64,000 bases of DNA, taken from Burkholderia oklahomensis C6786 (GTDB lineage: Bacteria; Pseudomonadota; Gammaproteobacteria; Burkholderiales; Burkholderiaceae). Below, piece after piece: positions 1 through 64,000 of the stretch. Positions within the stretch are counted from its first letter, which is position 1; each line of letters opens with the position of its first letter. The stretch is taken from the NCBI RefSeq assembly GCF_000959365.1, contig NZ_CP009556.1, positions 1 to 64,000 on the forward strand, in the 5' to 3' direction. Below the pieces are notes generated by a model, which was not told the origin of the DNA, did no database searches, and saw nothing but the letters and a program-made list of their open reading frames with translations. The position numbers and the translations under genes are program-made.

Positions 1-852
1 GCCCCAGTCGAGCAGCGCGTCGCCCGGCAGTGCGGCGAGCGGCGCGGCGACGGGCAGCGACAGCCGCCACAGCGGACGCGGATCGGCGAAGAACGGCAGG
101 CGCAGCTCGCGTAGCCGCATCCAGAACGCGTCCGGCGTTTCCTGGCCGCCGATCGTCTCGCGCGCGGCGCGCACCGAGCCGACGCCGCCCTCGAGCCGCA
201 CGTGCAGCACGCCGTTCGCGTGGCACGCGCCCGTCATCGGCAGCCCGGCGCGATGCCAGACCGTGAGCCGCCGCCGCGCGGACGCCGCATCGACCTCGAA
301 CGCGAGGTGGCGCACGGCGCGCGGCTTCGGCAGCACCTTCAGCGACACTTCGGTGACGAGCCCGAGACAGCCGAAGCTGCCCGCCATCAGCCGCGACACG
401 TCGTAGCCGGCGACGTTCTTCATCACTTCGCCGCCGAAGCGCAGATGCCGGCCCTGGCCCGTGACGATCCGGCAACCGAGCACGAAATCGCGCACCGCGC
501 CCGCCCACGGCCGGCGCGGCCCGGCGAGCGCGGCGGCGAACATTCCGCCGACGGTCGCGCGGCCGTCGAACGCCGGCGCTTCGCACGGCAGCATCTGCCC
601 CGCTTCGTCGAGCGCCGCTTCGAGCTCCGTGAGCGGCGTGCCCGCGCGCGCCGTCACCACGAGCTCGGTCGGATCGTAGTGGACGATGCCGCGGTGCGAG
701 CGCGTGTCGATCGTCCGCGCGTCGAGCGTGCGCCCGAGAAACGCCTTGCTGTCGCCGCCGCGGATCCGCAGCGGCGTCCGGTCGGCGATCGCCTGCTCGA
801 CCTGCGCGATCAACGCGGCGCTGTCGTCGATCGAATCGAATTCGCGTCGCAT
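1..852 (-). CDS. glcE: Glycolate oxidase FAD-binding subunit GlcE (3' end outside window)
   Basis: Partial: 284 codons read from the ATG at 852 to the window edge with no stop, so the C-terminus is missing. The protein is a second, shorter FAD-binding_4 subunit of membrane-associated glycolate oxidase (GlcDEF), which oxidises glycolate to glyoxylate. Visible features are an N-terminal RIRGGDSKAF stretch, the FAD-loop stretch GPRRPWAGAVRDFVLG, and NVAGYDVSRLMAGSFGCLG, typical of GlcE. Its ATG shares one base with the TGA of glcD (TGATG), indicating translational coupling. The iron-sulfur subunit GlcF is expected next, beyond base 1. A generic FAD-linked oxidase is the only alternative and the pairing with glcD argues against it. 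Confidence 0.9.
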   Translation of the reverse strand, partial: MRREFDSIDDSAALIAQVEQAIADRTPLRIRGGDSKAFLGRTLDARTIDTRSHRGIVHYDPTELVVTARAGTPLTELEAALDEAGQMLPCEAPAFDGRATVGGMFAAALAGPRRPWAGAVRDFVLGCRIVTGQGRHLRFGGEVMKNVAGYDVSRLMAGSFGCLGLVTEVSLKVLPKPRAVRHLAFEVDAASARRRLTVWHRAGLPMTGACHANGVLHVRLEGGVGSVRAARETIGGQETPDAFWMRLRELRLPFFADPRPLWRLSLPVAAPLAALPGDALLDWG

Positions 853-2351
853 CAGAAGCGCTCCAGTTCGGGAAACGGCAATTGCCCGTGGTGAACGTGC
901 ATCGCGCCGAATTCGGCGCAGCGATGCAGCGTCGGAATGTTCTTGCCGGGATTGAGCAGCCCCGACGGATCGAACGCGGCCTTCACCGCGTGGAAGTACT
1001 CGATTTCGTCGCGCTTGAACTGCACGCACATCTGGTTGATCTTCTCGCGGCCGACGCCGTGCTCGCCCGTGATGCTGCCGCCCACCTCGACGCACAGTTC
1101 GAGGATCCGGCCGCCGAGCGCCTCCGCGCGGTCCATCTCGCCGGGACGGTTCGCATCGAACAGGATCAGCGGATGCATGTTGCCGTCGCCCGCATGGAAC
1201 ACGTTCGCGACCGCGAGGCCGTATTGCTCGGACAGCGCGGCGATTCCCTTCAGCACGCGCGGCAGCTCGCGGCGCGGAATCGTGCCGTCCATGCAGTAGT
1301 AGTCGGGCGAGATGCGGCCGACCGCCGGAAACGCGTTCTTGCGGCCCGCCCAGAAGCGCTGCCGCTCCGCTTCGTCGCGCGCGACGCGCAGCTCCGATGC
1401 GCCCGCCGCGCGCAGCAGCTCGGCGACGCGCGCCGCGTCCTCTTCGACGTCGTCGCGCGCGCCGTCGAGCTCGCAGAGCAGGATCGCGTCGGCATCGACC
1501 GGATAGCCCGCGTGAATGAAATCCTCGGCCGCGCGGATCGCGAGGTTGTCCATCATCTCGAGGCCGCCCGGGATGACCCCCGCGCCGATGATCGCCGCGA
1601 CCGCGCCGCCGGCGCGGCCGACGTCGTCGAAACTCGCCATCAGCACCTTCACGCTCTGCGGCTTCGGCAGCAGCTTCACCGTGACCTCGACGACGACGCC
1701 CAGCATCCCTTCCGAGCCCGTGAAGAGCGCGAGCAGATCGAAGCCGGGGGCATCGAGCGCGTTTGCGCCGAGCGTGACGAGCTCGCCGTCGATCGTCAGC
1801 ACGTCGACCTTCAGGATGTTGTGCACCGTGAGGCCGTATTTCAGGCAGTGCACGCCGCCCGCGTTCTCCGCGACGTTGCCGCCGATCGAGCACGCGATCT
1901 GCGACGACGGATCGGGCGCGTAGTAGAGACCGTGCTGCGCGACCGCCTGCGAGATCGCGAGATTGCGCACGCCGGGCTGCACGCGCGCGATGCACGCGTC
2001 GGGATCGACGTCGAGAATCCGGTTGAACTTCGCCATCACGAGCAGGATGCCTTTTTCGAGCGGCATCGCGCCGCCCGACAGGCCGGTGCCCGCGCCGCGC
2101 GCGACGACGGACACGCCGCGCTCGGATGCGATGCGCAGCACCGCGCGCACTTCGTCGACGGTCGACGGCAGCACGACGAGAAGCGGCACCGTGCGATAGG
2201 CGGCGAGGCCGTCGCACTCGAACGGGCGCAGGTGTTCGCGGTCGGTCAGGATTTCCATCTGCGGCGCGCGGGCGCGCAGCGCCGCGGCGAGTTCGGCTCG
2301 ATCGACCGGCGGCAGCGGGCCGTCGATCGTTTCGTCATACATGAAGCTCAT
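852..2351 (-). CDS. glcD: Glycolate oxidase catalytic subunit GlcD
   Basis: A 499-residue FAD-linked oxidase of normal GlcD length that oxidises glycolate (or D-lactate) to the 2-keto acid. The N-terminal FAD_binding_4 domain carries GAGTGLSGGA and SQIACSIGGNVAENAGG; the C-terminal domain carries VFHAGDGNMHPLILFD and ITGEHGVGREK, the usual metal and flavin contacts. An ATG ten codons further upstream exists, but the ATG at 2351 is preceded at good distance by GGAGGAGA, so it is preferred. First gene of glcDE(F), divergent from the regulator glcC; two regulator-type operators lie in the 204-bp gap. Other 2-hydroxyacid oxidases are possible, but the glcE partner and glcC neighbour favour glycolate. 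Confidence 0.93.
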   Translation of the reverse strand: MSFMYDETIDGPLPPVDRAELAAALRARAPQMEILTDREHLRPFECDGLAAYRTVPLLVVLPSTVDEVRAVLRIASERGVSVVARGAGTGLSGGAMPLEKGILLVMAKFNRILDVDPDACIARVQPGVRNLAISQAVAQHGLYYAPDPSSQIACSIGGNVAENAGGVHCLKYGLTVHNILKVDVLTIDGELVTLGANALDAPGFDLLALFTGSEGMLGVVVEVTVKLLPKPQSVKVLMASFDDVGRAGGAVAAIIGAGVIPGGLEMMDNLAIRAAEDFIHAGYPVDADAILLCELDGARDDVEEDAARVAELLRAAGASELRVARDEAERQRFWAGRKNAFPAVGRISPDYYCMDGTIPRRELPRVLKGIAALSEQYGLAVANVFHAGDGNMHPLILFDANRPGEMDRAEALGGRILELCVEVGGSITGEHGVGREKINQMCVQFKRDEIEYFHAVKAAFDPSGLLNPGKNIPTLHRCAEFGAMHVHHGQLPFPELERF

Positions 2352-2450
2352 CGAAACGTCTCCTCCATCGACGGTGCGCAACGCGCGTTTCCGTCATCGA
2401 ATTCGGCGATTCTTCGGTGCGCGCGGGCCGCTGTCCAGCGCCTCCGATAG

Positions 2451-2464
2451 TGGTCACACCAGTT
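2451..2464. promoter_or_regulatory. FadR/GlcC-type operator 1
   Basis: TGGTCACACCAGTT contains the dyad TGGT-N3-ACCA, the half-site arrangement of FadR-subfamily GntR regulators. It lies about 100 bp upstream of glcD and of glcC. A near-identical site (TGGTCATACCAGTT) lies 106 bp away. Binding by GlcC is inferred from position and family. Confidence 0.6.
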
Positions 2465-2511
2465 TTTTCGCCTGCCCCTTTATCGAGCCTCCCTGCCATC
2501 CAATAAATTCA

Positions 2512-2533
2512 ATGGATACAATACGTTATCCAT
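2512..2533. promoter_or_regulatory. Inverted repeat between the two glc operators
   Basis: Perfect 7-bp arms ATGGATA and TATCCAT are separated by 8 bp. A TACAAT hexamer inside it (2517-2522) could be the -10 element of glcC. The dyad differs from the TGGT-N3-ACCA sites, so a second regulator or a promoter structure is possible. Confidence 0.35.
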
Positions 2534-2555
2534 CGATGCGGGGAATCCCTGAAAA

Positions 2556-3338
2556 GTGGTCATACCAGTTAAGGAAGCGGAAGATGAAGCGTCGAGGCGG
2601 CGCGTCGCCGACGCGGTCGCCGAACGGATCGAGAAGCTGATCGTCGACGGGGTGCTGAAGGTCGGACAGGCGCTGCCGTCCGAGCGGCGGCTCACCGAGA
2701 AGCTCGGCGTGTCGCGCACCGCGCTGCGCGAAGGGATGAAGCTGCTGCGCGCACGCGGCATCATCGAGACCGCGCACGGCAAAGGCTCGTTCGTCGCGAG
2801 CCTGACGCCGCAGGAGCAGATCACGCCGCTCATGCATCTGCTCGGCTCGCAGCCGCGCACGCTCTACGATCTGTTCGAAGTGCGCGGGATGCTCGAGACC
2901 GAAGCCGCGCGCCTCGCCGCGCTGCGCGGCACCGACGCCGACTTCATCCTGATCACGCGGCGCTACGAGGAAATGACCGCGCCGCAATCGCAGCACCTCG
3001 CACCCGAGGCGCGCGCGAAGCTCGATCACGCGTTCCATCGCGCGATCTGCGAGGCGTCGCACAACCCGGTGCTCGTCAACACGCTGCAGTCGCTGACCGA
3101 TCTGCTGCTGAGCTCGGTGTTCGCGTCGGTCAACAATCTCTATCACCGCGAGCCGCTGAAAAAGCAGATCGACCGGCAGCACGCGCGGCTCTACAACGCG
3201 GTCGTCGGCCGGCTGCCCGAGCAGGCGCGCAAGGCGGCGAGCGAGCACATCAAGAGCGTCGTCGAATGTCTGCGGGAAATCGAGCAGGAGGAGCAGCGGC
3301 TCGTGCGCGCGACGCTGCGGCTCGAAGGGTGGAAGTGA
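2556..3338 (+). CDS. glcC: FadR-family GntR regulator of glycolate genes (GlcC-like)
   Basis: A 260-residue FCD-type GntR regulator. The winged helix spans about residues 16-80 (LPSERRLTEKLGVSRTALRE is the recognition region) and is followed by the all-helical FCD ligand domain with its metal-binding pattern (FEVRGMLETEAARLA; DHAFHRAICEASHN). It starts with GTG; an in-frame TGA lies just upstream and no better start is seen before the winged helix. It is divergent from glcDE with two matching operators between, so control of the glycolate operon and of itself is inferred. Whether it activates or represses cannot be told from sequence. LldR or PdhR homologues look alike; the neighbours decide the name. 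Confidence 0.82.
   Translation: MVIPVKEAEDEASRRRVADAVAERIEKLIVDGVLKVGQALPSERRLTEKLGVSRTALREGMKLLRARGIIETAHGKGSFVASLTPQEQITPLMHLLGSQPRTLYDLFEVRGMLETEAARLAALRGTDADFILITRRYEEMTAPQSQHLAPEARAKLDHAFHRAICEASHNPVLVNTLQSLTDLLLSSVFASVNNLYHREPLKKQIDRQHARLYNAVVGRLPEQARKAASEHIKSVVECLREIEQEEQRLVRATLRLEGWK
2557..2570. promoter_or_regulatory. FadR/GlcC-type operator 2, overlapping the glcC start
   Basis: TGGTCATACCAGTT repeats operator 1 with one base change. It begins one base inside the GTG proposed as the glcC start, so bound regulator would block its own initiation region. That fits autorepression. Confidence 0.55.
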
Positions 3339-3646
3339 CGGCGCGCCGCACAACGGCGGCTCGGCGGCTCGGCGGCTCGGCGCGCCCGGCGCGCCCGGCG
3401 CCGCCGGCGAGCGTGCCGGGACGCGCGCGTTCGTCGGCATCCGGCCGGCGCGAATGTGCCGCGCCGCAACATCGCCAAGCGGCTTCGCGCCCGTCGGCGC
3501 GGCATGATCCGGCCCCGCTGCAATCCTTGTCCGGCAAGGCCGTTACACGCCGTAACCTGCCTGTTCGGCATATCCCGGCCGCTTTAAGAATCGTTTAAGT
3601 CTGCGTCGGCACCATCCATGATCAATACCCGTTCAGGAGGTTAGCC
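3339..3646. other. Intergenic region between glcC and a small gene
   Basis: 308 bp. The first part is GC-rich, with short direct repeats of CGGCTCGG and CGCCCGGCG and no open frame of Burkholderia character. The last 60 bp hold the probable promoter and a strong ribosome site (AGGAGG, 3635-3640) for the small gene at 3647. A short inverted repeat GTTAC-N5-GTAAC lies near 3540-3555. Confidence 0.5.
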
Positions 3647-3916
3647 ATGAGCACCGTCGACACATCTGCCGCGGTCCGCCCGGCCGCCCCCCCGGCCAAA
3701 CCGAAAACCATGCTGCGCCGCCTGCTCAGCCATCACGAGATCGCGACGCTGCTGATCCTGCTGCACGCGCCGATCGGCGCGAATGCGAAGCCGGAGCTGC
3801 CTGCGCTGCAGGAAGCCGGACTCGTCGAGATGATTCGCTCCGACATGGATACGGCGCCGTCCTTTCGTCTGACGGAAAACGGCACCGCCGTGTTGAAGGG
3901 CCTCGGCTATCGGTAA
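3647..3916 (+). CDS. Small conserved hypothetical protein, possibly winged-helix-like
   Basis: 89 residues with a strong AGGAGG ribosome site 6 bases before the ATG and typical GC-rich codon use, so it is very likely real. I do not recognise a named family. The N-terminus is Ala/Pro-rich. Residues 22-89 read like a small helix-turn-helix or winged fold: LSHHEIATLLILLHAPIG, LQEAGLVEMI, then FRLTENGTAVLKGLGY, reminiscent of the closing beta-wing of MarR/PadR-like domains. No transmembrane segment or signal peptide. It stands alone, with a good intrinsic terminator 64 bp downstream, so it is probably monocistronic. The function is unknown. Confidence 0.75.
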   Translation: MSTVDTSAAVRPAAPPAKPKTMLRRLLSHHEIATLLILLHAPIGANAKPELPALQEAGLVEMIRSDMDTAPSFRLTENGTAVLKGLGYR

Positions 3917-3979
3917 TCGTCTGATCGATGCGGCGACGGCCGGGCGATGCCGGTCGCACGCGCCGACGTTCCGATGATG

Positions 3980-4005
3980 ACCGGCCGGTGGGCCGGTTTG
4001 TTTTT
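3980..4005 (+). terminator. Rho-independent terminator
   Basis: A 7-bp GC-rich stem ACCGGCC/GGCCGGT with a 4-base loop is followed directly by TTGTTTTT. It closes the small gene ending at 3916. Confidence 0.75.
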
Positions 4006-4061
4006 GCCGGCGAGTTTCTGTTGATGCGCTTTGGCTGCCGGGTTCTTGGCTTCCCGCTTCC

Positions 4062-4124
4062 CGCTTTCCGCTTTCCGCTTTCCGCTTTCCGCTTTCCGCT
4101 TTCCGCTTTCCGCTTTCCGCTTTC
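4062..4124. repeat. Heptanucleotide tandem repeat (CGCTTTC)9
   Basis: Nine exact head-to-tail copies of CGCTTTC, preceded by one variant copy (CGCTTCC, 4055-4061). It lies between convergent transcription units and not in a convincing gene. Heptamer VNTRs of this kind are typical length-variable loci in the B. pseudomallei group. Nothing else is seen in the 410 bp between 3917 and 4327 beyond the terminator. Confidence 0.9.
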
Positions 4125-4327
4125 AGAATTGTCGGGTTCGTCGGTTCTTGAACGCTCGATGTCCGATCGATCGAACCCTCGACTCCCGGCGCGCCCGCCG
4201 CCTGTTTCTCGATCTGCCGGCGTTCCTCCGGCGCTGCGCTCGACAAGACCACTCGCTCGCGGCCCGCTCGCCCTGCAACATCGCACGCACCGCACGCGCA
4301 AGCGCCCCCCAGGCGCGACGCTCGCGC

Positions 4328-5173
4328 TCAAGCCCCCCGCCCCTCCTGCAGCATCAGCCGATACTCGGTCGGCGTCACGCCGACCGTCGCCTTGAACTGC
4401 CGCGTGAACGCGCTATGGTCGGTGTAGCCGCACAGCGCCGCGACGTCCGTTACCTTGTCGTGCGTGACGAGGAGCGCCGTCGCCGCGTCGAGCCGCGCCT
4501 TCAGCAGCATCTGCCGCGGCGTCAGGTGAAACACCTTGTGGAAGTAGCGTTCGAGCTGCGCGACCGACATCCCCGCCATCGCGGCAAGGTACTTCAGGTT
4601 CAGCGGCTGCACGTAGTGCGCGTGGATGTAGCGGACGACGTCCGCGATGCGGCTGTACGCCGGGTGCGAGCTCTCGTGCGCGCGCAGGTCGCGCGACAGC
4701 CCCGCGATCCCGACGATCTTCCCCTGCGCGTTGCGCAGCGGCTCCTTGCAGGTCAGGCACCAGCCGGGCTGGCGGCCCGAGTACAGATGGAGCTCCAGCT
4801 GATCGGTCAGCTGCCGGCCGCCCGCGATGATCGCCAGATCCTGCTCGACGTAGCTGCGGCCGAAGCGGCGCGGAAAGACTTCGTCCGCGGCCTTGCCGTA
4901 CAGGTCGCGCTTGTCCTTGTAGCCGCAGCGCTGCGCGAGCGTGCGGTTCACGAGCGCGTAGCGCGCGTGCGCGTCCTTCACGAAGAACGCGACGTCGGGC
5001 AGCGCATCGAACACCGGCTCGAGCTGCACGTAGTGCGCGAGCATCGCGGCGAAGCCGTCGTCACCGTCCGATGCGGCGGGCTGCGCGACGGTGGACGCGG
5101 GCGATGCCGCCGCCGTGGACACGGCCGCCGTGGCGGACAACTTCTCGGGCGGTACGGCAAGCAAGGGCATCAT
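4328..5173 (-). CDS. PAS-domain AraC-family regulator at the end of the hydroxyproline operon
   Basis: 281 residues. A PAS-like sensor spans about 40-165 (PVFDALPDVAFFVKDAHARY, then RSYVEQDLAIIAGG and GIAGLSRDL) and is followed by the double helix-turn-helix AraC domain, about 175-275 (LKYLAAMAGMSVAQLERYFH; DVAALCGYTDHSAFTRQFKA). The start is one of two consecutive ATGs (5173 or 5170), with a weak GAGAT upstream. It lies 35 bp downstream of the dehydrogenase FAD subunit on the same strand, so it is probably the last gene of the operon and a pathway-specific activator. What the PAS domain senses is unknown. The frame stays open far upstream of 5173, but that extension overlaps the dehydrogenase gene and has no regulator character. 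Confidence 0.85.
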   Translation of the reverse strand: MMPLLAVPPEKLSATAAVSTAAASPASTVAQPAASDGDDGFAAMLAHYVQLEPVFDALPDVAFFVKDAHARYALVNRTLAQRCGYKDKRDLYGKAADEVFPRRFGRSYVEQDLAIIAGGRQLTDQLELHLYSGRQPGWCLTCKEPLRNAQGKIVGIAGLSRDLRAHESSHPAYSRIADVVRYIHAHYVQPLNLKYLAAMAGMSVAQLERYFHKVFHLTPRQMLLKARLDAATALLVTHDKVTDVAALCGYTDHSAFTRQFKATVGVTPTEYRLMLQEGRGA

Positions 5174-5208
5174 GCGGATCTCGCGCGTCGACACACGGAT
5201 GGCGTCGA

Positions 5209-6501
5209 TTATAGGAGCGCATCGTCGGTCGCGACGAGCAGCGTGTCGATTCGCGCGGGCGAGAACGGCGGGCGCGGCGGCGTGTCGTCCCAGCCGAAAT
5301 ACGCGTGCGCCGCCGCGCCGCACACGCGTCCCTGGCACGCGCCCATCCCGCAGCGCGTCTGCAATTTCGCGTCGCGCGCCGACGCGTGCGCGCGCACCGC
5401 GCCGATCGTCACGTCCTCGCAGCGGCACAGCAGCGTGTCGTCGGGCGGCAGCGCGCGGGCCGCTTCGCGCAGCGCGAACGTATCGGCGACGCGCGCCGCG
5501 AAGCGCCGCCACGTCGCGCGGCGGCGCAGCAACGCGGCGAAACGCGCGCGGCCGTCCGGCGTCGCGTCGGCGCCGCTCGCCGCGAGCCCGGCGAGCTCGC
5601 CTTCGATCCGCGCGAGCTCGACGCCGCCGACGCCCGTGCATTCGCCCGCCGCATAAACGTGCTCGACCGACGTGCGCTGCGCGTCTTCGATCGCGATCGC
5701 CCGGTCGCGCACCGCGCAGCCGAGCGCCAGCGCGAGCGTCAGGTTCGGCACGAGGCCGAAGCCGCATGCGACGCGGTCGCAGTCGATCGTCTCGCGCGCT
5801 CCGTTGCGTTCGATCGTCACCGCGCGCACCCGCGCATCGCCGTGCGCTTCGCGCACGACCGCGCCCGTCAGATAGCGCGTGCCGGCGAAGCCGCGCGTGA
5901 GCCGCGCCGCCTGCGCGAGCTTTGACGGCGTCGCCGCGAGCGACAGCGCGAAATGCGCGAGCGCGGCGAGCCGCGCCTGCTCGACGACCGCGACGACCTT
6001 CGCGCCCGCCGCGCGGGCGGTCGCGAGCGACGCGATCAGGAGCGGCCCGCTGCCCGCGATCACGACGCGCTCGCCGCGCACCGGCATGCCGCCCTTGATC
6101 AGCGCCTGCAGCCCGCCCGCGCCCGTCGCGCCGGGCAGCGTCCAGCCGGGGAACGGCAGCAGCAGTTCGCGCGCGCCGCAGCACAGGATCAGCTTCCGGT
6201 AGTCGAGCAGCAGCCCGTGCTCCGCATCCTCGAGCAGCAACGCGCCGGCCCGCGGCGCGGCGACGACGCGCGTCGCCGCGAGATGGCGCACATTCGGCTG
6301 CCGCAGCACGTCGAGGCTCGCGCGCGCCGGCGCGCTCGGCGCGACGTCCGGCCCCTGCCGCCAGATCTGCCCGCCGGCGCGCGGGTTGTCGTCGACGATC
6401 GCGACCGTGCGGCCGCTTTTCGCGACCGCCTGCGCGGCGGCGAGCCCAGCCGGCCCCGCGCCGACGATCGCGACATCGACCGCCAGATGCTCGTTCGTCA
6501 T
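5209..6501 (-). CDS. lhpE: D-hydroxyproline dehydrogenase, FAD/NAD-binding subunit with Bfd-type iron-sulfur domain
   Basis: 430 residues, HcnB/OoxA-like. The N-terminal Rossmann motif is VAIVGAGPAGLAAAQ (about 9-23), and a second dinucleotide motif is VVIAGSGPLLIAS. The C-terminal Bfd-type [2Fe-2S] ligands are visible as LLCRCEDV and RCGMGACQGRVCG. With the small ferredoxin-like subunit and the DAAO-like subunit it should form the membrane-linked dehydrogenase that oxidises cis-4-hydroxy-D-proline to delta1-pyrroline-4-hydroxy-2-carboxylate. The ATG at 6501 overlaps the stop of the preceding gene by ATGA. Opine or octopine oxidase subunits have the same build; the epimerase and deaminase neighbours support hydroxyproline. 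Confidence 0.85.
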   Translation of the reverse strand: MTNEHLAVDVAIVGAGPAGLAAAQAVAKSGRTVAIVDDNPRAGGQIWRQGPDVAPSAPARASLDVLRQPNVRHLAATRVVAAPRAGALLLEDAEHGLLLDYRKLILCCGARELLLPFPGWTLPGATGAGGLQALIKGGMPVRGERVVIAGSGPLLIASLATARAAGAKVVAVVEQARLAALAHFALSLAATPSKLAQAARLTRGFAGTRYLTGAVVREAHGDARVRAVTIERNGARETIDCDRVACGFGLVPNLTLALALGCAVRDRAIAIEDAQRTSVEHVYAAGECTGVGGVELARIEGELAGLAASGADATPDGRARFAALLRRRATWRRFAARVADTFALREAARALPPDDTLLCRCEDVTIGAVRAHASARDAKLQTRCGMGACQGRVCGAAAHAYFGWDDTPPRPPFSPARIDTLLVATDDALL

Positions 6502-6731
6502 CGCGTGCGCTCCACCTGCATGCCTTCGCGGCAGAGCGTCTGGCACGCGAGCCGGCGCCGTCCGTCGATCGTCACTCTGCACTCCTGGCAAATGCCCATC
6601 CCGCAGAACGGCGCGCGCGCGGCGCCGGTGCACGACGTGCGCGTCGTGTCGTCGCCGCTCAGCGCGACCGCGGCCGCGACGGTCATGCCGTCGGCCACGG
6701 TCAGCGCGCGGCGATCCAGATAAATGATCAT
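6498..6731 (-). CDS. lhpF: Small (2Fe-2S) subunit of D-hydroxyproline dehydrogenase
   Basis: 77 residues, HcnA/SoxA-like. Plant-type [2Fe-2S] cysteines are in SCTGAARAPFCGMGICQEC, with a further Cys in ACQTLCREG. It passes electrons between the two flavin subunits. The ATG overlaps the stop of the DAAO-like gene (ATGA), and its own stop overlaps the next start (ATGA), so all three subunits are translationally coupled. It is short enough to be missed by automatic calling. Confidence 0.85.
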   Translation of the reverse strand: MIIYLDRRALTVADGMTVAAAVALSGDDTTRTSCTGAARAPFCGMGICQECRVTIDGRRRLACQTLCREGMQVERTR

Positions 6732-7861
6732 TGAAGCTCTCCGGCCACGGCCGATTTCGACGTCGACAAGAAGCGCCCCGGCAAGTACGGCTCGACGTCG
6801 ATCGCCGCGCGCTCGCCGAACATCAGCGCGGCGAGCACGCGCGCGCTGCCAGGCGCGGTCGTCACGCCGAGCCCCTCGTGCCCGACCGCGAGCCACAGGC
6901 CGCGCTGCGACGGATGCTCGCCGAGGAGCGGCAGGCCGTCGGGGCTCGCCGAGCGAAAGCCCGTCCATGCGCGGATGCCGTTCAGGCCGGCGAGCGCGGG
7001 CAGATAGCCGACCGCGCGACGCAGCATCCGCGCGAGCACGGGCGCCTCGACGCGCGGGTCTTCGGTGTCGAACTGCCGCGACGAGCCGATCAGCAGCTGT
7101 CCCGTCGGCCGCGGCTGCACGTTGAACGCGACCGACGTGCCGTCGCTCGCATGCGCGCTCGCCGCATAGCCGAGCTCGACGAGCTGATGCGACACCTGCG
7201 CCGGATAGCGGTCGGTGATCAGCAGATGGCCCTTCTTCGGCCGCAGCGGCAGCTCGGGCAGCAGCGCGCGCGCCGCGACGCCGTTCGCGACGACGACGCG
7301 TTCCGCGCGCAGCGTGTCGCCGCTTTCGAGCGTCACGCCCGGGCCTTCGACGGCGACGGCCTTCGCGCGGCGCAGCGTGACGCCCGGCAGCCGGTGCAGC
7401 AGCCAGTTCGCGGCGGCGGGCGCGTACAGGATGCCGTCGCCCGGAATCTTCAGCGCGCCGCCGAGATCCGCGCGCAGCATCGGCTCGAGCGCCGCGAGCG
7501 TCGCGCGATCGATCAGCTCGCCCGCGACGCCGCGCTCGGCGAGCGCCGCCTGCTTCGCGCGCGCGAGGTCCATCTCGTGCGCGTCGGCCGCGAGCCACAG
7601 CGTCCCGCAGTTGCGATACGCGCAGCCGTCGGGCATCGCGTCGCGCAGCCCGCTCCACAGCGCGATCGAGTGATGCGTGAGCGCGAGCTCGGCCGCGTTG
7701 TCGTCCATCGCGACGAGGTGGCCCATGCCGGCGCCCGTCGCGCCGCCGCCGCCGTCGTCGACGACGACGACGCGCAGCCCGCGCTGCGCGAACTCGTGCG
7801 CGCACGCGGCGCCGACGATGCCCGCGCCGATCACGACGACGTCGGTCTTCGTATCCGTCAC
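6728..7861 (-). CDS. lhpB: D-hydroxyproline dehydrogenase, DAAO-like FAD subunit
   Basis: 377 residues of the glycine/D-amino-acid oxidase (DAO) superfamily. The N-terminal FAD motif is [20 protein letters not shown] and the C-terminal flavin site is [18 protein letters not shown], with [16 protein letters not shown] before it. No signal peptide. It removes hydride from cis-4-hydroxy-D-proline in the LhpBEF-type dehydrogenase. The start is GTG at 7861, overlapping the TGA of the epimerase by GTGA, which also fixes the start. A sarcosine or opine oxidase beta subunit is the alternative assignment; the gene neighbourhood makes hydroxyproline much more likely. Confidence 0.85.
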
Positions 7862-8790
7862 GACGCGATGCCCCAGCCGAACGGATCGTCGTCTTCGATC
7901 AGGAGCGTCGCCTCGGCGGAGAGATGCGCGCTGCCGCGGATCGTCGGCACGACGCCGCCGTCGGCCGCCGCGTAGCTCGCCGAAAACACGCTGCCGATCA
8001 CGCTCGCCTGCCGCCACGCCGCGCCGGGCGCGAGCTTGCCGTCCGCGGCGAGGCACGCGAGCTTCGCGCTCGTGCCGGTGCCGCACGGCGAGCGGTCGTA
8101 CGCGTGGCCCGGGCACAGCACGAAGCTGCGGCTGTCGTGCTCGGGATCGTCGGCGAACAGCTCGATGTGATCGATCTGGGCGCCATCCTTGCCGGCAACG
8201 CCCGCGCGTTCGAGCCCCGCGCGCACCGCCGACGCGTACGCGGTCAGCGCCGCGACGTTGTCGCCGGCGACGCGCTGGCCGTGGTCGCTCACGAGGAAGA
8301 ACCAGTTGCCGCCCCACGCGACGTCGCCCGTCACCGCGCCGTGCCCCGGCACGTCGACGACGACGTTCTTCAGATGCCGGTATGCGAGCACGTTGCGCAC
8401 GCTCACCGACAGATCGTCGTGCAGCGTCGCCTCGACGTCGCCGACGGGCGTCTCGATCCGGTGCACGCCGGGCGCGATGCGGCCCATGTGATGCAGCGTG
8501 CGCACGAGGCCGATCGTGCCGTGTCCGCACATGCCGAGGTAGCCCGCGTTGTTGAAGAAGATCACGCCGGCCGCCGCGTCGGCCGCGACCGGCTCGCACA
8601 AGAGCGCGCCGACGAGCACGTCGCTGCCGCGCGGCTCGAGGATGCACGCCGTGCGAAAACGGTCGTGGTCGCGCGCGAGCACCGCGAGGCGCTCGGCCAT
8701 CGGCCCGCCGCCCAGCGCCGGGAAGCCGGACACGACGACGCGCGTGGGTTCGCCGCCCGTATGCGAATCGATGATGTGGATGTGCTTCAT
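7858..8790 (-). CDS. lhpA: 4-hydroxyproline 2-epimerase
   Basis: 310 residues, proline racemase family, converting trans-4-hydroxy-L-proline to cis-4-hydroxy-D-proline, the first step of the pathway. Both catalytic cysteines are visible: MCGHGTIG (about residue 88) and [10 protein letters not shown] (about residue 236). The second Cys in a PCGTGT context is typical of hydroxyproline epimerase and not of trans-3-hydroxyproline dehydratase, which has Thr there. It starts at the ATG at 8790 and is the first gene of the minus-strand operon. The divergent deaminase gene lies 251 bp away across a region with a striking nested palindrome. Confidence 0.95.
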
Positions 8791-8874
8791 GTCGCGTCGA
8801 TTCAAGGTGGAAAGGCGCACAGCTTCCCCTGTGGCGCCTCCCGCCGCTTGTGGGTTTTCGATGATGCGCGCGAC

Positions 8875-8931
8875 GAAATCGGCACAGGCCGGCGCGCGCG
8901 CCGGCGATCGCGCCCCGATTGTGCCGATTTC
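8875..8931. promoter_or_regulatory. Nested palindromes in the divergent hydroxyproline promoter region
   Basis: Perfect 12-bp arms GAAATCGGCACA (8875-8886) and TGTGCCGATTTC (8920-8931) flank a perfect 18-bp palindrome GCCGGCGCGCGCGCCGGC (8888-8905). The arms are 45 bp apart centre to centre, between the epimerase and deaminase genes. A shared operator for the divergent operons is inferred; the regulator is not identified. Confidence 0.6.
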
Positions 8932-9041
8932 ATCTTTTCGCGGCTGGAAAAGGCTCAAGCCTCGCGGCCTCTCGACGGCGATACTGATTCCCGCTCCGAC
9001 GACGCCCGTCGGCCATCCCATTCGAACGTAGGAGATTCTCA

Positions 9042-9962
9042 GTGAGCCGTAACGCCATTCAGTGGAGCGGGGTGTTTCCCGCCGTCAGCACCCAGTTCAA
9101 GCCGGACTTCTCCCTCGACATCGACGCGACGCACCGCGTCGTGAAGAACCTGGTGAACGACGGCGTGTCGGGCCTCGTCGTCTGCGGCACGGTCGGCGAG
9201 AACACGTCGCTCGGCACGGCCGAGAAGCTCGCGGTGATCGAAGCCGCGCGCGACGCCGCGGGCGGCAAGATCCCGGTGATCGCCGGCATCGCCGAGTTCA
9301 CGACCGAGTTCGCGCGCAACACGGTGCGCGAAGCGGCGCGCGTCGGCGTCGACGGCGTGATGGTGATGCCCGCGCTCGTCTACTCGGCGAAGCCGCACGA
9401 GACGGCCGCGCACTTCCGCGCGGTCGCGACGAGCACCGACCTGCCGGTGATGGTCTACAACAACCCGCCGATCTACAAGAACGACGTCACGCCCGACGTG
9501 CTGATCGCGCTTCAGGACTGCGAAAACATCGTCTGCTTCAAGGATTCGTCGGGCGACACGCGCCGCTTCATCGACCTGCGCAACGCGGTCGGCGACCGCT
9601 TCGTGCTGTTCGCGGGCCTCGACGACGTCGTCGTCGAGAGCATCGCGGTCGGCGCGCAAGGCTGGGTGTCGGGGATGTCGAACGCGTTCCCGAAGGAAGG
9701 CGAGACGCTGTTCCGCCTCGCGAAGCAAAAGCGCTTCGACGAAGCGCTCGCGCTGTATCGCTGGTTCATGCCGCTCCTGCATCTCGACGCGCGCCCCGAC
9801 CTCGTCCAGTGCATCAAGCTGTGCGAAGAGCTCGTCGGCCGCGGCAGCGCGGTCACGCGCCCGCCGCGCCTCGCGCTCTCGGGCGGCACGCTCGACGAAG
9901 TGAAGGCGATCGTCGCGAAGGCGCTCGCCGCGCGTCCGACGCTGCCGGACGTCGGCCTCTGA
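9042..9962 (+). CDS. lhpC: delta1-pyrroline-4-hydroxy-2-carboxylate deaminase (DapA family)
   Basis: 306 residues, DHDPS/NAL-family TIM barrel. It deaminates and dehydrates the cyclic imine made by the dehydrogenase to 2-oxoglutarate semialdehyde. Schiff-base lysine: [12 protein letters not shown]. The upstream tyrosine motif is [11 protein letters not shown], and the GTVGENTSL loop is diagnostic of the family. The start is GTG at 9042, with AGGAG 8 bases upstream, so it is well supported. True dihydrodipicolinate synthase is unlikely, since the flanking genes are all from the hydroxyproline pathway. First gene of the plus-strand arm. Confidence 0.93.
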
Positions 9963-10280
9963 TCGACGCGCCCGGCGGCCGGCCGGGGCGCAGCGCCCCG
10001 GCGCGTCGGGCACGACATCGCGCGCGCGTCGGTTCGGGCCGGTTCGGGCCGGACGCCGCCCGCAAGCGGGCGCGCGCCGCTTTCCGTCACGCGCGACGGC
10101 CGCGCCGCCACCACAGCGGGCCGCGCGAAGTACCGCCCGCCGACTGGATCGCCCCCGCCGCCCGTCGGCCCCGATTTGGCCGCCCCGACGAGGCCGACCG
10201 CCTCAGCCGCGGCGCGCGCAAGCCGCCGCGCACCCGGCCGCAGACCGAAACGAAATCATCAATCAAAAGGAGACAAGCCC
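9963..10280. other. Intergenic region, deaminase to permease
   Basis: 318 bp of GC-rich DNA. It contains a direct repeat of CGGTTCGGGC (about 10030-10050) and a 7-bp hairpin CGCCCGC-AA-GCGGGCG (10057-10072) without a T-run. This may be an attenuating or processing structure between the deaminase and permease genes. No open frame of convincing codon use. Confidence 0.45.
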
Positions 10281-11906
10281 ATGCCCGCCCAAGGCAACGC
10301 CCATCGATCCGTGCCGCTCGCGCGGTCCGCGCCTTCCGAAGCCGGACACGGCAAGTTCAAGAAGCAGCTTTCGCTGACCGATCTGACGTTCATCGGCCTC
10401 GGCGCGATTTTCGGTTCGGGGTGGCTGTTCGCCGCGAGCCACGTGTCGACGATCGCGGGCCCGGCCGGCATCTTCTCGTGGCTGCTCGGCGGCTTCGCGG
10501 TGCTGCTGCTCGGCATCGTCTACTGCGAGCTCGGCGCCGCGCTGCCGCGCGCGGGCGGCGTCGTCCGCTATCCGGTGTTCTCGCACGGCCCGCTGCTCGG
10601 CTACCTGATGGGCGCGATCACGCTGATCGCGTTCTCGAGCCTGATCGCGATCGAAGTCGTCGCCGCGCGCCAGTACGCGGCCGCGTGGCTTCCGGGCCTG
10701 ACGGTCGTTGGCTCGAGCAATCCGACGACGCTCGGCTGGCTCGTGCAGGCGGCCCTCCTCTGTTTCTTCTTCTACCTGAACTACTCGAGCGTGAAGACGT
10801 TCGCCAAGGCGAACAACATCATCAGCCTCTTCAAGTTCGTCGTGCCGCTCGCGGTGATCGGCGTGCTGTTCGCGTTCTTCAAGCCCGCGAACCTGACGAT
10901 GCACGGCTTCGCGCCGTTCGGCATGCCCGGCATCGAAATGGCCGTGTCGGCGGGCGGCATCATCTTCGCGTATCTGGGCTTGACGCCGATCGTGTCGGTC
11001 GCGAGCGAAGTGCGCAATCCGCAGCGCACGATCCCGATCGCGCTGATCCTGTCGATCGTGCTGTCGACGCTGATCTACGTGCTGCTGCAGCTCGCGTTCA
11101 TCGGCGGCATCCCGTCCGCGATGCTCGCGGGCGGCTGGCACGACGTCAGCAAGGCTTTCTCGCTGCCGTATCGCGACATCGCGCTCGCGCTGGGCGTCGG
11201 CTGGCTCGCGTACATGGTCGTCGCCGACGCGATGATCTCGCCCTCCGGCTGCGGTAACATCTACATGAACGCGACGCCGCGCGTCGTCTACGGCTGGGCG
11301 AAGACGGGCACGTTCTTCAAGGTCTTCACGCGCGTCGACGAAGCGTCCGGCATCCCGCGCGCGGGCCTGTGGCTGACGTTCGGCCTCGCGGTGTTCTGGA
11401 CGATGCCGTTTCCGTCGTGGGAGGCGCTCATCAACATCGTGTCGGCCGCGCTCGTGCTGAGCTACGCGGTCGCGCCAATTTCGGTCGCCGCGCTGCGGCG
11501 CACCGCGCCCGGCCTGCCGCGGCCGTTCCGCGCGAGCGCGTTCGCGATCACCGGCCCCGCGTCGTTCGTGATCGCCGCGCTGATCGTCTACTGGTCGGGC
11601 TGGAGCACGGTGTCCTGGCTGCTCGGCCTGCAGATCGCGATGTTCGTCGTCTATCTCGCGTGCCGCCGCTGGGTGCCGACCGCGCATCTGAGCCTCGCCG
11701 AGCAGGTGCGCTCGTCGCTGTGGCTGATCGCGTTCTACGCGCTGATGATCGTCGCGTCGTATTTCGGCGGCTTCGGCGGCACCGGGCAGCTCGCGCATCC
11801 GTACGACACCGCCGCCGTCGCGGTCATCGCGCTCGTCATCTATTACTGGGGCGCGCATACCGGCGTGCCGGCCGCGAAGCTGCGGCTCGGCGACGACGAG
11901 GACTGA
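10281..11906 (+). CDS. APC-family amino acid permease, probable hydroxyproline/proline importer
   Basis: 541 residues with about 12 hydrophobic segments. The APC-family consensus in the first helix is [14 protein letters not shown], followed by [13 protein letters not shown] and [13 protein letters not shown]. The ATG at 10281 has AAAGGAGA upstream; an in-frame extension of 35 codons further up is Arg-rich junk and is rejected. It is an inner-membrane protein. Its position between deaminase and semialdehyde dehydrogenase suggests import of hydroxyproline or a related imino acid, an inference from context. Family members also carry GABA and other amino acids. Confidence 0.88.
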
Positions 11907-11980
11907 CGCGCCGCGCATTCGCCTTTCTTTTCATCGGCCGGGCCGGCAACGCCCGGCCTGCACGCTTCGAGGAAAAAACC

Positions 11981-13573
11981 ATGCGACTCACAGGCCAGCT
12001 TTTGATCGGTCAATCGGCGGCGTTCGGGCAGAACGGCGCATTCCGCGCGATCGACGCCGCGACCGGCGCGCCGCTCGAACCCGCATTCGGCGGCGCGAGC
12101 CCGCACGACCTGGAAACGGCCTGCGCGCTCGCCGACGACGCGTTCGACGCGTATCGCGAGACGAGCCTCGACGCGCGCGCCGCGTTTCTCGACGCGATCG
12201 GCCGGCGCATCATCGCGCTCGGCGACGCGCTGATCGAACGCTGCGTCGCCGAATCGGGCCTGCCGCGCGCGCGGATCGAAGGCGAGCGCGCGCGCACCGT
12301 CGGGCAGCTCGCGCTGTTCGCGTCGGTCGTGCGCGACGGCGGTTTCCTCGACGCGCGGATCGATCCCGCGCGCCCGGACCGCAAGCCGCTGCCGCGCGTC
12401 GACCTGCGGCTGCGCAACGTCGCGATCGGGCCTGTCGCCGTGTTCGGCGCGTCGAATTTTCCGCTCGCGTTCTCCGTCGCGGGCGGCGACACCGCGTCCG
12501 CGCTCGCGGCCGGCTGCCCCGTGATCGTCAAGGCGCATTCCGCGCATCCGGGCACCTCCGAGCTCGTCGGCCGCGCGATCCAGGCGGCCGTGCGCGAATG
12601 CGGGCTGCCGGCCGGCGTGTTCTCGCTGCTGTTCGACGCGTCGCGCGAGATCGGCCGGGCGCTCGTCGCCGATCCGCGCGTCAAGGCGGTCGGCTTCACC
12701 GGCTCGCGGCGCGGCGGCGTCGCGCTGATGCACATCGCGGCCGCGCGCCACGAGCCGATTCCGGTCTATGCGGAAATGAGCTCGATCAACCCGGTGCTGC
12801 TGCTGCCCGGCGCGCTCGCCGCACGGCACGACGCGATCGCGCAGCAGTTCGTCGCGTCGCTGACGCTCGGCGCCGGCCAGTTCTGCACGAATCCGGGCCT
12901 CGTGCTCGGCATCGACGGCCCCGCGCTGCGCGCGTTCGAGCGCGCGGCGGCGGCGGCCGTCGGCGCGGCCGCGCCCGCGACGATGCTGACGCCGCCCATC
13001 CACGCGAGCTATTGCGAAGGCGTGGCGAGGCTCGCGTCGCACGACGCGGTCGAGCGGCTCGGCGAAGGCGCCGCGGGCGACCGCCATCAGGCGCGCGCCG
13101 CGCTGTTCGCGACGACGGCGGACGCGTTCGTCGACCGCGCGGCGTTGCGCGACGAAGTGTTCGGCCCGGCGTCGCTGATCGTCCGCTGTCCGGACGCCGA
13201 CGCGCTGCATCGCGTGCTGAAGTCGCTCGAAGGCCAGTTGACGATCGCCGCGCATCTCGGCGACGGCGACGCGCCCCTCTTCCGCACGCTGCTGCCGACG
13301 CTTGAGCGCAAGGCCGGCCGCATCCTCGTCGACGGCTTCGGCACGGGCGTCGAAGTCGGCCACGCGATGGTGCACGGCGGCCCGTTCCCGGCGACGTCGG
13401 ACACGCGCACGACGTCGGTCGGCGCGCGCGCGATCGAGCGCTTCCTGCGGCCGGTGTCGTATCAGGACCTGCCCGCCGCGCTGCTGCCCGACGCGATCCG
13501 CGACGGCAATCCGCTGCGCGTTCCCCAACGCATCGACGGCGTGATCGCGCCGCGGGAGCCGCGCGATGCCTGA
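11981..13573 (+). CDS. 2-oxoglutarate semialdehyde dehydrogenase (NADP+)
   Basis: 530 residues, ALDH superfamily of the KGSADH-III / fatty-aldehyde dehydrogenase-like branch. The catalytic cysteine is in [12 protein letters not shown] and the general-base glutamate in [11 protein letters not shown]; the cofactor loop is GFTGSRRGG. It oxidises 2-oxoglutarate semialdehyde to 2-oxoglutarate, the last step of the hydroxyproline route. The start is the ATG at 11981, with GAGGAAAA about 5 bases upstream. It lies 74 bp after the permease and overlaps the next gene by 8 bases, so co-transcription is likely. The same enzyme class serves arabinose and glucarate degradation, but no sugar genes are nearby. 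Confidence 0.9.
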
Positions 13574-14597
13574 TCCGCAAGACCTCGCGCCAGACGTCGT
13601 CCTGCCGCTCGACGACGTGCATGCGCTCGCGCTGCGCGTGCTGACGCGCCACGGGCTGTCCGGCGCGCACGCGCAAGCGATCGCGAACGTCGTCACGCAA
13701 GGCCAGCGCGACGAATGCCATTCGCACGGCGTCTACCGGCTGCTCGTCTGCGTGCGCTCGCTGCGCCTCGGCAAGGTCGATCCACAGGCGGTGCCGACGC
13801 TGCGCCGGCTCTCGTCGTCGATCGTGTCGGTCGACGCGCATCGCGGCTTCTCGCTGCTCGCGTTCGAGACCGGCCTGCCGGTGCTCGTCGAGATGGCGCG
13901 GCGGCACGGCATCGCGGCGATGACGATCAACCGCTGCTATCACTTCTCCGCGCTGTGGCCGGAAGTCGAGGCGATCGCCGCGCACGGCCTCGCCGGCATC
14001 GCGATGAACCCGAGCCATAGCTGGGTCGCGCCGGAAGGCGGCGCGCAACCGGTGTTCGGCACGAACCCGCTCGCGTTCGCGTGGCCGCGGCCGGGCGGCC
14101 TGCCGTTCGTGTTCGATTTCGCGACGAGCGCGATCGCGCGCGGCGACATCGAATTGCACGCGAAAGAGGACAAGCCGATTCCGCCGCACTGGGCGATCGA
14201 CGCGAACGGCAAGCCGACCACCGATCCGAAGGCCGCGCTGCAAGGCGCGATGCGCACGTTCGGCGGCCACAAGGGCTCGGCGCTCGCGGCGATGGTCGAG
14301 TTGATGGGCGGCGCGCTGATCGGCGACATGACGAGTCTCGAATCGATGGCGTTCGACGACGGCGTCGGCGCGACACCGTGCCATGGCGAGCTCGTCGTCG
14401 CATTCGATCCGAAGGTGTTCCTCGGCGACGATCTCGACGCGGGCCTCGCGCGCGGCGAGCGGATGCTCGATGCGATCGTCGCGCAGGGCGCGCGGCTGCC
14501 GTCGCAACGGCGCTTCGACGCACGCGCGCGCAGCGTCGCGAACGGCGTGCGGATTCCGGCCCGGCTCCACGACGAGATCCTCGCGCTGCTCGATTGA
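13566..14597 (+). CDS. Ldh_2-family reductase, probable delta1-pyrroline-2-carboxylate reductase
   Basis: 343 residues of the malate/L-lactate dehydrogenase (Ldh_2) superfamily, which includes the NAD(P)H-dependent delta1-pyrroline/piperideine-2-carboxylate reductases (DpkA/LhpI). Recognisable blocks are [10 protein letters not shown] with the catalytic-type His, [25 protein letters not shown] and [15 protein letters not shown]. Together with the pathway context these point to reduction of delta1-pyrroline-2-carboxylate to L-proline, formed from trans-3-hydroxyproline or D-proline. Its start overlaps the preceding stop (ATGCCTGA), so it is translationally coupled. A ureidoglycolate or malate dehydrogenase role is less likely here. 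Confidence 0.83.
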
Positions 14598-14618
14598 CCG
14601 GATTGACCGGATTGACCG
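14592..14618. repeat. Three 9-bp repeats over the stop codon of the reductase gene
   Basis: Three exact copies of GATTGACCG; the first supplies the TGA stop. Slippage here would leave the protein unchanged, since the stop is in the first copy. Confidence 0.8.
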
Positions 14619-14928
14619 ATCGGCCGCGTCACCGGGCGTCGCTCGCCCGCCGCCCCGCGCGAGCGAGCGACGCGCCCCCACGCATCGTTCGCCGCCGGTC
14701 CGCAATTGCCGATTTCCACGATATCGCCCGCGCCTTTCGGCGTTCCGCCGTCCTGTAGAATCGCCGGCATTGCGTCACGTTCGTCCCCGCGCGGCCCGTA
14801 TCCGGCCGCCGCGCGGTTCGTGTCCCGTGCGCCATCCCGCGCGTTGCACCGTCTGTCCGACGACGAGGCCCGCCGCCCGGCCCCGATCCGCGCGGTGCAC
14901 AACCATTCGAACCAAGATCGCCCCGACC
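14598..14928. other. Intergenic region before the MHS transporter
   Basis: 331 bp. Beyond the 9-bp repeats no gene is apparent. It probably holds the promoter of the transporter at 14929; no clear -35/-10 pair or terminator is recognised. Confidence 0.4.
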
Positions 14929-16221
14929 ATGCCCGCATCCGAATTGAGCGCCGTTTCGAGCGCCGCGCCACGCGCCCTCACGGGCCGCGACTACAAGACC
15001 CTGAGCCTCGCTGCGTTGGGCGGCGCGCTGGAGTTCTACGACTTCATCATCTTCGTGTTCTTCGCGCCCGCGATCGGCCAGTTGTTCTTTCCGCACGACA
15101 TTCCCGACTGGCTGCGCCAGTTGCAGACGTTCGGCATCTTCGCGGCCGGCTATCTCGCGCGGCCGCTCGGCGGCATCGTGATGGCGCACTTCGGCGATCT
15201 CGTCGGCCGCAAGCGGATGTTCACGCTGAGCGTGCTGCTGATGTCGGTGCCGACGCTCCTGATGGGCCTGCTGCCCACCTACGACAGCATCGGCCTGCTC
15301 GCGCCGATCGCGCTCCTGCTGTTTCGCGTGCTGCAAGGCGCGGCGGTCGGCGGCGAAGTGCCGGGCGCATGGGTGTTCGTGTCCGAGCACGTGCCGTCGC
15401 AGCGCATCGGCTATGCGTGCGGCACGCTGACGGCGGGCCTCACCGCGGGCATCCTGCTCGGCTCGCTCGTCGCGACGGCCGTCAACAGCCGCTTCTCGAC
15501 CGCCGAAGTCGGCGCGTTCGCGTGGCGCATTCCGTTCCTGCTCGGCGGCGTGTTCGGCCTCTTCTCCGTCTATCTGCGCCGCTGGCTGCACGAGACGCCC
15601 GTGTTCGCCGAGATGAAGGCGCGCAAGACGCTCGCGGCCGAGATTCCGCTGAAGGCGGTGATCCGCGACCACGGCCGCGCGGTGATCGTGTCGATGCTGC
15701 TCACGTGGATGCTGTCGGCGGCGATCGTCGTCGTGATCCTGATGACGCCGACGCTGTTGCAAAAGCAATTCCACATCGCGCCCGCGACCGCGCTGTTCGC
15801 GAACAGCATCGCGACGCTGTGCCTGACGGCCGGCTGCATCACCGCCGGCTCGCTCGCCGACCGCTTCGGCGCGAAGGCGGTGCTGTCGATCGGCGGCATC
15901 GTGCTCGCCGCGTGCTACTACGCGATGCTCACGCAGCTCGCGGCCGACGCGACGCGCCTCGTGCCGCTCTACGCGCTCGCGGGCTTCGTCGTCGGCACGA
16001 TCGGCGCGGTGCCGTTCGTGCTGGTCAGGAGCTTCCCGGCCGTCGTGCGCTTCTCGGGAATCTCGTTCTCGTACAACGTCGCGTATGCGGTGTTCGGCGG
16101 ACTCACGCCGGTGATCGTGTCGCTGATGATGAAGTCGAATCCGCTCGCGCCCGCGCTGTACGTCGCGGCGATCTGCGTGCTCGGCGCGGTCGCGGCGATG
16201 TTTGCGAAGGACGCCGAATAA
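14929..16221 (+). CDS. MFS transporter, metabolite:H+ symporter (MHS) type
   Basis: 430 residues and about 12 transmembrane segments. Start region: SLAALGGALEFYDFIIFVFF. The MFS loop 2-3 signature is MAHFGDLVGRKRMF, and the MHS-typical RPLGGIVMAHFGD precedes it; loop 8-9 has GSLADRFGAKAVLS. It imports an organic acid or amino acid together with protons across the inner membrane. The ATG at 14929 has only a weak ribosome site (AAGATCG); upstream in-frame codons lie inside the reductase gene and are rejected. It is 331 bp from the hydroxyproline genes, so it may be a second carrier for that pathway, but the substrate cannot be read from sequence. Confidence 0.85.
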   Translation: MPASELSAVSSAAPRALTGRDYKTLSLAALGGALEFYDFIIFVFFAPAIGQLFFPHDIPDWLRQLQTFGIFAAGYLARPLGGIVMAHFGDLVGRKRMFTLSVLLMSVPTLLMGLLPTYDSIGLLAPIALLLFRVLQGAAVGGEVPGAWVFVSEHVPSQRIGYACGTLTAGLTAGILLGSLVATAVNSRFSTAEVGAFAWRIPFLLGGVFGLFSVYLRRWLHETPVFAEMKARKTLAAEIPLKAVIRDHGRAVIVSMLLTWMLSAAIVVVILMTPTLLQKQFHIAPATALFANSIATLCLTAGCITAGSLADRFGAKAVLSIGGIVLAACYYAMLTQLAADATRLVPLYALAGFVVGTIGAVPFVLVRSFPAVVRFSGISFSYNVAYAVFGGLTPVIVSLMMKSNPLAPALYVAAICVLGAVAAMFAKDAE

Positions 16222-16231
16222 CGCGTGTTCA

Positions 16232-16256
16232 TACGGGCGGCGGCGGGCCGCCCGTA
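16232..16256 (+). terminator. GC-rich hairpin just after the MHS transporter
   Basis: Perfect 9-bp arms TACGGGCGG/CCGCCCGTA with a 7-base loop start 11 bases after the stop at 16221. There is no T-run, so it may be a 3' stabilising hairpin instead of an intrinsic terminator. Confidence 0.45.
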
Positions 16257-16600
16257 CGCGTCCGAGCCGGCGGAAACCGCGATCGCGCGCGCCGGCGGAC
16301 ACACCGGCGCGGTCGGCATCCCCCCGGGCGGCGACACGGTGCACGGCGACGCCGCGACGCCGCGACATCCCGCCTCGCGCATCGCGCTTTCCGCTTTTCC
16401 GCGTCCCGCCTTCCGCCTTCGCCTTCCATCCCGCATTACGCCGCCCGATTTCCGCCGCCCGGTTTCCGCCGCTCGCCTCCGTCCCCGCCGCGAGCCACCG
16501 CGAACGCCGCCCGAACGGGCTCGGCTCGCCGCCCGCGCCGCATTCGACATTTCAGACGAGTCCGCAACGTCGCCGCGCCGCCCGGCACTACGATCCTTGC
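16257..16600. other. Intergenic region between the two MFS genes
   Basis: 344 bp of GC-rich DNA with many short CCGCTTTCC/CCGCC-type runs. No convincing open frame, operator or ribosome site beyond what the next gene needs. Confidence 0.4.
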
Positions 16601-18121
16601 ATGGACACGCACACTCCCCACCCCGCCCTTTCCCGCGCCGCGCTCGTGCGCATCGTCTCGACCGTGAGCGCCGGCTTCGTCATCACCCAGCTCGACGTCA
16701 CGATCGTCAACGTCGCGCTCGCGCGCATCGGCATCGATCTGCGCACGGGCGTCGCGGGCCTGCAATGGATCGTCGATGCGTACACGCTCGCGCTCGCCGG
16801 GCTGATGCTGTCGGCCGGCGCGCTCGGCGACCGCTTCGGCGCACGCCGGCTGTTCGCGGCCGGGCTCGCGCTGTTCGCGGTCGCGTCGTTCGTCTGCGGC
16901 ATCGCCGCGAACGCGACGACGCTGATCGCCGCACGCGCGCTGCAAGGATTCGCGGCCGCCGCGATGCTGCCGAACTCGCTCGCGCTCCTCAATCGCGCAT
17001 GCGCGCACGATCCGCGGCTGCGGGCGCGCGCGGTCGGCTGGTGGACCGCGTCGGGCGCGATCTCGATCGCGGCGGGCCCGGTGATCGGCGGCGTGCTGAT
17101 CGCGCAATTCGGCTGGCGCAGCATCTTCTTCGTCAATCTGCCGCTGTGCGCCGCGGGGCTCGCTGCGACGTTGCGATGGATCGACAAGGATGAAACGAGC
17201 GCGGCGGCTTCCGGCAAGGGCGCCGCCAGCGCCTCTCGCTTCGCCGATTCGACGGCGAATACGGAGGCATCCCGTCCGATCGCCGCCGTCCGCGCCGCCG
17301 ACATTCGCCCGCGCGGCATCGATCTCCCCGGTCAATGCCTCGCGGCCGTCGCGCTGACGCTCTTCACCGGCGCGGTGATCGACTGGCATCCGACGCTCGT
17401 CGCCGTCGCGCTCGCGGCCGCCGCCGCGTTCGTGTTCGTCGAATCGCGCAGCGCGCATCCGATGATGCCGCTCGCGCTGTTCAAGCAGCGCACGTTCAGC
17501 GTCGCCGTGCTGTTCGGCGTCTGCATGAATCTGTCGTACTACGGCATCATCTTCGTGCTGAGCCTGTATTTGCAGCGCGTGCGGCACGACACGCCGCTCG
17601 AGGCGGGGCTCGCGTTCCTGCCGCTCACGGGCGGCTTCCTGCTGTCGAACGTCGCGAGCGGCTGGGCGACCGCGCATTACGGCGCGCGCCGGCCGATGAT
17701 CGTCGGCGCGCTGATCGGCGCGACCGGGTTCGCGCTGCTCAGCATGACGCGCGCCGATACGCCGGTCGCCGCGCTCGTCGTGCCGTTCCTGCTGATTCCC
17801 GGCGGCATGGGGCTCGCCGTGCCCGCGATGACGACGACCGTGCTCGCGTCGGTCGAGCGTGCGCGCGCCGCGACTGCGTCGGCCGTGCTGAACACCGCGC
17901 GGCAGGCGGGCGGCGCGATCGGCGTCGCCGGATTCGGCGCGCTCGCGAGCGGCGCGCTGCCGGCGCAGATCGTTTCGGGCCTGCGTGCGTCGGCGCTCGT
18001 ATCGGCGGCGCTCTTCGTCGCCGCAGCGGCGATCGCGACCGCGGTGCGCGGCGTGCCGCATCGCGCGTCGTCCGCCGCGCGCACGAAGCACGCGAATCCC
18101 GCAGGCGCGGACGCGCGCTGA
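16601..18121 (+). CDS. DHA2-family MFS drug/proton antiporter
   Basis: 506 residues with about 14 hydrophobic segments. Motif C-like and family features: ITQLDVTIVNVALARIG in helix 1, LQWIVDAYTLALAGLML in helix 2, GALGDRFGARRLF in loop 2-3, and SGAISIAAGPVIGGVL in helix 5, the antiporter motif. A Ser/Ala-rich loop of about 45 residues separates the halves near residue 205. It probably exports a toxic compound across the inner membrane. No TetR or membrane-fusion gene sits beside it, so the substrate is unknown. The start is the ATG at 16601; the Arg/Pro-rich in-frame extension upstream is rejected. Confidence 0.88.
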   Translation: MDTHTPHPALSRAALVRIVSTVSAGFVITQLDVTIVNVALARIGIDLRTGVAGLQWIVDAYTLALAGLMLSAGALGDRFGARRLFAAGLALFAVASFVCGIAANATTLIAARALQGFAAAAMLPNSLALLNRACAHDPRLRARAVGWWTASGAISIAAGPVIGGVLIAQFGWRSIFFVNLPLCAAGLAATLRWIDKDETSAAASGKGAASASRFADSTANTEASRPIAAVRAADIRPRGIDLPGQCLAAVALTLFTGAVIDWHPTLVAVALAAAAAFVFVESRSAHPMMPLALFKQRTFSVAVLFGVCMNLSYYGIIFVLSLYLQRVRHDTPLEAGLAFLPLTGGFLLSNVASGWATAHYGARRPMIVGALIGATGFALLSMTRADTPVAALVVPFLLIPGGMGLAVPAMTTTVLASVERARAATASAVLNTARQAGGAIGVAGFGALASGALPAQIVSGLRASALVSAALFVAAAAIATAVRGVPHRASSAARTKHANPAGADAR

Positions 18122-18179
18122 CGCGGCCACACAATCCGAGGCCGGCCCGGTCGGCTCTGCCGCGTTTGTGTCCGATGTC

Positions 18180-18212
18180 GCCGGATCAGCGCCGGATCAG
18201 CGCCGGATCAGC
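18180..18212. repeat. Three 11-bp tandem repeats
   Basis: Three exact copies of GCCGGATCAGC, followed by a partial fourth, in the 431-bp gap (18122-18552) between the DHA2 gene and the porin. The rest of that gap becomes AT-richer toward the porin and holds a palindrome and a Fur-like box. Confidence 0.8.
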
Positions 18213-18375
18213 CCGGATCGCCGCCGCATCGCTCGAGGCCGAAGCGCGGCGTCTCTCGACGCCCTCGATCCCGCCGCGCTTTCCGCTCGCGCGACGTTTG
18301 CCGCGCGACATCAACACGACAATTACATTACGAAGAACATTGCATTTTCCCTTCTGCCAAGAGACCTCGGCACGC

Positions 18376-18402
18376 CGTTCGTAACCCTCACCATTACGAA
18401 CG
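18376..18402. promoter_or_regulatory. Inverted repeat upstream of the porin-efeB unit
   Basis: Perfect 9-bp arms CGTTCGTAA and TTACGAACG separated by 9 bp, directly upstream of the Fur-like box. The spacing suits a dimeric regulator; the identity is unknown. Confidence 0.45.
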
Positions 18403-18410
18403 GTAATCTA

Positions 18411-18430
18411 TACGAGAATCATTCTCATTT
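18411..18430. promoter_or_regulatory. Fur-like box before the porin / EfeB unit
   Basis: TACGAGAATCATTCTCATTT contains the dyad GAGAAT-C-ATTCTC (18414-18426) and matches the core of the Fur consensus GATAATGATAATCATTATC well. It lies 120 bp before the porin start. Iron repression of the porin-propeller-EfeB unit is inferred. Confidence 0.65.
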
Positions 18431-18552
18431 ATATTGACTTTCGATTCCGGCGTGCCTACGATGCGCCCGCATCGCGCCATTCGTGCGCTTCCACGAACGA
18501 TCGCAGCAAGCATTGCGCAACGACGATCGCACGACAAAGGGAAGGGACATCA

Positions 18553-20019
18553 ATGCAATTCTCGCCGCTCTTCGGACGCCCCGTTCGCCACCTTCAACGC
18601 CGCGCGGTCCGGCACGCGGCATTCGCCTGCGCGTGGCTCTTCAGTTCGGCCGCCTTCGCCGAAGCGTCGCCCGGCGCGCCGCCCGCGGCGCCCGAGGCCG
18701 ACCTGTCGATCCGCGCGCAGCCCGTGACGCAATGGACAGGCGTGTGGACGCGCCAAAACCTGCTCGGCGACATCGGCGGCCTGCGTCCGTGGCTCGGCAA
18801 ATACGGCGCCACGCTCGGCCTCGCCGAAACGAGCGAATACCTCGTGAACCTGCGCGGCGGCTTGAAGCGCGGCGGCACCTACGACGGCCTCACGACCGCG
18901 ACGCTCACCGTCGACACGCAAAAGGCGTTCGGCCTGCCGGGCGGCACGTTCAACGCGAGCGCACTGCAGATTCACGGCCGCAACCTGAGCCAGTACAACC
19001 TCGGCACGCTGAACACCGCGAGCGGCATCGAGGCGCAGGACACGACGCGCCTCTGGGAGCTGTGGTATCAGCAGTCGTTCCTCGATCAGCGCGTCGACGT
19101 GAAGATCGGCCAGCAGAGCCTCGATCAGGAATTCATGGTCAGCCAGTACGCCGCGACGTTCATCAACACGATGTTCGGCTGGCCCGCGCTGCCGTCGTAC
19201 GACCTGCCGAACGGCGGGCCGGCGTACCCGCTCGCCGCGCTCGGCGTGCGCGTGCGCGGCAAGATCACGCCGTCGCTGACGGCGCTCGCGGGCGTGTTCG
19301 ACGGCGACCCGCTCGGCAACCATCCGAACGACCTGAGCGGCACCAGCTTCAACCTGCACAACGGCACGCTCTTCATCGGCGAGCTGCAATACGCGCTCAA
19401 CCAGCCGGCCGACGGCCAGATGGACACGGGGCCGTCGAACGCGCTGCCCGGCACGTACAAGATCGGCGTCTGGTATCACAACGGACGCTTCGCCGATCAG
19501 CAGATCGACAGCGCCGGCCTGTCGCTCGCGGACCCGGCATCGAGCGGCGTCGCACGCGCGCATCACGGCGATTACAGCTTCTACGCGGTCGCCGACCAGA
19601 TGGTGTGGCGGCCGGACCCGACGGGCGCGAAGAGTCTCGGCGTGTTCGCGCGCGTGATGGCCGCGCCGGGCGACCGCAACCTCGTGAGCGTCGCGGCGAA
19701 CGCAGGCGTCGTGCTGAAAGCGCCGTTCGAAGGCCGCGACAACGACAGCGTCGGTCTCGCCGTCACCTACATCGAGGTCGGCTCGCACGCGCGCGCGCTC
19801 GACGCGAACTTCGCGAGCTTCACGGGCGGCCCGTACGGCGTGCGCACGAGCGAAACGGCGCTCGAGGCGACCTACCAGTACCAGGTCACGCCGTGGTGGC
19901 AATTGCAGGCGGACGCGCAATACACGTTCCACGCGGGCGCGGGCCAGAACCCGAGCGATCCGGCGCAGCCGCTGCGCAACACGTTCGTCGTCGGCCTGCG
20001 CACGAACATCTCGTTCTGA
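18553..20019 (+). CDS. OprB-family carbohydrate-selective porin
   Basis: 488 residues. A signal peptide with an Arg-rich n-region and a hydrophobic stretch (about 20-36) ends at SSAAFA-EA. The mature protein has alternating amphipathic strands, QDTTRLWELWYQQSFLDQRV and KIGQQSLDQEF, and a C-terminal phenylalanine (RTNISF), the outer-membrane beta-barrel signature. OprB porins pass sugars and other small polar molecules. Here it leads a unit with a secreted propeller-like protein and the heme peroxidase EfeB behind a Fur-like box, so it may serve uptake of an iron-related substrate; that is inference. The start is the ATG at 18553, with AAAGGGAAGGGACA upstream. Confidence 0.87.
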   Translation: MQFSPLFGRPVRHLQRRAVRHAAFACAWLFSSAAFAEASPGAPPAAPEADLSIRAQPVTQWTGVWTRQNLLGDIGGLRPWLGKYGATLGLAETSEYLVNLRGGLKRGGTYDGLTTATLTVDTQKAFGLPGGTFNASALQIHGRNLSQYNLGTLNTASGIEAQDTTRLWELWYQQSFLDQRVDVKIGQQSLDQEFMVSQYAATFINTMFGWPALPSYDLPNGGPAYPLAALGVRVRGKITPSLTALAGVFDGDPLGNHPNDLSGTSFNLHNGTLFIGELQYALNQPADGQMDTGPSNALPGTYKIGVWYHNGRFADQQIDSAGLSLADPASSGVARAHHGDYSFYAVADQMVWRPDPTGAKSLGVFARVMAAPGDRNLVSVAANAGVVLKAPFEGRDNDSVGLAVTYIEVGSHARALDANFASFTGGPYGVRTSETALEATYQYQVTPWWQLQADAQYTFHAGAGQNPSDPAQPLRNTFVVGLRTNISF

Positions 20020-20097
20020 GCGCCGCATCCGCGGCACGGTTTTCGTCAGTTCATGCGACGGCGCGCAACGCCGCCGCCCCCGCAAGGAGATCCACCG

Positions 20098-21243
20098 ATG
20101 CTTTCGTCCCCATCCTCGCCGCGCGTGCGCCGCGCCGCGCGCGCATTCGCCGCCGCGCTGGCCGCGCTGGCCGCGGCCGCCGCCGCGCGCGCGGAGCCGC
20201 AAGGCTTTCTCGAAACGCTGCATCGCCACGCGACGCTCGTCAACACGGTGCCCGACAACGGCGACCAGAACCCGTACGCGATCGCCGTCGCGCCGGTGTC
20301 GTCGGGCGCGGTGCATCAAGGCGACGTGCTCGTCGACAACTTCAACAACTCGGCGAACCTGCAAGGCACCGGCAGCACGATCGTCGACTATCGCCCGTCG
20401 ACGAAGCGGATGAGCGTGTTCGCCGCGATCCCGCGCGACCTGAAGGCGTGCCCGGGCGGCGTCGGCCTGTCGACCGCGATGACGATGCTGAAATCCGGCT
20501 GGGTGATCGTCGGCAGCACGCCGAGCAACGACGGCACGACCGGCACGAAGGGCGCGGGCTGCCTGATCGTGCTCGACAGCGAAGGCAAGGTCGCGTCGAC
20601 GATCTCGAGTCCGAACATCAACGATCCGTGGGGCAACGTGGCGGTCGTCGACGACGGCGATCGCGCGACGCTCTTCGTCAGCAACGCGGGCTTCGGCGTC
20701 GGCGGCGCGAACGGCGATCCGCCCGTGTTCAAGCAGGCCACCGTGCTGCGGCTCGATCTCGAGATTCCGGCCGGCAAGCCGCCCGTCGTGAAGCAAGAGA
20801 CGGTCGTCGCGAGCGGCCTCGGCGCGCAGGCCGACAAGGGCGTGTTCCTGGTCGGCCCGACGGGCCTCGCGCTGTCGGGCGACCGCAGCAAGCTGTACGT
20901 GTCGGATGCGATCGGCAACCGGATCGTCGAGATCGACGATCCGCTCACGCGCGACACGAGCGCGGGCGTCGGCCGCCAGGTGACGGCGGACGGCTTCCTG
21001 CGCCGCCCGCTCGCGCTCGCGACCGCGCCGAACGGCCATCTGCTCGTCACCAACGCGCTCAACGGGCAGGTCGTCGAAGTCGATCCGGCGACGGGCAAGC
21101 AGCTCTACGCGCGCTGGATCGACACCGACAAGGCGCAATCGCCGCCCGGCAACGGCGACCTGTTCGGCATCGCGATGACGCCGGAAGGCGACGGCTTCTA
21201 TTACGTCGAGGACGACGTGAACACCCTGATGCTCGCGAAGTGA
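20098..21243 (+). CDS. Secreted NHL/SMP-30-like beta-propeller protein
   Basis: 381 residues. An Ala-rich signal peptide (about 1-31, ending AAAARA-EP) sends it to the periplasm. The mature part reads as repeated blade-like segments: LVDNFNNSANLQGTGSTIVD, VDDGDRATLFVSNAGFGVGG, LYVSDAIGNRIVEIDDPLTR and LLVTNALNGQVVEVDPATGK, as in NHL/SMP-30 propellers. No catalytic residues can be named. The start at 20098 has AAGGAGA upstream; 15 further in-frame codons before it are rejected. It sits 8 bp before efeB, so the two are surely co-translated. It may be a partner or scaffold of the peroxidase. Confidence 0.8.
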   Translation: MLSSPSSPRVRRAARAFAAALAALAAAAAARAEPQGFLETLHRHATLVNTVPDNGDQNPYAIAVAPVSSGAVHQGDVLVDNFNNSANLQGTGSTIVDYRPSTKRMSVFAAIPRDLKACPGGVGLSTAMTMLKSGWVIVGSTPSNDGTTGTKGAGCLIVLDSEGKVASTISSPNINDPWGNVAVVDDGDRATLFVSNAGFGVGGANGDPPVFKQATVLRLDLEIPAGKPPVVKQETVVASGLGAQADKGVFLVGPTGLALSGDRSKLYVSDAIGNRIVEIDDPLTRDTSAGVGRQVTADGFLRRPLALATAPNGHLLVTNALNGQVVEVDPATGKQLYARWIDTDKAQSPPGNGDLFGIAMTPEGDGFYYVEDDVNTLMLAK

Positions 21244-21251
21244 GCGCTCCG

Positions 21252-22574
21252 ATGACAGACGATCTCCATTCTCCTTCACGCCTCGCGCGGCGGCGCGGCT
21301 TCCTGAAAGCCGGCGGCGCGGCGATGGCGGCGGGCCTCGCGGCCGCCGCCGTACCCGCCGTACCCGCCGTACCCGCCGCGGCCAACGCGGCGCAGGCCGC
21401 GCCCGCCGGCGCGGCGCCGCACGATGCCGTCGAGCCGTTCTACGGCCCGCACCAGGGCGGCATCGTGACGCCGCAGCAGAGCCACGCGTATTTCGCGGCG
21501 TTCGACCTGACGGCCGCGACGCGCGCCGATCTGATCGCGCTCTTGAAGACCTGGACCGAAGCGGCCGCACGCCTTGCCCGCGGCGAAACCGCCCAGCCGC
21601 TCGCCGCCGAGGGAGCCGGCGACGACAAGCCGCCCGTCGATTCGGGCGATGCGCTCGGCCTCGGCGCGGCGGGCCTCACGATCACATTCGGCTTCGGGCC
21701 GGGCATGTTCGTGCTGAACGGCAGGGATCGCTACGGCCTCGCGCACCGCCGCCCGGCCGCGCTCGTCGATCTGCCGCGCTTCAACGGCGACCAGTTGCTG
21801 CCCGAGAAGACGGGCGGCGACCTTTTCATCCAGGCGTGCGCGAACGACGCGCAAATCGCGTTCCACGCGGTGCGCCAGCTCGCGCGCCTCGGCGCGCATG
21901 CCGCAAGCATCCGCTGGGGCCAGGCGGGCTTCATCTCGGGCAAGCCCGGCGAAACGCCGCGCAACCTGATGGGCTTCAAGGACGGCACGCAGAACCCGCC
22001 GCGCGACGATCCGGCCGCGATGAAGCAGTTCGTCTGGGCGGGCGACGAAGGCCCGGCATGGATGAAGGATGGCACGTACACGGTCGTGCGCCGCATCCGC
22101 ATCACGCTCGAGCACTGGGACGGCACGGAGCTCGGCTTCCAGGAGCAGGTGGTCGGCCGCCACAAGTACAGCGGCGCGCCGCTCGGCAAGCGCAGCGAAT
22201 CCGATCCGCTCGATCTCGACGCCATCGACGCCGACGGCAATCCGGTGATTCCGGACAACGCGCACGCGCGGCTCGCGTCCGCGCAAGCGAACAACGGCGC
22301 GCAGATCCTGCGCCGCGCGTACTCGTACAACGACAGCACGAACTTCTACATCGAGCGCTGGCCGCCGTGGCGCCAGCAGACCGAGTACGACGCGGGGCTG
22401 ATGTTCGTCGCGCACCAGCGCGATCCGCGCACGGGCTTCATTCCGATCAACGAAAAGCTCGCGAAGCTCGACATCATGAACCAGTTCACGACGCACGTCG
22501 GCAGCGCGATCTTCGCGTGCCCGCCGGGTGCGCGAACAGGTTCGTACATCGGCGCCGCGCTGTTCGAAGCCTGA
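21252..22574 (+). CDS. efeB: Tat-exported Dyp-type heme peroxidase / deferrochelatase EfeB
   Basis: 440 residues. The twin-arginine signal ARRRGFLKAGGAA is followed by an Ala/Pro/Val-rich stretch containing three 9-bp DNA repeats (about 21346-21375). Dyp signatures: GFKDGTQNP with the catalytic Asp, the proximal heme His in NAHARLA, and the distal Arg in ILRRAYSY; EQVVGRHKYSGAPLG is typical of EfeB. It is a periplasmic heme enzyme of the EfeUOB iron system, oxidising ferrous iron or acting on heme. EfeU and EfeO genes are not present next to it; instead a porin and a propeller protein precede it, and the unit is cut off downstream by foreign-looking DNA. Confidence 0.92.
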   Translation: MTDDLHSPSRLARRRGFLKAGGAAMAAGLAAAAVPAVPAVPAAANAAQAAPAGAAPHDAVEPFYGPHQGGIVTPQQSHAYFAAFDLTAATRADLIALLKTWTEAAARLARGETAQPLAAEGAGDDKPPVDSGDALGLGAAGLTITFGFGPGMFVLNGRDRYGLAHRRPAALVDLPRFNGDQLLPEKTGGDLFIQACANDAQIAFHAVRQLARLGAHAASIRWGQAGFISGKPGETPRNLMGFKDGTQNPPRDDPAAMKQFVWAGDEGPAWMKDGTYTVVRRIRITLEHWDGTELGFQEQVVGRHKYSGAPLGKRSESDPLDLDAIDADGNPVIPDNAHARLASAQANNGAQILRRAYSYNDSTNFYIERWPPWRQQTEYDAGLMFVAHQRDPRTGFIPINEKLAKLDIMNQFTTHVGSAIFACPPGARTGSYIGAALFEA

Positions 22575-22621
22575 ACGCCGACGCCCCGACCAATCCGGAT
22601 CACCGAAAGACACACACCGAC

Positions 22622-22717
22622 ATGAACAACGCTTGCATCCGCCACGGCCTGCGCCGCCATGCGTCGACGACGGCCATCGCCGCCGCACTAGCCAGCCGAT
22701 CCTGTCTCCTCGAATAG
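22622..22717 (+). pseudogene. Truncated 5' end of an exported protein gene
   Basis: 31 codons after the ATG at 22622. The first 24 or so look like the n-region and hydrophobic core of a signal peptide (RRHASTTAIAAALA) with native GC-rich codons; the frame then runs into lower-GC DNA and stops. Its place 47 bp after efeB suggests a fourth gene of that unit whose remainder was lost when foreign DNA joined at about 22690-22700. The remainder is not seen downstream. A real 31-residue peptide cannot be ruled out. Confidence 0.5.
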
Positions 22718-23945
22718 CGTCGTCGGCAAGAATCAGCGCAATTTTGACGTCTTCGCTTGTCGATACAGGACTTCGCGTGTGCGGATCGAAGACGAGCCGG
22801 TCGCTGCATATACTCGGATGGAGCATTCGCGAGATTCATTTCTGGGATTCCATTGCCCCGTTCATCAGGATACGTCGTCCATGCTGCCTCAAAAAATTTC
22901 ATCGCTCCAGCCAAGCATCTCAACCACGGGATCGGAAGTCTCTTTGGTCGAAACGCAGCAAATCGAGCACCAGCCTCACCCCGTATCTCAACCAACGGCG
23001 GCCTCCTTGGATAAGCTCCAGAGCATGCGGCGGAAACCCCCGCGAAGGCTGCAGGTCGGATTGACGCTCGATATTGCCAAGATGCGCCAGAAAGAAGCCG
23101 AAAGCTTGGACAGGCTCAGACATGTGTCGAACGGTAGCACTCATTTTCATGGCTCGCGCTCAGGCAGCCTCATTACTTTCCATCCCTCAACGAATGCCGA
23201 AATACGTGGCTCGTTGCTACCCATGGGCACGCTGCTCGCACACAAGGCCGCCGTCTATTCCGGGGAGCGCGGCTACTCTCTTGAGGACAACGCATTCAAC
23301 GTCCACCACCTCTCGGTCGTGGGGGAGGAAAATTTCGATCAGGCCGTCCGATATGCAACAGATACACGCTACGCATCGAGCTCGCCAATTCGATCACGAC
23401 CGCCCGTCAGCATATCGTTCGGTGCCCGGGGGTCCTCCGACAAAGCCAAGCAACTGAACGAAGCGGCCGCGGCGAAACTCGACGAACTCGGTGCCGACTC
23501 CATGATGACGCACTTCGTGAACGCGAATTTCCCTCTCATTTACGGATTACAACCCAGCCGTGACGAGGTCGTGGGTGTTTCGTCGTCCGTTCCGGGAGAG
23601 TGCGGCATCAGGGGCGGTTGCGATTGCAGCCAAATTTCGGTTGTCTTCGTTCCTGACGAGGAAGTGCCGTCGGTAAAAGCATATCTTGGGGAATGCGGAT
23701 TCCAGATATCGGTGGAATCCCTCTCGTCCGTCAAGACCGGGTAAATCCGTCGCCGGCCGCCTGGCGCGCTCGAACGCCAGAAGCATCTCCTAACCAAACG
23801 AGAGGCTAGGAGTTCGAGCATACGACGGCGGCCCCCCGCCGCTTCGTCGGCCGTTCGCGAGCGCCGAGCAGCTGTCGCCGCGACGGGTCGGTCGAGAACG
23901 GCCGCCGATCGACGGTCGTAGGCGACGACGTAGATTCCCCGTCAG
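22690..23945. mobile_element. Low-GC accessory segment, no mobility gene
   Basis: About 1.25 kb near 50-55 % G+C by eye, against roughly two-thirds around it. It begins inside a truncated signal-peptide ORF and ends before doxX. It holds the orphan ORF at 22881-23744 and, after it, two short inverted repeats (CTGGCG/CGCCAG, 23761-23780; CTCCTA/TAGGAG, 23787-23812). From 23813 to 24035 no gene is seen. No integrase, transposase, tRNA or clear direct repeats were found, so the boundaries are approximate. Confidence 0.5.
22881..23744 (+). CDS. Unrecognised accessory protein on low-GC DNA
   Basis: 287 residues from the ATG at 22881, which has AGGA at suitable distance; an in-frame GTG at 22779 would add 34 residues. 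I do not recognise the family. The first 45 residues are Ser/Gln/Thr-rich and look disordered. About 95-115 is strongly positive. The central part has TFHPSTNAEIRGSLLPMGT, LLAHKAAVYSGERGYSL and AFNVHHLSVVGEENF. The C-terminal part is cysteine-bearing (GECGIRGGCDCSQ). No signal peptide or transmembrane segment. Codon use is much less GC-biased than all neighbours and the gene stands alone, so recent acquisition is likely. A secreted effector is conceivable from the N-terminal composition but is not shown. Confidence 0.65.
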   Translation: MLPQKISSLQPSISTTGSEVSLVETQQIEHQPHPVSQPTAASLDKLQSMRRKPPRRLQVGLTLDIAKMRQKEAESLDRLRHVSNGSTHFHGSRSGSLITFHPSTNAEIRGSLLPMGTLLAHKAAVYSGERGYSLEDNAFNVHHLSVVGEENFDQAVRYATDTRYASSSPIRSRPPVSISFGARGSSDKAKQLNEAAAAKLDELGADSMMTHFVNANFPLIYGLQPSRDEVVGVSSSVPGECGIRGGCDCSQISVVFVPDEEVPSVKAYLGECGFQISVESLSSVKTG

Positions 23946-24035
23946 AGCCTTATCTGATGAGACGCAGGGCGCTGCTCAAAGCCCGATGCCAAACCTCGAC
24001 GCCCGACTCTCGTGCTCGGCATTCGCCGGGCGGAC

Positions 24036-24473
24036 TCAGCGCAGCGATCCGTATGAAGACGACGACCGCCGCGCGCCGTCGATGCTCGCGCCGCCCGCGC
24101 CCGTCACATGCAGCAGCAGGAAGCCGCCCGCGATCGCGACGTTCTTCCAGAAATGCACGACCATGTCGCGCTGCAAAGCCGAATTGGTCGCATCCCAGAA
24201 ATTGTGGCCGATGAGCGCGGCGGCGAGCGTGTAGAACGCGAGCACGAGCGCGAGCGGCTTCACCTTGTACCCGACGACGAGCAGCAGGCCGCCGAGCGCT
24301 TCGAGCGCGACGATCGCGGGCGCCGCGACCTGCGTGAACGGCACGCCGAGCCCCTTCAGATAACCGACGAACTCGCCGTAGCCCAGAAGCTTCATCGCGC
24401 CGCCCCAGAGGAACAGCACGGCAAGCAGGAGCCGTGCGAAAAAAATGACGCCGGAATCGACGGAACGCGTCAT
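24036..24473 (-). CDS. DoxX-family membrane protein
   Basis: 145 residues and four hydrophobic segments (about 8-25, 50-68, 73-92, 107-124). Typical DoxX pattern: ARLLLAVLFLWGGAMKLLGY and HNFWDATNSALQRDMVVHFW. Inner membrane. Members include thiosulfate:quinone oxidoreductase subunits and proteins linked to redox stress, but the reaction here is unknown. The start is the ATG at 24473 with AGGAGGTCACGC directly upstream, so it is firm. It lies 255 bp downstream of lldP on the same strand, probably a separate unit. Confidence 0.87.
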   Translation of the reverse strand: MTRSVDSGVIFFARLLLAVLFLWGGAMKLLGYGEFVGYLKGLGVPFTQVAAPAIVALEALGGLLLVVGYKVKPLALVLAFYTLAAALIGHNFWDATNSALQRDMVVHFWKNVAIAGGFLLLHVTGAGGASIDGARRSSSSYGSLR

Positions 24474-24728
24474 GCGTGACCTCCTGATGATGAATCGACG
24501 CAGCCGCGCCGGGCGCGGCTATCTCGTAAATCCGCCAGAATAGGAGGTCTCGTCCGTCGTTCCAAGCAAAAGGTTGTAGCAAATCTTTACACGGCAGTTC
24601 GTACGAAACGGCGCAAAACAGGGCCGCAGCGCGGGCGCGCCCGCCTCGCGTTTGCGCGGGCGGCAACGAGCCAGTCCGCGCTGTCACGAACGGCGGCGAG
24701 CGCATCGGCGCGCTCGCCGCCGACGCGT

Positions 24729-26447
24729 TCAGTGCACGACCATCCCCGTCAGCCAGTACGCCTGCACGCAGGTCATCACGCCGACGATCAACGCGAAGAA
24801 CAGGCTGTGCCGGAGCGTGAAGCGGAACAGGTCCGCTTCGTGTCCGACGAGACCGACGGCCGCGCAAGCGACCGCGATCGACTGCGGCGAAATCATCTTG
24901 CCCGCGACGCCGCCCGTCGTGTTCGCCGCGACGAGCAGCGTGCTCGGCACGCCGATCTGCTGCGCGGTCGTCGCCTGCAGCGAGCAGAACAGCGCGTTCG
25001 ACGACGTATCGGAGCCCGTCAGGAACACGCCGATCCAGCCGAGCAACGGCGAGAAGAACGGGAACGCGGCGCCCGTGCCCGCGAGCAGCAGCGCGAGCGT
25101 CGTCGACATCCCCGAAAAATTCTCGACGAACGCGAACGCGAGCACGAGACCGATCGACAGCACCGGACGCTTCAGGTCCTTCAGCGTCTCGACAAACGTG
25201 CGCAGCCCGGTGCGCGCCGGAACGTTCAGGATTGCCATCGATACGATCGCCGACAGCAGGATCGCGGTGCCCGTCGCCGCGAGCAGATCCCAGTTGAACA
25301 CGGCGGGCACGGGCGTCGGATGCGCGACGACGGGCGCCATCTTCTGCGTGAGCTTGTCGAGATGCGGAACGTGGAACTGCAGCGTCGTGAACGCGAGCGC
25401 GCCGCCCTTCGCGAACAGCGCCTTGAACGGCTTCATGCTCCAGATCGTCACCATCACGGTCAGCACGACGAACGGCGACCACGCGCGCGCGATCTGCGCG
25501 AGCGAGTACGGCGAAGGCTGCCGGCCGCCCATCGTGCGCGCGCCGCCCAGGCCGCCCGGCATGCCGCCCAACGCGAGCGTGCCGCCGCCCGCCGCGGCGA
25601 CCATGCTCGCGCCCGCGGCCTCGCGCGCGCGCTTCGGCTGCCACACCTTCAGGAACGACGCGAGCGCGACGAGGCTCGCGAGCGCCGACGTCACGTCGGG
25701 CAGCTCGGGCCCGATGTAGTTCGACGTGAAGAACTGCACGAGCGAGAAGCTGCCGCCCGCGACGAGCGCGGCGGGCCACGTTTCGCGCACGCCCTTCACG
25801 CCGTCCATCACGAACACGAGCCAGAACGGCAGGAAGAACGACAGGAACGGCAACTGGCGCCCCGCCATCGCGCCGACCGCCATCGGATCGAGGCCCGATA
25901 CCTGCCCCGCGACGATCACCGGAATCCCGAGCGCGCCGAACGCGACGGGCGCGGTGTCCGCGATCAGGCAGAGGCCCGCCGCGTAGAGCGGATTGAAGCC
26001 GAGGCCGACGAGCAGCGCGGCCGTGATCGCGACCGGCGCGCCGAAGCCCGCCGCGCCTTCGAGGAACGCGCCGAACGAAAAGCCGATCAGCAGCATCTGC
26101 AAGCGCTGATCGTCGGTCAGCGACACGATCGAGCTGCGGATGACGTCGAACTGGCCGCTCTTCACGACGATCTTGTAGAGGAACACCGCGGTGACGATGA
26201 TCCATGCGATCGGCCAAAGGCCGTACGCGAAGCCGTAAGCCGCCGATGCGAACGCGCGCTCGGCGGGCATCCCGTAGACGGCAATCGCGATGACGAGCGA
26301 AAGCGCGAGCGTCAGCGCGCCCGCGACGTGTCCCTTGAGCCGCAGCACGGCGAGCGACACGAAGAAAAGAATGATCGGCGCGCCGGCTGCGAGCGCCGAC
26401 CAGCCGACGCCGCCGAGCGGCAGATAGACCTGGTTCCAAACCTGCAC
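24729..26447 (-). CDS. lldP: L-lactate permease
   Basis: 572 residues with about 13-14 hydrophobic segments, LctP family at normal length. Landmarks: [58 protein letters not shown] and [20 protein letters not shown], all hallmarks of the family. It takes up lactate (and often glycolate) with protons. The start is GTG at 26447, preceded by AAGGAGACACCC. It is followed by doxX and preceded, 431 bp upstream, by the lutABC operon on the same strand, so uptake and oxidation of L-lactate are genetically linked. Confidence 0.95.
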
Positions 26448-26878
26448 GGGTGTCTCCTTCCATGAATGAATCTGAATCGGGCGACGGCCTCGCGGCCGTT
26501 CGAATCGATGCGCCGGTCGGTGCCGGCGCTTTGATTTCGGTGCGATGCGCGGAGTTGGCGCGCGTCGCCTGCTTCTGGGTGTCGGGGGGATTCAACGTCG
26601 CTGGATCGCCGGGTTGCTGCATCCGGCTTTCCGCTTCGCATCGCTTTTCATGCTTCGATGCCTCACTGCGCCGCATTCGAGATATCGCGGCGGCACCGTG
26701 CGGCGATCAGCATGCCGTACGTCTTTGCATGATCGCGTCGTGCTTCGGCCAACATTGCGACGAGCATGGCGATGATCGGCCCGCGATGCGATGCGATGCG
26801 CGACACGACGCGGCGCCATCCATCGAGCACGCCGCGTTCGAACGCAGCGCGCACCGGACGCCCCACCCGCGCCGGCTT
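26448..26878. other. Intergenic region, lutC to lldP
   Basis: 431 bp. It probably carries the lldP promoter. No TGGT-N3-ACCA site, no intrinsic terminator and no open frame with Burkholderia-like codon use were found on either strand. Confidence 0.4.
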
Positions 26879-27604
26879 TCACGCGTCGTCGCAAATCAGC
26901 ACGAGAACCCGCTGCGGCCCGTGCACGCCGACCTGAACGGTCTGCTCGACGTCGGCGGTGCGCGACGGCCCCGTGATCACGTTGACCGCGCGCGGCAACG
27001 CCGGGACCGACGCGCGCACGCGCACCCATGCGTCCTCCATCGTCGCGACGATCGCACTGCGATTCACGAGCACGACGTGCGTCGCGGCGACGAAGTTGAG
27101 CGACGTCGGCGTCGCCGTCGACGACAGGCACATGACGCTGCCCGTCTCCGCGATCGCCGCGAACGACGGCGTCACGCTGACGAGCCCGTCGCGCCGCAGG
27201 TCGACGCCGGGCAGCGCGCCGTGCGTGCGCCACGGCAGCGCCTCGAGCGCCGCCGCGACGACGAGCGGCGCACCGGCCAGGCCCACGTCGCGCAGATAGG
27301 CATCGACGGCTGCGGGCGCGCCGGCGGCCGTCGCGATACGCGTGCACGTCGCCGACACCTGCTGCGCCTTCGCGACGAAGCGCGCGACGAGATCGACGTC
27401 GCCGAGCGAAATCGCCGAGCCCCGCGCGGCGGAAGACGCGGTGGAAAGCGAGGCGTCCGGGGCGAACGCGGCATTCGCATTCGGCGCCGCGGACGCACCC
27501 GCGCCCTTCGCTTGCGCCGGCGCCGGAAACTGCGCGGCAAGCTGCGCGCGCTCGCTGCCGAGCGCCGCGCGGATACGGCCGAGAATGTCGTCGCGCGCGC
27601 TCAT
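26879..27604 (-). CDS. lutC: Lactate utilisation protein C
   Basis: 241 residues, LUD-domain protein LutC/LldG, third component of the cytosolic L-lactate oxidase LutABC. N-terminal MSARDDILGRIRAALG is characteristic. A low-complexity Ala-rich linker (about 27-60) precedes the LUD domain with VSVTPSFAAIAETGSVMCLS and the C-terminal GPSRTADVEQTVQVGVHGP. The start overlaps the lutB stop (ATGA). The linker is longer than in many homologues, apparently filled with repeats of Ala and Ser codons. Confidence 0.93.
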   Translation of the reverse strand: MSARDDILGRIRAALGSERAQLAAQFPAPAQAKGAGASAAPNANAAFAPDASLSTASSAARGSAISLGDVDLVARFVAKAQQVSATCTRIATAAGAPAAVDAYLRDVGLAGAPLVVAAALEALPWRTHGALPGVDLRRDGLVSVTPSFAAIAETGSVMCLSSTATPTSLNFVAATHVVLVNRSAIVATMEDAWVRVRASVPALPRAVNVITGPSRTADVEQTVQVGVHGPQRVLVLICDDA

Positions 27605-29046
27605 CGACGCACCTCCGGTTGGTTCGTGCGCGTCGCGTCCCACGTCTCGAAGAACGTGCGCGGCGGCGGTTTCGGCAATTCGCGCGAATCGGTCCAGCCG
27701 GAGGCGAACGGTACGCTCGCGATGCTGCCGCGCTTGCCGCCGAGGCCGCGCAGCACGCGCGCGCCGACGCGCGTCAGCCAGTGATACAGTGCCGGCCGCC
27801 GCGCGACCGCGCCGAACGCGCGCAGCAGGAAGCGCGTGCCGGGCGCGGTGAGCCGCGCGTCGAACTGCATCCCGCGCAGCTTCTTGAGCAGCGTCGGCAG
27901 CGGAATCTTCACCGGACACACTGCCGCGCAGCGCCCGTTCAGCGTGCACGCGTTCGGCAGATCGGTGTCGTGTTCGATGCCTTGCAGGAGCGGCGTGAGG
28001 ACGGCGCCCATCGGCCCCGGATAGACCCAGCCGTATGCATGCCCGCCGACCGCGCCGTACACCGGGCAATGGTTCATGCACGCGCCGCATCTGATGCAGC
28101 GGAGCATGTCGCGGAACTCGCCCGCGAGCATCCGCGTGCGGCCGTTGTCGACGAGCACGACGTGATACTCGCGCGGCCCGTCGAGATCGTCGCCGCGCTT
28201 CGGGCCCGTGCTGAACGTCGTGTACGACGTGATCTCCTGCCCCGTCGCGCTGCGGCCGAGCAGGCGCACGAACAGCGCGACATCGTCGAGCGTCGGCACG
28301 ACGCGTTCGATGCCCGCCGTCACGATGTGCACGCGCGACAGCGTCGACGTGAGATCGCCGTTGCCTTCGTTCGTGCAGATCACGTTCGAGCCCGTCTCGG
28401 CGACGAGATAGTTCGCGCCCGTGATGCCGACGTCGGCGACGAAGAACTTGTCGCGCAGCACCTTGCGCGCCTCGCCGACGACATCCGCGACGGTCTCGCG
28501 CGGGCCGTCGTATTGCGCGGCCGAGTGATGCTCGGCGAACAGTTCGGTAACCTGACCGATCGTCTTGTGCAGCGCCGGGAACACGATGTGGCTCGGCCCT
28601 TCGTGCGCGAGCTGCACGATGTATTCGCCGAGATCGGTTTCGACGACCTCCATCCCCGCGCCCTCGAGCGCGGCGGGCAGCCCGATCTCCTCGCCGACCA
28701 TCGACTTGCCGCGCGTGATGGTCTTCGCGTTCGCGTCGCGGCAGATCTTCAGCACGATCTCGCGCGCGCCGGCCGCGTCGTTCGCCCAGTGGACGACACC
28801 GCCCGCGCGCGTGACGGCCGCTTCATAGCGTTCGAGATATGTGTCGAGATTCGCGAGCACGTGGTCCTTCACCGCCTTCGCGCGCTCGCGCAGCAGTTCG
28901 AACTCCGGCAGCAGCGACACGACGCGCCGCCGCTTCTCGATCCAGCCTTCGCCGAGCATCCCGAGCGCTTCCTGGAGCTGCGCATCGTGCAGCGCGGCGC
29001 TCGCGCGCGCCTTGAACGTCGTCGTCGCGGAAGGTTGCGCGCTCAT
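27601..29046 (-). CDS. lutB: Lactate utilisation iron-sulfur protein B
   Basis: 481 residues, normal for LutB/LldF. An N-terminal LUD domain (TRGKSMVGEEIGLPAALEG; GITGANYLVAETGSNVICTN) is followed by two ferredoxin-like [4Fe-4S] motifs, CIRCGACMNHCPVYG (about 310) and CTLNGRCAAVCPVKIP (about 360). It carries electrons in oxidation of L-lactate to pyruvate. The start overlaps the lutA stop by ATGA, and its stop overlaps the lutC start, so the three genes are translationally coupled. Confidence 0.95.
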   Translation of the reverse strand: MSAQPSATTTFKARASAALHDAQLQEALGMLGEGWIEKRRRVVSLLPEFELLRERAKAVKDHVLANLDTYLERYEAAVTRAGGVVHWANDAAGAREIVLKICRDANAKTITRGKSMVGEEIGLPAALEGAGMEVVETDLGEYIVQLAHEGPSHIVFPALHKTIGQVTELFAEHHSAAQYDGPRETVADVVGEARKVLRDKFFVADVGITGANYLVAETGSNVICTNEGNGDLTSTLSRVHIVTAGIERVVPTLDDVALFVRLLGRSATGQEITSYTTFSTGPKRGDDLDGPREYHVVLVDNGRTRMLAGEFRDMLRCIRCGACMNHCPVYGAVGGHAYGWVYPGPMGAVLTPLLQGIEHDTDLPNACTLNGRCAAVCPVKIPLPTLLKKLRGMQFDARLTAPGTRFLLRAFGAVARRPALYHWLTRVGARVLRGLGGKRGSIASVPFASGWTDSRELPKPPPRTFFETWDATRTNQPEVRR

Positions 29047-29858
29047 TCGCCCTCCCCGCAGATCGGCTCGACATTCATCCCGGTCAGCACTTCGGCGACG
29101 TGATAGACGCGCACCGGGCTCCCTTCGCGCTTCAGCCGTCCGCCGATGTTCATCAGACAGCCGAGGTCGCCGCCCGCGAGCACGGTCGCGCCGCTCGCGG
29201 CGACGTTCGCGGTCTTGTCGGAAACGATCTTCGTCGAGATCTCCGGATACTTCACGCAAAACGTGCCGCCGAAGCCGCAGCAGACTTCGGCATCCTTCAT
29301 TTCCTTCAGCGCGACGCCCTCGACGCGCGACAGCAGCACGCGCGGCTGCGCCTTGATGCCGAGGCCGCGCAGGCCCGAGCAGGTATCGTGATAGGTCAGC
29401 GTGCAGTCCGGCACCGCGACGTGCTCGGGGCCCGCCCAGCCGAGCACGTCGGTCAGGAAGCTCGTCAGCTCGTGCGCGCGCGCGGCGAGCCGCTCGGCGC
29501 GCGGCTTCCAGGCGGGATCGTTCGCGAGCAGGTCCGGGTAGTCGTGGCGCAGCGTGCGGATGCACGAGCCGGACGGCGCGACGACGTAGTCGTAGCCTTC
29601 GAACACGTCGATCATGCGGCGCGCGATGCGGCGCACGTCGTCGAAATCGCCGCTGTTCAGCGCCGGCTGGCCGCAGCAGGTCTGCGCGCGCGGCGCGTCG
29701 ACCGTGCAGCCGGCCGCCTCGAGCAATTGCACGGCGGCGAGCGCGGCGCTCGGCCGAAAGAGATTCGCGAGGCACGTGACGAACAGTCCGACACGCGGCG
29801 TCTCGCGGGCGCCGCCGGACGAGCCGGCGGTCTGCGGGGATTGGTCCATGTGTTTCAT
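29043..29858 (-). CDS. lutA: Lactate utilisation protein A
   Basis: 271 residues, LutA/LldE, with two CCG domains as in GlpC and heterodisulfide reductase: TCCGQPALNSGDF (about 60) and VCCGFGGTFCVKYP (about 193). These cysteines bind an unusual iron-sulfur centre. First gene of lutABC. Two ATGs are possible (29858 and 29849); neither has a strong ribosome site. It is divergent from lldR with a perfect GntR-type operator about 90 bp upstream. Confidence 0.94.
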   Translation of the reverse strand: MKHMDQSPQTAGSSGGARETPRVGLFVTCLANLFRPSAALAAVQLLEAAGCTVDAPRAQTCCGQPALNSGDFDDVRRIARRMIDVFEGYDYVVAPSGSCIRTLRHDYPDLLANDPAWKPRAERLAARAHELTSFLTDVLGWAGPEHVAVPDCTLTYHDTCSGLRGLGIKAQPRVLLSRVEGVALKEMKDAEVCCGFGGTFCVKYPEISTKIVSDKTANVAASGATVLAGGDLGCLMNIGGRLKREGSPVRVYHVAEVLTGMNVEPICGEGE

Positions 29859-29949
29859 CCCGGCCGCTCGTCGCGGCCGTTTCTTCGCTTCAACGGATCG
29901 CCGCGCGATCGCGCGCGGCTGGCTTCGATGACCTATACTTGGTCATGTT

Positions 29950-29960
29950 GGTCTGACCAC
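29950..29960. promoter_or_regulatory. LldR-type operator
   Basis: TGGTCTGACCA is a perfect dyad (TGGTC-T-GACCA), the consensus of the FadR/LldR/PdhR group. It lies in the divergent lutA-lldR region (29859-30204, 346 bp), about 90 bp before lutA. A related half-pattern (TTGGTCATG) precedes it. The rest of the region shows no gene. Confidence 0.65.
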
Positions 29961-30204
29961 GCTGGCCAAGATAGTGAGATGGCGACCGGCTGTCAATGTC
30001 GCGGCCATCAGGGAAAACGCCGATCCGAATGTTGCCGATCGCGCCGAAACCCGCGCCGGCATTGCCTCGGACGGCCGTCGGCGCCCCGGCGGGTATAATT
30101 CCGCGCGGCCGCCGAACGCCCCGGCGCAGGTCGGCCGACGCGCGGCGAGCGCCCGGCCGCAAGGGCCGGCGCCCGCGCACCCCAACCGTCCAGAAGGCCC
30201 GTGC

Positions 30205-30924
30205 ATGACGTTTCAGCCTGTCGAGTCCTATACCCGCGTGCGCCTGTCCGACGTGGTGTCCGACCAGATCAAGTCGCTCATCTCGGCCGGCAAGCTGCTG
30301 CCCGGCCAGAAGCTGCCGACCGAACGCGAGCTCGCCGCGCAGCTGAACGTGTCGCGCCCGTCGCTGCGCGAGGCGCTCGTGCGGCTCGAAGCGGACGGCT
30401 TCATCGGCTCGGTCGGGCGCGGCGGCTTCGTCGTCGCGGACATCACGGCGCCCGTCGTGTCGAACCCGCTCGCCGATCTGCTGCTGCAGGACCCCGAAGC
30501 GAGCCACGACGTGCTCGAGCTGCGGCACGGCCTCGAGACGATCTCGACCGCCTATGCGGCCGAGCGCGCGACGCCCGGCGATCTCGCGAAGATCAAGAAC
30601 GCGTTCGACTCGCTCGCGGGCCTGTCGCTGAAGCACGAGCCCGGCCGGCTCGCCGAGGTCGATGCGAACTTCCACCTCGCGATCGCCGACGCGACGCACA
30701 ACGTCGCGCTGATCCACGTGATGCACGGCATCCACGGGCTGCTGCAGGAATCGATGCACAAGTCGCACCGGCTCGTGAACCATGCGGACATGATGGAGCG
30801 CGCGCTCCTCGAGCAGCACACCGAAATCTACGAAGCGATCGCCGCGAAGGATCCCGAACGCGCGCGCGCCGCGGCCGAGCGGCATCTGCAGTACGTGCGG
30901 ACGCTGTACGAACGGGCTGCGTGA
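30205..30924 (+). CDS. lldR: FadR-family GntR regulator of L-lactate genes
   Basis: 239 residues. The winged helix is at about 8-76 (LPTERELAAQLNVSRPSLRE), with the FCD domain after it (VLELRHGLETISTAYAAERA; VDANFHLAIADATHN with its metal-binding Asp and His). Divergent from lutABC and near lldP, so control of lactate use is inferred; family members are usually repressors relieved by L-lactate. The ATG at 30205 has AGAAGG upstream; an in-frame extension with Pro/Arg-rich sequence is rejected. It resembles the glcC-like gene at 2556 in design but not closely in sequence. Confidence 0.87.
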   Translation: MTFQPVESYTRVRLSDVVSDQIKSLISAGKLLPGQKLPTERELAAQLNVSRPSLREALVRLEADGFIGSVGRGGFVVADITAPVVSNPLADLLLQDPEASHDVLELRHGLETISTAYAAERATPGDLAKIKNAFDSLAGLSLKHEPGRLAEVDANFHLAIADATHNVALIHVMHGIHGLLQESMHKSHRLVNHADMMERALLEQHTEIYEAIAAKDPERARAAAERHLQYVRTLYERAA

Positions 30925-30989
30925 CGCGTTCGTCACGCCGCGGTCGCCGTCGTCGATGCTAAATTGGGATTTTTCGACGAGGAGCGCGC

Positions 30990-31559
30990 ATGCCGACGCC
31001 GGACCATCCGTGGAATTCGCTGGAGATCGTCAAGCTCGCCGCCGACGTCCTCACACCGCTTTCCGTCGCCGCGTTCGGCTGGCTCCTCAGTCATCGGCTC
31101 AAGCAGCTCGAACTCGTCCAGTGGACGAACCAGAAGCTGATCGAAAAGCGGCTCGCCGTCTATGACGCGGTCGCGCCGCTCCTCAACCGCCTGCTGTGCT
31201 TCTACACGTGGGTCGGCCCGTGGAAGGACATCTCGCCCGACGACGTGATCCGCACGAAACGCGAGCTCGACCGGACGATCCACATCTATCGTCACCTGTT
31301 CGACGACGACGTCTATCGCGCCTATCAGGCGTACCTCGACGCGCTGTTCGACACGCATTCCGGCGCCGGGCAGGACGCGCGGATCAAGTCGACGATCGCG
31401 AGCCCCGACGGCGACCGCATCGGTCACTGCACCTATCATTGGGATCCAGCCTGGTCGGCGCGCTTCTCGAGCGCGAACGTCGCGTCGCGGGACGAAGTGA
31501 GGGCGCGCTATCAACGCATCATGGACGGGCTGCGCGTGTCGCTGGGCGTTGCGCGATGA
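30990..31559 (+). CDS. Hypothetical protein with one N-terminal membrane segment
   Basis: 189 residues with GAGGAG 5 bases before the ATG and normal codon use, so it is real. Not recognised. A single moderately hydrophobic segment (about 20-36, LTPLSVAAFGWLLSHRL) is followed by a basic helix and a soluble domain rich in aromatic residues and charges (LLNRLLCFYTWVGPWKD; DVYRAYQAYLDALFD). That suggests an inner-membrane-anchored cytosolic protein. It lies 65 bp after lldR on the same strand, but no functional link is visible. Confidence 0.75.
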   Translation: MPTPDHPWNSLEIVKLAADVLTPLSVAAFGWLLSHRLKQLELVQWTNQKLIEKRLAVYDAVAPLLNRLLCFYTWVGPWKDISPDDVIRTKRELDRTIHIYRHLFDDDVYRAYQAYLDALFDTHSGAGQDARIKSTIASPDGDRIGHCTYHWDPAWSARFSSANVASRDEVRARYQRIMDGLRVSLGVAR

Positions 31560-31785
31560 CAGCCGCGGCAGCGCGCGACGCCCAGCCGTCGAGCCGTCGG
31601 GCCATCCGGCCGCCGCGACATCTGCCGAGACAAGAACCGCAAAACGTCACGGACTGCACATCAACGTGTCACACGCCGCGTGTCTGATTCGGGATATCGA
31701 TCTTGGTTGACTTCGTTGATCTCACGGCCCGCACGTGGCGCCGGCGCATGCGCGCCGCGCCGTCCGGGACCGGACCGGCACCGAC

Positions 31786-32541
31786 ATGAAAGCACGGCCG
31801 ATGCTCGAATACGCGCTGCACCCGGTGGAGGATCGACTGATCCACGTCGACGAACTCTGTCGTGCGGAACCCGTCCCGCGCGGGTGGGCGCGCTGCCCGC
31901 TCTGTCTGGAAGCGCTCTACGTCGTGCAGTTGCGCGACCGCTCGCACGCGCGCCGCTTCGTCCATCTGGCGGGCGAATTCGCGCGCTGCCCGCTCGTCAA
32001 CGACGCGCTGCCGAACCCGCTCGCCGTCCATGTCGGCCCGCCGCTCGACGAGCACGGCCGGCGGCAGCGCGCAACCTTCTTCCGCCAATGGCAGCGGCAT
32101 CTGCACACGATCCGGCAGACGGCGTCCGCGTTCGGGATCGCGCGCTTCATGCGCGTGATCGAGCATGCGGACGTGCTGAAGCTATGGGCATGGCCGACGC
32201 TCGCGCAACGCGACATCCCGTACATCCTGCTCGTGCTGACCGAGTTCATCGCCGCGCCGCGCGGCGAGAAGCAGGCTGCGTGGTCGCGCTTCTGGTTCGA
32301 TGCGTCGGTGCAGCAGGTCGACGATCTGCGCAAGCCGCGCGGCATGCTGCCGCGACTGTTCCGGCTGCGCTACCGATTGCCCAGGATGTCTAAATTTCCG
32401 AATGCGCGGCATCTGATCGACTGCCAGCCGGTTCAGATGGACGACGCCGGCTCGAGCGACGCGGCGATCGGCACGCCGCGCGCCGACATCGCCGCATTCG
32501 AGACGTTCGCCGCGCGCTTCGCGAGGCAGCCGATCGAATGA
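31786..32541 (+). CDS. Hypothetical protein with an N-terminal CPLC motif
   Basis: 251 residues from the ATG at 31786; GTG at 31735 or ATG at 31801 are alternative starts. Not firmly recognised. An early WARCPLCLEALYV followed by RRFVHLAGEFARCPL looks like a small zinc-binding module, reminiscent of the N-terminus of CoiA-like proteins, but the nuclease core motifs of CoiA are not evident. The middle is rich in Trp/His/Arg. No signal peptide or membrane span. It ends 46 bp from the convergent monooxygenase gene. Confidence 0.65.
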   Translation: MKARPMLEYALHPVEDRLIHVDELCRAEPVPRGWARCPLCLEALYVVQLRDRSHARRFVHLAGEFARCPLVNDALPNPLAVHVGPPLDEHGRRQRATFFRQWQRHLHTIRQTASAFGIARFMRVIEHADVLKLWAWPTLAQRDIPYILLVLTEFIAAPRGEKQAAWSRFWFDASVQQVDDLRKPRGMLPRLFRLRYRLPRMSKFPNARHLIDCQPVQMDDAGSSDAAIGTPRADIAAFETFAARFARQPIE

Positions 32542-32587
32542 ACAGGAAGATCACGCGGCTCGCGAACCTGCGATGCGCGCGGCCGCG

Positions 32588-33790
32588 TCACGTATAGAGC
32601 GACGCTTCGGGCAGCACGCCCGTCAGTGCATAGCGGCCGACGTCGCGCAGCCGGTAGTCGAGCGGATCGTGCAGCGTGTGCGTGCGCGCATTGCGCCAGA
32701 AGCGGTCGAGCGCGAGCGGCGCGGCCGTCGCACGCGCGCCGCAGGCGTCGAACAGCGCCTCGCTGACGTCGAGCGCCGCGCGCTGCGCGACGATCTTCGC
32801 CTCCGACACCGCGAGCGCGACGTCCGCGCGCGCATCGGCCGTCAGCGCTTCCTTCTTCGCCCATGCGGCCTGCAGCGCCCGCGCCGCGCGATCCGCGAGC
32901 GCCTCGGCGCTCACCGCCTGCACGCGCATGTCGCCGAAGCGCTGCAGCGTGTACGGATCGTCGGCCGCGCGGTCGACGCCCGAATGCACCCACGGCCGCC
33001 CCGCCCGCTGCACGTAGTCGCGCGCCTCGGCGAGCGCGCCTTCCGCGATGCCGACGAAGAGGTTCGTCAGCACGAGCTGGGACACGAGCGTGCGCAGCGT
33101 CTCGCGCGGCGTCGGCGGCGTTTCCGAGCAATGCAGCACCTCGTCGGGCTCGACGCGCACGCCGTCGAACGACACGCTGCCGCTGTCGGTCTGCCGCTGG
33201 CCGATCGGATCCCAGTCGTCGCGCACCACGATGCCTTCGCGCTCCGTCGGCACGACGGCGAACACCGGCTTGCCCGTGTCCGGATCGTGCGCGGATATCG
33301 TCATCCGCTGCGAGCCGCGCGTGCCCGAGCAGAAGCCCTTGACGCCGTCGAGCCGGTAGCCGCCGTCGCCCGTCGCGTGCGCGACGAGCCGCGCGTCGAG
33401 CGGGTTCACCGCGTTGCCCCACCACCAGTCGTGCTCGACCGTGCCGCGCAGATAGCGCTCGCGCTGCGCGGCGCTGCCCCACACGTCGACGCTGACGATC
33501 TGCAAGCATTGAAAACCGAGCAGGTGCGCGAGCGCGCTGTCGACGCGCGCGAGCGCGCGGATCGTGTGATAGATCACGGGCCAGCCGGCCTCCTGGCCGC
33601 CGAATTCGCGCGGCACCGCGAGCGTCAGCAGGCCGGCGTCGGCGATCCACCGCTTCTCGCGCGCCGCGTGGCCGCCCGCTCGATCGCGCTCGGGCGCGCT
33701 CGCGCGCAGCGCCGCGATCAGCTCGGCGAGCGTGCGCGGCTCTCGGTCCGCTTCGGCAGTCTGTTCAAACAGGACTCGTGGATCGTTCAT
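32588..33790 (-). CDS. Acyl-CoA dehydrogenase-fold flavin monooxygenase, DszC/SfnB-like
   Basis: 400 residues. The acyl-CoA dehydrogenase fold is clear (RWIADAGLLTLAVPREFGGQ; GFCSGTRGSQRMTISA; DDWDPIGQRQTDSGSVSFDG), but the C-terminus has the DszC/SfnB-type WRNARTHTLHDPLDYRLRDV instead of the acyl-CoA dehydrogenase catalytic Glu region. Such enzymes use reduced flavin and oxygen to oxidise organosulfur compounds such as dibenzothiophene or dimethylsulfone. The nearby DszA/NtaA-type monooxygenase and MetNIQ-like transporter, on the same strand, support a role in obtaining sulfur. The substrate is unknown. The start is the ATG at 33790; a 23-codon upstream extension is less convincing. Confidence 0.83.
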   Translation of the reverse strand: MNDPRVLFEQTAEADREPRTLAELIAALRASAPERDRAGGHAAREKRWIADAGLLTLAVPREFGGQEAGWPVIYHTIRALARVDSALAHLLGFQCLQIVSVDVWGSAAQRERYLRGTVEHDWWWGNAVNPLDARLVAHATGDGGYRLDGVKGFCSGTRGSQRMTISAHDPDTGKPVFAVVPTEREGIVVRDDWDPIGQRQTDSGSVSFDGVRVEPDEVLHCSETPPTPRETLRTLVSQLVLTNLFVGIAEGALAEARDYVQRAGRPWVHSGVDRAADDPYTLQRFGDMRVQAVSAEALADRAARALQAAWAKKEALTADARADVALAVSEAKIVAQRAALDVSEALFDACGARATAAPLALDRFWRNARTHTLHDPLDYRLRDVGRYALTGVLPEASLYT

Positions 33791-34616
33791 ACGGAGGCTT
33801 CCCAGGTGGCGGGCTTGTCGGTCGACGCGACGGCGGGCCGCGATGTCACGCGACCGCACGCGCCGCGCCGCCGGTTGTTATCGAGCGCCCGATTAGCGGT
33901 GTGGTGTGCGTCGAATACTAGCGCCGGGCACCTGTAATCAATGTACAAATATGTATCGGAACATGGTCGCGTCACACAACCGCGCCGACGTGCATCGAAA
34001 TGTGCGGCGCGCGGCCGCGTGGAGGATCGGCGCCGCTTTGCCAGCATGCGCGTCGACGAGCGACAAGGATTGCTTACGTTTCTTACGAAAGCCCTTCTGT
34101 CCGGACATTCGCTCGTCGCGGCAACGCGGTTGCCAGCGCGACGTTCATGCATTGCGCGCCGCAGAGCCTTCGAGCTTTCCCGGCCGGCTCGAACCGCACC
34201 GTGCTGCGAACCGACTGCGATCGTCATCGTCTCGTTGTCGCCGTCTCGACGCGGCCGCCGCATCGCTTCCCGAAAACCGCCATCGTCACGCGCCCTCATG
34301 TCAGTTCCATGTGCGCAGGCTCGCACGGCGCATGTCGTGCGCGTCGCGATCCCAATCCATGTGCCAGCCGCGGCGCTCGCCATCCGCGCGCCGCGTCGGC
34401 GCGCCTTGAACGACGCGGGCGGCGCGCACGCTCCGAATCGCTCCGCAGGCGTAACGGTGAGCTTCTTCGGGAGCCGACGCAACGCCCGCCAAGCGGACGC
34501 GATGTCCGGCCCGCGCTCGCGCGAGGCCCGCCGCCGCGTCCTGCGCGCCGTCTCGCGCATCTGTTCGCGCCATCCGTTCTTCGGCATCGTGCGAGCCCTT
34601 CGTTCGCCGATCGCGT
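33791..34616. other. 826-bp stretch without a convincing gene
   Basis: Between the metI end and the DszC-like start. Several overlapping frames stay open on both strands, but all give Arg/Ser/Ala-rich translations with no family features, no ribosome site and no consistent third-position GC bias. The first 250 bp are AT-richer and probably hold a promoter of the monooxygenase gene. It may be decayed coding DNA. Confidence 0.45.
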
Positions 34617-35273
34617 TCACGCGCGCTTCGTCAGCCGCCGCACGATGCGATCGCCGGTGAATTGCACGATGGTGACGAGCGCGATCAGGATCACGATCAC
34701 CGTCGTCATCACGGTCGTGTCGAAGCGCTGATAGCCGTAGCGGATCGCGAGATCGCCGAGCCCGCCCGCGCCGACCGCGCCCGCCATCGCGGTCGAGCCG
34801 ATCAGCGCGACGACCGTGATCGTGAAGCCGCCGACGATCCCGGGCAGCGCTTCCGGCAGCAGCACGTGCCAGACGATGTGACGCCGTTCGGCCCCCATCG
34901 CCTGCGCGGCCTCGACGAGCCCTTTGTCGACTTCGCGCAGGCTCACCTCGGCGATGCGAGCGAAGAACGGAATCGCGGCGATCGACAGCGGCACGATCGC
35001 GGCCCACACGCCGATCGTCGTGCCGATCAGGAGGCGCGTGAACGGCAGCAGCGCGACGAGCAGGATGATGAACGGCGTCGAGCGGAATGCGTTGACGAGC
35101 GCGCCGAGCGCCGCGTTCAGGCCGCGCCGTTCGTAGATGCCGCCCGGCGCGGTCGTGACGAGCACGAGTGCGAGCGGCACGCCGACGAGCGCCGCGACGC
35201 ATGCGGATGCGGCGACCATCCGGATCGTGTCGCGGATCGCGTCCGCGAGTTCGGGAAACCACAGTTCAGACAT
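34617..35273 (-). CDS. metI: MetI-like ABC transporter permease
   Basis: 218 residues and five hydrophobic segments, normal for MetI. The EAA loop is GLVEAAQAMGAERRHIVWHV followed by LLPEALPGIVGG. N-terminal NAFRSTPFIILLVALLPF is typical. It forms the membrane channel with the MetN-like ATPase. The start at 35273 overlaps the metN stop by 8 bases (ATGTCTGA). Last gene of the unit. Confidence 0.92.
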   Translation of the reverse strand: MSELWFPELADAIRDTIRMVAASACVAALVGVPLALVLVTTAPGGIYERRGLNAALGALVNAFRSTPFIILLVALLPFTRLLIGTTIGVWAAIVPLSIAAIPFFARIAEVSLREVDKGLVEAAQAMGAERRHIVWHVLLPEALPGIVGGFTITVVALIGSTAMAGAVGAGGLGDLAIRYGYQRFDTTVMTTVIVILIALVTIVQFTGDRIVRRLTKRA

Positions 35274-36447
35274 AGCCGAGCACCTCCACGCGATTCGCAT
35301 GCCGGCGCGCGGCGGCGAGCGCGGCTGCGATCCGTTCCGGGCCGGCCGCACCGCGCGCGGCAAGCGACGCGGCGATCACGAGCCGCCCCTGCGCGCGCCC
35401 CTGAATCCGGTCGAGCCCGCCGTGCACGAAACGCACCGCGTCGCCCGCATCGAGCGCAAGCGCGCGCGTCAGCGCGCCGAGATCCGGCTCGCCGTCGTCC
35501 GCGCCGGTGTAGCGAACGTCGAGCAGCAACTGCGCGCCGCGCGGCAGCGGCGTGCCGCCGTCGAGCGGCCGCAAGCGCGCCGCGAGATCGGCCGGCAAGT
35601 CATGGACGAGCGTGCGCAACAGCGCGCGCGTCGCGCCGTGCCGCGGATCGCCGAATACGCGCCACACGGGCCCCGTCTCGACGATCTCGCCATGCTCGAC
35701 GACGGCCACCGTGTCGCACACCGCGCGGATCACTTCCATTTCGTGCGTAATCAGCACGATCGTGAGGCCGAGCCGGCGATTGATGTCGGCAAGCAGCGCG
35801 AGAATCGACTGCGTCGTCTCCGGATCGAGCGCGGACGTCGCTTCGTCGCACAGCAGCAAATCCGGATCGTGGACGAGCGCGCGCGCGATCCCGACGCGCT
35901 GCTTCTGCCCGCCCGACAGGCTCGCCGGATACGCATCGCGCTTCGCGGCGAGACCGACGAGATCGAGCAGCGCGTCGACCTTGCGCGCACGCTCGGCCTT
36001 CGGCACGCCGGCGATCTTCAGCGGCAATCCGATGTTGTCTGCGACCGTCTTCGCGGACAGCAAATTGAAATGCTGGAACACCATGCCGATCCGGCGACGC
36101 AGCGCGACGAGTCCGCGCGCGTCGAGCGCGCCGACGTCGACGCCGTTCACGCGCACCGCACCCGACGACGGCCGTTCGAGCCCGTTGACGAGCCGCAGCA
36201 GCGTCGACTTGCCTGCGCCGCTGCGGCCGATCACGCCGAACACGCCGCCTCGCGCGACGTCGAGCGTCACGTCGCGCAGCGCGGCCGACGGGCCGCGCGG
36301 ACCGTTGAACACCTTGCTCGCGTGCTCGAACGACACGGCCGCGCCGGCCGCGGATGCAGTCGCCGCGTCGCGCACGGCCGCGCCGGCTTCCCGCCGGGCA
36401 GCCGTCGAGCGTTCGATGAAACCCAGGGAATCGAGTAGTTGCGCCAT
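35266..36447 (-). CDS. metN: MetN-like ABC transporter ATPase
   Basis: 393 residues. Walker A is GRSGAGKST, the Q-loop FQHFNLLSAKT, the signature SLSGGQKQRVGIARALVHDP, Walker B LLLCDEATSALDP, and the H-loop ITHEM. The C-terminal NIL/ACT-like domain that senses methionine in MetN is present (about 300-393). An N-terminal extension of about 40 residues precedes the ATPase domain, longer than in E. coli MetN, so an internal start is possible, though the ATG at 36447 fits. It lies 20 bp after the monooxygenase gene and overlaps metI, one operon. Confidence 0.92.
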   Translation of the reverse strand: MAQLLDSLGFIERSTAARREAGAAVRDAATASAAGAAVSFEHASKVFNGPRGPSAALRDVTLDVARGGVFGVIGRSGAGKSTLLRLVNGLERPSSGAVRVNGVDVGALDARGLVALRRRIGMVFQHFNLLSAKTVADNIGLPLKIAGVPKAERARKVDALLDLVGLAAKRDAYPASLSGGQKQRVGIARALVHDPDLLLCDEATSALDPETTQSILALLADINRRLGLTIVLITHEMEVIRAVCDTVAVVEHGEIVETGPVWRVFGDPRHGATRALLRTLVHDLPADLAARLRPLDGGTPLPRGAQLLLDVRYTGADDGEPDLGALTRALALDAGDAVRFVHGGLDRIQGRAQGRLVIAASLAARGAAGPERIAAALAAARRHANRVEVLGYV

Positions 36448-36467
36448 CGGATCGCCTCGTCGCCTTC

Positions 36468-37862
36468 TCACGCCTGCTCGGCTTCGCGCACGCGGCCGAA
36501 CCGGTGCCGCGCGCCCGCATGCCAGTCGGGCAGCCGCCCGCTTCCGCCGAAGAGCTTCGCGCGCAGCGTCGGCGCGCAATCGTAGTCCTCCTTATAAAGT
36601 CCGCGATTCTGCAATTCCGGCACGACCCAGTCGACGAAATCCTCGAACGACTCGGGCATCACCGTGCGCGTGACGTTGAAGCCGTCGACGCCCGTTTCGT
36701 CGATCCACGCCGCAAGCTCGTCCGCGACTTGCGACGGCGAGCCGACGACCGGGTGATAGCGCCCGCCGATCGACATCTGCTCGAGCATGCGCCGCACGGT
36801 CCACGCGCCCGACGTGCTTTTCTTCGAGATCGCGTCGACGGCCGACTGGATCGAATCGGTCTTCACGTGCGCGATCGGCTCGTCAAGGCCGAAGCGCGCG
36901 AAATCGATGCCGGTCGAGCTCGCGAAATGCGCGAGCCCCGCTTCCGGATTCGCGTAGCGCCGGTACTCGTCGAACTTCTCGCGCGCGAGCCGCTCGCTCT
37001 CGGCCGTCACGACCGTGATGCCCGCGAAGATCTTGATCGACTCCGGATCGCGGCCGATCCGCGCGGCGGCCGCGCGAATGTCCGTCACCGCCGAGCGCGC
37101 GGCGGCCTTGCTCTGCCCGTTCACGAACACGCACTCGGCGTGCTGCGCGGCGAACTCGACGCCGCGCGCCGACGATCCGGCCTGATAGAGCACCGGCGTG
37201 CGCTGCGGCGACGGCTCGCTCAGATGGACCGCGTCGACCGAGTAATACGGCCCGTCGTGGCGCACGCGCCGCACCTTGTCCGGCTGCGCGAACACGCGCG
37301 CGTCGCGGTCGCGGAGCACCGCGTCGTCGTCCCAGCTCCGCTCCCACAGCTTGTAGACGACATCCATGTAGTCGTCCGCACGTGCGTAGCGATCGTCGTG
37401 CCCGATCTGCTTCGCGAGGCCCATGCCGCGCGCGGCGCTGTCGAGATAGCCGGTGACGATGTTCCAGCCGACGCGCCCTTTCGTCAGATGATCGAGCGTC
37501 GACATTCGCCGCGCGAACAGATACGGCGGCTCGTACGTGAGATTCGCGGTCACGCCGAAGCCGAGGTGCCGCGTCACCTGCGCCATTGCCGGCACGAGCA
37601 GCAGCGGATCGTTGACGGGCACCTGCACCGCTTCGCGCAGCGCGACGTCGGGGCTGCCGCCATAGACGTCGTAGACGCCGACGATGTCGGCGAGAAAGAT
37701 CCCGTCGAACTTGCCGCGCTCGAGCGTGCGCGCGAGATCGGCCCAGTAGTCGAGATCGGTGTAATGTGCGGAGCGGTCGCGCGGATGCGTCCACAAGCCG
37801 TGGTTGATGTGGCCGACGCAATTCATGTTGAACGCGTTCAGCAGGATCTTCTTGTTCGCCAT
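36468..37862 (-). CDS. Flavin-dependent monooxygenase, DszA/NtaA/SnaA family
   Basis: 464 residues, class C flavoprotein monooxygenase (luciferase-like, nitrilotriacetate/dibenzothiophene-sulfone type). Family hallmarks: LNAFNMNCVGHINHGLWTHP at the N-terminus, GRVGWNIVTGYLDSAARG, VLYQAGSSARGVEFAAQHAE, and DGFNVTRTVMPESFEDFVDW. It uses reduced FMN supplied by a separate reductase, which is not seen here. Its place inside the metQ-metN-metI unit (16 bp after metQ, 20 bp before metN) implies that the imported compound is oxidised to release sulfite or a C-S bond is cleaved. The substrate is unknown. Confidence 0.9.
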   Translation of the reverse strand: MANKKILLNAFNMNCVGHINHGLWTHPRDRSAHYTDLDYWADLARTLERGKFDGIFLADIVGVYDVYGGSPDVALREAVQVPVNDPLLLVPAMAQVTRHLGFGVTANLTYEPPYLFARRMSTLDHLTKGRVGWNIVTGYLDSAARGMGLAKQIGHDDRYARADDYMDVVYKLWERSWDDDAVLRDRDARVFAQPDKVRRVRHDGPYYSVDAVHLSEPSPQRTPVLYQAGSSARGVEFAAQHAECVFVNGQSKAAARSAVTDIRAAAARIGRDPESIKIFAGITVVTAESERLAREKFDEYRRYANPEAGLAHFASSTGIDFARFGLDEPIAHVKTDSIQSAVDAISKKSTSGAWTVRRMLEQMSIGGRYHPVVGSPSQVADELAAWIDETGVDGFNVTRTVMPESFEDFVDWVVPELQNRGLYKEDYDCAPTLRAKLFGGSGRLPDWHAGARHRFGRVREAEQA

Positions 37863-37878
37863 CGCACGTGCTCCCGCG

Positions 37879-38709
37879 TCACCACGCGACCGCGTACAGC
37901 GAGCCGAATGCGTTGTCGAGCGCCTTGCGGACCGCCGGCGAGCGCTGGTAGATCGAGATGAACTTCCGAATGCGCGGATCGTCGACGCTCTCCGGCCGCA
38001 CGACCCATTGCAGCGCGAACTGCTTGTTCTCGACGCCGTCGAACAGCAGCGCGCCGTTCGGATCGGCCGTGCCCGCGAGCTTGATGAAGCTCGGATAGCC
38101 CTGCGCGAGATCGACGTCGTCGAGCGCGCGCGCGAGCTGCGACGCTTCGAGCGGCACGATCTTCAGATGCTTCGGATTCGCAACGATGTCGCGCGTCGTC
38201 GCGCGGTAATCGGCGCCCGGCTTCAGCTTGACGAGCCCCGCACGCTGCAGCAGCAACAGGCCGCGGCCGCCGTTGACGGGATCGTTTGCGATCGCGACCG
38301 TCGCGCCGTCCTTCAGTTGATCGAAGCGCTTGATCTTCTTCGAATAGAGGCCGATCTTCATGATCGTGCCTGGCGCGATCGGGACGAAGTCGTAGCCGCC
38401 CTGCTGCTTCGCATTCTCGAGGAACGGGATGTGCTGGAAGTAGTTGACGTCGATGTCCCTGTTCGCGAGCGCGGCGTTCGGCGTGTTCCAGTCGGTGAAC
38501 TCGATGATCCTCACATCGAGCCCCTGCGCCTTCGCCTCCTTCGCGGCGACCTTCAGCGCTTCGATCTGCGGGCTCGTCGCGATGCCGATCTTGAGCGGCG
38601 CGGAATCGGCATGCGCGAGCGGCGCGACGAACGCGGCGCTCGCGAGCGCCGCGGCCAAAGCGCGCGAAACGCGCCGGACGATGCGCGCGAGAAAAAGGCG
38701 AGACGACAT
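37879..38709 (-). CDS. metQ: MetQ/NlpA-family substrate-binding protein
   Basis: 276 residues. The signal peptide is about 1-34, ending APLAHA-DS, with no lipobox cysteine visible, so it is probably a soluble periplasmic protein and not a lipoprotein. NlpA features: LKIGIATSPQIEALKVAAKE, VNYFQHIPFLENAKQ, ATVAIANDPVNGGRGLLLLQ and NKQFALQWVVRP. It binds methionine or a related sulfur compound for MetNI. First gene of the metQ-monooxygenase-metN-metI operon. Confidence 0.91.
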   Translation of the reverse strand: MSSRLFLARIVRRVSRALAAALASAAFVAPLAHADSAPLKIGIATSPQIEALKVAAKEAKAQGLDVRIIEFTDWNTPNAALANRDIDVNYFQHIPFLENAKQQGGYDFVPIAPGTIMKIGLYSKKIKRFDQLKDGATVAIANDPVNGGRGLLLLQRAGLVKLKPGADYRATTRDIVANPKHLKIVPLEASQLARALDDVDLAQGYPSFIKLAGTADPNGALLFDGVENKQFALQWVVRPESVDDPRIRKFISIYQRSPAVRKALDNAFGSLYAVAW

Positions 38710-39050
38710 AGGAGGGACTCTCTTCAGGATGCCGGAACGAGCGATGTCGGCGGGCGGGCGAAGCCGCCCGCGCTCGCGCGGCGGTGCGGCTGCTTCGTTT
38801 GGGGAATGAACTTCGATCGATGATAGGACCGCCCAGGGGGACGGTCTACGAAGCGATTTCGCAAAGTAAATCGCGGCGGGCGATATAGCGCTGGAAGCGC
38901 TGCAAACGGGTCAGCGCGCGGCCGCGCGGCATCCTCGCACGCCGCGGCGTTTGCGTCCGCCATGGCGATCCGGATACTTGGTCCATCGGCGATGCGGGCA
39001 CACGACGCGCGCCGCGATCGCGCGCCCATGCCGCCCGCCGGCGCGCAACG
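38710..39050. other. Intergenic region, metQ promoter side
   Basis: 341 bp between metQ and the LuxR gene, both on the minus strand, so it holds the metQ promoter and the 3' flank of the regulator gene. A weak inverted repeat GACCG/CGGTC (about 38827-38846) is present. No gene, and no clear CysB or Cbl site that I can name. Confidence 0.4.
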
Positions 39051-39767
39051 TCAGATCAATCCGCGCGCCGATGCGATGACGACCGCCTGCGCGCGATTGT
39101 TCGCGCCGATCTTGCGTGCGGCGTTCGACAGATGGAACACGACCGTCCGCTCGGAAATGCCGAGAATCTTCGAGATTTCCCAGGCCGTCTTGCCGCGTCC
39201 CGCCCATTGCAGCGATTCCCGCTCGCGCGCCGTCAGATCGCACGAGCCTTGCCGCCTGAGCCGGCAGTCGAGCAGTTCCTGCATCGCCGCGTGCACGAAG
39301 CTCGCGAGCAGCTGCGACAGGCTCAGCAATCTCAGTACGTCGATCGTGTCGCGCTCGAAAGGAGCGTCGGTCGCCATGCTGAGCATGCTGATCGTGCCGC
39401 CGCGGTCGTGAACCGGGCAACTGAGCCCGTAGACGAGACCGTACGACTTCGCTTCGTCGCGCATGATCTTCGCGCGGCCGGTCGTGTAGAGGTCGTCGCT
39501 CCAGATCAGCGGCACGGTCCGGCATCGGCAATGCTGGACCACGGGATCGATCGACAGGTAGTCGGCGGAGTCGTATCGCAGGCGCCACTCGGCGGGAAAG
39601 CCGTCGAGCGTGCAGCGGCTCGACGACATCCCCGCGATCTGATGCCGGTACGCGAAGTTCTTGAAGCCCAGTTGACGAACGTGGTACGCCGTCTGCTCAA
39701 AGAGGCTCTTTTTGCAAGTCGCGCTCAGAATTTCGTTAAACGAACAAATGGACAAGCCTTCGAACAT
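39051..39767 (-). CDS. malR: Solo LuxR-family regulator of the malleilactone cluster (MalR-like)
   Basis: 238 residues. The N-terminal autoinducer-binding domain keeps the six residues usual in acyl-homoserine-lactone receptors (Trp61, Tyr65, Asp74, Pro75, Trp89 and a Gly near 110-114). The C-terminal LuxR helix-turn-helix (LTARERESLQWAGRGKTAWE; ILGISERTVVFHLSNAARKI) spans about 172-232. No luxI-type synthase is present in the window. Position, divergent from burA, matches MalR, the LuxR homologue known to be needed for malleilactone production. Published work describes MalR as not requiring an acyl-homoserine lactone, which is striking given the conserved pocket. The start is the ATG at 39767. 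Confidence 0.87.
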   Translation of the reverse strand: MFEGLSICSFNEILSATCKKSLFEQTAYHVRQLGFKNFAYRHQIAGMSSSRCTLDGFPAEWRLRYDSADYLSIDPVVQHCRCRTVPLIWSDDLYTTGRAKIMRDEAKSYGLVYGLSCPVHDRGGTISMLSMATDAPFERDTIDVLRLLSLSQLLASFVHAAMQELLDCRLRRQGSCDLTARERESLQWAGRGKTAWEISKILGISERTVVFHLSNAARKIGANNRAQAVVIASARGLI

Positions 39768-40569
39768 AGAACCGCCCAGCTCAAGTAAGAATATTAGATT
39801 AGCGAACCAATGAAGAAAGCGTGCTCGAAAGGGCAATGTGGCGATGGCCACTCGTTTGCGGCGGCGGCTTCGCTGCGCGTGTCGCGCGAGCCTGTCTCCT
39901 GAAGCGTGCGCCGCCGAAGCGCAGACGCGCGGCGCGCAACCGCGCCGCCCGATCCATCGGACGCAGGGCGACGATTCGTCGCCGGCGCCGGACAAGCGAT
40001 CGACCCAGCATCGTTCGAATTCCTGCATTCGTCGACAGCGTTCGTCCGAAGACCGGCTGTCGCTCGACGACGTCTACCCTCGCCCGCCGCTGCTCCGGCG
40101 ACGGCATGCGCCCTCGTGCGCACCGTGGTCGAGCGTCGCTGGCTGAACGCAATTTTCAGCACGCTCGACACACGCGGGCAAACGTCGATCGACGATCGAA
40201 TAAAAAATAATCCCCGAAAGGCTATCAACGAACGCGACGCTCGCATGCCTCGTCGGCCAAAAAACGTCTGAAGCATGCAATGCGGGCGCCGGCGATGAAC
40301 CATGTATTGCGCGCTCCCGCGACGACGGCCCTTCGTCGCGACGGATCGGCAACGCCATTTCCGACAATCTTGGGAAGATCGAAGTTCAGTTTATTTTTAA
40401 ATTGGCCCGTACTATTTCAAATACTGGATCAAATTTGAATTTCATACGTGCATTCATCGACAGCGAAAACTAATTTCATCGCATTTCCGGCTTTTATTTT
40501 CTGTAGCTACATAATTAACTGCAACATCGAGCTGGAAGCCATCGACCTTGATGATATCCACAATGAAGA

Positions 40570-40587
40570 AAGCCGGCACCCCGGTTT
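40570..40587. promoter_or_regulatory. Operator-like dyad A
   Basis: AAGCCGGCACCCCGGTTT, an imperfect dyad. It resembles dyad B, 128 bp downstream: both read AARCCRGC...CCCYGGTTT. A repeated site for one regulator is inferred. Confidence 0.4.
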
Positions 40588-40697
40588 TACGGCTGTCATG
40601 ATCTTACTTCGGAATCGTTTCCGATGATTGAATTTATGCGCCCGGCGTTTCGAAAGATAAAAATTTCCTGAGTGTGCGTGTATGGTATTCGGCAAAA

Positions 40698-40716
40698 AAA
40701 CCAGCCGCCCTGGTTT
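40698..40716. promoter_or_regulatory. Operator-like dyad B
   Basis: AAACCAGCCGCCCTGGTTT has perfect 7-bp arms AAACCAG/CTGGTTT around 5 bp, centred about 262 bp before burA. See dyad A for the related sequence. Confidence 0.5.
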
Positions 40717-40894
40717 GAAATTGTATTTTGTTCACATTTATTAACGGCGATTTCAGCGAATTCAGAATGTCATGGCCAGCGATTTTTCGTGCTGTTTAGG
40801 AGCATTCCTATGTGATTTTCCAGAAATCCGCGCTGTTCATGCGCATTTCCCGTTCCCGCTTTACGCGAAATACACTGCAACTCGATTACATAGC

Positions 40895-40914
40895 GACTGT
40901 AAGAAGTTGCAGTA
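40895..40914. promoter_or_regulatory. lux-box-like element before burA
   Basis: ACTGTAAGAAGTTGCAGT (40896-40913) is an 18-bp imperfect dyad of the form CTG-N10-CAG, like known LuxR-family boxes and close to the CTGTAAGA...CAG pattern of Burkholderia cep boxes. It is centred 64 bp before the burA ATG. A third half-site, ACTGCAACT (40874-40882), forms a perfect 9-bp inverted repeat with AGTTGCAGT (40905-40913). Binding by the divergent MalR is inferred. Confidence 0.6.
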
Positions 40915-40968
40915 TCGATTGATTCATTGCCTCTGATAATTTACCGCCGATCATTCGGAGTGGTTCTC

Positions 40969-43900
40969 ATGAGGCAAATAGTTTCCACGAGCGACGGATC
41001 CCTCGACAGCCAGGCCCGGATCATTGCGTTCCCGTTCGCGGGCGGAAGCGATTCCAGTTACGGGGACATCGCACGCGAGCTCGGCGACGCGTTCGCATTC
41101 ACGACGCTCAGTCTGCCCGGGCGCGGCGCGGCGCAGCACATCCCGTTCTACGACGACTGGCCGTCGCTCGTCGACGATCTCGCGGCCGAGATCGTGCGGC
41201 TCGACGACGGGACGCCGCTGTTCCTGTTCGGCCATAGTCTCGGCGCGCTGCTCGCGTACGAAGTCGCGCGTGTGCTCGAGCAACGGAGCGGCGTGCAACC
41301 GGCCGGCCTGTTCCTGTCCGGCCATCCCGCGCCTGCGCGCGAACGCGCCACCGACGCGTGGCGTCGGCAGACGCACACGCTGCCCGATGCGGATTTCATC
41401 GAAGCCGTGCGGCGCTGGGGCTTCTTCCCCGACGGCGCGCTCGACGATCCCGACGTCGCGCGCTACGTCCTCCCGCCGCTCAGAGCGGACCTTCGGCTCG
41501 CGGAGACCTACCGGCATGCGCCCGGCGATGCGCTGCGTGCGCATTGCGTGATCTACGGCGGCGCCGCCGATCCGAGCACGACCGTCGACGACCTGCGCGC
41601 CTGGCGCGCGCACGTTTCGCCGCGACACGCGTGCCCGGTCGAAGTGTTCGACGGCGACCATTTCTATTTTCTCGACGCGCCGTCCCGCGCGGCGCTGTGC
41701 GCGAGTCTCGCCGGCCACGCCGAGCGACGCCTCGCGGACCGTCCCGCGTCGATCGTCACGGCGACGCCCGATTCGAACACGCGCGTCGCGGCGTGTCTGC
41801 GCGCCGCGGACGATTGGGGCGATGCGCATTCGGTGCTCGCCGCGATTCGCGAGCGCGTCGCGCGCACGCCCGATGCGCTCGCGTTGCAGGACGGCGCGCG
41901 CACGTGGACCTATCGCGAGCTCGCGTCGCACGCGGCCGAGCTCGCCGACGCGCTGCGCGCGGCGGGCGTCGGCCGGCAGGACGTCGTCGGCGTCTTGTTG
42001 CCGCACGGCGCGGAGTACGTGCTGACGATCGTCGCCGCCTGGTCGATCGGCGCGTCGGTGTGCCTGCTCGAAAAGAGCTGGCCCGACACGCTCGTCGGCG
42101 AATTCGTCGCGAGCTGCCGCGTCAAGCAGATCGCGACGATCCCGGCGCTGCTCGCGCGCGCGAGCAAGCATCTGCCCGCCTCGCGCTGCACGCTCGTCGG
42201 CGCGTCGCCGGCGCGCGCGGATCGCGCCTGGACGCCCGTTGCGCCGCGCCGCGACGACATCGCGTTCGTTTCGCTGACGAGCGGCTCGACGGGCAAGCCG
42301 AAGGCCGTCCTCACGACGCACGTCGGCACGAGCTATTGCTTCCATGCGCGCGACGCGCTGTATCCGTACGCCGACGACGAGCGCGAAGGGCTCAACGTCT
42401 TTCTCGCCTGGGAATGCCTGCGTCCGCTGATGTTCGGCCGCCCGGCCGTCGTCATCGGCGACGACGTGATCTTCGATCCGCCGCGGCTCGTCGCGCTGCT
42501 GCGGCAGGCGCGGATCACGCGGCTCGTCGTCACGCCATCGCTGCTCGAAAGCGTGCTCGATTTCCCGGGCATCGCCGCGCAATTGCGCGACGCGCTCGCG
42601 CACATGTCCGCGTGGTTCCTGATGGGCGAAGTCGTGCCGCAGCGCGTCGTCGACAAGGCCCGCGCGGCGTTTCCGCCGTCGGTGCGGCTCGTGAACGCGT
42701 ACAGCACGTGGGAAAGCCTCGACGTCTGCTATGCGGACCTGCTGCCGTCGCGGAGCGACGCCGGCGGGCGGCGCGTGCCGATCGGGCGGCCGTTGCCCGG
42801 CTGCGCGCTCGCGGTGCTCGACGAAGCGGGACGCGCGGTGCCGGCGGGCGCGACGGGCGAGCTCCATGTCGCGTCGCCCGGCCTCGGGCCCGGCTATCTC
42901 GACGACGCGGCCCGCACCGCCGAGAAGTTCCTGCCGTCCGTGCGCGCGCTCGCCGAGCGCGGGCACGACACGCCCGTCTACCGGACGGGCGACCGCGCGC
43001 GGCTGCTGCCGGACGGCCAGATCGCGATCCTCGGCCGCATCGACAACACGGTGAAGATCCGCGGCTTCAAGGTGCTGCTGCATGCGATCGAGAACGTGCT
43101 CGACGCGGTCGACGGCGTCAGCAAGTCGCTCGTCGTGCCGATCGACGATCCGCACACGCGGCAGCCGTCGGCGCTCGCCGCCTACGTCGTCGGCCACGAC
43201 GGCGCGCCGTCCGAGACGACGCTTGCGCGGCTGCGCCAGCAGGCGCGCGCGAAGCTGCCCGAATACGCGGTGCCCGCGCATTTCATCGGCCTCGACGCGT
43301 TTCCGCTGCGCGCGGGCACGTCGCGCAAGCTCGACAAGCACGCGCTGCCGCCGCCCCCGGCATCGGCCGCGCCGCCCGCCTCGCGCGACGCCGCGACGCC
43401 CGTCGCGGGCGACGGCCTCGAAGCGCGGCTCGCGGACGTCTGGCGCGACGCGCTCGGCGTCGAATCGGTCGCGCGCGACGATCATTTCTTCGAGCTCGGC
43501 GGCAATTCGCTGAGCGCGGCGAAGGTGGTCGGCCTGCTCGGCGAACGGCTCGGGCTCGCGCTCGCCGTCGTCGATCTGTATCAGCACAGCCGGCTGTGCG
43601 ATCTCGCCGATCACTGCCGCCGCTCGCGAGACGACGCGACGCGCCCGCGTGCGGACGAAGCCCGCGCATCGCGCGCGACGCCCGCCGCCGATGCGCCGAA
43701 GGTCGCGATCGTCGGCATGGCCGGACGCTTCCCCGGCGCCGATTCGATCAACGCGTTCTGGCACAACCTGACGCACGGCGTCGACAGTCTGTCGCGCTTC
43801 TCGCGCGAGCAGCTGCTCGCGAAGGGCGTCGACGCCGCGCAGCTCGATCATCCGGACTGGGTATCGGCCGCACAGGTCATCGGCGACGCCGACAAGTTCG

Positions 43901-46900
43901 ACGCGCTCTTCTTCGGCATCGGCTCGCGCGAAGCCGTGCTGATGGATCCGCAGCACCGGCTCTTCATGGAAGTCGCGTGGAGCGCGCTCGAGCAGGCGGG
44001 CTACGCGCGCAGCGACAACCGCTACCGCACGCGCACCGGCGTGTTCGCGAGCTGCGGGATCGACGGCTATCTCGTCCATCATCTGCAAGGCGGCGGCCTG
44101 CATACGCCGCTCGATCCGGGCCGGCTGATGCTCACCGAGATCGGCAACGAGAAGGATTACATCGCGACGCGCGTCGCGTACCAGCTCGATCTCGGCGGGC
44201 CCGCGATATCGGTCGGCGCGGCGTGCAGCAGCGCGCTCGTCGCGGTCGTGCAGGCGGCGCAGGCGATCCGCTCCGGCCAGTGCGAGATGGCGATCGCGGG
44301 CGCGTCCGCGCTGTCGTTCCCGAACTTCGGCTTCTGCCACGAGGACGGCCTCGTCGGCAGCGCCGACGGCCACGTGCGCCCGTTCGACACGCGCGCGAGC
44401 GGCACGCTGTTCGGCGACGCGGTCGGCGCGGTCGTGCTGAAGCGCCTCGATCTCGCGGAGGCGGACGGCGATCCGATTCTCGCCGTGATCTCGGGCGTCG
44501 GGCTGTCGAACGACGGCCGCATGAAGGCGGGCTACACCGCGCCGAACGCGGACGCGCAGCGGCGCGCTATCGTCGACGCGCTCGACATGGCCGGCGTGCG
44601 CTCCGAGCAGATTTCGTACGTCGAATGCCATGCGACCGCGACGCTGATCGGCGACGCGATCGAGCTGAAGGGACTCTCCGACGCATTCGCGCAGACGCGC
44701 GGCGGCGACGCGCCCATCGCGGGCAGCTGCGCGATCGGCTGCGTGAAGGGCAACATCGGTCACGCGAACTGCGCGGCCGGAATCACGGGGCTCATCAAGA
44801 CGGTGCTGCAGCTCCAGCACCGGCAGCGCGTGCCGACCGTGCATTTCGACACGCTCAATCCGAAGCTCGTGCCGTTCGTCGAGCACGATGCGTCGCCGTT
44901 CGTCGTGCAGCGGCACGGCGGCGACTGGACGGTCGCCGATCCGTCGATGCAATTGCCGCGGCGCGCCGGCGTGTCGAGCTTCGGGATCGGCGGCACCAAT
45001 GCGCACGTGATCGTCGAGGAAGCGCCCGCGCGCGCCGCCGCGCCCGCCGACGGCACGCCGCGCGCGCGCCATCTGATGACCGCCTCCGCGCGCTCGCCGG
45101 GTGCGCTCGCGCGCCATCTGCGCGCGCTCGCCGAGCGCGTCGCGACGATGGACGCCGCCGAACTCGCGTGCGGCGCGTACACGCTGCACGTCGCGCGCGA
45201 AGCGCATCCGCTGCGCGTCGCGCTCACCGTGCCCGCGCAGCCGGCCGAAGCAGCCGCCGCGCTTCGCTCGAACGCCGGCGCGCTTGCCGACTCGCTCGAT
45301 ACACCCGACGCGCTCGACGCCCCCGTTCGCGCGAAGCCGGGCGCAACCGTCGCGTTCTGCTTCTCGGGACAGGGCTCGCAGCATCCGGGCATGGCGCGCG
45401 AGCTCTATCGATCGAACGCGGAAGCCGGCCGCTTCCGTCATCACTTCGACGCCGCGTGCGCGGCGCTCGAACGCGCGCTCGGCATGCCGATCGCGAGCGC
45501 GATCCTCGACGCCGACGACACCGAGATGCGTCGTCCGCTCGTCACGCAATGCGGGCTGTTCGCGGTCGAACATGCGCTCGCGTCGGTGCTCGGCGAATAC
45601 GGCGTGCGGCCCGTCGCCGTCGCGGGACACAGCATCGGCCAGTACGCGGCCGCCGTCGTCGCCGAGGCGCTCACGCTCGATCAGGCGGCCGCGCTCGTCG
45701 CCGCGCGCGCGAGCGCGACGCAGGCGCTGACGACGTTCGCCGCCGCCGACGGCACGCGCGCGCGCGGCGGCATGCTCGCCGTCACGGGCGACGAAGCGCG
45801 CGTCGAGCAGTGGGTCGCGCGGCGCGCCGACATCTGGATCGCGGTGCGCAACGCGCCGCGCGCGCTCGTGCTGGCGGGCGCCGAGCCGGCGCTCGCGGAC
45901 GCCAGGCGCGCGCTCGCCGCGCTCGACTGCCAATGCCGGCCGGTGCCGGTATCGCATCCGTTCCATACGCCGCTGATGCAGCCCGTCGCCGATGCGATCG
46001 GCGCGCGGCGCATCGAAGGCGCGGCGCCGCGGATGCCGATGACGTGCAACGTGTCGGGCGGCTGGCTCGGCGCCGATGCGGCGTCGGCCGACTACTGGGC
46101 GCGCCATCTGCTCGCGCCGGTGCGCTGGTCGGACAACGTCGCGGCGCTGCTGCGCTGGAAGCCGGACGTCGTGCTCGAAATCGGCCCCGGCACCGTGCTG
46201 TGCAGCCTGCTCGGCAAGCATCTCGCGGCCGGGGCGAACGCCCTCGCATCGGCGGATGCGGATGAGCAGGCGGCGACGATCGCGCCGCGCGTGCTGTCGT
46301 CGCTGCCCGCCGCGCGCAGCGACGCGGACGACGCCGATCATTTCAGCAACATGCTCGGCGAATTGTGGTGCGCCGGCGTGCCGATCGATTGGCGCGCGTA
46401 TCACGCACACGAAGCGGCGTCGCCCGGCCGCGCGCTGGCTCGCACGCCGCTGCCCGGCTATTCGTTCGAGCGCGACAGCTATTGGACGCGGCCGGAAGCG
46501 TCGATCTACGTCGATGCGCCGTCTGAATCGGCTGAATCCGCTGAATCCGCGACGCCGGCGAGCCGCGCGGCCGATGCGACGAATGCGGCGAACACGGCGA
46601 TCGCGTCGAACGCCGCAACCGCAGCGTCGGCGTGCACGTGCACCGCGGAATCGCGATCGTGCGGCGCTGCCTGTCACGACGCCGCCTTCGACTGCGACAT
46701 CGCGTCGCCGCAAGCCCCCGCGTCGCGCTGGCTCGCGCGCCTCAGGCCGCGCCGCCGGCCGCGGATGAAGCTGTACTGCTTCCCGTACGCAGGCGGCAGC
46801 AGCCGCAGCTTCGACGGCTGGGCGCGCATCGCGCCGGATTGGCTCGACATCGTCGCGATCGAATGGCCGGGCCGCAACGCGCGCGCCGAAGCGCCGCTCG

Positions 46901-49248
46901 CGCGCGACGACGCCGACGATCTCGCCGCCCGCGACGCGATTGCCGCCGCGATCGTCGCGGACGCGGGCGAATTGCCCGTCGCGTTCTGCGGCTTGAGCTA
47001 CGGCGGCGCCGCCGCGACCGACTTGCTGAGCGGGCCGCTGCGCGCCTGGGCCGCGAGCGGCCGGGTGAAGGGGCTCGTCGTCGTCGGACGCGCGCCGCTC
47101 CTCGAACAGCCGGCGATCGACGCGCCGGCGGACAGCTTCCTGCTCGTCCCCGACGCGCTGCGCGACGATCCGCTGTGGCAGGAAGTCTTCCGGCCGGTGC
47201 TCGAAGCCGACCTCGACGCCGACACGCGCACCGCGCACCGAATCGCGCAACGCTGGCGCGACGGCGGCGAGCATCCGCTGCTGACGATCCCGCTGCAGAT
47301 CCACGGCGGCGCCGACGATCCGGCGTTCGACTGGCGGCTCGCCGGCGACTGGGCGCAGATCTCGTCCGCGCCGCTTGCGGGCCGGCACGTCTATCCGGGC
47401 GGCCACGATTTCATGATGCGCTGCGAATCGGAGATCGTCTCGCGCGTGGCCGCCTGGCTGCGGCCGCAGCGCGCGGCGCACGCGACGGCGCCCGCACCGA
47501 CGTTCGCGCTGCATTGGCAACCGCGTCCGGTCGCACCCGAAGCGGCCGAAGCAACGCCCGAAACAACGCCCGCGCGGCCCGAATGCGCGGTCTACGCGAC
47601 GGGCCGCGAAGCCGACGCGCTCGAATGGCTCATGCCGCGTCTGCGCGCGGGCGACGGCCATGCGGCGCTGCTGTGCGTCGGCGCGGGCGACGATCCGCTC
47701 GGCGTCGCGCAATGCGCGGGCTTCGTCGGATTGTGGCAGACGCTCGCCGCGCGCGAATGCGCGGGCGTGCTGACGCTGCTGCTGCCGGCCGATGCGCGCA
47801 GCGGCCCGCTCGTCGGCGCGGCGCGCGTCGCGAGCGCCGAGCATGCGGCGCTGCGCGTGCGGCTCGTCCTCGCCGACGATCATCCGGATCTCGCGCCGCG
47901 CGCCGCCGATTTGCGCTGGGCCGCCGCGCTCGCGCGCGACGCCGCGAGCTTCGCGGAAGAACCCTGGCTGCTGCGCCGCGACGGCCGGATGTTCGTGCCG
48001 CGCCTGATGCCGCACGCGGCGCCGGCGCTGCCCGAAGGCACGCTCGGCGCGGCAGGCGGCCCGTATCTCGTCACCGGCGCGGCGGGCGGCCTCGGCCGCG
48101 CGCTCGTCGACTGGCTGATCGACGAACAGCAGGTGCCGCCGCACCGGATCGTCGCACTGTGCCGCGACGCCCGCACCGCGCCGCGCGGCGTGCGCGCCGT
48201 CGCGGCCGATCTCGCCGACGCGCGCGCGCTCGACGCCGCGCTCGAATCGATCGGCTCGGTCGAAGGCGTCTTCCATCTGGCGGGCGTGCTGGACGACGGC
48301 GTCATCGGCAATCTCGACGACGCGCGGCTGCGCCGCGTGCTCGCGCCGAAGCAGAGCCTCGCCGCGCTGCTCGCGCACGCGCCGCGCTGGCGCACGCGCT
48401 GGGCGGTCGCGTTCTCGTCGACGAGCGCGCTGCTCGGCGTGCCGGGACAGGCGAATTACGCGGCCGCGAACGCGTGGCTCGATCAGCTCGCGTGCTGGCC
48501 CGCCCAACCGGGGCAGCCGGCCGTGCTGAGCATCCAATGGGGCAGTTGGGCCGACGTCGGCATGAGCGCGCGCAGCGACCGGGCGCTGCGTCGCGCGATT
48601 CAGGACGGCGAGCGCCCGCTCGCGCCCGACGCCGCGTTCGCCGCGCTCGGCGCGCTGCTTGCCGGCGCGCTCGGCGGTGCGCTGCCCGGCCGCCAGTTCG
48701 CGGTCTGCGACGTCGACTGGCCGCGCTCGCCGTGGCGCGACGCGCCGGTCGTCGCCGCGCTCGCGCACGAAGGCGCGTCCGTTGCCGCGGCGGCGCGCGA
48801 CACGGCGAATCGAACGAACACGGCGAGCACGACCGGCGCGGCGGCGATCGCGATGTCCGACGCGTCCGCTTCCGCGTCCGGGAAAGCGGCCGGCATTTCC
48901 GCCGATTCCGACTCCGGTTCCGGTTCCGCACGGCCGGCGCGCCCGACTCACGAACGCGCGCACCTCGCAGCCGCGACTTCCGCTTCGTCGCCGGCCGCTC
49001 GGGCGATGCCGTCCGCCAGCGCACGCGACCCCGTCCGCGCGTTCCTCGAAGACTACGTGAGCCGATGGGACGAGCGGCTCGATCTCGCGACGCTCGGGCT
49101 CGATTCGCTCGATCTCGCGCAGATGCGAAACGGCTTTTTCAAGAAATTCGGTGTGCAGATACCGCTTTCGACGCTCGCATCGCCGACGCTGAAGATCGGC
49201 GAGCTGGCCCGCCGGATGCGGAACGTCGCCGGCATCGCGGACGAGTAG
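40969..49248 (+). CDS. burA: Hybrid NRPS-PKS BurA/MalA (TE-A-PCP-KS-AT-TE-KR-ACP)
   Basis: 2759 residues. Order: thioesterase (about 10-260, FGHSLGALLAYEVAR, Ser90); adenylation (about 285-790, TSGSTGKPK near 436); PCP (GGNSLS, Ser847); ketosynthase (911-1340, GAACSSA, Cys1086); acyltransferase (GHSIGQY, Ser1555; SHPFHT suggests malonyl); a second thioesterase (about 1925-2165, CGLSYGG, Ser2010); ketoreductase (GAAGGLG near 2370, QANYAAAN); ACP (LGLDSL, Ser2713). The known role of BurA is to activate dimethylsulfoniopropionate, add one malonate unit and reduce the ketone to gonyol, released by a thioesterase; the domains fit. The ATG at 40969 has CGGAG 8 bases upstream. Two thioesterases in one chain are unusual. 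Ser/Ala/Glu-rich linkers lie near 1850 and 2615-2690. Confidence 0.93.
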   Translation: MRQIVSTSDGSLDSQARIIAFPFAGGSDSSYGDIARELGDAFAFTTLSLPGRGAAQHIPFYDDWPSLVDDLAAEIVRLDDGTPLFLFGHSLGALLAYEVARVLEQRSGVQPAGLFLSGHPAPARERATDAWRRQTHTLPDADFIEAVRRWGFFPDGALDDPDVARYVLPPLRADLRLAETYRHAPGDALRAHCVIYGGAADPSTTVDDLRAWRAHVSPRHACPVEVFDGDHFYFLDAPSRAALCASLAGHAERRLADRPASIVTATPDSNTRVAACLRAADDWGDAHSVLAAIRERVARTPDALALQDGARTWTYRELASHAAELADALRAAGVGRQDVVGVLLPHGAEYVLTIVAAWSIGASVCLLEKSWPDTLVGEFVASCRVKQIATIPALLARASKHLPASRCTLVGASPARADRAWTPVAPRRDDIAFVSLTSGSTGKPKAVLTTHVGTSYCFHARDALYPYADDEREGLNVFLAWECLRPLMFGRPAVVIGDDVIFDPPRLVALLRQARITRLVVTPSLLESVLDFPGIAAQLRDALAHMSAWFLMGEVVPQRVVDKARAAFPPSVRLVNAYSTWESLDVCYADLLPSRSDAGGRRVPIGRPLPGCALAVLDEAGRAVPAGATGELHVASPGLGPGYLDDAARTAEKFLPSVRALAERGHDTPVYRTGDRARLLPDGQIAILGRIDNTVKIRGFKVLLHAIENVLDAVDGVSKSLVVPIDDPHTRQPSALAAYVVGHDGAPSETTLARLRQQARAKLPEYAVPAHFIGLDAFPLRAGTSRKLDKHALPPPPASAAPPASRDAATPVAGDGLEARLADVWRDALGVESVARDDHFFELGGNSLSAAKVVGLLGERLGLALAVVDLYQHSRLCDLADHCRRSRDDATRPRADEARASRATPAADAPKVAIVGMAGRFPGADSINAFWHNLTHGVDSLSRFSREQLLAKGVDAAQLDHPDWVSAAQVIGDADKFDALFFGIGSREAVLMDPQHRLFMEVAWSALEQAGYARSDNRYRTRTGVFASCGIDGYLVHHLQGGGLHTPLDPGRLMLTEIGNEKDYIATRVAYQLDLGGPAISVGAACSSALVAVVQAAQAIRSGQCEMAIAGASALSFPNFGFCHEDGLVGSADGHVRPFDTRASGTLFGDAVGAVVLKRLDLAEADGDPILAVISGVGLSNDGRMKAGYTAPNADAQRRAIVDALDMAGVRSEQISYVECHATATLIGDAIELKGLSDAFAQTRGGDAPIAGSCAIGCVKGNIGHANCAAGITGLIKTVLQLQHRQRVPTVHFDTLNPKLVPFVEHDASPFVVQRHGGDWTVADPSMQLPRRAGVSSFGIGGTNAHVIVEEAPARAAAPADGTPRARHLMTASARSPGALARHLRALAERVATMDAAELACGAYTLHVAREAHPLRVALTVPAQPAEAAAALRSNAGALADSLDTPDALDAPVRAKPGATVAFCFSGQGSQHPGMARELYRSNAEAGRFRHHFDAACAALERALGMPIASAILDADDTEMRRPLVTQCGLFAVEHALASVLGEYGVRPVAVAGHSIGQYAAAVVAEALTLDQAAALVAARASATQALTTFAAADGTRARGGMLAVTGDEARVEQWVARRADIWIAVRNAPRALVLAGAEPALADARRALAALDCQCRPVPVSHPFHTPLMQPVADAIGARRIEGAAPRMPMTCNVSGGWLGADAASADYWARHLLAPVRWSDNVAALLRWKPDVVLEIGPGTVLCSLLGKHLAAGANALASADADEQAATIAPRVLSSLPAARSDADDADHFSNMLGELWCAGVPIDWRAYHAHEAASPGRALARTPLPGYSFERDSYWTRPEASIYVDAPSESAESAESATPASRAADATNAANTAIASNAATAASACTCTAESRSCGAACHDAAFDCDIASPQAPASRWLARLRPRRRPRMKLYCFPYAGGSSRSFDGWARIAPDWLDIVAIEWPGRNARAEAPLARDDADDLAARDAIAAAIVADAGELPVAFCGLSYGGAAATDLLSGPLRAWAASGRVKGLVVVGRAPLLEQPAIDAPADSFLLVPDALRDDPLWQEVFRPVLEADLDADTRTAHRIAQRWRDGGEHPLLTIPLQIHGGADDPAFDWRLAGDWAQISSAPLAGRHVYPGGHDFMMRCESEIVSRVAAWLRPQRAAHATAPAPTFALHWQPRPVAPEAAEATPETTPARPECAVYATGREADALEWLMPRLRAGDGHAALLCVGAGDDPLGVAQCAGFVGLWQTLAARECAGVLTLLLPADARSGPLVGAARVASAEHAALRVRLVLADDHPDLAPRAADLRWAAALARDAASFAEEPWLLRRDGRMFVPRLMPHAAPALPEGTLGAAGGPYLVTGAAGGLGRALVDWLIDEQQVPPHRIVALCRDARTAPRGVRAVAADLADARALDAALESIGSVEGVFHLAGVLDDGVIGNLDDARLRRVLAPKQSLAALLAHAPRWRTRWAVAFSSTSALLGVPGQANYAAANAWLDQLACWPAQPGQPAVLSIQWGSWADVGMSARSDRALRRAIQDGERPLAPDAAFAALGALLAGALGGALPGRQFAVCDVDWPRSPWRDAPVVAALAHEGASVAAAARDTANRTNTASTTGAAAIAMSDASASASGKAAGISADSDSGSGSARPARPTHERAHLAAATSASSPAARAMPSASARDPVRAFLEDYVSRWDERLDLATLGLDSLDLAQMRNGFFKKFGVQIPLSTLASPTLKIGELARRMRNVAGIADE

Positions 49249-49347
49249 ATCCGCCCATCCCGTCACCCGCGCATTCCGACGCGGCCGCAAAGAAGAGGTC
49301 CGCCGGGTCTTCCCGCCCGGCGCACGAACCCAGTCAAGGAGAGCAGC

Positions 49348-49866
49348 ATGACGATCACCCTCATCGATCCTGTCCAGCAACGCACGGGAATCTATCCGTC
49401 ACCCGACCTGAAGGTCGAGGACGGCTATCCGTCGACCGACACGTTCCAGATCATCCAGACGCAGGACGGTCGCGGCGCGGGCGTCCGCGTCCTCCGTGCG
49501 TTCGCGCGCGGCCGGCGGATGGCGCGCGTGTCCGGGCAGATCACCGCGTTCTGCCGGCTGCACACGCTGCAGATCAACGCGCACACGCATCTGTACGACC
49601 CGCACTTCAGCGGCCTGCTGCTCCATTCGTGCGATCCGAACGTGCGCCTCGACATGGCGGGATTCGAGCTGTGGTCGCTGCGCGACATCGCGCCGGGCGA
49701 GATGCTGACGATGGACTACGCGTCGACCGAGGACGTGCTGATGCGCCAGTTCGAGTGCCACTGCGGCGCGCCGAACTGCCGGCGCTGGATCACCGGCGCG
49801 AAGGAGCTGCCGAACGAAAACGGGCTGGCGCTCCTCGCCGGCTTGCGGACCGCCGTGCCCGCCTGA
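49348..49866 (+). CDS. burB: SET-domain methyltransferase-like protein BurB
   Basis: 172 residues. SET-domain motifs: LLLHSCDPNVRLDM (the NHSCxPN block), GEMLTMDYAS (the GEELTxDY block) and a post-SET zinc cluster CHCGAPNC. SET domains normally methylate protein lysines with S-adenosylmethionine. In the bur pathway the methyltransferase step is S-methylation of methionine on the way to dimethylsulfoniopropionate, and this is the only free-standing methyltransferase candidate here, so a small-molecule role is inferred. Spacing: 99 bp after burA, with AAGGAGAGCAGC before the ATG. A protein-modifying role remains possible. Confidence 0.85.
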   Translation: MTITLIDPVQQRTGIYPSPDLKVEDGYPSTDTFQIIQTQDGRGAGVRVLRAFARGRRMARVSGQITAFCRLHTLQINAHTHLYDPHFSGLLLHSCDPNVRLDMAGFELWSLRDIAPGEMLTMDYASTEDVLMRQFECHCGAPNCRRWITGAKELPNENGLALLAGLRTAVPA

Positions 49867-50519
49867 CTGGCGCGTGCGGCGCGCGGCGCGTGAGCCGCAT
49901 CTTCGGCGTGGCCGCGATGTGTCGCCGGCGGGCGGTTGCGTGCGGCGCGACGCGGTTGTGCGATGGGGGCGTGCGATCGGCGGCCGGTCTTCCGTGATCG
50001 CCGATCCACGGCCGATGGCCTGTGCTCGGCAGTCGAGCCTTCGGCAATCGGCGATCCGATGCCCGGCAATCGGTTGGATGGCGCTCATGTCGGTGCGGTA
50101 GCCGGCAGCGCGCGGTGATCTCGAAATCGTGGGCGACATCGACGTCGATCTCGGCATCTCCGGCGGCAACGGCTGCGGCATGCGCGTCGATACGGGCGGC
50201 GGCATCGGCCGACGTATGCGGATGGGCATCGGCACGGCGTCTGCGTCGACGGCTTCGGCTTCGGCTTCGGCTTCGGCTTCGGCTTCGGCTTCGGCTTCGG
50301 CTTCGGCTTCGGCTTCGGCTTCGGCTTCGGCTTCGGCTTCGGCTTCGGCTTCGGCTTCGGCTTCGGCTTCGGCTTCGGCAGCATAGCCGTCGACATCCTT
50401 ATCGCCATCGCCGCCGCCGCGCAACGCCCCGATCACGCGCCGCCCGCCCACCGCGAGCGTCCGACGCGCGCCGCCGCGCCGCGTCCCCGCCCGCCTCATC
50501 AACGAATGGAGAACGCGCT
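49867..50519. other. 653-bp gap inside the bur operon
   Basis: It breaks an otherwise tight operon. It contains several GGCAATCGG/GGCGATCC-like short repeats (about 50000-50080) and the hexamer array. The plus-strand frame across the array would encode Ser-Ala repeats but lacks a good start and any family feature. It may contain a secondary promoter for burC-F; no clear -35/-10 is seen. Confidence 0.55.
50251..50376. repeat. Hexanucleotide tandem repeat (GGCTTC)21
   Basis: Twenty-one uninterrupted exact copies of GGCTTC (126 bp). It lies between burB and burC, 144 bp before burC. Perfect copies over this length indicate recent slippage and probable length variation between strains. Confidence 0.95.
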
Positions 50520-51545
50520 ATGGATTCCTTCATCGAACTGCAAGAAACCGACCGGCGCCAGGTGCCGGTCCGCGGCCGCGCCTATCTGGCGGGGGCCGAC
50601 AGCCCGCTCGTGCCGGTGACGATTCCGATCGCGAACGATCTGGCGCTCGCGCTCGCGCATCCGGCCGACACGCCCGCCGACGCCGCCGCCCTCTGCCGCA
50701 GCACGATCGACGCGCGGCTGCCCGACACGGGCGCGCTGCTGTTCCGCGGGCTGCCGATCGCCGGCCGCGCCGGCTTCGACGCGTTCATGCGGGCGCTCGG
50801 CTACGCGCCGCACAGCTACAGCGGCGGCATCGCGGTGCGCGCGCGCGACGCGGGCTACGCGCTCGTCGCGAGCCAGGAAGACCCGCGCATCACGATGGCC
50901 CCGCACAACGAGATGGCCTATCTGCCCCATCCTCCGCGCAAGGTGTTCTTCTTCTGCGCGGCCGCCGCGGACGAAGGCGGCGAGGTGCCGATCAACGACA
51001 TCCGGCTCGCCGCCGGGCAAATCCCCGACGAGATTCTCGCGAAGTTCGAGCGCAAGCGGATCGGCTATCACCGCTATCTGCCGCGCGAATCGACGCCCAC
51101 GCAGATCGGCTGGATCGACACGTTCGGCGTGCGCGAGCGCGACGCCGTCGACGCGCTGATGCGCGACAAAGGCTACGAGCATCGCTGGCTCGACGACGAC
51201 GGCCTCGGCTACGGCTACGTCCACGACGCGTTCCTCGACGATCCCGCGGGCGGCGCGCCGCTGTGGTTCAACCAGGTGACGGAGCTGCACGCGTCGTACT
51301 GGCGCAGCCATCCGCTCTTCCCGTCGGACTGGGACGACGCGCGCTATCCGGCGACGACGACGTACGGCGACGGCGAGCCGATCGATCCCGAGCTCGTCAC
51401 GAAGCTGCGCGCGGCGCTCTGGCGCACGTCGCGCGCGGTCGCGATGCGGCCGGGCGACGTGCTCGTGCTCGACAACACCTACGTGCAGCACGGCCGTTTC
51501 GCGTTCTCCGGGCCGCGCCTGCATCTCGTCAGCCTGACCGACTGA
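50520..51545 (+). CDS. burC: TauD-family Fe(II)/2-oxoglutarate oxygenase BurC
   Basis: 341 residues, TauD/TfdA superfamily. The metal triad is visible as PHNEMAYL (His-x-Glu, in place of the more common His-x-Asp) and distal His in YVQHGRFAF; the 2-oxoglutarate-binding Arg is probably in SGPRLHLVSL. It hydroxylates an intermediate, here probably in the sulfonium-acid/cyclopropanol branch; the exact step cannot be read from sequence. The start is the ATG at 50520 with TGGAGA 8 bases upstream. It is followed 8 bp later by burD. Confidence 0.9.
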   Translation: MDSFIELQETDRRQVPVRGRAYLAGADSPLVPVTIPIANDLALALAHPADTPADAAALCRSTIDARLPDTGALLFRGLPIAGRAGFDAFMRALGYAPHSYSGGIAVRARDAGYALVASQEDPRITMAPHNEMAYLPHPPRKVFFFCAAAADEGGEVPINDIRLAAGQIPDEILAKFERKRIGYHRYLPRESTPTQIGWIDTFGVRERDAVDALMRDKGYEHRWLDDDGLGYGYVHDAFLDDPAGGAPLWFNQVTELHASYWRSHPLFPSDWDDARYPATTTYGDGEPIDPELVTKLRAALWRTSRAVAMRPGDVLVLDNTYVQHGRFAFSGPRLHLVSLTD

Positions 51546-51553
51546 GGCTTCCG

Positions 51554-52978
51554 ATGGCACACCGAAACGATCATCCCCTCACGAGCGCGCAGCAGCAGGA
51601 CACGCGGCATCTGCTGCACCCGTGGGCCGACCTGTCCGCGCTCGGCCGCGAAACGCCGACCGTCATCGTCGACGCGCGCGGCACGCGCGTGACCGATTCG
51701 AACGGCCGCACGTATCTCGACGCGATCGGCGGCATGTGGTGCGTGACGGTCGGCTACGGCCGCCATGAAATCGCGGACGCGATCCGCGATCAGGCGCTGC
51801 GCATGCCGTTCTACACGCCGTTCGGCGCGATGACGAACGAGCCGGCCGCCGCGCTCGGCGCGCGCCTCGCCGAGCTCGCGCCCGGCGACCTGAAGCGCGT
51901 GCACCTGACCACCTGCGGCTCGACCGCGGTCGAATCGGCGCTGCGCTTCGCGCACTACTACTTCGGCGCGACCGGCCGCCCGCAGAAGCGCCACATCGTC
52001 ACGCGCGGCGACGCGTACCACGGCAGCACGTATCTCGCGGCGTCGGTGTCCGGCAAGGCGTGGGACCGCACGTGCTTCCACTACGACGACACGATCGTCC
52101 ATCACCTGTCGTCGCCGAACCCTTACCGGCGGCCGGCCGGGCTGAGCGTCGACGCGTTCTGCGCGATGCTCGTCGACGAGTTCGACGCGCTGATCGCGAA
52201 GCTCGGCGCGGACCGGATCGCGTGCTTCATCGCCGAGCCGATCCTCGCGTCGGGCGGCGTGATCGTGCCGCCGCCCGGCTACCTCGCCGCGATGCGCGAG
52301 CGCTGCCGCCGGCACGACATCCTGTACATCTCCGACGAAGTCGTGACGGGCTTCGGCCGCGTCGGCCACTTCTTCGCGTCGCGCGCGCGCTTCGGCATCG
52401 AACCGGACATGATCGTCGTCGCGAAGGGGCTCACGTCCGGCTATCAGCCGCTCGGCGCGGTGCTGATCTCGGAGCGGCTCGTCGACGCGGTGTCGGGCGA
52501 GCATGCTTACGGCAACGGCGTGTTCACGAACGGCTTCACGTATTCCGGCCATCCGGTCGCGTGCGCGGCCGCGCTCGCGAACATCGAGCTGATGGAGCGC
52601 GAGCGGATCTGCGAGCACGTGCGCGACGTCGGCCCGTACTTCATCCGCCAGCTCGACGCGCTGCGGCGCTTCCCCGTGGTCGGCGACGTGCGCGGCGATC
52701 ACCTGATGGCGTGCATCGAATGCACGAGCGGCGCGGGCGCGACGGGCGCACTGCCGACGCCCGCGGACATCGCGATCGCGCAGCGCGTCGACCGCCACTG
52801 CGAAGCGATGGGCCTGCTCGTGCGGCCATACGAGAGCATGTGCATCCTGTCGCCGCCCCTCACCGTGACTCGCGACGACATCGACGAAATCTGCGCGATT
52901 CTCGCCGCCGCGCTCGAACGCACGCAGCGCGAGCTCGCGGAATGCGCGCCCCTTCCCGAGGAAAACGAGACATGCTGA
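51554..52978 (+). CDS. burD: Class III PLP aminotransferase BurD
   Basis: 474 residues, omega-aminotransferase fold. The PLP lysine is in [14 protein letters not shown] and the Asp contacting the pyridine nitrogen in [33 protein letters not shown] and [12 protein letters not shown] bind the phosphate. In the bur pathway it should remove the amino group of a decarboxylated S-methylmethionine-type amine to give the aldehyde oxidised by BurE, an inference from the established pathway. It starts 8 bp after burC and overlaps burE by 7 bases (ATGCTGA). Confidence 0.92.
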
Positions 52979-54384
52979 TCAACGGCGTCTGCATCGAAGG
53001 GAGCGGCGAGCCGCTCTCGATCGTCGATCCGGCGACGGGCGAGCCGCTCGCGTCGCCCGCTTGCGCGAACGCGGCCGACGTCGAGCGCGCGGTCGCGGCC
53101 GCCGAGGCCGCGTTCCCCGCATGGCGCGCGACGACGCCGCAGTCGCGCGCGAGCCTGCTGCTCGCGCTCGCCGACGAAATCGACCGCCAGGCCGAGACGC
53201 TCGCGCGCATCGAAAGCCGCAACACCGGCAAGCCGCTGCATCTCGTCGTGCAGGACGAAATGCCCGCCGTCGCCGACTGCTTCCGCTTTTACGCGGGCGC
53301 GGCGCGCACCGCGAGCGGGCCGTCCGCGGGCGAATACGTCGAAGGCCATACGAGCATGGTGCGGCGCGATCCCGTCGGCGTCGTCGCGCAGATCGCGCCG
53401 TGGAACTACCCGCTGATGATGGCCGCGTGGAAACTCGCGCCCGCGCTCGCCGCCGGCAACACGATCGTGTTCAAGCCGTCGGAATGGACGCCGCTGTCGA
53501 TCGTCGCGCTCGAAGCGGCGCTCGCGCGCATCTTCCCCGCGGGCGTCGTCAACGTCGTGCTCGGCGACGGCGCGACGGTCGGCCGCGCGCTCGCCGCGCA
53601 TCCGCGCGTGCGGATGATCTCGCTGACGGGCTCGGTCGAAGCCGGCAAGTCCGTGCTCGCCGCGGCCACCGGCAATCTGAAGCGCACGCATCTCGAACTC
53701 GGCGGCAAGGCGCCCGTCCTCGTGTTCGACGATGCCGATCTCGACGCGGTCGTCGCCGGCATCCGCTACGCAGGCTTCTACAACGCCGGACAGGACTGCA
53801 CGGCGGCGACGCGGATCTACGCGCAGCGCGGCGTCTACGACGCGCTCGCGCAGCGGCTCGCGGACGCGGCCGGCACGCTGCGCGTCGGCGCGCCCGACCG
53901 CGCCGACGCCGAGATGGGGCCGCTCGTCAGCGCCGCGCATCGCGCGCGCGTCGATCGCTTCGTGCAGGAAGCGGCCGCGCTGCCGCACGCGAGCGTGCTC
54001 ACGGGTGGCGCGCCGCTTCCCGGCCCCGGCTGCTATTACGCGCCGACCGTGATCGCCGGCGTGCGGCACGACGATGCGGCGATGCGCCGCGAAGCGTTCG
54101 GCCCGGTCGTCACGCTGACGCCGTTCGATACCGAATCTCAGGCGCTTCGCTGGGCGAACGATTCGGAATACGGATTGGCGTCGTCGGTATGGACCCGCGA
54201 CGCGGCGCGCGGCATGCGGCTCGCCGCGTGCATCGAGGCGGGCGTCACTTGGGTGAACGCGCATTTCACCTACACGGCCGACATGCCGCACGGCGGGACC
54301 AAGCAGTCCGGCCACGGCTGCGATCTGTCGACGCTCGGCCTCGCCGACTACACGCAGCCGCGCCACGTGATGTGGCGGCACTGA
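52972..54384 (+). CDS. burE: Aldehyde dehydrogenase BurE
   Basis: 470 residues, betaine-/aminobutyraldehyde-dehydrogenase-like ALDH. Catalytic Cys is in [13 protein letters not shown], general-base Glu in [12 protein letters not shown], and the NAD-binding elements are [20 protein letters not shown] and [11 protein letters not shown]. The expected reaction is 3-dimethylsulfoniopropionaldehyde to dimethylsulfoniopropionate, the unit loaded on BurA; the resemblance to betaine aldehyde dehydrogenases, which also act on an onium aldehyde, supports this. Translationally coupled to burD; burF follows after 42 bp. Confidence 0.92.
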
Positions 54385-54426
54385 CGCGCACCGCGTGCTT
54401 TTTCGAACCCGACACAGACGATTCCC

Positions 54427-57400
54427 ATGACCGCATCCACCCCTTCCCGCGAACTCGCCACGGCCGTCGAAGCGGCCGTCCTGTCGCTCGCCGGCGACGT
54501 CGCCGGCCGCCCGTTCGACGCGTCGGCCGCAGAGCGACCGCTGCACGCGCTGGGCTTCGATTCGTTGCAGTACGTCGAACTGTCCGGACGCCTGAACGAA
54601 TACTACGGGCTCGATCTCGCGCCGACGCTGTTCTTCGACGTGCACGCGCCGCGCCGGATCGCCGCGTATCTGCTTGCGCGGCACGCGGCCGAGGTCGTGC
54701 GCAAGCATGACGGCGCGATCGAGAACGAGAATGAAACGGACGCGGCGGCCGGCGCATCCGCCGCCGCGCCCGACGGCCGCGCGGAGGCCGAAGCGGACGC
54801 GGCGCGACCCGTTACCGCGCAGCAGGCCGTCGACGCGCAGCGCGCGGACGCGCCGCTTCGCGACGCGCGTGCCGCGACCGCGCAACACGATGCGTCGCGC
54901 GACGAAGCGAACGAAGATACGCATGACGAAGCAGCGACCGACGTCGCGATCGTCGGCATGGCCGGCCTCTTCCCGCAGTCCGCCGATCTCGCCGAATTCT
55001 GGCGGCACCTCGCCGCCGGCGACGACCTGATCGCCGAAACGCCGCCGTCGCGCTGGGACTGGCGTGCGGTCGACGGCGAGCCCGCGTCGCGCTGGGGCGG
55101 CTTCATTCCGCGCATCGAATATTTCGACGCCGCGTTCTTCGGCATCTCGCCGCGCGAAGCCGAGCAGATGGACCCGCAGCAACGCCTGCTGCTGCAGACC
55201 GCGTGGGCCGCGCTCGAAGACGCGGCGATCCGCCCGTCCGATCTGATGGGCAGCGACGCGGCGGTGTTCGTCGGCGTCAGCACGTCCGACTACCTCGATC
55301 TGCTGCCCGGCGCGGACGGCCATCTCGCGGTCGGCAACGCGCACGCGATGCTGCCGAACCGCCTGTCGCATCTGCTCGGCACGCACGGGCCGAGCGAGGT
55401 CGTCGACACCGCATGCTCGAGCTCGCTCGTCGCGCTGCACCGCGCGGTGCGCGCGCTGCGGCGCGGCGAGAGCGGCGTCGCGATCGTCGGCGGCGTCAAC
55501 GTGATGCTGACGACGCGGCTGCATCGCGCGCTCGCCGCCGCCGGCATGCTGAGCCCCGACGGGCGGTGCAAGACGTTCGACGCGTCGGCGAACGGCTACG
55601 TGCGCGGCGAAGGCGTCGCGGCGCTCGTGCTGATGCCGCTCGAACGCGCGCGCGCGGGCCGGCATCCGGTGCTCGCGGTGATCAAGGGCAGCGCGATCAA
55701 TCACGGCGGCCGCGCGGCGTTCCTGACCGCGCCCGACGTGAATGCGCAGGCCGCGCTGATCGAGGCCGCGTACCGGGACGCGGGCGTCGATCCGGCGACC
55801 GTCTCGTACGTCGAGGCGCACGGCACCGGCACGTCGCTCGGCGATCCGATCGAAGTGCAGGCGCTGCGCCAGGGCTTCGACGCGTGCGCTCGCGAGCGCG
55901 CCGATGCGCGCGCGCCGGCGCGCTGCGGCCTCGGCTCGGTCAAGACCAACATCGGGCACCTCGAAGCGGCGGCGGGCCTCGCGGGCGTCGTCAAGGTCGT
56001 GCTCGCGATGAACCGGCGGATGCTGCCGCCGAGCCTGCATTGCCGCGAGCCGAATCCGTACCTGAAGCTCGACGACAGCCGCTACCACATCGTCACCGAG
56101 CCGACGCCGTGGCCGGGCGACGCGACGCCGACGCCGCTTCGCGCGGGCGTCAGCTCGTTCGGGTTCGGTGGGTCGAACGCGCACGTCGTGCTGCAGTCGG
56201 CCGATGCTCGGCCGGCCGACGGCGCGGACTCGTCGCGGCCAGCGTCCGTCTCCGAATCCATCTCCGAATCCATCTCCGAATCCATCTCCGAATCCGTCTC
56301 CGAATCCGTCTCCGCTTCCGCGAACGCAGCCGACGCGACCGATTCGCCGACCTGGTTCATTCCGCTGTCGGCACGCACCGACACCGCGCTGCGCGAGCGC
56401 GCCGCGCAGCTCGCGCGCTGGCTCGATGCCGAGCGCGCCGACGATTCACTGCTGCCGGCGATCGCGAAAACGTTGTCGATCGGCCGCGAGCCGATGGCGC
56501 GCCGCTTCGGCGTCACGTGCGCGTCGCTCGACGCGCTCCGCGCGCAGCTCGCGATCGCGCTGGACGGCAACGCCGAGGCGCTCGCGCGCGACGACGCGCG
56601 CCTGCGGCCGCACGCCCCCGCGCATGCCGCGTGGCTCGCGGGCGAGCCTGCGCCGCTGCCCGTCGCGTGGCGCGATGCGACGCCGCGCTTGCGATTGCCC
56701 GTCTATCCGTTCGAAGGCGAGCGGCACTGGCCGACCGACGAAGCAACGCCGTCGCGCTTCGCGCTCGCGCCTGCGGGCGAAGGCGCGTACCGGCTGCACA
56801 TCGCACCCGATGCGCCGCTCGTCGCCGATCATCGGCTCGCGGGCGAACCCGTGCTCGCCGCCGCCGCGCAGATCGTGATCGCATGGCGCGCGCTGGAAAC
56901 GCACACGAGCGCGGGCGGCGCGCACAGCGCGAGCGGGCCGGGCGAATCGCATGAATCGAACGGTTCACATGATTCCGACCGTTCGAACGATTTGAACGAT
57001 TCGCGCCATTCGATCGACGGGATCGACGCAAGCGCCGCGACGCACGTCGCGCTGCACGATATCGAATGGCTCGCGCCGATCGCGATCGGCGCGCCGACCG
57101 ATCTGCACGTCACGCTCGCGCGCGACGAAGACGAAGACGAAGACGAAGACCGCAACGATGACGACGACCGCGACGGAGACGAAGGCGCCGCGCGATTCGC
57201 GATCGCCATCCCTCCCGCCATCGACACGCCGCTCGGCCGCGGACGCGCGACCCGCGCCGCGAGCTCCCGATCGGCGGCCCCCGCGTTCGACATCGCAGCG
57301 ATCCGCGCGCGCTGCACACAGCCGATCTCGGCCGACGCGTGCTACGACGCATTCGCCGCGATCGGCATCGATTACGGACCGACCTTTCGCCCGCTGCGCG

Positions 57401-60400
57401 CGCTCGCGGTCGGCCGCGAAGAAGTGCTCGCCGAGTTCGACGCGGCGGCGCTCGCGCGCACGACGGACGACGCGCGGCTCGTCGCGCTGCTCGACGGCGC
57501 GTTCCAGGCGATCGCGGGCCTGCAGCTCGCGGATGCGGGACGCATCGACGGCGCGCTCCTGCCCGCGGCGCTCGCGCGCATCGAATTCGTCGGGCCGCTC
57601 GCGGACAGCGTCCATGCATGGATTCGCGAAGTGCCGGCCGCGTCGGGCCGCCGCACGTTCGATCTCGATCTCGTGACCGCGCGCGGCGCGCGGTGCGCGT
57701 CGCTGCGCGGCCTCGCGCTTGCGTCGGGACGGCGCGCGGCGTCACGCGACGCGCCGCGGCTCGCGACGCCCGGCGAGCATCTGCTCGCGCCGCAGTGGCT
57801 GCCGTGCGCGGCGAACGCGGCGACGCACGCGCCGCGCACCGCCAGGCTGACCGTATTGGGCGGCACGCCCGCCCAGCGCGCCGCGCTCGCGGCGACGCAC
57901 CCGGCATTGCGCGCGATCGACGACTTGGCCGAACTCGATGCGCACGTCGAGCATCTCGTCTGGCTGCTGCCCGCGGCAACGGATACGCTCGCGCGACGCG
58001 CGGGCCTCGACGGCTTCCGGCTCGTCAAGCGGTTGCTCTCGCTCGGCGCGGGCGACCGCGCATTCGAGCTGACCGTGCTGACCGCGCGCTCGTGGACGAT
58101 GCCGGGCGACACGCCCGCATTCCCCGCGCACGCGGACCTCGCCGGGCTGTGCGGGTCGCTCGCGAACGAATATCCGCATTGGCGCGTGCGGCTGTTCGAT
58201 CTGTCCGACGCCGACGCGCTGCCCGCCGACTGGCGGACGCAGGACGCCGAAGGCGGCCACCCGCTGCTGCTGCACCGGCACGGCCAATGGTTCGCGCGCC
58301 GGCTCGTGCCGCTCGCGGCGCTGCCCGCGCGCGCCGAGCCGCCGTACCGGCCGGGCGGCGTCTATGTCGCGATCGGCGGCGCGGGCGGCATCGGCCGAGT
58401 CTGGACCGAGCATGCGATCCGCGCGTGCGGCGCGCAAGTCGTGTGGATCGGGCGGCGGCCGCTCGACGCGCAGATCGATGCGCACTGCGACACGCTCGCC
58501 GCGCTCGGCCCGCGCCCGTCGTATCTGAGCGCGGACGCGAGCGACATCGACAGTCTGCGCGCCGCGCGCGACGCCGTGCTCGAGCGCTTCGGCCGGATCG
58601 ACGGCGTCGTGCACACGGCGATCGTCCTTCAGGACGGCGGCCTCGCGCAGCAGGACGAAGCGCAGTTCAGCGCGGCGCTGAACGCGCAGGTCGCGACGAC
58701 CGCGAACCTCGCGAGCGCGTTCGGCAACGATGCGCTCGACTTCATCCTGTTCTTCTCGTCGCTGCAAAGCGCGTTCGTCGCGGCGGGCCAGAGCAATTAC
58801 GCGGCGGGCTGCACGTTCCGCGACGCGTTCGCCGATTGGCTGCGCACGCAGGTCCGGTGCGCGGTCAAGGTCGTGAGCTGGGGCTACTGGGGGCAGACGG
58901 GCGTCGTCGCGTCCGAGCCGTACCGTCAGCGGATGGCCGCGCTCGGCATCGGCTCGATCGAGCCGGCGGCGGCGATGGCGGTCGTCGACGCGCTGCTCGG
59001 CGCGCCCGTCGATCAGGTCGGCTACCTGAAGACGATCGCGAGCGCGGCGGTGCCGACGCTCGCGCCCGCGCTCGCGGCCCGCGTCGCGCCGCCCACCGAC
59101 GCGCTCGCCGATGCGCCGCTGCCGCGCGTCGACGCGACGGGCGACAGTGCGCCATGGCAACATGCGCTCGCCGCGCTCGATCGCGCGATCGCGCGCCGCC
59201 TGTTCGCGGAGCTCGCGGCGCTGCGCGTGTTCGGCGACGGCGAGGACGACGACGTGGCGACGGTGAATGCCGATGCCGCGCGCACGGATGCGTCGATCGA
59301 TGAGACGACGACACGCGTTGACGCATCCGACGATCGCGACAATCGCGACAATCGCAACGATCGCGACGATCGCGACGACGCACACGACGACGCACACGCG
59401 GATCCGCGCGAATGCGCGTCGGCCCGCGATGCCGCGCAACTCGGCGCATCGTTCGACATCGACGCCGCGCTGCGCTCGGGCCGCATCGCGCCCGCGTACC
59501 GGCGCTGGCTCGTGCACGCGCTGACGCTGATCGCGCGACACGGCTGCCTCTCCTGGGACGGCCGCACGGGCCGCGTCGCCGAACCGCCGCCGTCGCTGGA
59601 CACGGCGCGCGCGGAATGGACGGAAGCCCGCGCCGGCCTCGCACGCACGGCGCTGCTGAACGCCCACCTCGCGCTCGCCGACGCGGCGCTCGACGCGCTG
59701 CCCGCGATCCTGCAAGGCCGCGTGCCCGCAACGTCGATCCTGTTCCCCGACGGCGACCTGAGCCGCGTCGAAGCCGTCTATCAGCGCAACGAGCAGGCGG
59801 ACCGCTGCAACCGCGCGCTCGCCGATGCGGTGCTGCACCTCGTCGGCGGCACGAGCGCCCGCCGGCCGGCGACACTCGCCGAGATCGGCGCGGGCACGGG
59901 CGGCACCACCGCGCCGCTTCTCGCGGCGCTCGACGCGCGCGGCGCGCGGCTCGGCCGCTACGACTTCACCGACATCTCGAAGGCGTTCCTGCTGAACGCC
60001 GAGCAATCGTTCGGCCGCGGCCGCGACATGCTGCGCTACCGGCTGTTCGACGTCGAGCGGCCCGTCGGCGAACAATCGCTCGACGCCGGCGGCTACGACA
60101 TCGTGATCGCGACCAACGTGCTGCACGCGACGCAGGACATCGGCGTCACGCTGCGCAACGCGAAGGCGCTGCTGAAGACGGGCGGCCATCTGATCGTCAA
60201 CGAACTGCTCGACACGCACGGCTTCGCGCATGCGACGTTCGGCCTGCTGCCGGGCTGGTGGCGGCATCGCGACAGCGAGCGCCGCCTGCCGGGCAGCCCG
60301 CTGCTGTCGCGCGAAGGCTGGACGCATGCATTGCGCGAGGCCGGCTTCACGGTGCTCGACGGCGGCCCTGCCGACGGCGCGAGCGCCGGCCAGGGCGTGA

Positions 60401-63400
60401 TCGTCGCGATCAGCGACGGCGTGATCGTGCAGCCCGCGCCCGTCGATGCGCGCGAGCCGGCGCAAGTCGATGCGCAGCCGCGCGCGGCCGCCGCGACATC
60501 GCCCGGCGCAGCGCCGCGCACGATTTCGACCTCGTCGCCGGCCGCGCCGGCAGCCGGCGCGAACCTGCGCGAGCGCTGCCTGCAATGGCTGACGCAACTC
60601 GTCGCGCGGACGCTGAAAACGCCGGCCGGCAAGCTCGCGCCGGATCAACCGCTCGGCGGCTACGGCGTCGACTCGATTCTCGTGATCGGCCTGACGAAGA
60701 CGCTGCGCGAAACGTTCGGCGTCGCGCTGTCGAACGCGACGCTGTTCGAGCACGCGACGCTGGATGCGCTCGCCGATTTCTTCGTCGCCGAGCATCGCGC
60801 CGCGTGCGAGCGCGTGCTCGGCAACGAAGCGGCTGCCGCCGCGCACACGTCGCCGGCTGAACGCGCAGCCGCGCAGCCGTGCGCGACCGGCCGCGCATCC
60901 TGCGACGCGCCAGCGCCCGCGCCCACGTCCGCATCGACGATGCCGGATCGAGCCGCATCGAGCGAGCGCGCATCGCACCCGGCGACGCCGGCAACGCTTC
61001 CGCACGCACTCCGCGCGGCGCCCGCGAGCGCCGACGACACGGCGGTCGCCGTGATCGGCATGTCGGGCCGCTACGCACAGGCGGACAACCTGCGCGAGTT
61101 CTGGGACAACCTCCGCGCGGGCCGCCACTGCATCACCGAGGTGCCCGCCGAGCGCTGGGACTGGCGCACGCACTTCGACGCGGAGAAAGGCACGCCCGGC
61201 CGCACGTACAGCCGCTGGGGCGGCTTCCTCAGGCAGATCGACCGCTTCGACGCCGCGTTCTTCCGGATCGCGCCGAGCGACGCGGAGAACATCGATCCGC
61301 AAGGCCGCCTGTTTCTCGAGGAATCGTGGGCCGCGATCGAAGACGCGGGCTACACGCCCGCGACGCTCAGCGCGAACCGCCAGGTCGGCGTGTTCGTCGG
61401 CGTGATGAACGGCGGCTACCCGACGGGCGCGCAGTTCTGGAGCATCGCGAACCGCGTGTCGCACGCGCTCGACCTGCACGGGCCGAGCCTCGCCGTCGAC
61501 ACCGCGTGCTCGTCGTCGCTGACCGCGATTCATCTCGCGCTCGAAAGCCTGCGCAGCGGCACCTGCGACTGCGCGCTCGCGGGCGGCGTCAACCTGATTC
61601 AGAGTCCGAAGCATCTGGTCGGCCTGTCGTCGCTGACGATGCTGTCGGCGGGCGACGCGTGCCGCGCGTTCGGCGCGGGCGCGGACGGCTTCGTCGACGG
61701 CGAAGGCGTCGGCGTGCTCGTGCTGAAGCCGCTGTCGCGCGCGCTCGCAGACGGCGACGCGATCCACGGCATCATCCGCGGCAGCATGATCAACGCGGGC
61801 GGCAAGACGCACGGCCTCACCGTGCCGAATCCGCGCGCGCAGCAGGCGGTCGTCGACGCGGCGCTCGCGAGAAGCGGCGTGCCCGCGCGCGCGGTCGGCT
61901 ACATCGAGGCGCACGGCACCGGCACCGCGCTCGGCGATCCGATCGAGCTCGCCGGCCTCACGCGCGCGTTCGCCGCAACCACCGCCGATCGCGGCTTCTG
62001 CGCGCTCGGCTCGGTCAAGTCGAACATCGGCCATTGCGAGAGCGCGGCGGGCATCGCGGGCGTGACGAAAGTGCTGCTGCAAATGAAGCATCGCGAGCTC
62101 GTGCCGACGCTGCACGCGGACGAGACGAATCCCGACATCGATTTCGCGCAATCGCCGTTCGTGCTGCAGCGCCGGCTCGCGCCGTGGCCGAAGCCGGACA
62201 CGGGCGGTTGGCCGCGGATCGCGGGCGTGTCGTCGTTCGGCGCGGGCGGCGCGAACGCGCACGTCGTGCTCGAAGAGTTCGTCGACGCGCGCGTCGCAAC
62301 CGATGTCGACGCCTCCGGCCCCGCGATCATCGTGCTGTCCGCCGCGACCGACGACGCGCTGCGCCGCCGCGCGCGGCAGCTTCACGCGGCGCTCGCCGGC
62401 GGCGAAATCGGCGCGGATCGTCTGCACGACCTCGCGTACACGCTGCAAGCCGGCCGCGAGGCGATGGCCGCGCGCTTCGGCTGCGTCGCCGGCTCCGTCG
62501 CCGCGCTGCAGGCGACGCTCGCGGCGTTCGTCGAAGGCGACGCGTCGCACGGCTGGCACGCGCATCGGCTCGCCGCCGACCGGCAGGGCCTCGCCGAGCT
62601 CGACGCCGATCCCGAGTTGCGCGCGTCGCTCGTCGACCAATGCATCGCGAGCGGCAAGCTCGACAAGCTCGCGGCGCTCTGGTGCCAGGGGCTCGGCGTC
62701 GACTGGTCCGCGCTGCATCGCGGCCGCACGCGCCGGCGCATTCATCTGCCGGCCTACCCGTTCGACGGCCCGAGCTACTGGTTCCGCGACGACGACGCGC
62801 TCGCCGCCGAGCCGGCGCATCGCCGCGCGATCGAGCCCACGCGCGATGACGCGGTTGCGGCAAGCGGCGCGAGCGTCGACGCGCCGGCCGCCTCGACGCC
62901 CGACGTCGCGGCGCTCGTCCGCCGGACGGTCGCGCAAGTGCTTGGCTATCCGGACGTCGACATGGGCGAGTCGTTCTTCTCGCTCGGCGGCGATTCGATC
63001 CGCGCGGCGCGCGTGCATCGGACGCTGCAGCAGGCGCTCGGCGTGAAGATTCCGCTCAGCCTGATGCTGGAAGCGAAGACGCTCGCGGAATGCGCGCGCG
63101 CGATCGACGCGCTGGTTCCGGCCGAGCGGCCGTCGGCGACCGGCGTGTCCGCTACCGGCACGTCCGCGAGCGGCACGTCCGCTACCGGCACGTCCGCGAG
63201 CGGCAAGCCCGCATCCGGCGCGCGCGCATCCGAACCGAAAACGCCATCCGCGCACGAATCGGCATCGCAGACACGCCCCGCCCCCATCCCGCGCGACGCC
63301 AGCCCGCGCGTGCACACGCTGTCGTCGAACCAGCAGCAGTTTTTCTTCCTCGATCGCCTGAATCCCGCGAATCCGGCGTTCAACCTGCCGGGCGCGCTGC

Positions 63401-64000
63401 GCGTGCGCGGCGAATGGCACGCGGATGCACTCGAAGCCGCGTACCAGACGCTCATCGATTCGCACGACGTGCTGCGCACCCGCTTCGTCGTGCGCGGCGG
63501 CGAGCCGTGCGCCGAAGTCGCGCCGCACCGCACGGCGGCGATCCGCCATCACGACCTGTCCGCACTGCTGCCGAAGCACCAGGCCGCGCGCATCGCCGAA
63601 TGCCTGACGGAGTCGAGCCGCGAAGGCTTCGCGCTCGAACAGGGCGAGCCGAGTCGTCTGACGGTGCTCGAATTGCGCGATGACGACCACGTGATCCTGC
63701 TGAACCTGCATCACATCGTCGGCGACGCGGTGTCCGTCGTCGTGCTGCTCGACGCGCTCGCGCGCGCCGCGCTGACAGGCCGCGTGCCCGCGCCGTGCGC
63801 CGAGCACCCGCAATACGCGGAGTGGGCCGCGCGCGAGCACGAGCAGTTGCCCGAGGTCGTCGAACGCGAGCTGCCGTACTGGCTCGATCGCCTGCGCGAC
63901 GTGCCGCCGCCGCTGCCGCTGCCGTGCGATCGCGCGCGACCGCCCGTGCCGAGCTATCGCGGGCAGAGCGTGCCGCTCGCATTCCCGGCGGAACTGACCG
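54427..64000 (+). CDS. burF: Hybrid PKS-NRPS BurF (ACP-KS-DH-KR-MT-ACP-KS-PCP-C..., cut by window end)
   Basis: Partial: 3191 codons are open to the window edge. Order: ACP (GFDSL, Ser46); KS1 (172-600, DTACSSS, Cys330); DH (about 790-1090, His802 in DHRLAGEP, YGPTF, Asp1023); KR (GGAGGIG near 1316, Tyr1458); C-methyltransferase (EIGAGTGG from 1819); ACP (GVDSI, Ser2083); KS2 (from 2207, Cys2361); PCP (GGDSI, Ser2857); condensation domain (LHHIVGD, His3095, His3096, Asp3100). Neither module has its own acyltransferase between KS and the next domain, so loading in trans is implied. Acidic or Ser-rich linkers made of in-frame DNA repeats interrupt the chain near 609-628, 900-920, 1636-1660 and 2908-2927. 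Start: ATG at 54427. Confidence 0.93.
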   Translation, partial: MTASTPSRELATAVEAAVLSLAGDVAGRPFDASAAERPLHALGFDSLQYVELSGRLNEYYGLDLAPTLFFDVHAPRRIAAYLLARHAAEVVRKHDGAIENENETDAAAGASAAAPDGRAEAEADAARPVTAQQAVDAQRADAPLRDARAATAQHDASRDEANEDTHDEAATDVAIVGMAGLFPQSADLAEFWRHLAAGDDLIAETPPSRWDWRAVDGEPASRWGGFIPRIEYFDAAFFGISPREAEQMDPQQRLLLQTAWAALEDAAIRPSDLMGSDAAVFVGVSTSDYLDLLPGADGHLAVGNAHAMLPNRLSHLLGTHGPSEVVDTACSSSLVALHRAVRALRRGESGVAIVGGVNVMLTTRLHRALAAAGMLSPDGRCKTFDASANGYVRGEGVAALVLMPLERARAGRHPVLAVIKGSAINHGGRAAFLTAPDVNAQAALIEAAYRDAGVDPATVSYVEAHGTGTSLGDPIEVQALRQGFDACARERADARAPARCGLGSVKTNIGHLEAAAGLAGVVKVVLAMNRRMLPPSLHCREPNPYLKLDDSRYHIVTEPTPWPGDATPTPLRAGVSSFGFGGSNAHVVLQSADARPADGADSSRPASVSESISESISESISESVSESVSASANAADATDSPTWFIPLSARTDTALRERAAQLARWLDAERADDSLLPAIAKTLSIGREPMARRFGVTCASLDALRAQLAIALDGNAEALARDDARLRPHAPAHAAWLAGEPAPLPVAWRDATPRLRLPVYPFEGERHWPTDEATPSRFALAPAGEGAYRLHIAPDAPLVADHRLAGEPVLAAAAQIVIAWRALETHTSAGGAHSASGPGESHESNGSHDSDRSNDLNDSRHSIDGIDASAATHVALHDIEWLAPIAIGAPTDLHVTLARDEDEDEDEDRNDDDDRDGDEGAARFAIAIPPAIDTPLGRGRATRAASSRSAAPAFDIAAIRARCTQPISADACYDAFAAIGIDYGPTFRPLRALAVGREEVLAEFDAAALARTTDDARLVALLDGAFQAIAGLQLADAGRIDGALLPAALARIEFVGPLADSVHAWIREVPAASGRRTFDLDLVTARGARCASLRGLALASGRRAASRDAPRLATPGEHLLAPQWLPCAANAATHAPRTARLTVLGGTPAQRAALAATHPALRAIDDLAELDAHVEHLVWLLPAATDTLARRAGLDGFRLVKRLLSLGAGDRAFELTVLTARSWTMPGDTPAFPAHADLAGLCGSLANEYPHWRVRLFDLSDADALPADWRTQDAEGGHPLLLHRHGQWFARRLVPLAALPARAEPPYRPGGVYVAIGGAGGIGRVWTEHAIRACGAQVVWIGRRPLDAQIDAHCDTLAALGPRPSYLSADASDIDSLRAARDAVLERFGRIDGVVHTAIVLQDGGLAQQDEAQFSAALNAQVATTANLASAFGNDALDFILFFSSLQSAFVAAGQSNYAAGCTFRDAFADWLRTQVRCAVKVVSWGYWGQTGVVASEPYRQRMAALGIGSIEPAAAMAVVDALLGAPVDQVGYLKTIASAAVPTLAPALAARVAPPTDALADAPLPRVDATGDSAPWQHALAALDRAIARRLFAELAALRVFGDGEDDDVATVNADAARTDASIDETTTRVDASDDRDNRDNRNDRDDRDDAHDDAHADPRECASARDAAQLGASFDIDAALRSGRIAPAYRRWLVHALTLIARHGCLSWDGRTGRVAEPPPSLDTARAEWTEARAGLARTALLNAHLALADAALDALPAILQGRVPATSILFPDGDLSRVEAVYQRNEQADRCNRALADAVLHLVGGTSARRPATLAEIGAGTGGTTAPLLAALDARGARLGRYDFTDISKAFLLNAEQSFGRGRDMLRYRLFDVERPVGEQSLDAGGYDIVIATNVLHATQDIGVTLRNAKALLKTGGHLIVNELLDTHGFAHATFGLLPGWWRHRDSERRLPGSPLLSREGWTHALREAGFTVLDGGPADGASAGQGVIVAISDGVIVQPAPVDAREPAQVDAQPRAAAATSPGAAPRTISTSSPAAPAAGANLRERCLQWLTQLVARTLKTPAGKLAPDQPLGGYGVDSILVIGLTKTLRETFGVALSNATLFEHATLDALADFFVAEHRAACERVLGNEAAAAAHTSPAERAAAQPCATGRASCDAPAPAPTSASTMPDRAASSERASHPATPATLPHALRAAPASADDTAVAVIGMSGRYAQADNLREFWDNLRAGRHCITEVPAERWDWRTHFDAEKGTPGRTYSRWGGFLRQIDRFDAAFFRIAPSDAENIDPQGRLFLEESWAAIEDAGYTPATLSANRQVGVFVGVMNGGYPTGAQFWSIANRVSHALDLHGPSLAVDTACSSSLTAIHLALESLRSGTCDCALAGGVNLIQSPKHLVGLSSLTMLSAGDACRAFGAGADGFVDGEGVGVLVLKPLSRALADGDAIHGIIRGSMINAGGKTHGLTVPNPRAQQAVVDAALARSGVPARAVGYIEAHGTGTALGDPIELAGLTRAFAATTADRGFCALGSVKSNIGHCESAAGIAGVTKVLLQMKHRELVPTLHADETNPDIDFAQSPFVLQRRLAPWPKPDTGGWPRIAGVSSFGAGGANAHVVLEEFVDARVATDVDASGPAIIVLSAATDDALRRRARQLHAALAGGEIGADRLHDLAYTLQAGREAMAARFGCVAGSVAALQATLAAFVEGDASHGWHAHRLAADRQGLAELDADPELRASLVDQCIASGKLDKLAALWCQGLGVDWSALHRGRTRRRIHLPAYPFDGPSYWFRDDDALAAEPAHRRAIEPTRDDAVAASGASVDAPAASTPDVAALVRRTVAQVLGYPDVDMGESFFSLGGDSIRAARVHRTLQQALGVKIPLSLMLEAKTLAECARAIDALVPAERPSATGVSATGTSASGTSATGTSASGKPASGARASEPKTPSAHESASQTRPAPIPRDASPRVHTLSSNQQQFFFLDRLNPANPAFNLPGALRVRGEWHADALEAAYQTLIDSHDVLRTRFVVRGGEPCAEVAPHRTAAIRHHDLSALLPKHQAARIAECLTESSREGFALEQGEPSRLTVLELRDDDHVILLNLHHIVGDAVSVVVLLDALARAALTGRVPAPCAEHPQYAEWAAREHEQLPEVVERELPYWLDRLRDVPPPLPLPCDRARPPVPSYRGQSVPLAFPAELT
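56251..56310. repeat. Five 12-bp repeats inside burF
   Basis: TCCGAATCC[AG]TC five times, encoding SESI three times and SESV twice in the linker after KS1. The period is a multiple of three, so copy change keeps the frame. Confidence 0.9.
57124..57147. repeat. Four GACGAA repeats inside the burF DH region
   Basis: It encodes alternating Asp-Glu at residues 900-907, followed by more acidic residues: an acidic insert in the dehydratase domain between the His802 region and Asp1023. Confidence 0.85.
59332..59376. repeat. Five 9-bp repeats inside burF
   Basis: Variants of GATCGCGAC, encoding Asp/Asn-Arg-Asp triplets from residue 1636 in the KR-MT linker, followed by GACGACGCACAC-type repeats. 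In frame. Confidence 0.85.
63148..63207. repeat. Two 30-bp repeats inside burF
   Basis: Each copy encodes SATGTSASG plus Thr or Lys, in the linker between the PCP and the condensation domain. In frame. Confidence 0.85.

What the first reader, a model, noticed from the sequence alone, without database searches (positions are those of the whole stretch)
40969..64000. Left part of a malleilactone/malleicyprol-type assembly line whose BurA domains match sulfonium-acid (gonyol) chemistry
The order A-PCP-KS-AT-KR-ACP plus thioesterase in BurA is what is needed to load dimethylsulfoniopropionate, add one malonate, reduce the ketone and release a beta-hydroxy sulfonium acid. burB-burE supply methyltransferase, oxygenase, aminotransferase and aldehyde dehydrogenase activities. 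Onium-acid loading is almost unique among thiotemplate systems. The pathway logic comes from published bur/mal work; the fit is read from this sequence.
Basis: partly seen in the sequence, partly recalled or inferred. Interest (0 to 1): 0.8.

Follow-up and report, generated by a model that had tools for sequence, protein, structure and literature searches.

The report
Known malleicyprol cluster; BurA has relatives
This stretch is the first half of the published malleicyprol gene cluster of the Burkholderia pseudomallei group, so the finding is right but known; distant relatives of its first enzyme look as if they make carnitine from glycine betaine, which would be new.

Summary
Window 40969-64000 carries burA-burE and most of burF, in open frames and in the published order. 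The A domain has the published zwitterion marks.

Corrections: BurA has two thioesterase domains, one N-terminal and one between AT and KR; both motifs are kept in 8 of 8 full-length BurA-type proteins compared. BurC is a gonyol hydroxylase, not a DMSP supplier. Onium-acid loading is not almost unique: bur-type loci, complete or partial, occur outside Burkholderia.

Beyond the window, rhizobial plasmids and a Magnetococcales genome encode TE-A-PCP-KS-AT-KR-ACP enzymes (30-33% identity to BurA) whose A domains share the marks (16 of 16 with the bur type, against 0 of 6 controls). In the Magnetococcales genome the enzyme lies with glycine/sarcosine and sarcosine/dimethylglycine methyltransferase-like genes and a carnitine acyltransferase-family gene. 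I propose that it builds carnitine from glycine betaine and malonate. This is inference from genome context.

The parts
39051..40028 (-). LuxR-type regulator gene (autoinducer-binding plus GerE domains in residues 108-319 of this frame; true start probably later); position fits malR, a name I recall
   Evidence: Pfam PF03472 1.1e-34 and PF00196 4.1e-18
40969..49248 (+). burA, gonyol synthetase, 2759 aa, TE-A-PCP-KS-AT-TE-KR-ACP
   Evidence: Pfam; alignment with 7 relatives
41017..41676 (+). BurA N-terminal thioesterase TE1, GHSLG motif
   Evidence: Pfam; nearest solved structure RifR 119.6 bits
41848..43308 (+). BurA adenylation domain; no FDxSxxE motif, pocket Asp in the STWESLD motif
43426..43614 (+). 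BurA peptidyl carrier domain (GGNSL)
43699..45216 (+). BurA ketosynthase with its C-terminal extension (ACSS, CHATAT, NIGH)
45355..46257 (+). BurA acyltransferase, GHSIGQ and HPFH motifs
46723..47448 (+). BurA internal thioesterase TE2 between AT and KR, GLSYGG and GGHDF motifs (boundaries approximate)
   Evidence: second Pfam Thioesterase stretch; kept in 8 of 8 full-length proteins
48058..48555 (+). BurA ketoreductase with LDD motif (B type by recalled rule)
49027..49218 (+). BurA acyl carrier domain (GLDSL), boundaries approximate
   Evidence: second PP-binding stretch
49348..49866 (+). burB, SET-domain methionine S-methyltransferase by homology, 172 aa
   Evidence: PF00856; PDB 9l4t 361.6 bits
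50250..50379 (.). CGGCTT hexamer array, 21.7 copies, in the 656-bp burB-burC gap
50520..51545 (+). burC, TauD-family dioxygenase (gonyol hydroxylase by homology)
   Evidence: PF02668 5e-31; start
51554..52978 (+). burD, class III aminotransferase
   Evidence: PF00202 1.8e-84
52972..54384 (+). burE, aldehyde dehydrogenase
   Evidence: PF00171 3.9e-159
54427..64000 (+). burF, first 9.57 kb: ACP-KS-DH-KR-MT-ACP-KS-ACP-C(part), no acyltransferase domain found in this part

Best explanation
The region is the left half of a bur/mal (malleicyprol) cluster in a member of the Burkholderia pseudomallei group. BurB S-methylates methionine; a decarboxylase encoded beyond the window (BurI) plus BurD and BurE turn S-methylmethionine into dimethylsulfoniopropionate (DMSP). 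BurA adenylates DMSP with a zwitterion-type A domain, extends it with one malonate, reduces the ketone and releases S-gonyol, probably by one of its two thioesterases. BurC hydroxylates gonyol to gonydiol. A KARI relative beyond the window (BurG) makes the cyclopropanol acid, which is loaded on BurF and fused to the long chain. Shown by others for B. thailandensis: BurB, BurA-A, BurA, BurC and BurG activities and the last steps on BurF; BurI by a mutant that accumulates S-methylmethionine; BurD and BurE only by homology and a reduced yield in mutants. Shown here: the genes, domains, catalytic motifs and their conservation. Inferred here: that this strain's enzymes do the same, and that TE1 and/or TE2 releases the product.
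For: Domain and gene content; BurB like solved BurB; A-domain marks in the window and 8 other bur-type A domains, absent in 6 of 6 control A domains; motifs of both TEs, KS, AT, KR and carriers kept in 8 of 8 full-length BurA-type proteins down to 50% identity; burG, burI, burJ and trans-AT homologues downstream in G001; collinear ten-gene series on an Eleftheria plasmid. Published biochemistry: PMC7496086 (parts 1-2 of 3), PMC9359912 (section 8 and passages), PMC12304814 (part 1 of 4 and passages), PMC12790350 (passages), PMC12542666 (abstract, part 1 of the results).
Against: The window ends inside burF; burG onwards was not seen in this genome. I did not identify burH in G001: the frames scanned there gave no Pfam family. 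Window BurB differs from the crystallised B. thailandensis BurB at 12 of 170 residues (my count from the alignment), so the strain is probably not that species and its product is untested. The thioesterase assignment rests on motifs only.
Confidence: 0.96

Rival explanations
1. A bur-like cluster that has changed substrate, for example loading another betaine or an amino acid, and so makes a malleicyprol analogue.
For: BurA is only 90.8% identical to G001 BurA over aligned residues and BurB only about 93% to the characterised one.
Against: The A domain is 95% identical to that of G001, as high as the other catalytic domains (90-96%), and the FLAWE and STWESLD motifs are identical in the six Burkholderia proteins. 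burB-burE are all present.
Confidence: 0.03
2. TE1 is a type II-like editing thioesterase that clears wrongly primed carriers, and TE2 alone releases gonyol.
For: TE1 is closest to the stand-alone type II enzyme RifR (119.6 bits); TE2 is divergent (best 46.2 bits), better conserved than TE1 in Eleftheria (69% against 50%) and G139 (46% against 39%), and among the proteins compared was seen only in the bur type.
Against: The rhizobial and Magnetococcales relatives have the N-terminal TE only, so TE1 should be able to release there, unless release is in trans or spontaneous.
Confidence: 0.45
3. An ordinary amino-acid NRPS-PKS hybrid unrelated to onium acids.
For: The A domain finds amino-acid NRPS domains as its closest solved relatives.
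Against: FDxSxxE is absent and the pocket Asp present in the window, and the Asp is in 0 of 6 control A domains; the unrooted tree sets the 16 marked A domains apart from the controls with support 100/100; burB-burE lie beside it.
Confidence: 0.01

Closest known systems
bur/mal (malleicyprol, malleilactone) cluster of Burkholderia thailandensis
   Same: Genes, domain content, SET methyltransferase, zwitterion-type A domain, as described in PMC7496086, PMC9359912 and PMC12304814
   Different: BurB differs at 12 of 170 residues, so probably another species. The published cluster's DNA was not compared directly
Nearest held genome G001 and four other Burkholderia genomes
   Same: BurA 72-91% identical, both thioesterases, burB and burC adjacent
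   Different: The 656-bp burB-burC gap of the window holds a hexamer array that these five and Eleftheria lack
Eleftheria terrae plasmid NZ_CP106953.1 bur-type cluster
   Same: Ten genes in the order burA-burJ by annotation; BurA 63% identical
   Different: Outside Burkholderia, on a plasmid; product not known to me; the gene in burG position is annotated only as NAD(P)-binding and was not tested further
   Same: BurA 50%, BurB 60%, BurC 52%; same eight domains including both TEs
   Different: No burD, burE, burG or burI homologue found within 11.6 kb upstream of burA or about 19 kb downstream of burC; burF, burJ and AT queries matched only burA itself; burH was not tested. Predicted end product gonydiol
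Rhizobial and Magnetococcales TE-A-PCP-KS-AT-KR-ACP synthetases (L044, L045, L056, L057, L058, L059, L060)
   Same: A-domain marks, N-terminal TE, one PKS module with KR where the gene is full-length
   Different: 30-33% identity, no TE2, no LDD in the KR; carnitine-related neighbours in some
Fungal glycine betaine reductase ATRR
   Same: A domain for a quaternary ammonium acid; short loop instead of the D235 loop and a pocket acid (as stated in PMC7496086)
   Different: Reductive release and no PKS module (recalled); not compared here by sequence

Membership tests
bur/mal malleicyprol cluster | burA to burF in order on one strand | tested here: met
   burF incomplete at the window end
bur/mal malleicyprol cluster | burG (KARI) and burI (decarboxylase) downstream | tested here: inconclusive
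   Outside the window; both present in G001; the Eleftheria plasmid has an NAD(P)-binding protein and a decarboxylase in these positions by annotation
bur/mal malleicyprol cluster | malleicyprol production | not testable with these tools
   needs extracts
DMSP-type (zwitterion) A domain | no D235 loop (FDxSxxE absent, shorter loop) | tested here: met
   window FLAWE with a loop five residues shorter in the alignment; controls 6 of 6 have FD-type motifs
DMSP-type (zwitterion) A domain | acidic residue in the pocket (D606 of published BurA) | tested here: met
   Asp in STWESLD, window BurA residue 585 counted from the start at 40969 (NAYSTWESLD starts at 576). Equivalence to D606 is inferred from the motif, since published numbering differs
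DMSP-type (zwitterion) A domain | activates DMSP and not amino acids | not testable with these tools
   published for the homologue (PMC7496086)
SET-domain methionine S-methyltransferase (BurB) | sequence membership | tested here: met
   361.6 bits to 9l4t over 170 residues
SET-domain methionine S-methyltransferase (BurB) | methylates methionine to S-methylmethionine | not testable with these tools
   published for the homologue (PMC7496086, PMC12542666)
Carnitine synthetase (proposed, G201 type) | glycine betaine supply, zwitterion A domain, malonyl AT, KR, carnitine-using neighbour | tested here: inconclusive
   GSMT over its cut-off, SDMT-like protein below its cut-off, carnitine acyltransferase family, all beside the synthetase; AT has an AFH motif; activity untested

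The most novel reading that the evidence does not exclude
BurA belongs to a wider family of onium-acid synthetases with a nitrogen branch. In a Magnetococcales genome the BurA-like enzyme sits in an apparent operon with a glycine/sarcosine and a sarcosine/dimethylglycine N-methyltransferase-like gene, next to a carnitine acyltransferase-family gene. It would load glycine betaine, add one malonate, reduce the ketone and release carnitine: the nitrogen counterpart of DMSP to gonyol, and a de novo route to carnitine that needs no trimethyllysine or gamma-butyrobetaine.
Probability: 0.55. Interest if true: 0.8.

Novelty: already known. Interest (0 to 1): 0.4.

Why it matters
The window itself confirms a published virulence-factor cluster, with two small additions: two thioesterases in BurA at unusual places, and bur-type loci outside Burkholderia, on an Eleftheria plasmid and, in pieces, on a rhizobial plasmid. 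The wider lead matters more. If the relatives make carnitine from glycine betaine, one megasynthase architecture serves both sulfonium and ammonium osmolytes, and some bacteria make carnitine de novo in a way I know of no report for. One enzyme assay would decide it.

Tried and rejected
Structure prediction was not used: the sequence motifs and the published biochemistry already bear on the pocket question, and I did not expect a model alone to settle ligand choice.

The BurB homologue search (250 hits at E up to 1e-10, 120 listed) suggested wide spread. But of 6 genomes outside the genus with BurB relatives in the phylum sample, only G139 has burA and burC beside it and only G338 has a burI homologue beside it; the G338 burB match holds one TGA inside the aligned stretch. 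The other four (45-50% identity) have no bur neighbour in the fetched stretches apart from one generic 30% aldehyde dehydrogenase match, so I do not call them methionine methyltransferases.

The A-domain protein search for the Magnetococcales enzyme was swamped by multi-domain NRPSs: apart from the enzyme itself, the 120 listed of 2182 hits show no further protein with its domain set. Searches of that enzyme's order and class covered the same 48 genomes and gave no second full-length relative (one partial match, G260).

Results that limit the carnitine reading for rhizobia: the rhizobial AT has a VPSH instead of an AFH-type motif. Carnitine-dehydrogenase-like genes lie within about 10 kb of the synthetase in 3 of 6 plasmids examined. 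The three such genes from two plasmids that were scanned score 251-266 bits, below the curated cut-off of 414 for L-carnitine dehydrogenase; the third plasmid's gene is only 39-40% identical to them. Mesorhizobium 131-3-5 instead has a class I methyltransferase directly upstream and metE about 4.6 kb downstream, which could equally hint at sulfur. So I do not claim that the rhizobial product is plain carnitine. The second S. numidicum record (H30) was not examined.

Full report
OBSERVATION. Frame 40969-49245 (2759 aa) holds Thioesterase, AMP-binding, PP-binding, ketoacyl synthase, acyltransferase, a second Thioesterase stretch, KR and a second PP-binding stretch (window coordinates of the domains). 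Downstream on the same strand are burB (49348-49866, SET), burC (50520-51545, TauD family), burD (51554-52978, class III aminotransferase), burE (52972-54384, aldehyde dehydrogenase) and burF (54427 to the window end). A LuxR-type gene lies divergently upstream (39051-40028, minus strand). BurF in the window has KS, DH, KR, MT, KS, three carrier domains and the start of a C domain but no AT; G001 has a separate acyltransferase gene downstream, as expected for a trans-AT line.

WHOSE DNA. The window's own assembly is not held; the nearest genome, G001, shares 23% of sampled 31-mers and is about 91-94% identical in DNA over most of the cluster. BurB differs from the crystallised B. thailandensis protein at 12 of 170 residues (my count from the alignment). 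The species is therefore probably another near relative in the B. pseudomallei group, which I cannot name. Because it may be a listed pathogen I propose no bench test with its genes.

In G001 a KARI gene (PF07991 and PF01450) and a PLP-dependent decarboxylase gene follow burF, with an AMP-ligase gene and an AT gene. I did not identify burH there; the frames scanned gave no family. The window stops before this region. An Eleftheria terrae plasmid carries, by annotation, a collinear series: synthetase, SET protein, TauD dioxygenase, aminotransferase, aldehyde dehydrogenase, thioester-reductase megasynthase, NAD(P)-binding protein, FkbH protein, decarboxylase and AMP-binding protein.

THE A DOMAIN. 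PMC7496086 (parts 1 and 2 of 3 read) reports that BurA-A lacks D235, has a shorter loop there, has an acidic pocket residue (D606), and prefers DMSP. In the window the FDxSxxE motif is replaced by FLAWE, and an Asp (residue 585) stands in STWESLD. I took from all frames of the loci then held every A domain that matched the window's at E up to 1e-15 over more than 330 residues: 27 matches, 22 distinct with the window itself. FDxSxxE is missing in 16 of 16 bur-type, rhizobial and Magnetococcales domains, with a loop five residues shorter (seven in S. numidicum), and the Asp is present in all 16. The 6 controls all have FD-type motifs and none has the Asp. A maximum-likelihood tree puts the 9 bur-type, 7 rhizobial/Magnetococcales and 6 control domains on separate branches with support of at least 100/98. 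The marked rows were found by similarity to BurA or to one another, so the tree shows grouping, not an unbiased census.

TWO THIOESTERASES. Both TE motifs (GHSxG with a downstream DG-HF or EG-HF; GLSYG or GSSYG with HDF) are kept in 8 of 8 full-length BurA-type proteins, down to 50% identity. A piece of the split Rhizobium lusitanum gene also carries a TE beside KR. TE1 is nearest to the type II enzyme RifR; TE2 is a remote member. The word thioesterase does not occur in the main texts of PMC7496086, PMC12304814, PMC9359912 or PMC12790350. Supplements could not be read, and the original 2012 papers, which I recall, were not read. Since E. coli carrying burA and fed DMSP makes free gonyol (PMC7496086), one of the two presumably releases it, unless release is spontaneous or by the host; which one is open. 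The rhizobial and Magnetococcales relatives have one Pfam Thioesterase stretch, N-terminal, in 3 of 3 tested. The other four show a gap at TE2 in the alignment; S. numidicum is shortened there and says nothing.

STEREOCHEMISTRY. The KR has the LDD motif, by recalled rule a B-type KR giving a D-configured alcohol. Because sulfur reverses the priority of the two carbon arms, that configuration is named S in gonyol. PMC9359912 (passages read) reports that BurC acts on S-gonyol, which agrees. This is inference.

DISTRIBUTION. BurB at E up to 1e-20 is in 5 of 65 genus genomes and 7 of 398 phylum genomes including G001. Of the six hits outside the genus, G139 has burA-burB-burC; burD, burE, burG and burI homologues were not found within 11.6 kb upstream of burA or about 19 kb downstream of burC, and burH was not tested. 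G338 has a burB match (one TGA inside) beside a burI homologue. Four have no bur context in the fetched stretches. Rhizobium lusitanum plasmid p_4 carries a decarboxylase, a class I methyltransferase, a KARI fragment (112 bits, cut-off 336), burA in pieces and a TauD gene; it looks decayed or misassembled, and the pieces were searched apart. PMC9135737 (passages read) states that BurB occurs only in some Burkholderia and predicts NRPS-linked DMSP pathways with MmtN in S. mobaraensis and Agrobacterium vitis. PMC9359912 mentions nine other organisms with burG orthologues, whose names I could not see, so some of these loci may be among them. A malleilactone count for B. ubonensis is in print (PMC10826400, passages read).

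THE NITROGEN BRANCH. A plasmid search with BurA found stand-alone homologues in rhizobia. With the S. mexicanum protein as query, 7 plasmid records match at 60% identity or more, including the query's own record. The two scanned are TE-A-PCP-KS-AT-KR with two carrier stretches; the six examined are 31-33% identical to window BurA. Of these six, four are single full-length frames, AR07 is split in two and S. numidicum is shortened. A more distant full-length relative, G201 (30% to BurA, 37% to S. mexicanum), comes from a genome whose protein record is named Magnetococcales. Its gene (L060 5452-12645, minus) is followed after 20 bp by a glycine/sarcosine N-methyltransferase gene (NF051855, 464.9 bits, cut-off 350; PDB 5gwx 395 bits) and, 3 bp on, by a sarcosine/dimethylglycine methyltransferase-like gene (NF041675, 321 bits, below the cut-off of 550; PDB 2o57 217.5 bits). 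Ten bases beyond, on the other strand, is a choline/carnitine O-acyltransferase-family gene (PF00755, 2.3e-146). A gene with a mechanosensitive-channel domain lies on either side. In the sample of 398 phylum genomes PF00755 occurs in 2 and NF051855 over its cut-off in 4; G201 is in both lists. It is also the only genome there with a near-full-length non-bur synthetase match (which scored only two candidates per genome, so misses are possible). The coincidence was noticed after the fact, so no p-value is given. The simplest reading is glycine to glycine betaine to carnitine.

AGAINST THE NITROGEN BRANCH. It is one genome, 82% complete. The SDMT is below its cut-off. The KR type is unclear (no LDD). 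The acyltransferase family also covers choline. In rhizobia the AT motif is atypical, carnitine-dehydrogenase-like neighbours occur in only 3 of 6 plasmids and score below that family's cut-off where scanned, and one locus lies near metE and a methyltransferase gene.

LITERATURE FOR THE NITROGEN BRANCH. Five searches of the open-licence library listed no paper whose title or abstract start describes carnitine made by an NRPS-PKS. The 601-paper result was seen only for its top 25, as a search listing. A sixth search for BurA, MmtN and Rhizobium together found nothing. Papers outside that library were not searched.

HEXAMER ARRAY. The burB-burC gap is 656 bp in the window with 21.7 copies of CGGCTT; it is 393 (G001), 820 (G066), 53 (G019), 53 (G054), about 84 (G014) and 76 bp (Eleftheria). 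No exact tandem hexamer was found in these six gaps, though the G066 gap shows another short repeat. Whether the array changes burC expression is unknown.

VERDICT. The finding is correct and already published in substance. The onium-acid synthetase family around BurA, with a probable carnitine branch, is the part worth following.

Noticed in passing
L060 1879-12645 (G201): BurA-like synthetase in an apparent operon with glycine/sarcosine and sarcosine/dimethylglycine methyltransferase-like genes, beside a carnitine acyltransferase-family gene; proposed carnitine synthetase
   Followed up: yes
L044, L045, L056, L057, L058, L059: Rhizobial plasmids carry a BurA-like TE-A-PCP-KS-AT-KR-ACP gene (split in L059, shortened in L058), some near carnitine-dehydrogenase-like or phosphopantetheinyl transferase genes
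   Followed up: partly
L041 11972-40513: Ten-gene bur-type cluster on an Eleftheria terrae plasmid; an sfnG dimethylsulfone monooxygenase gene and ABC transporter genes lie upstream
   Followed up: partly
L031 11595-19901 and L032 1-1064: burA-burB-burC without burD, burE, burG or burI found nearby in G139: predicted gonydiol locus
   Followed up: partly
L038 14233-15923: burB-burI homologue pair in G338 (one TGA inside the burB match): possible DMSP precursor pathway
   Followed up: no
L043 5571-21935: Decayed or misassembled warhead-type cluster on a Rhizobium lusitanum plasmid, with a class I methyltransferase instead of a SET protein
   Followed up: partly
window 50250-50379: 21.7 copies of CGGCTT between burB and burC; no tandem hexamer in the same gap of six relatives
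   Followed up: partly
L033, L034, L036, L037, L040: BurB relatives of 45-50% identity in four genomes stand without bur genes in a neighbourhood that shares genes between them; in two (L037, L040) I recognise a carbonic anhydrase-like protein next to it; function unknown
   Followed up: no
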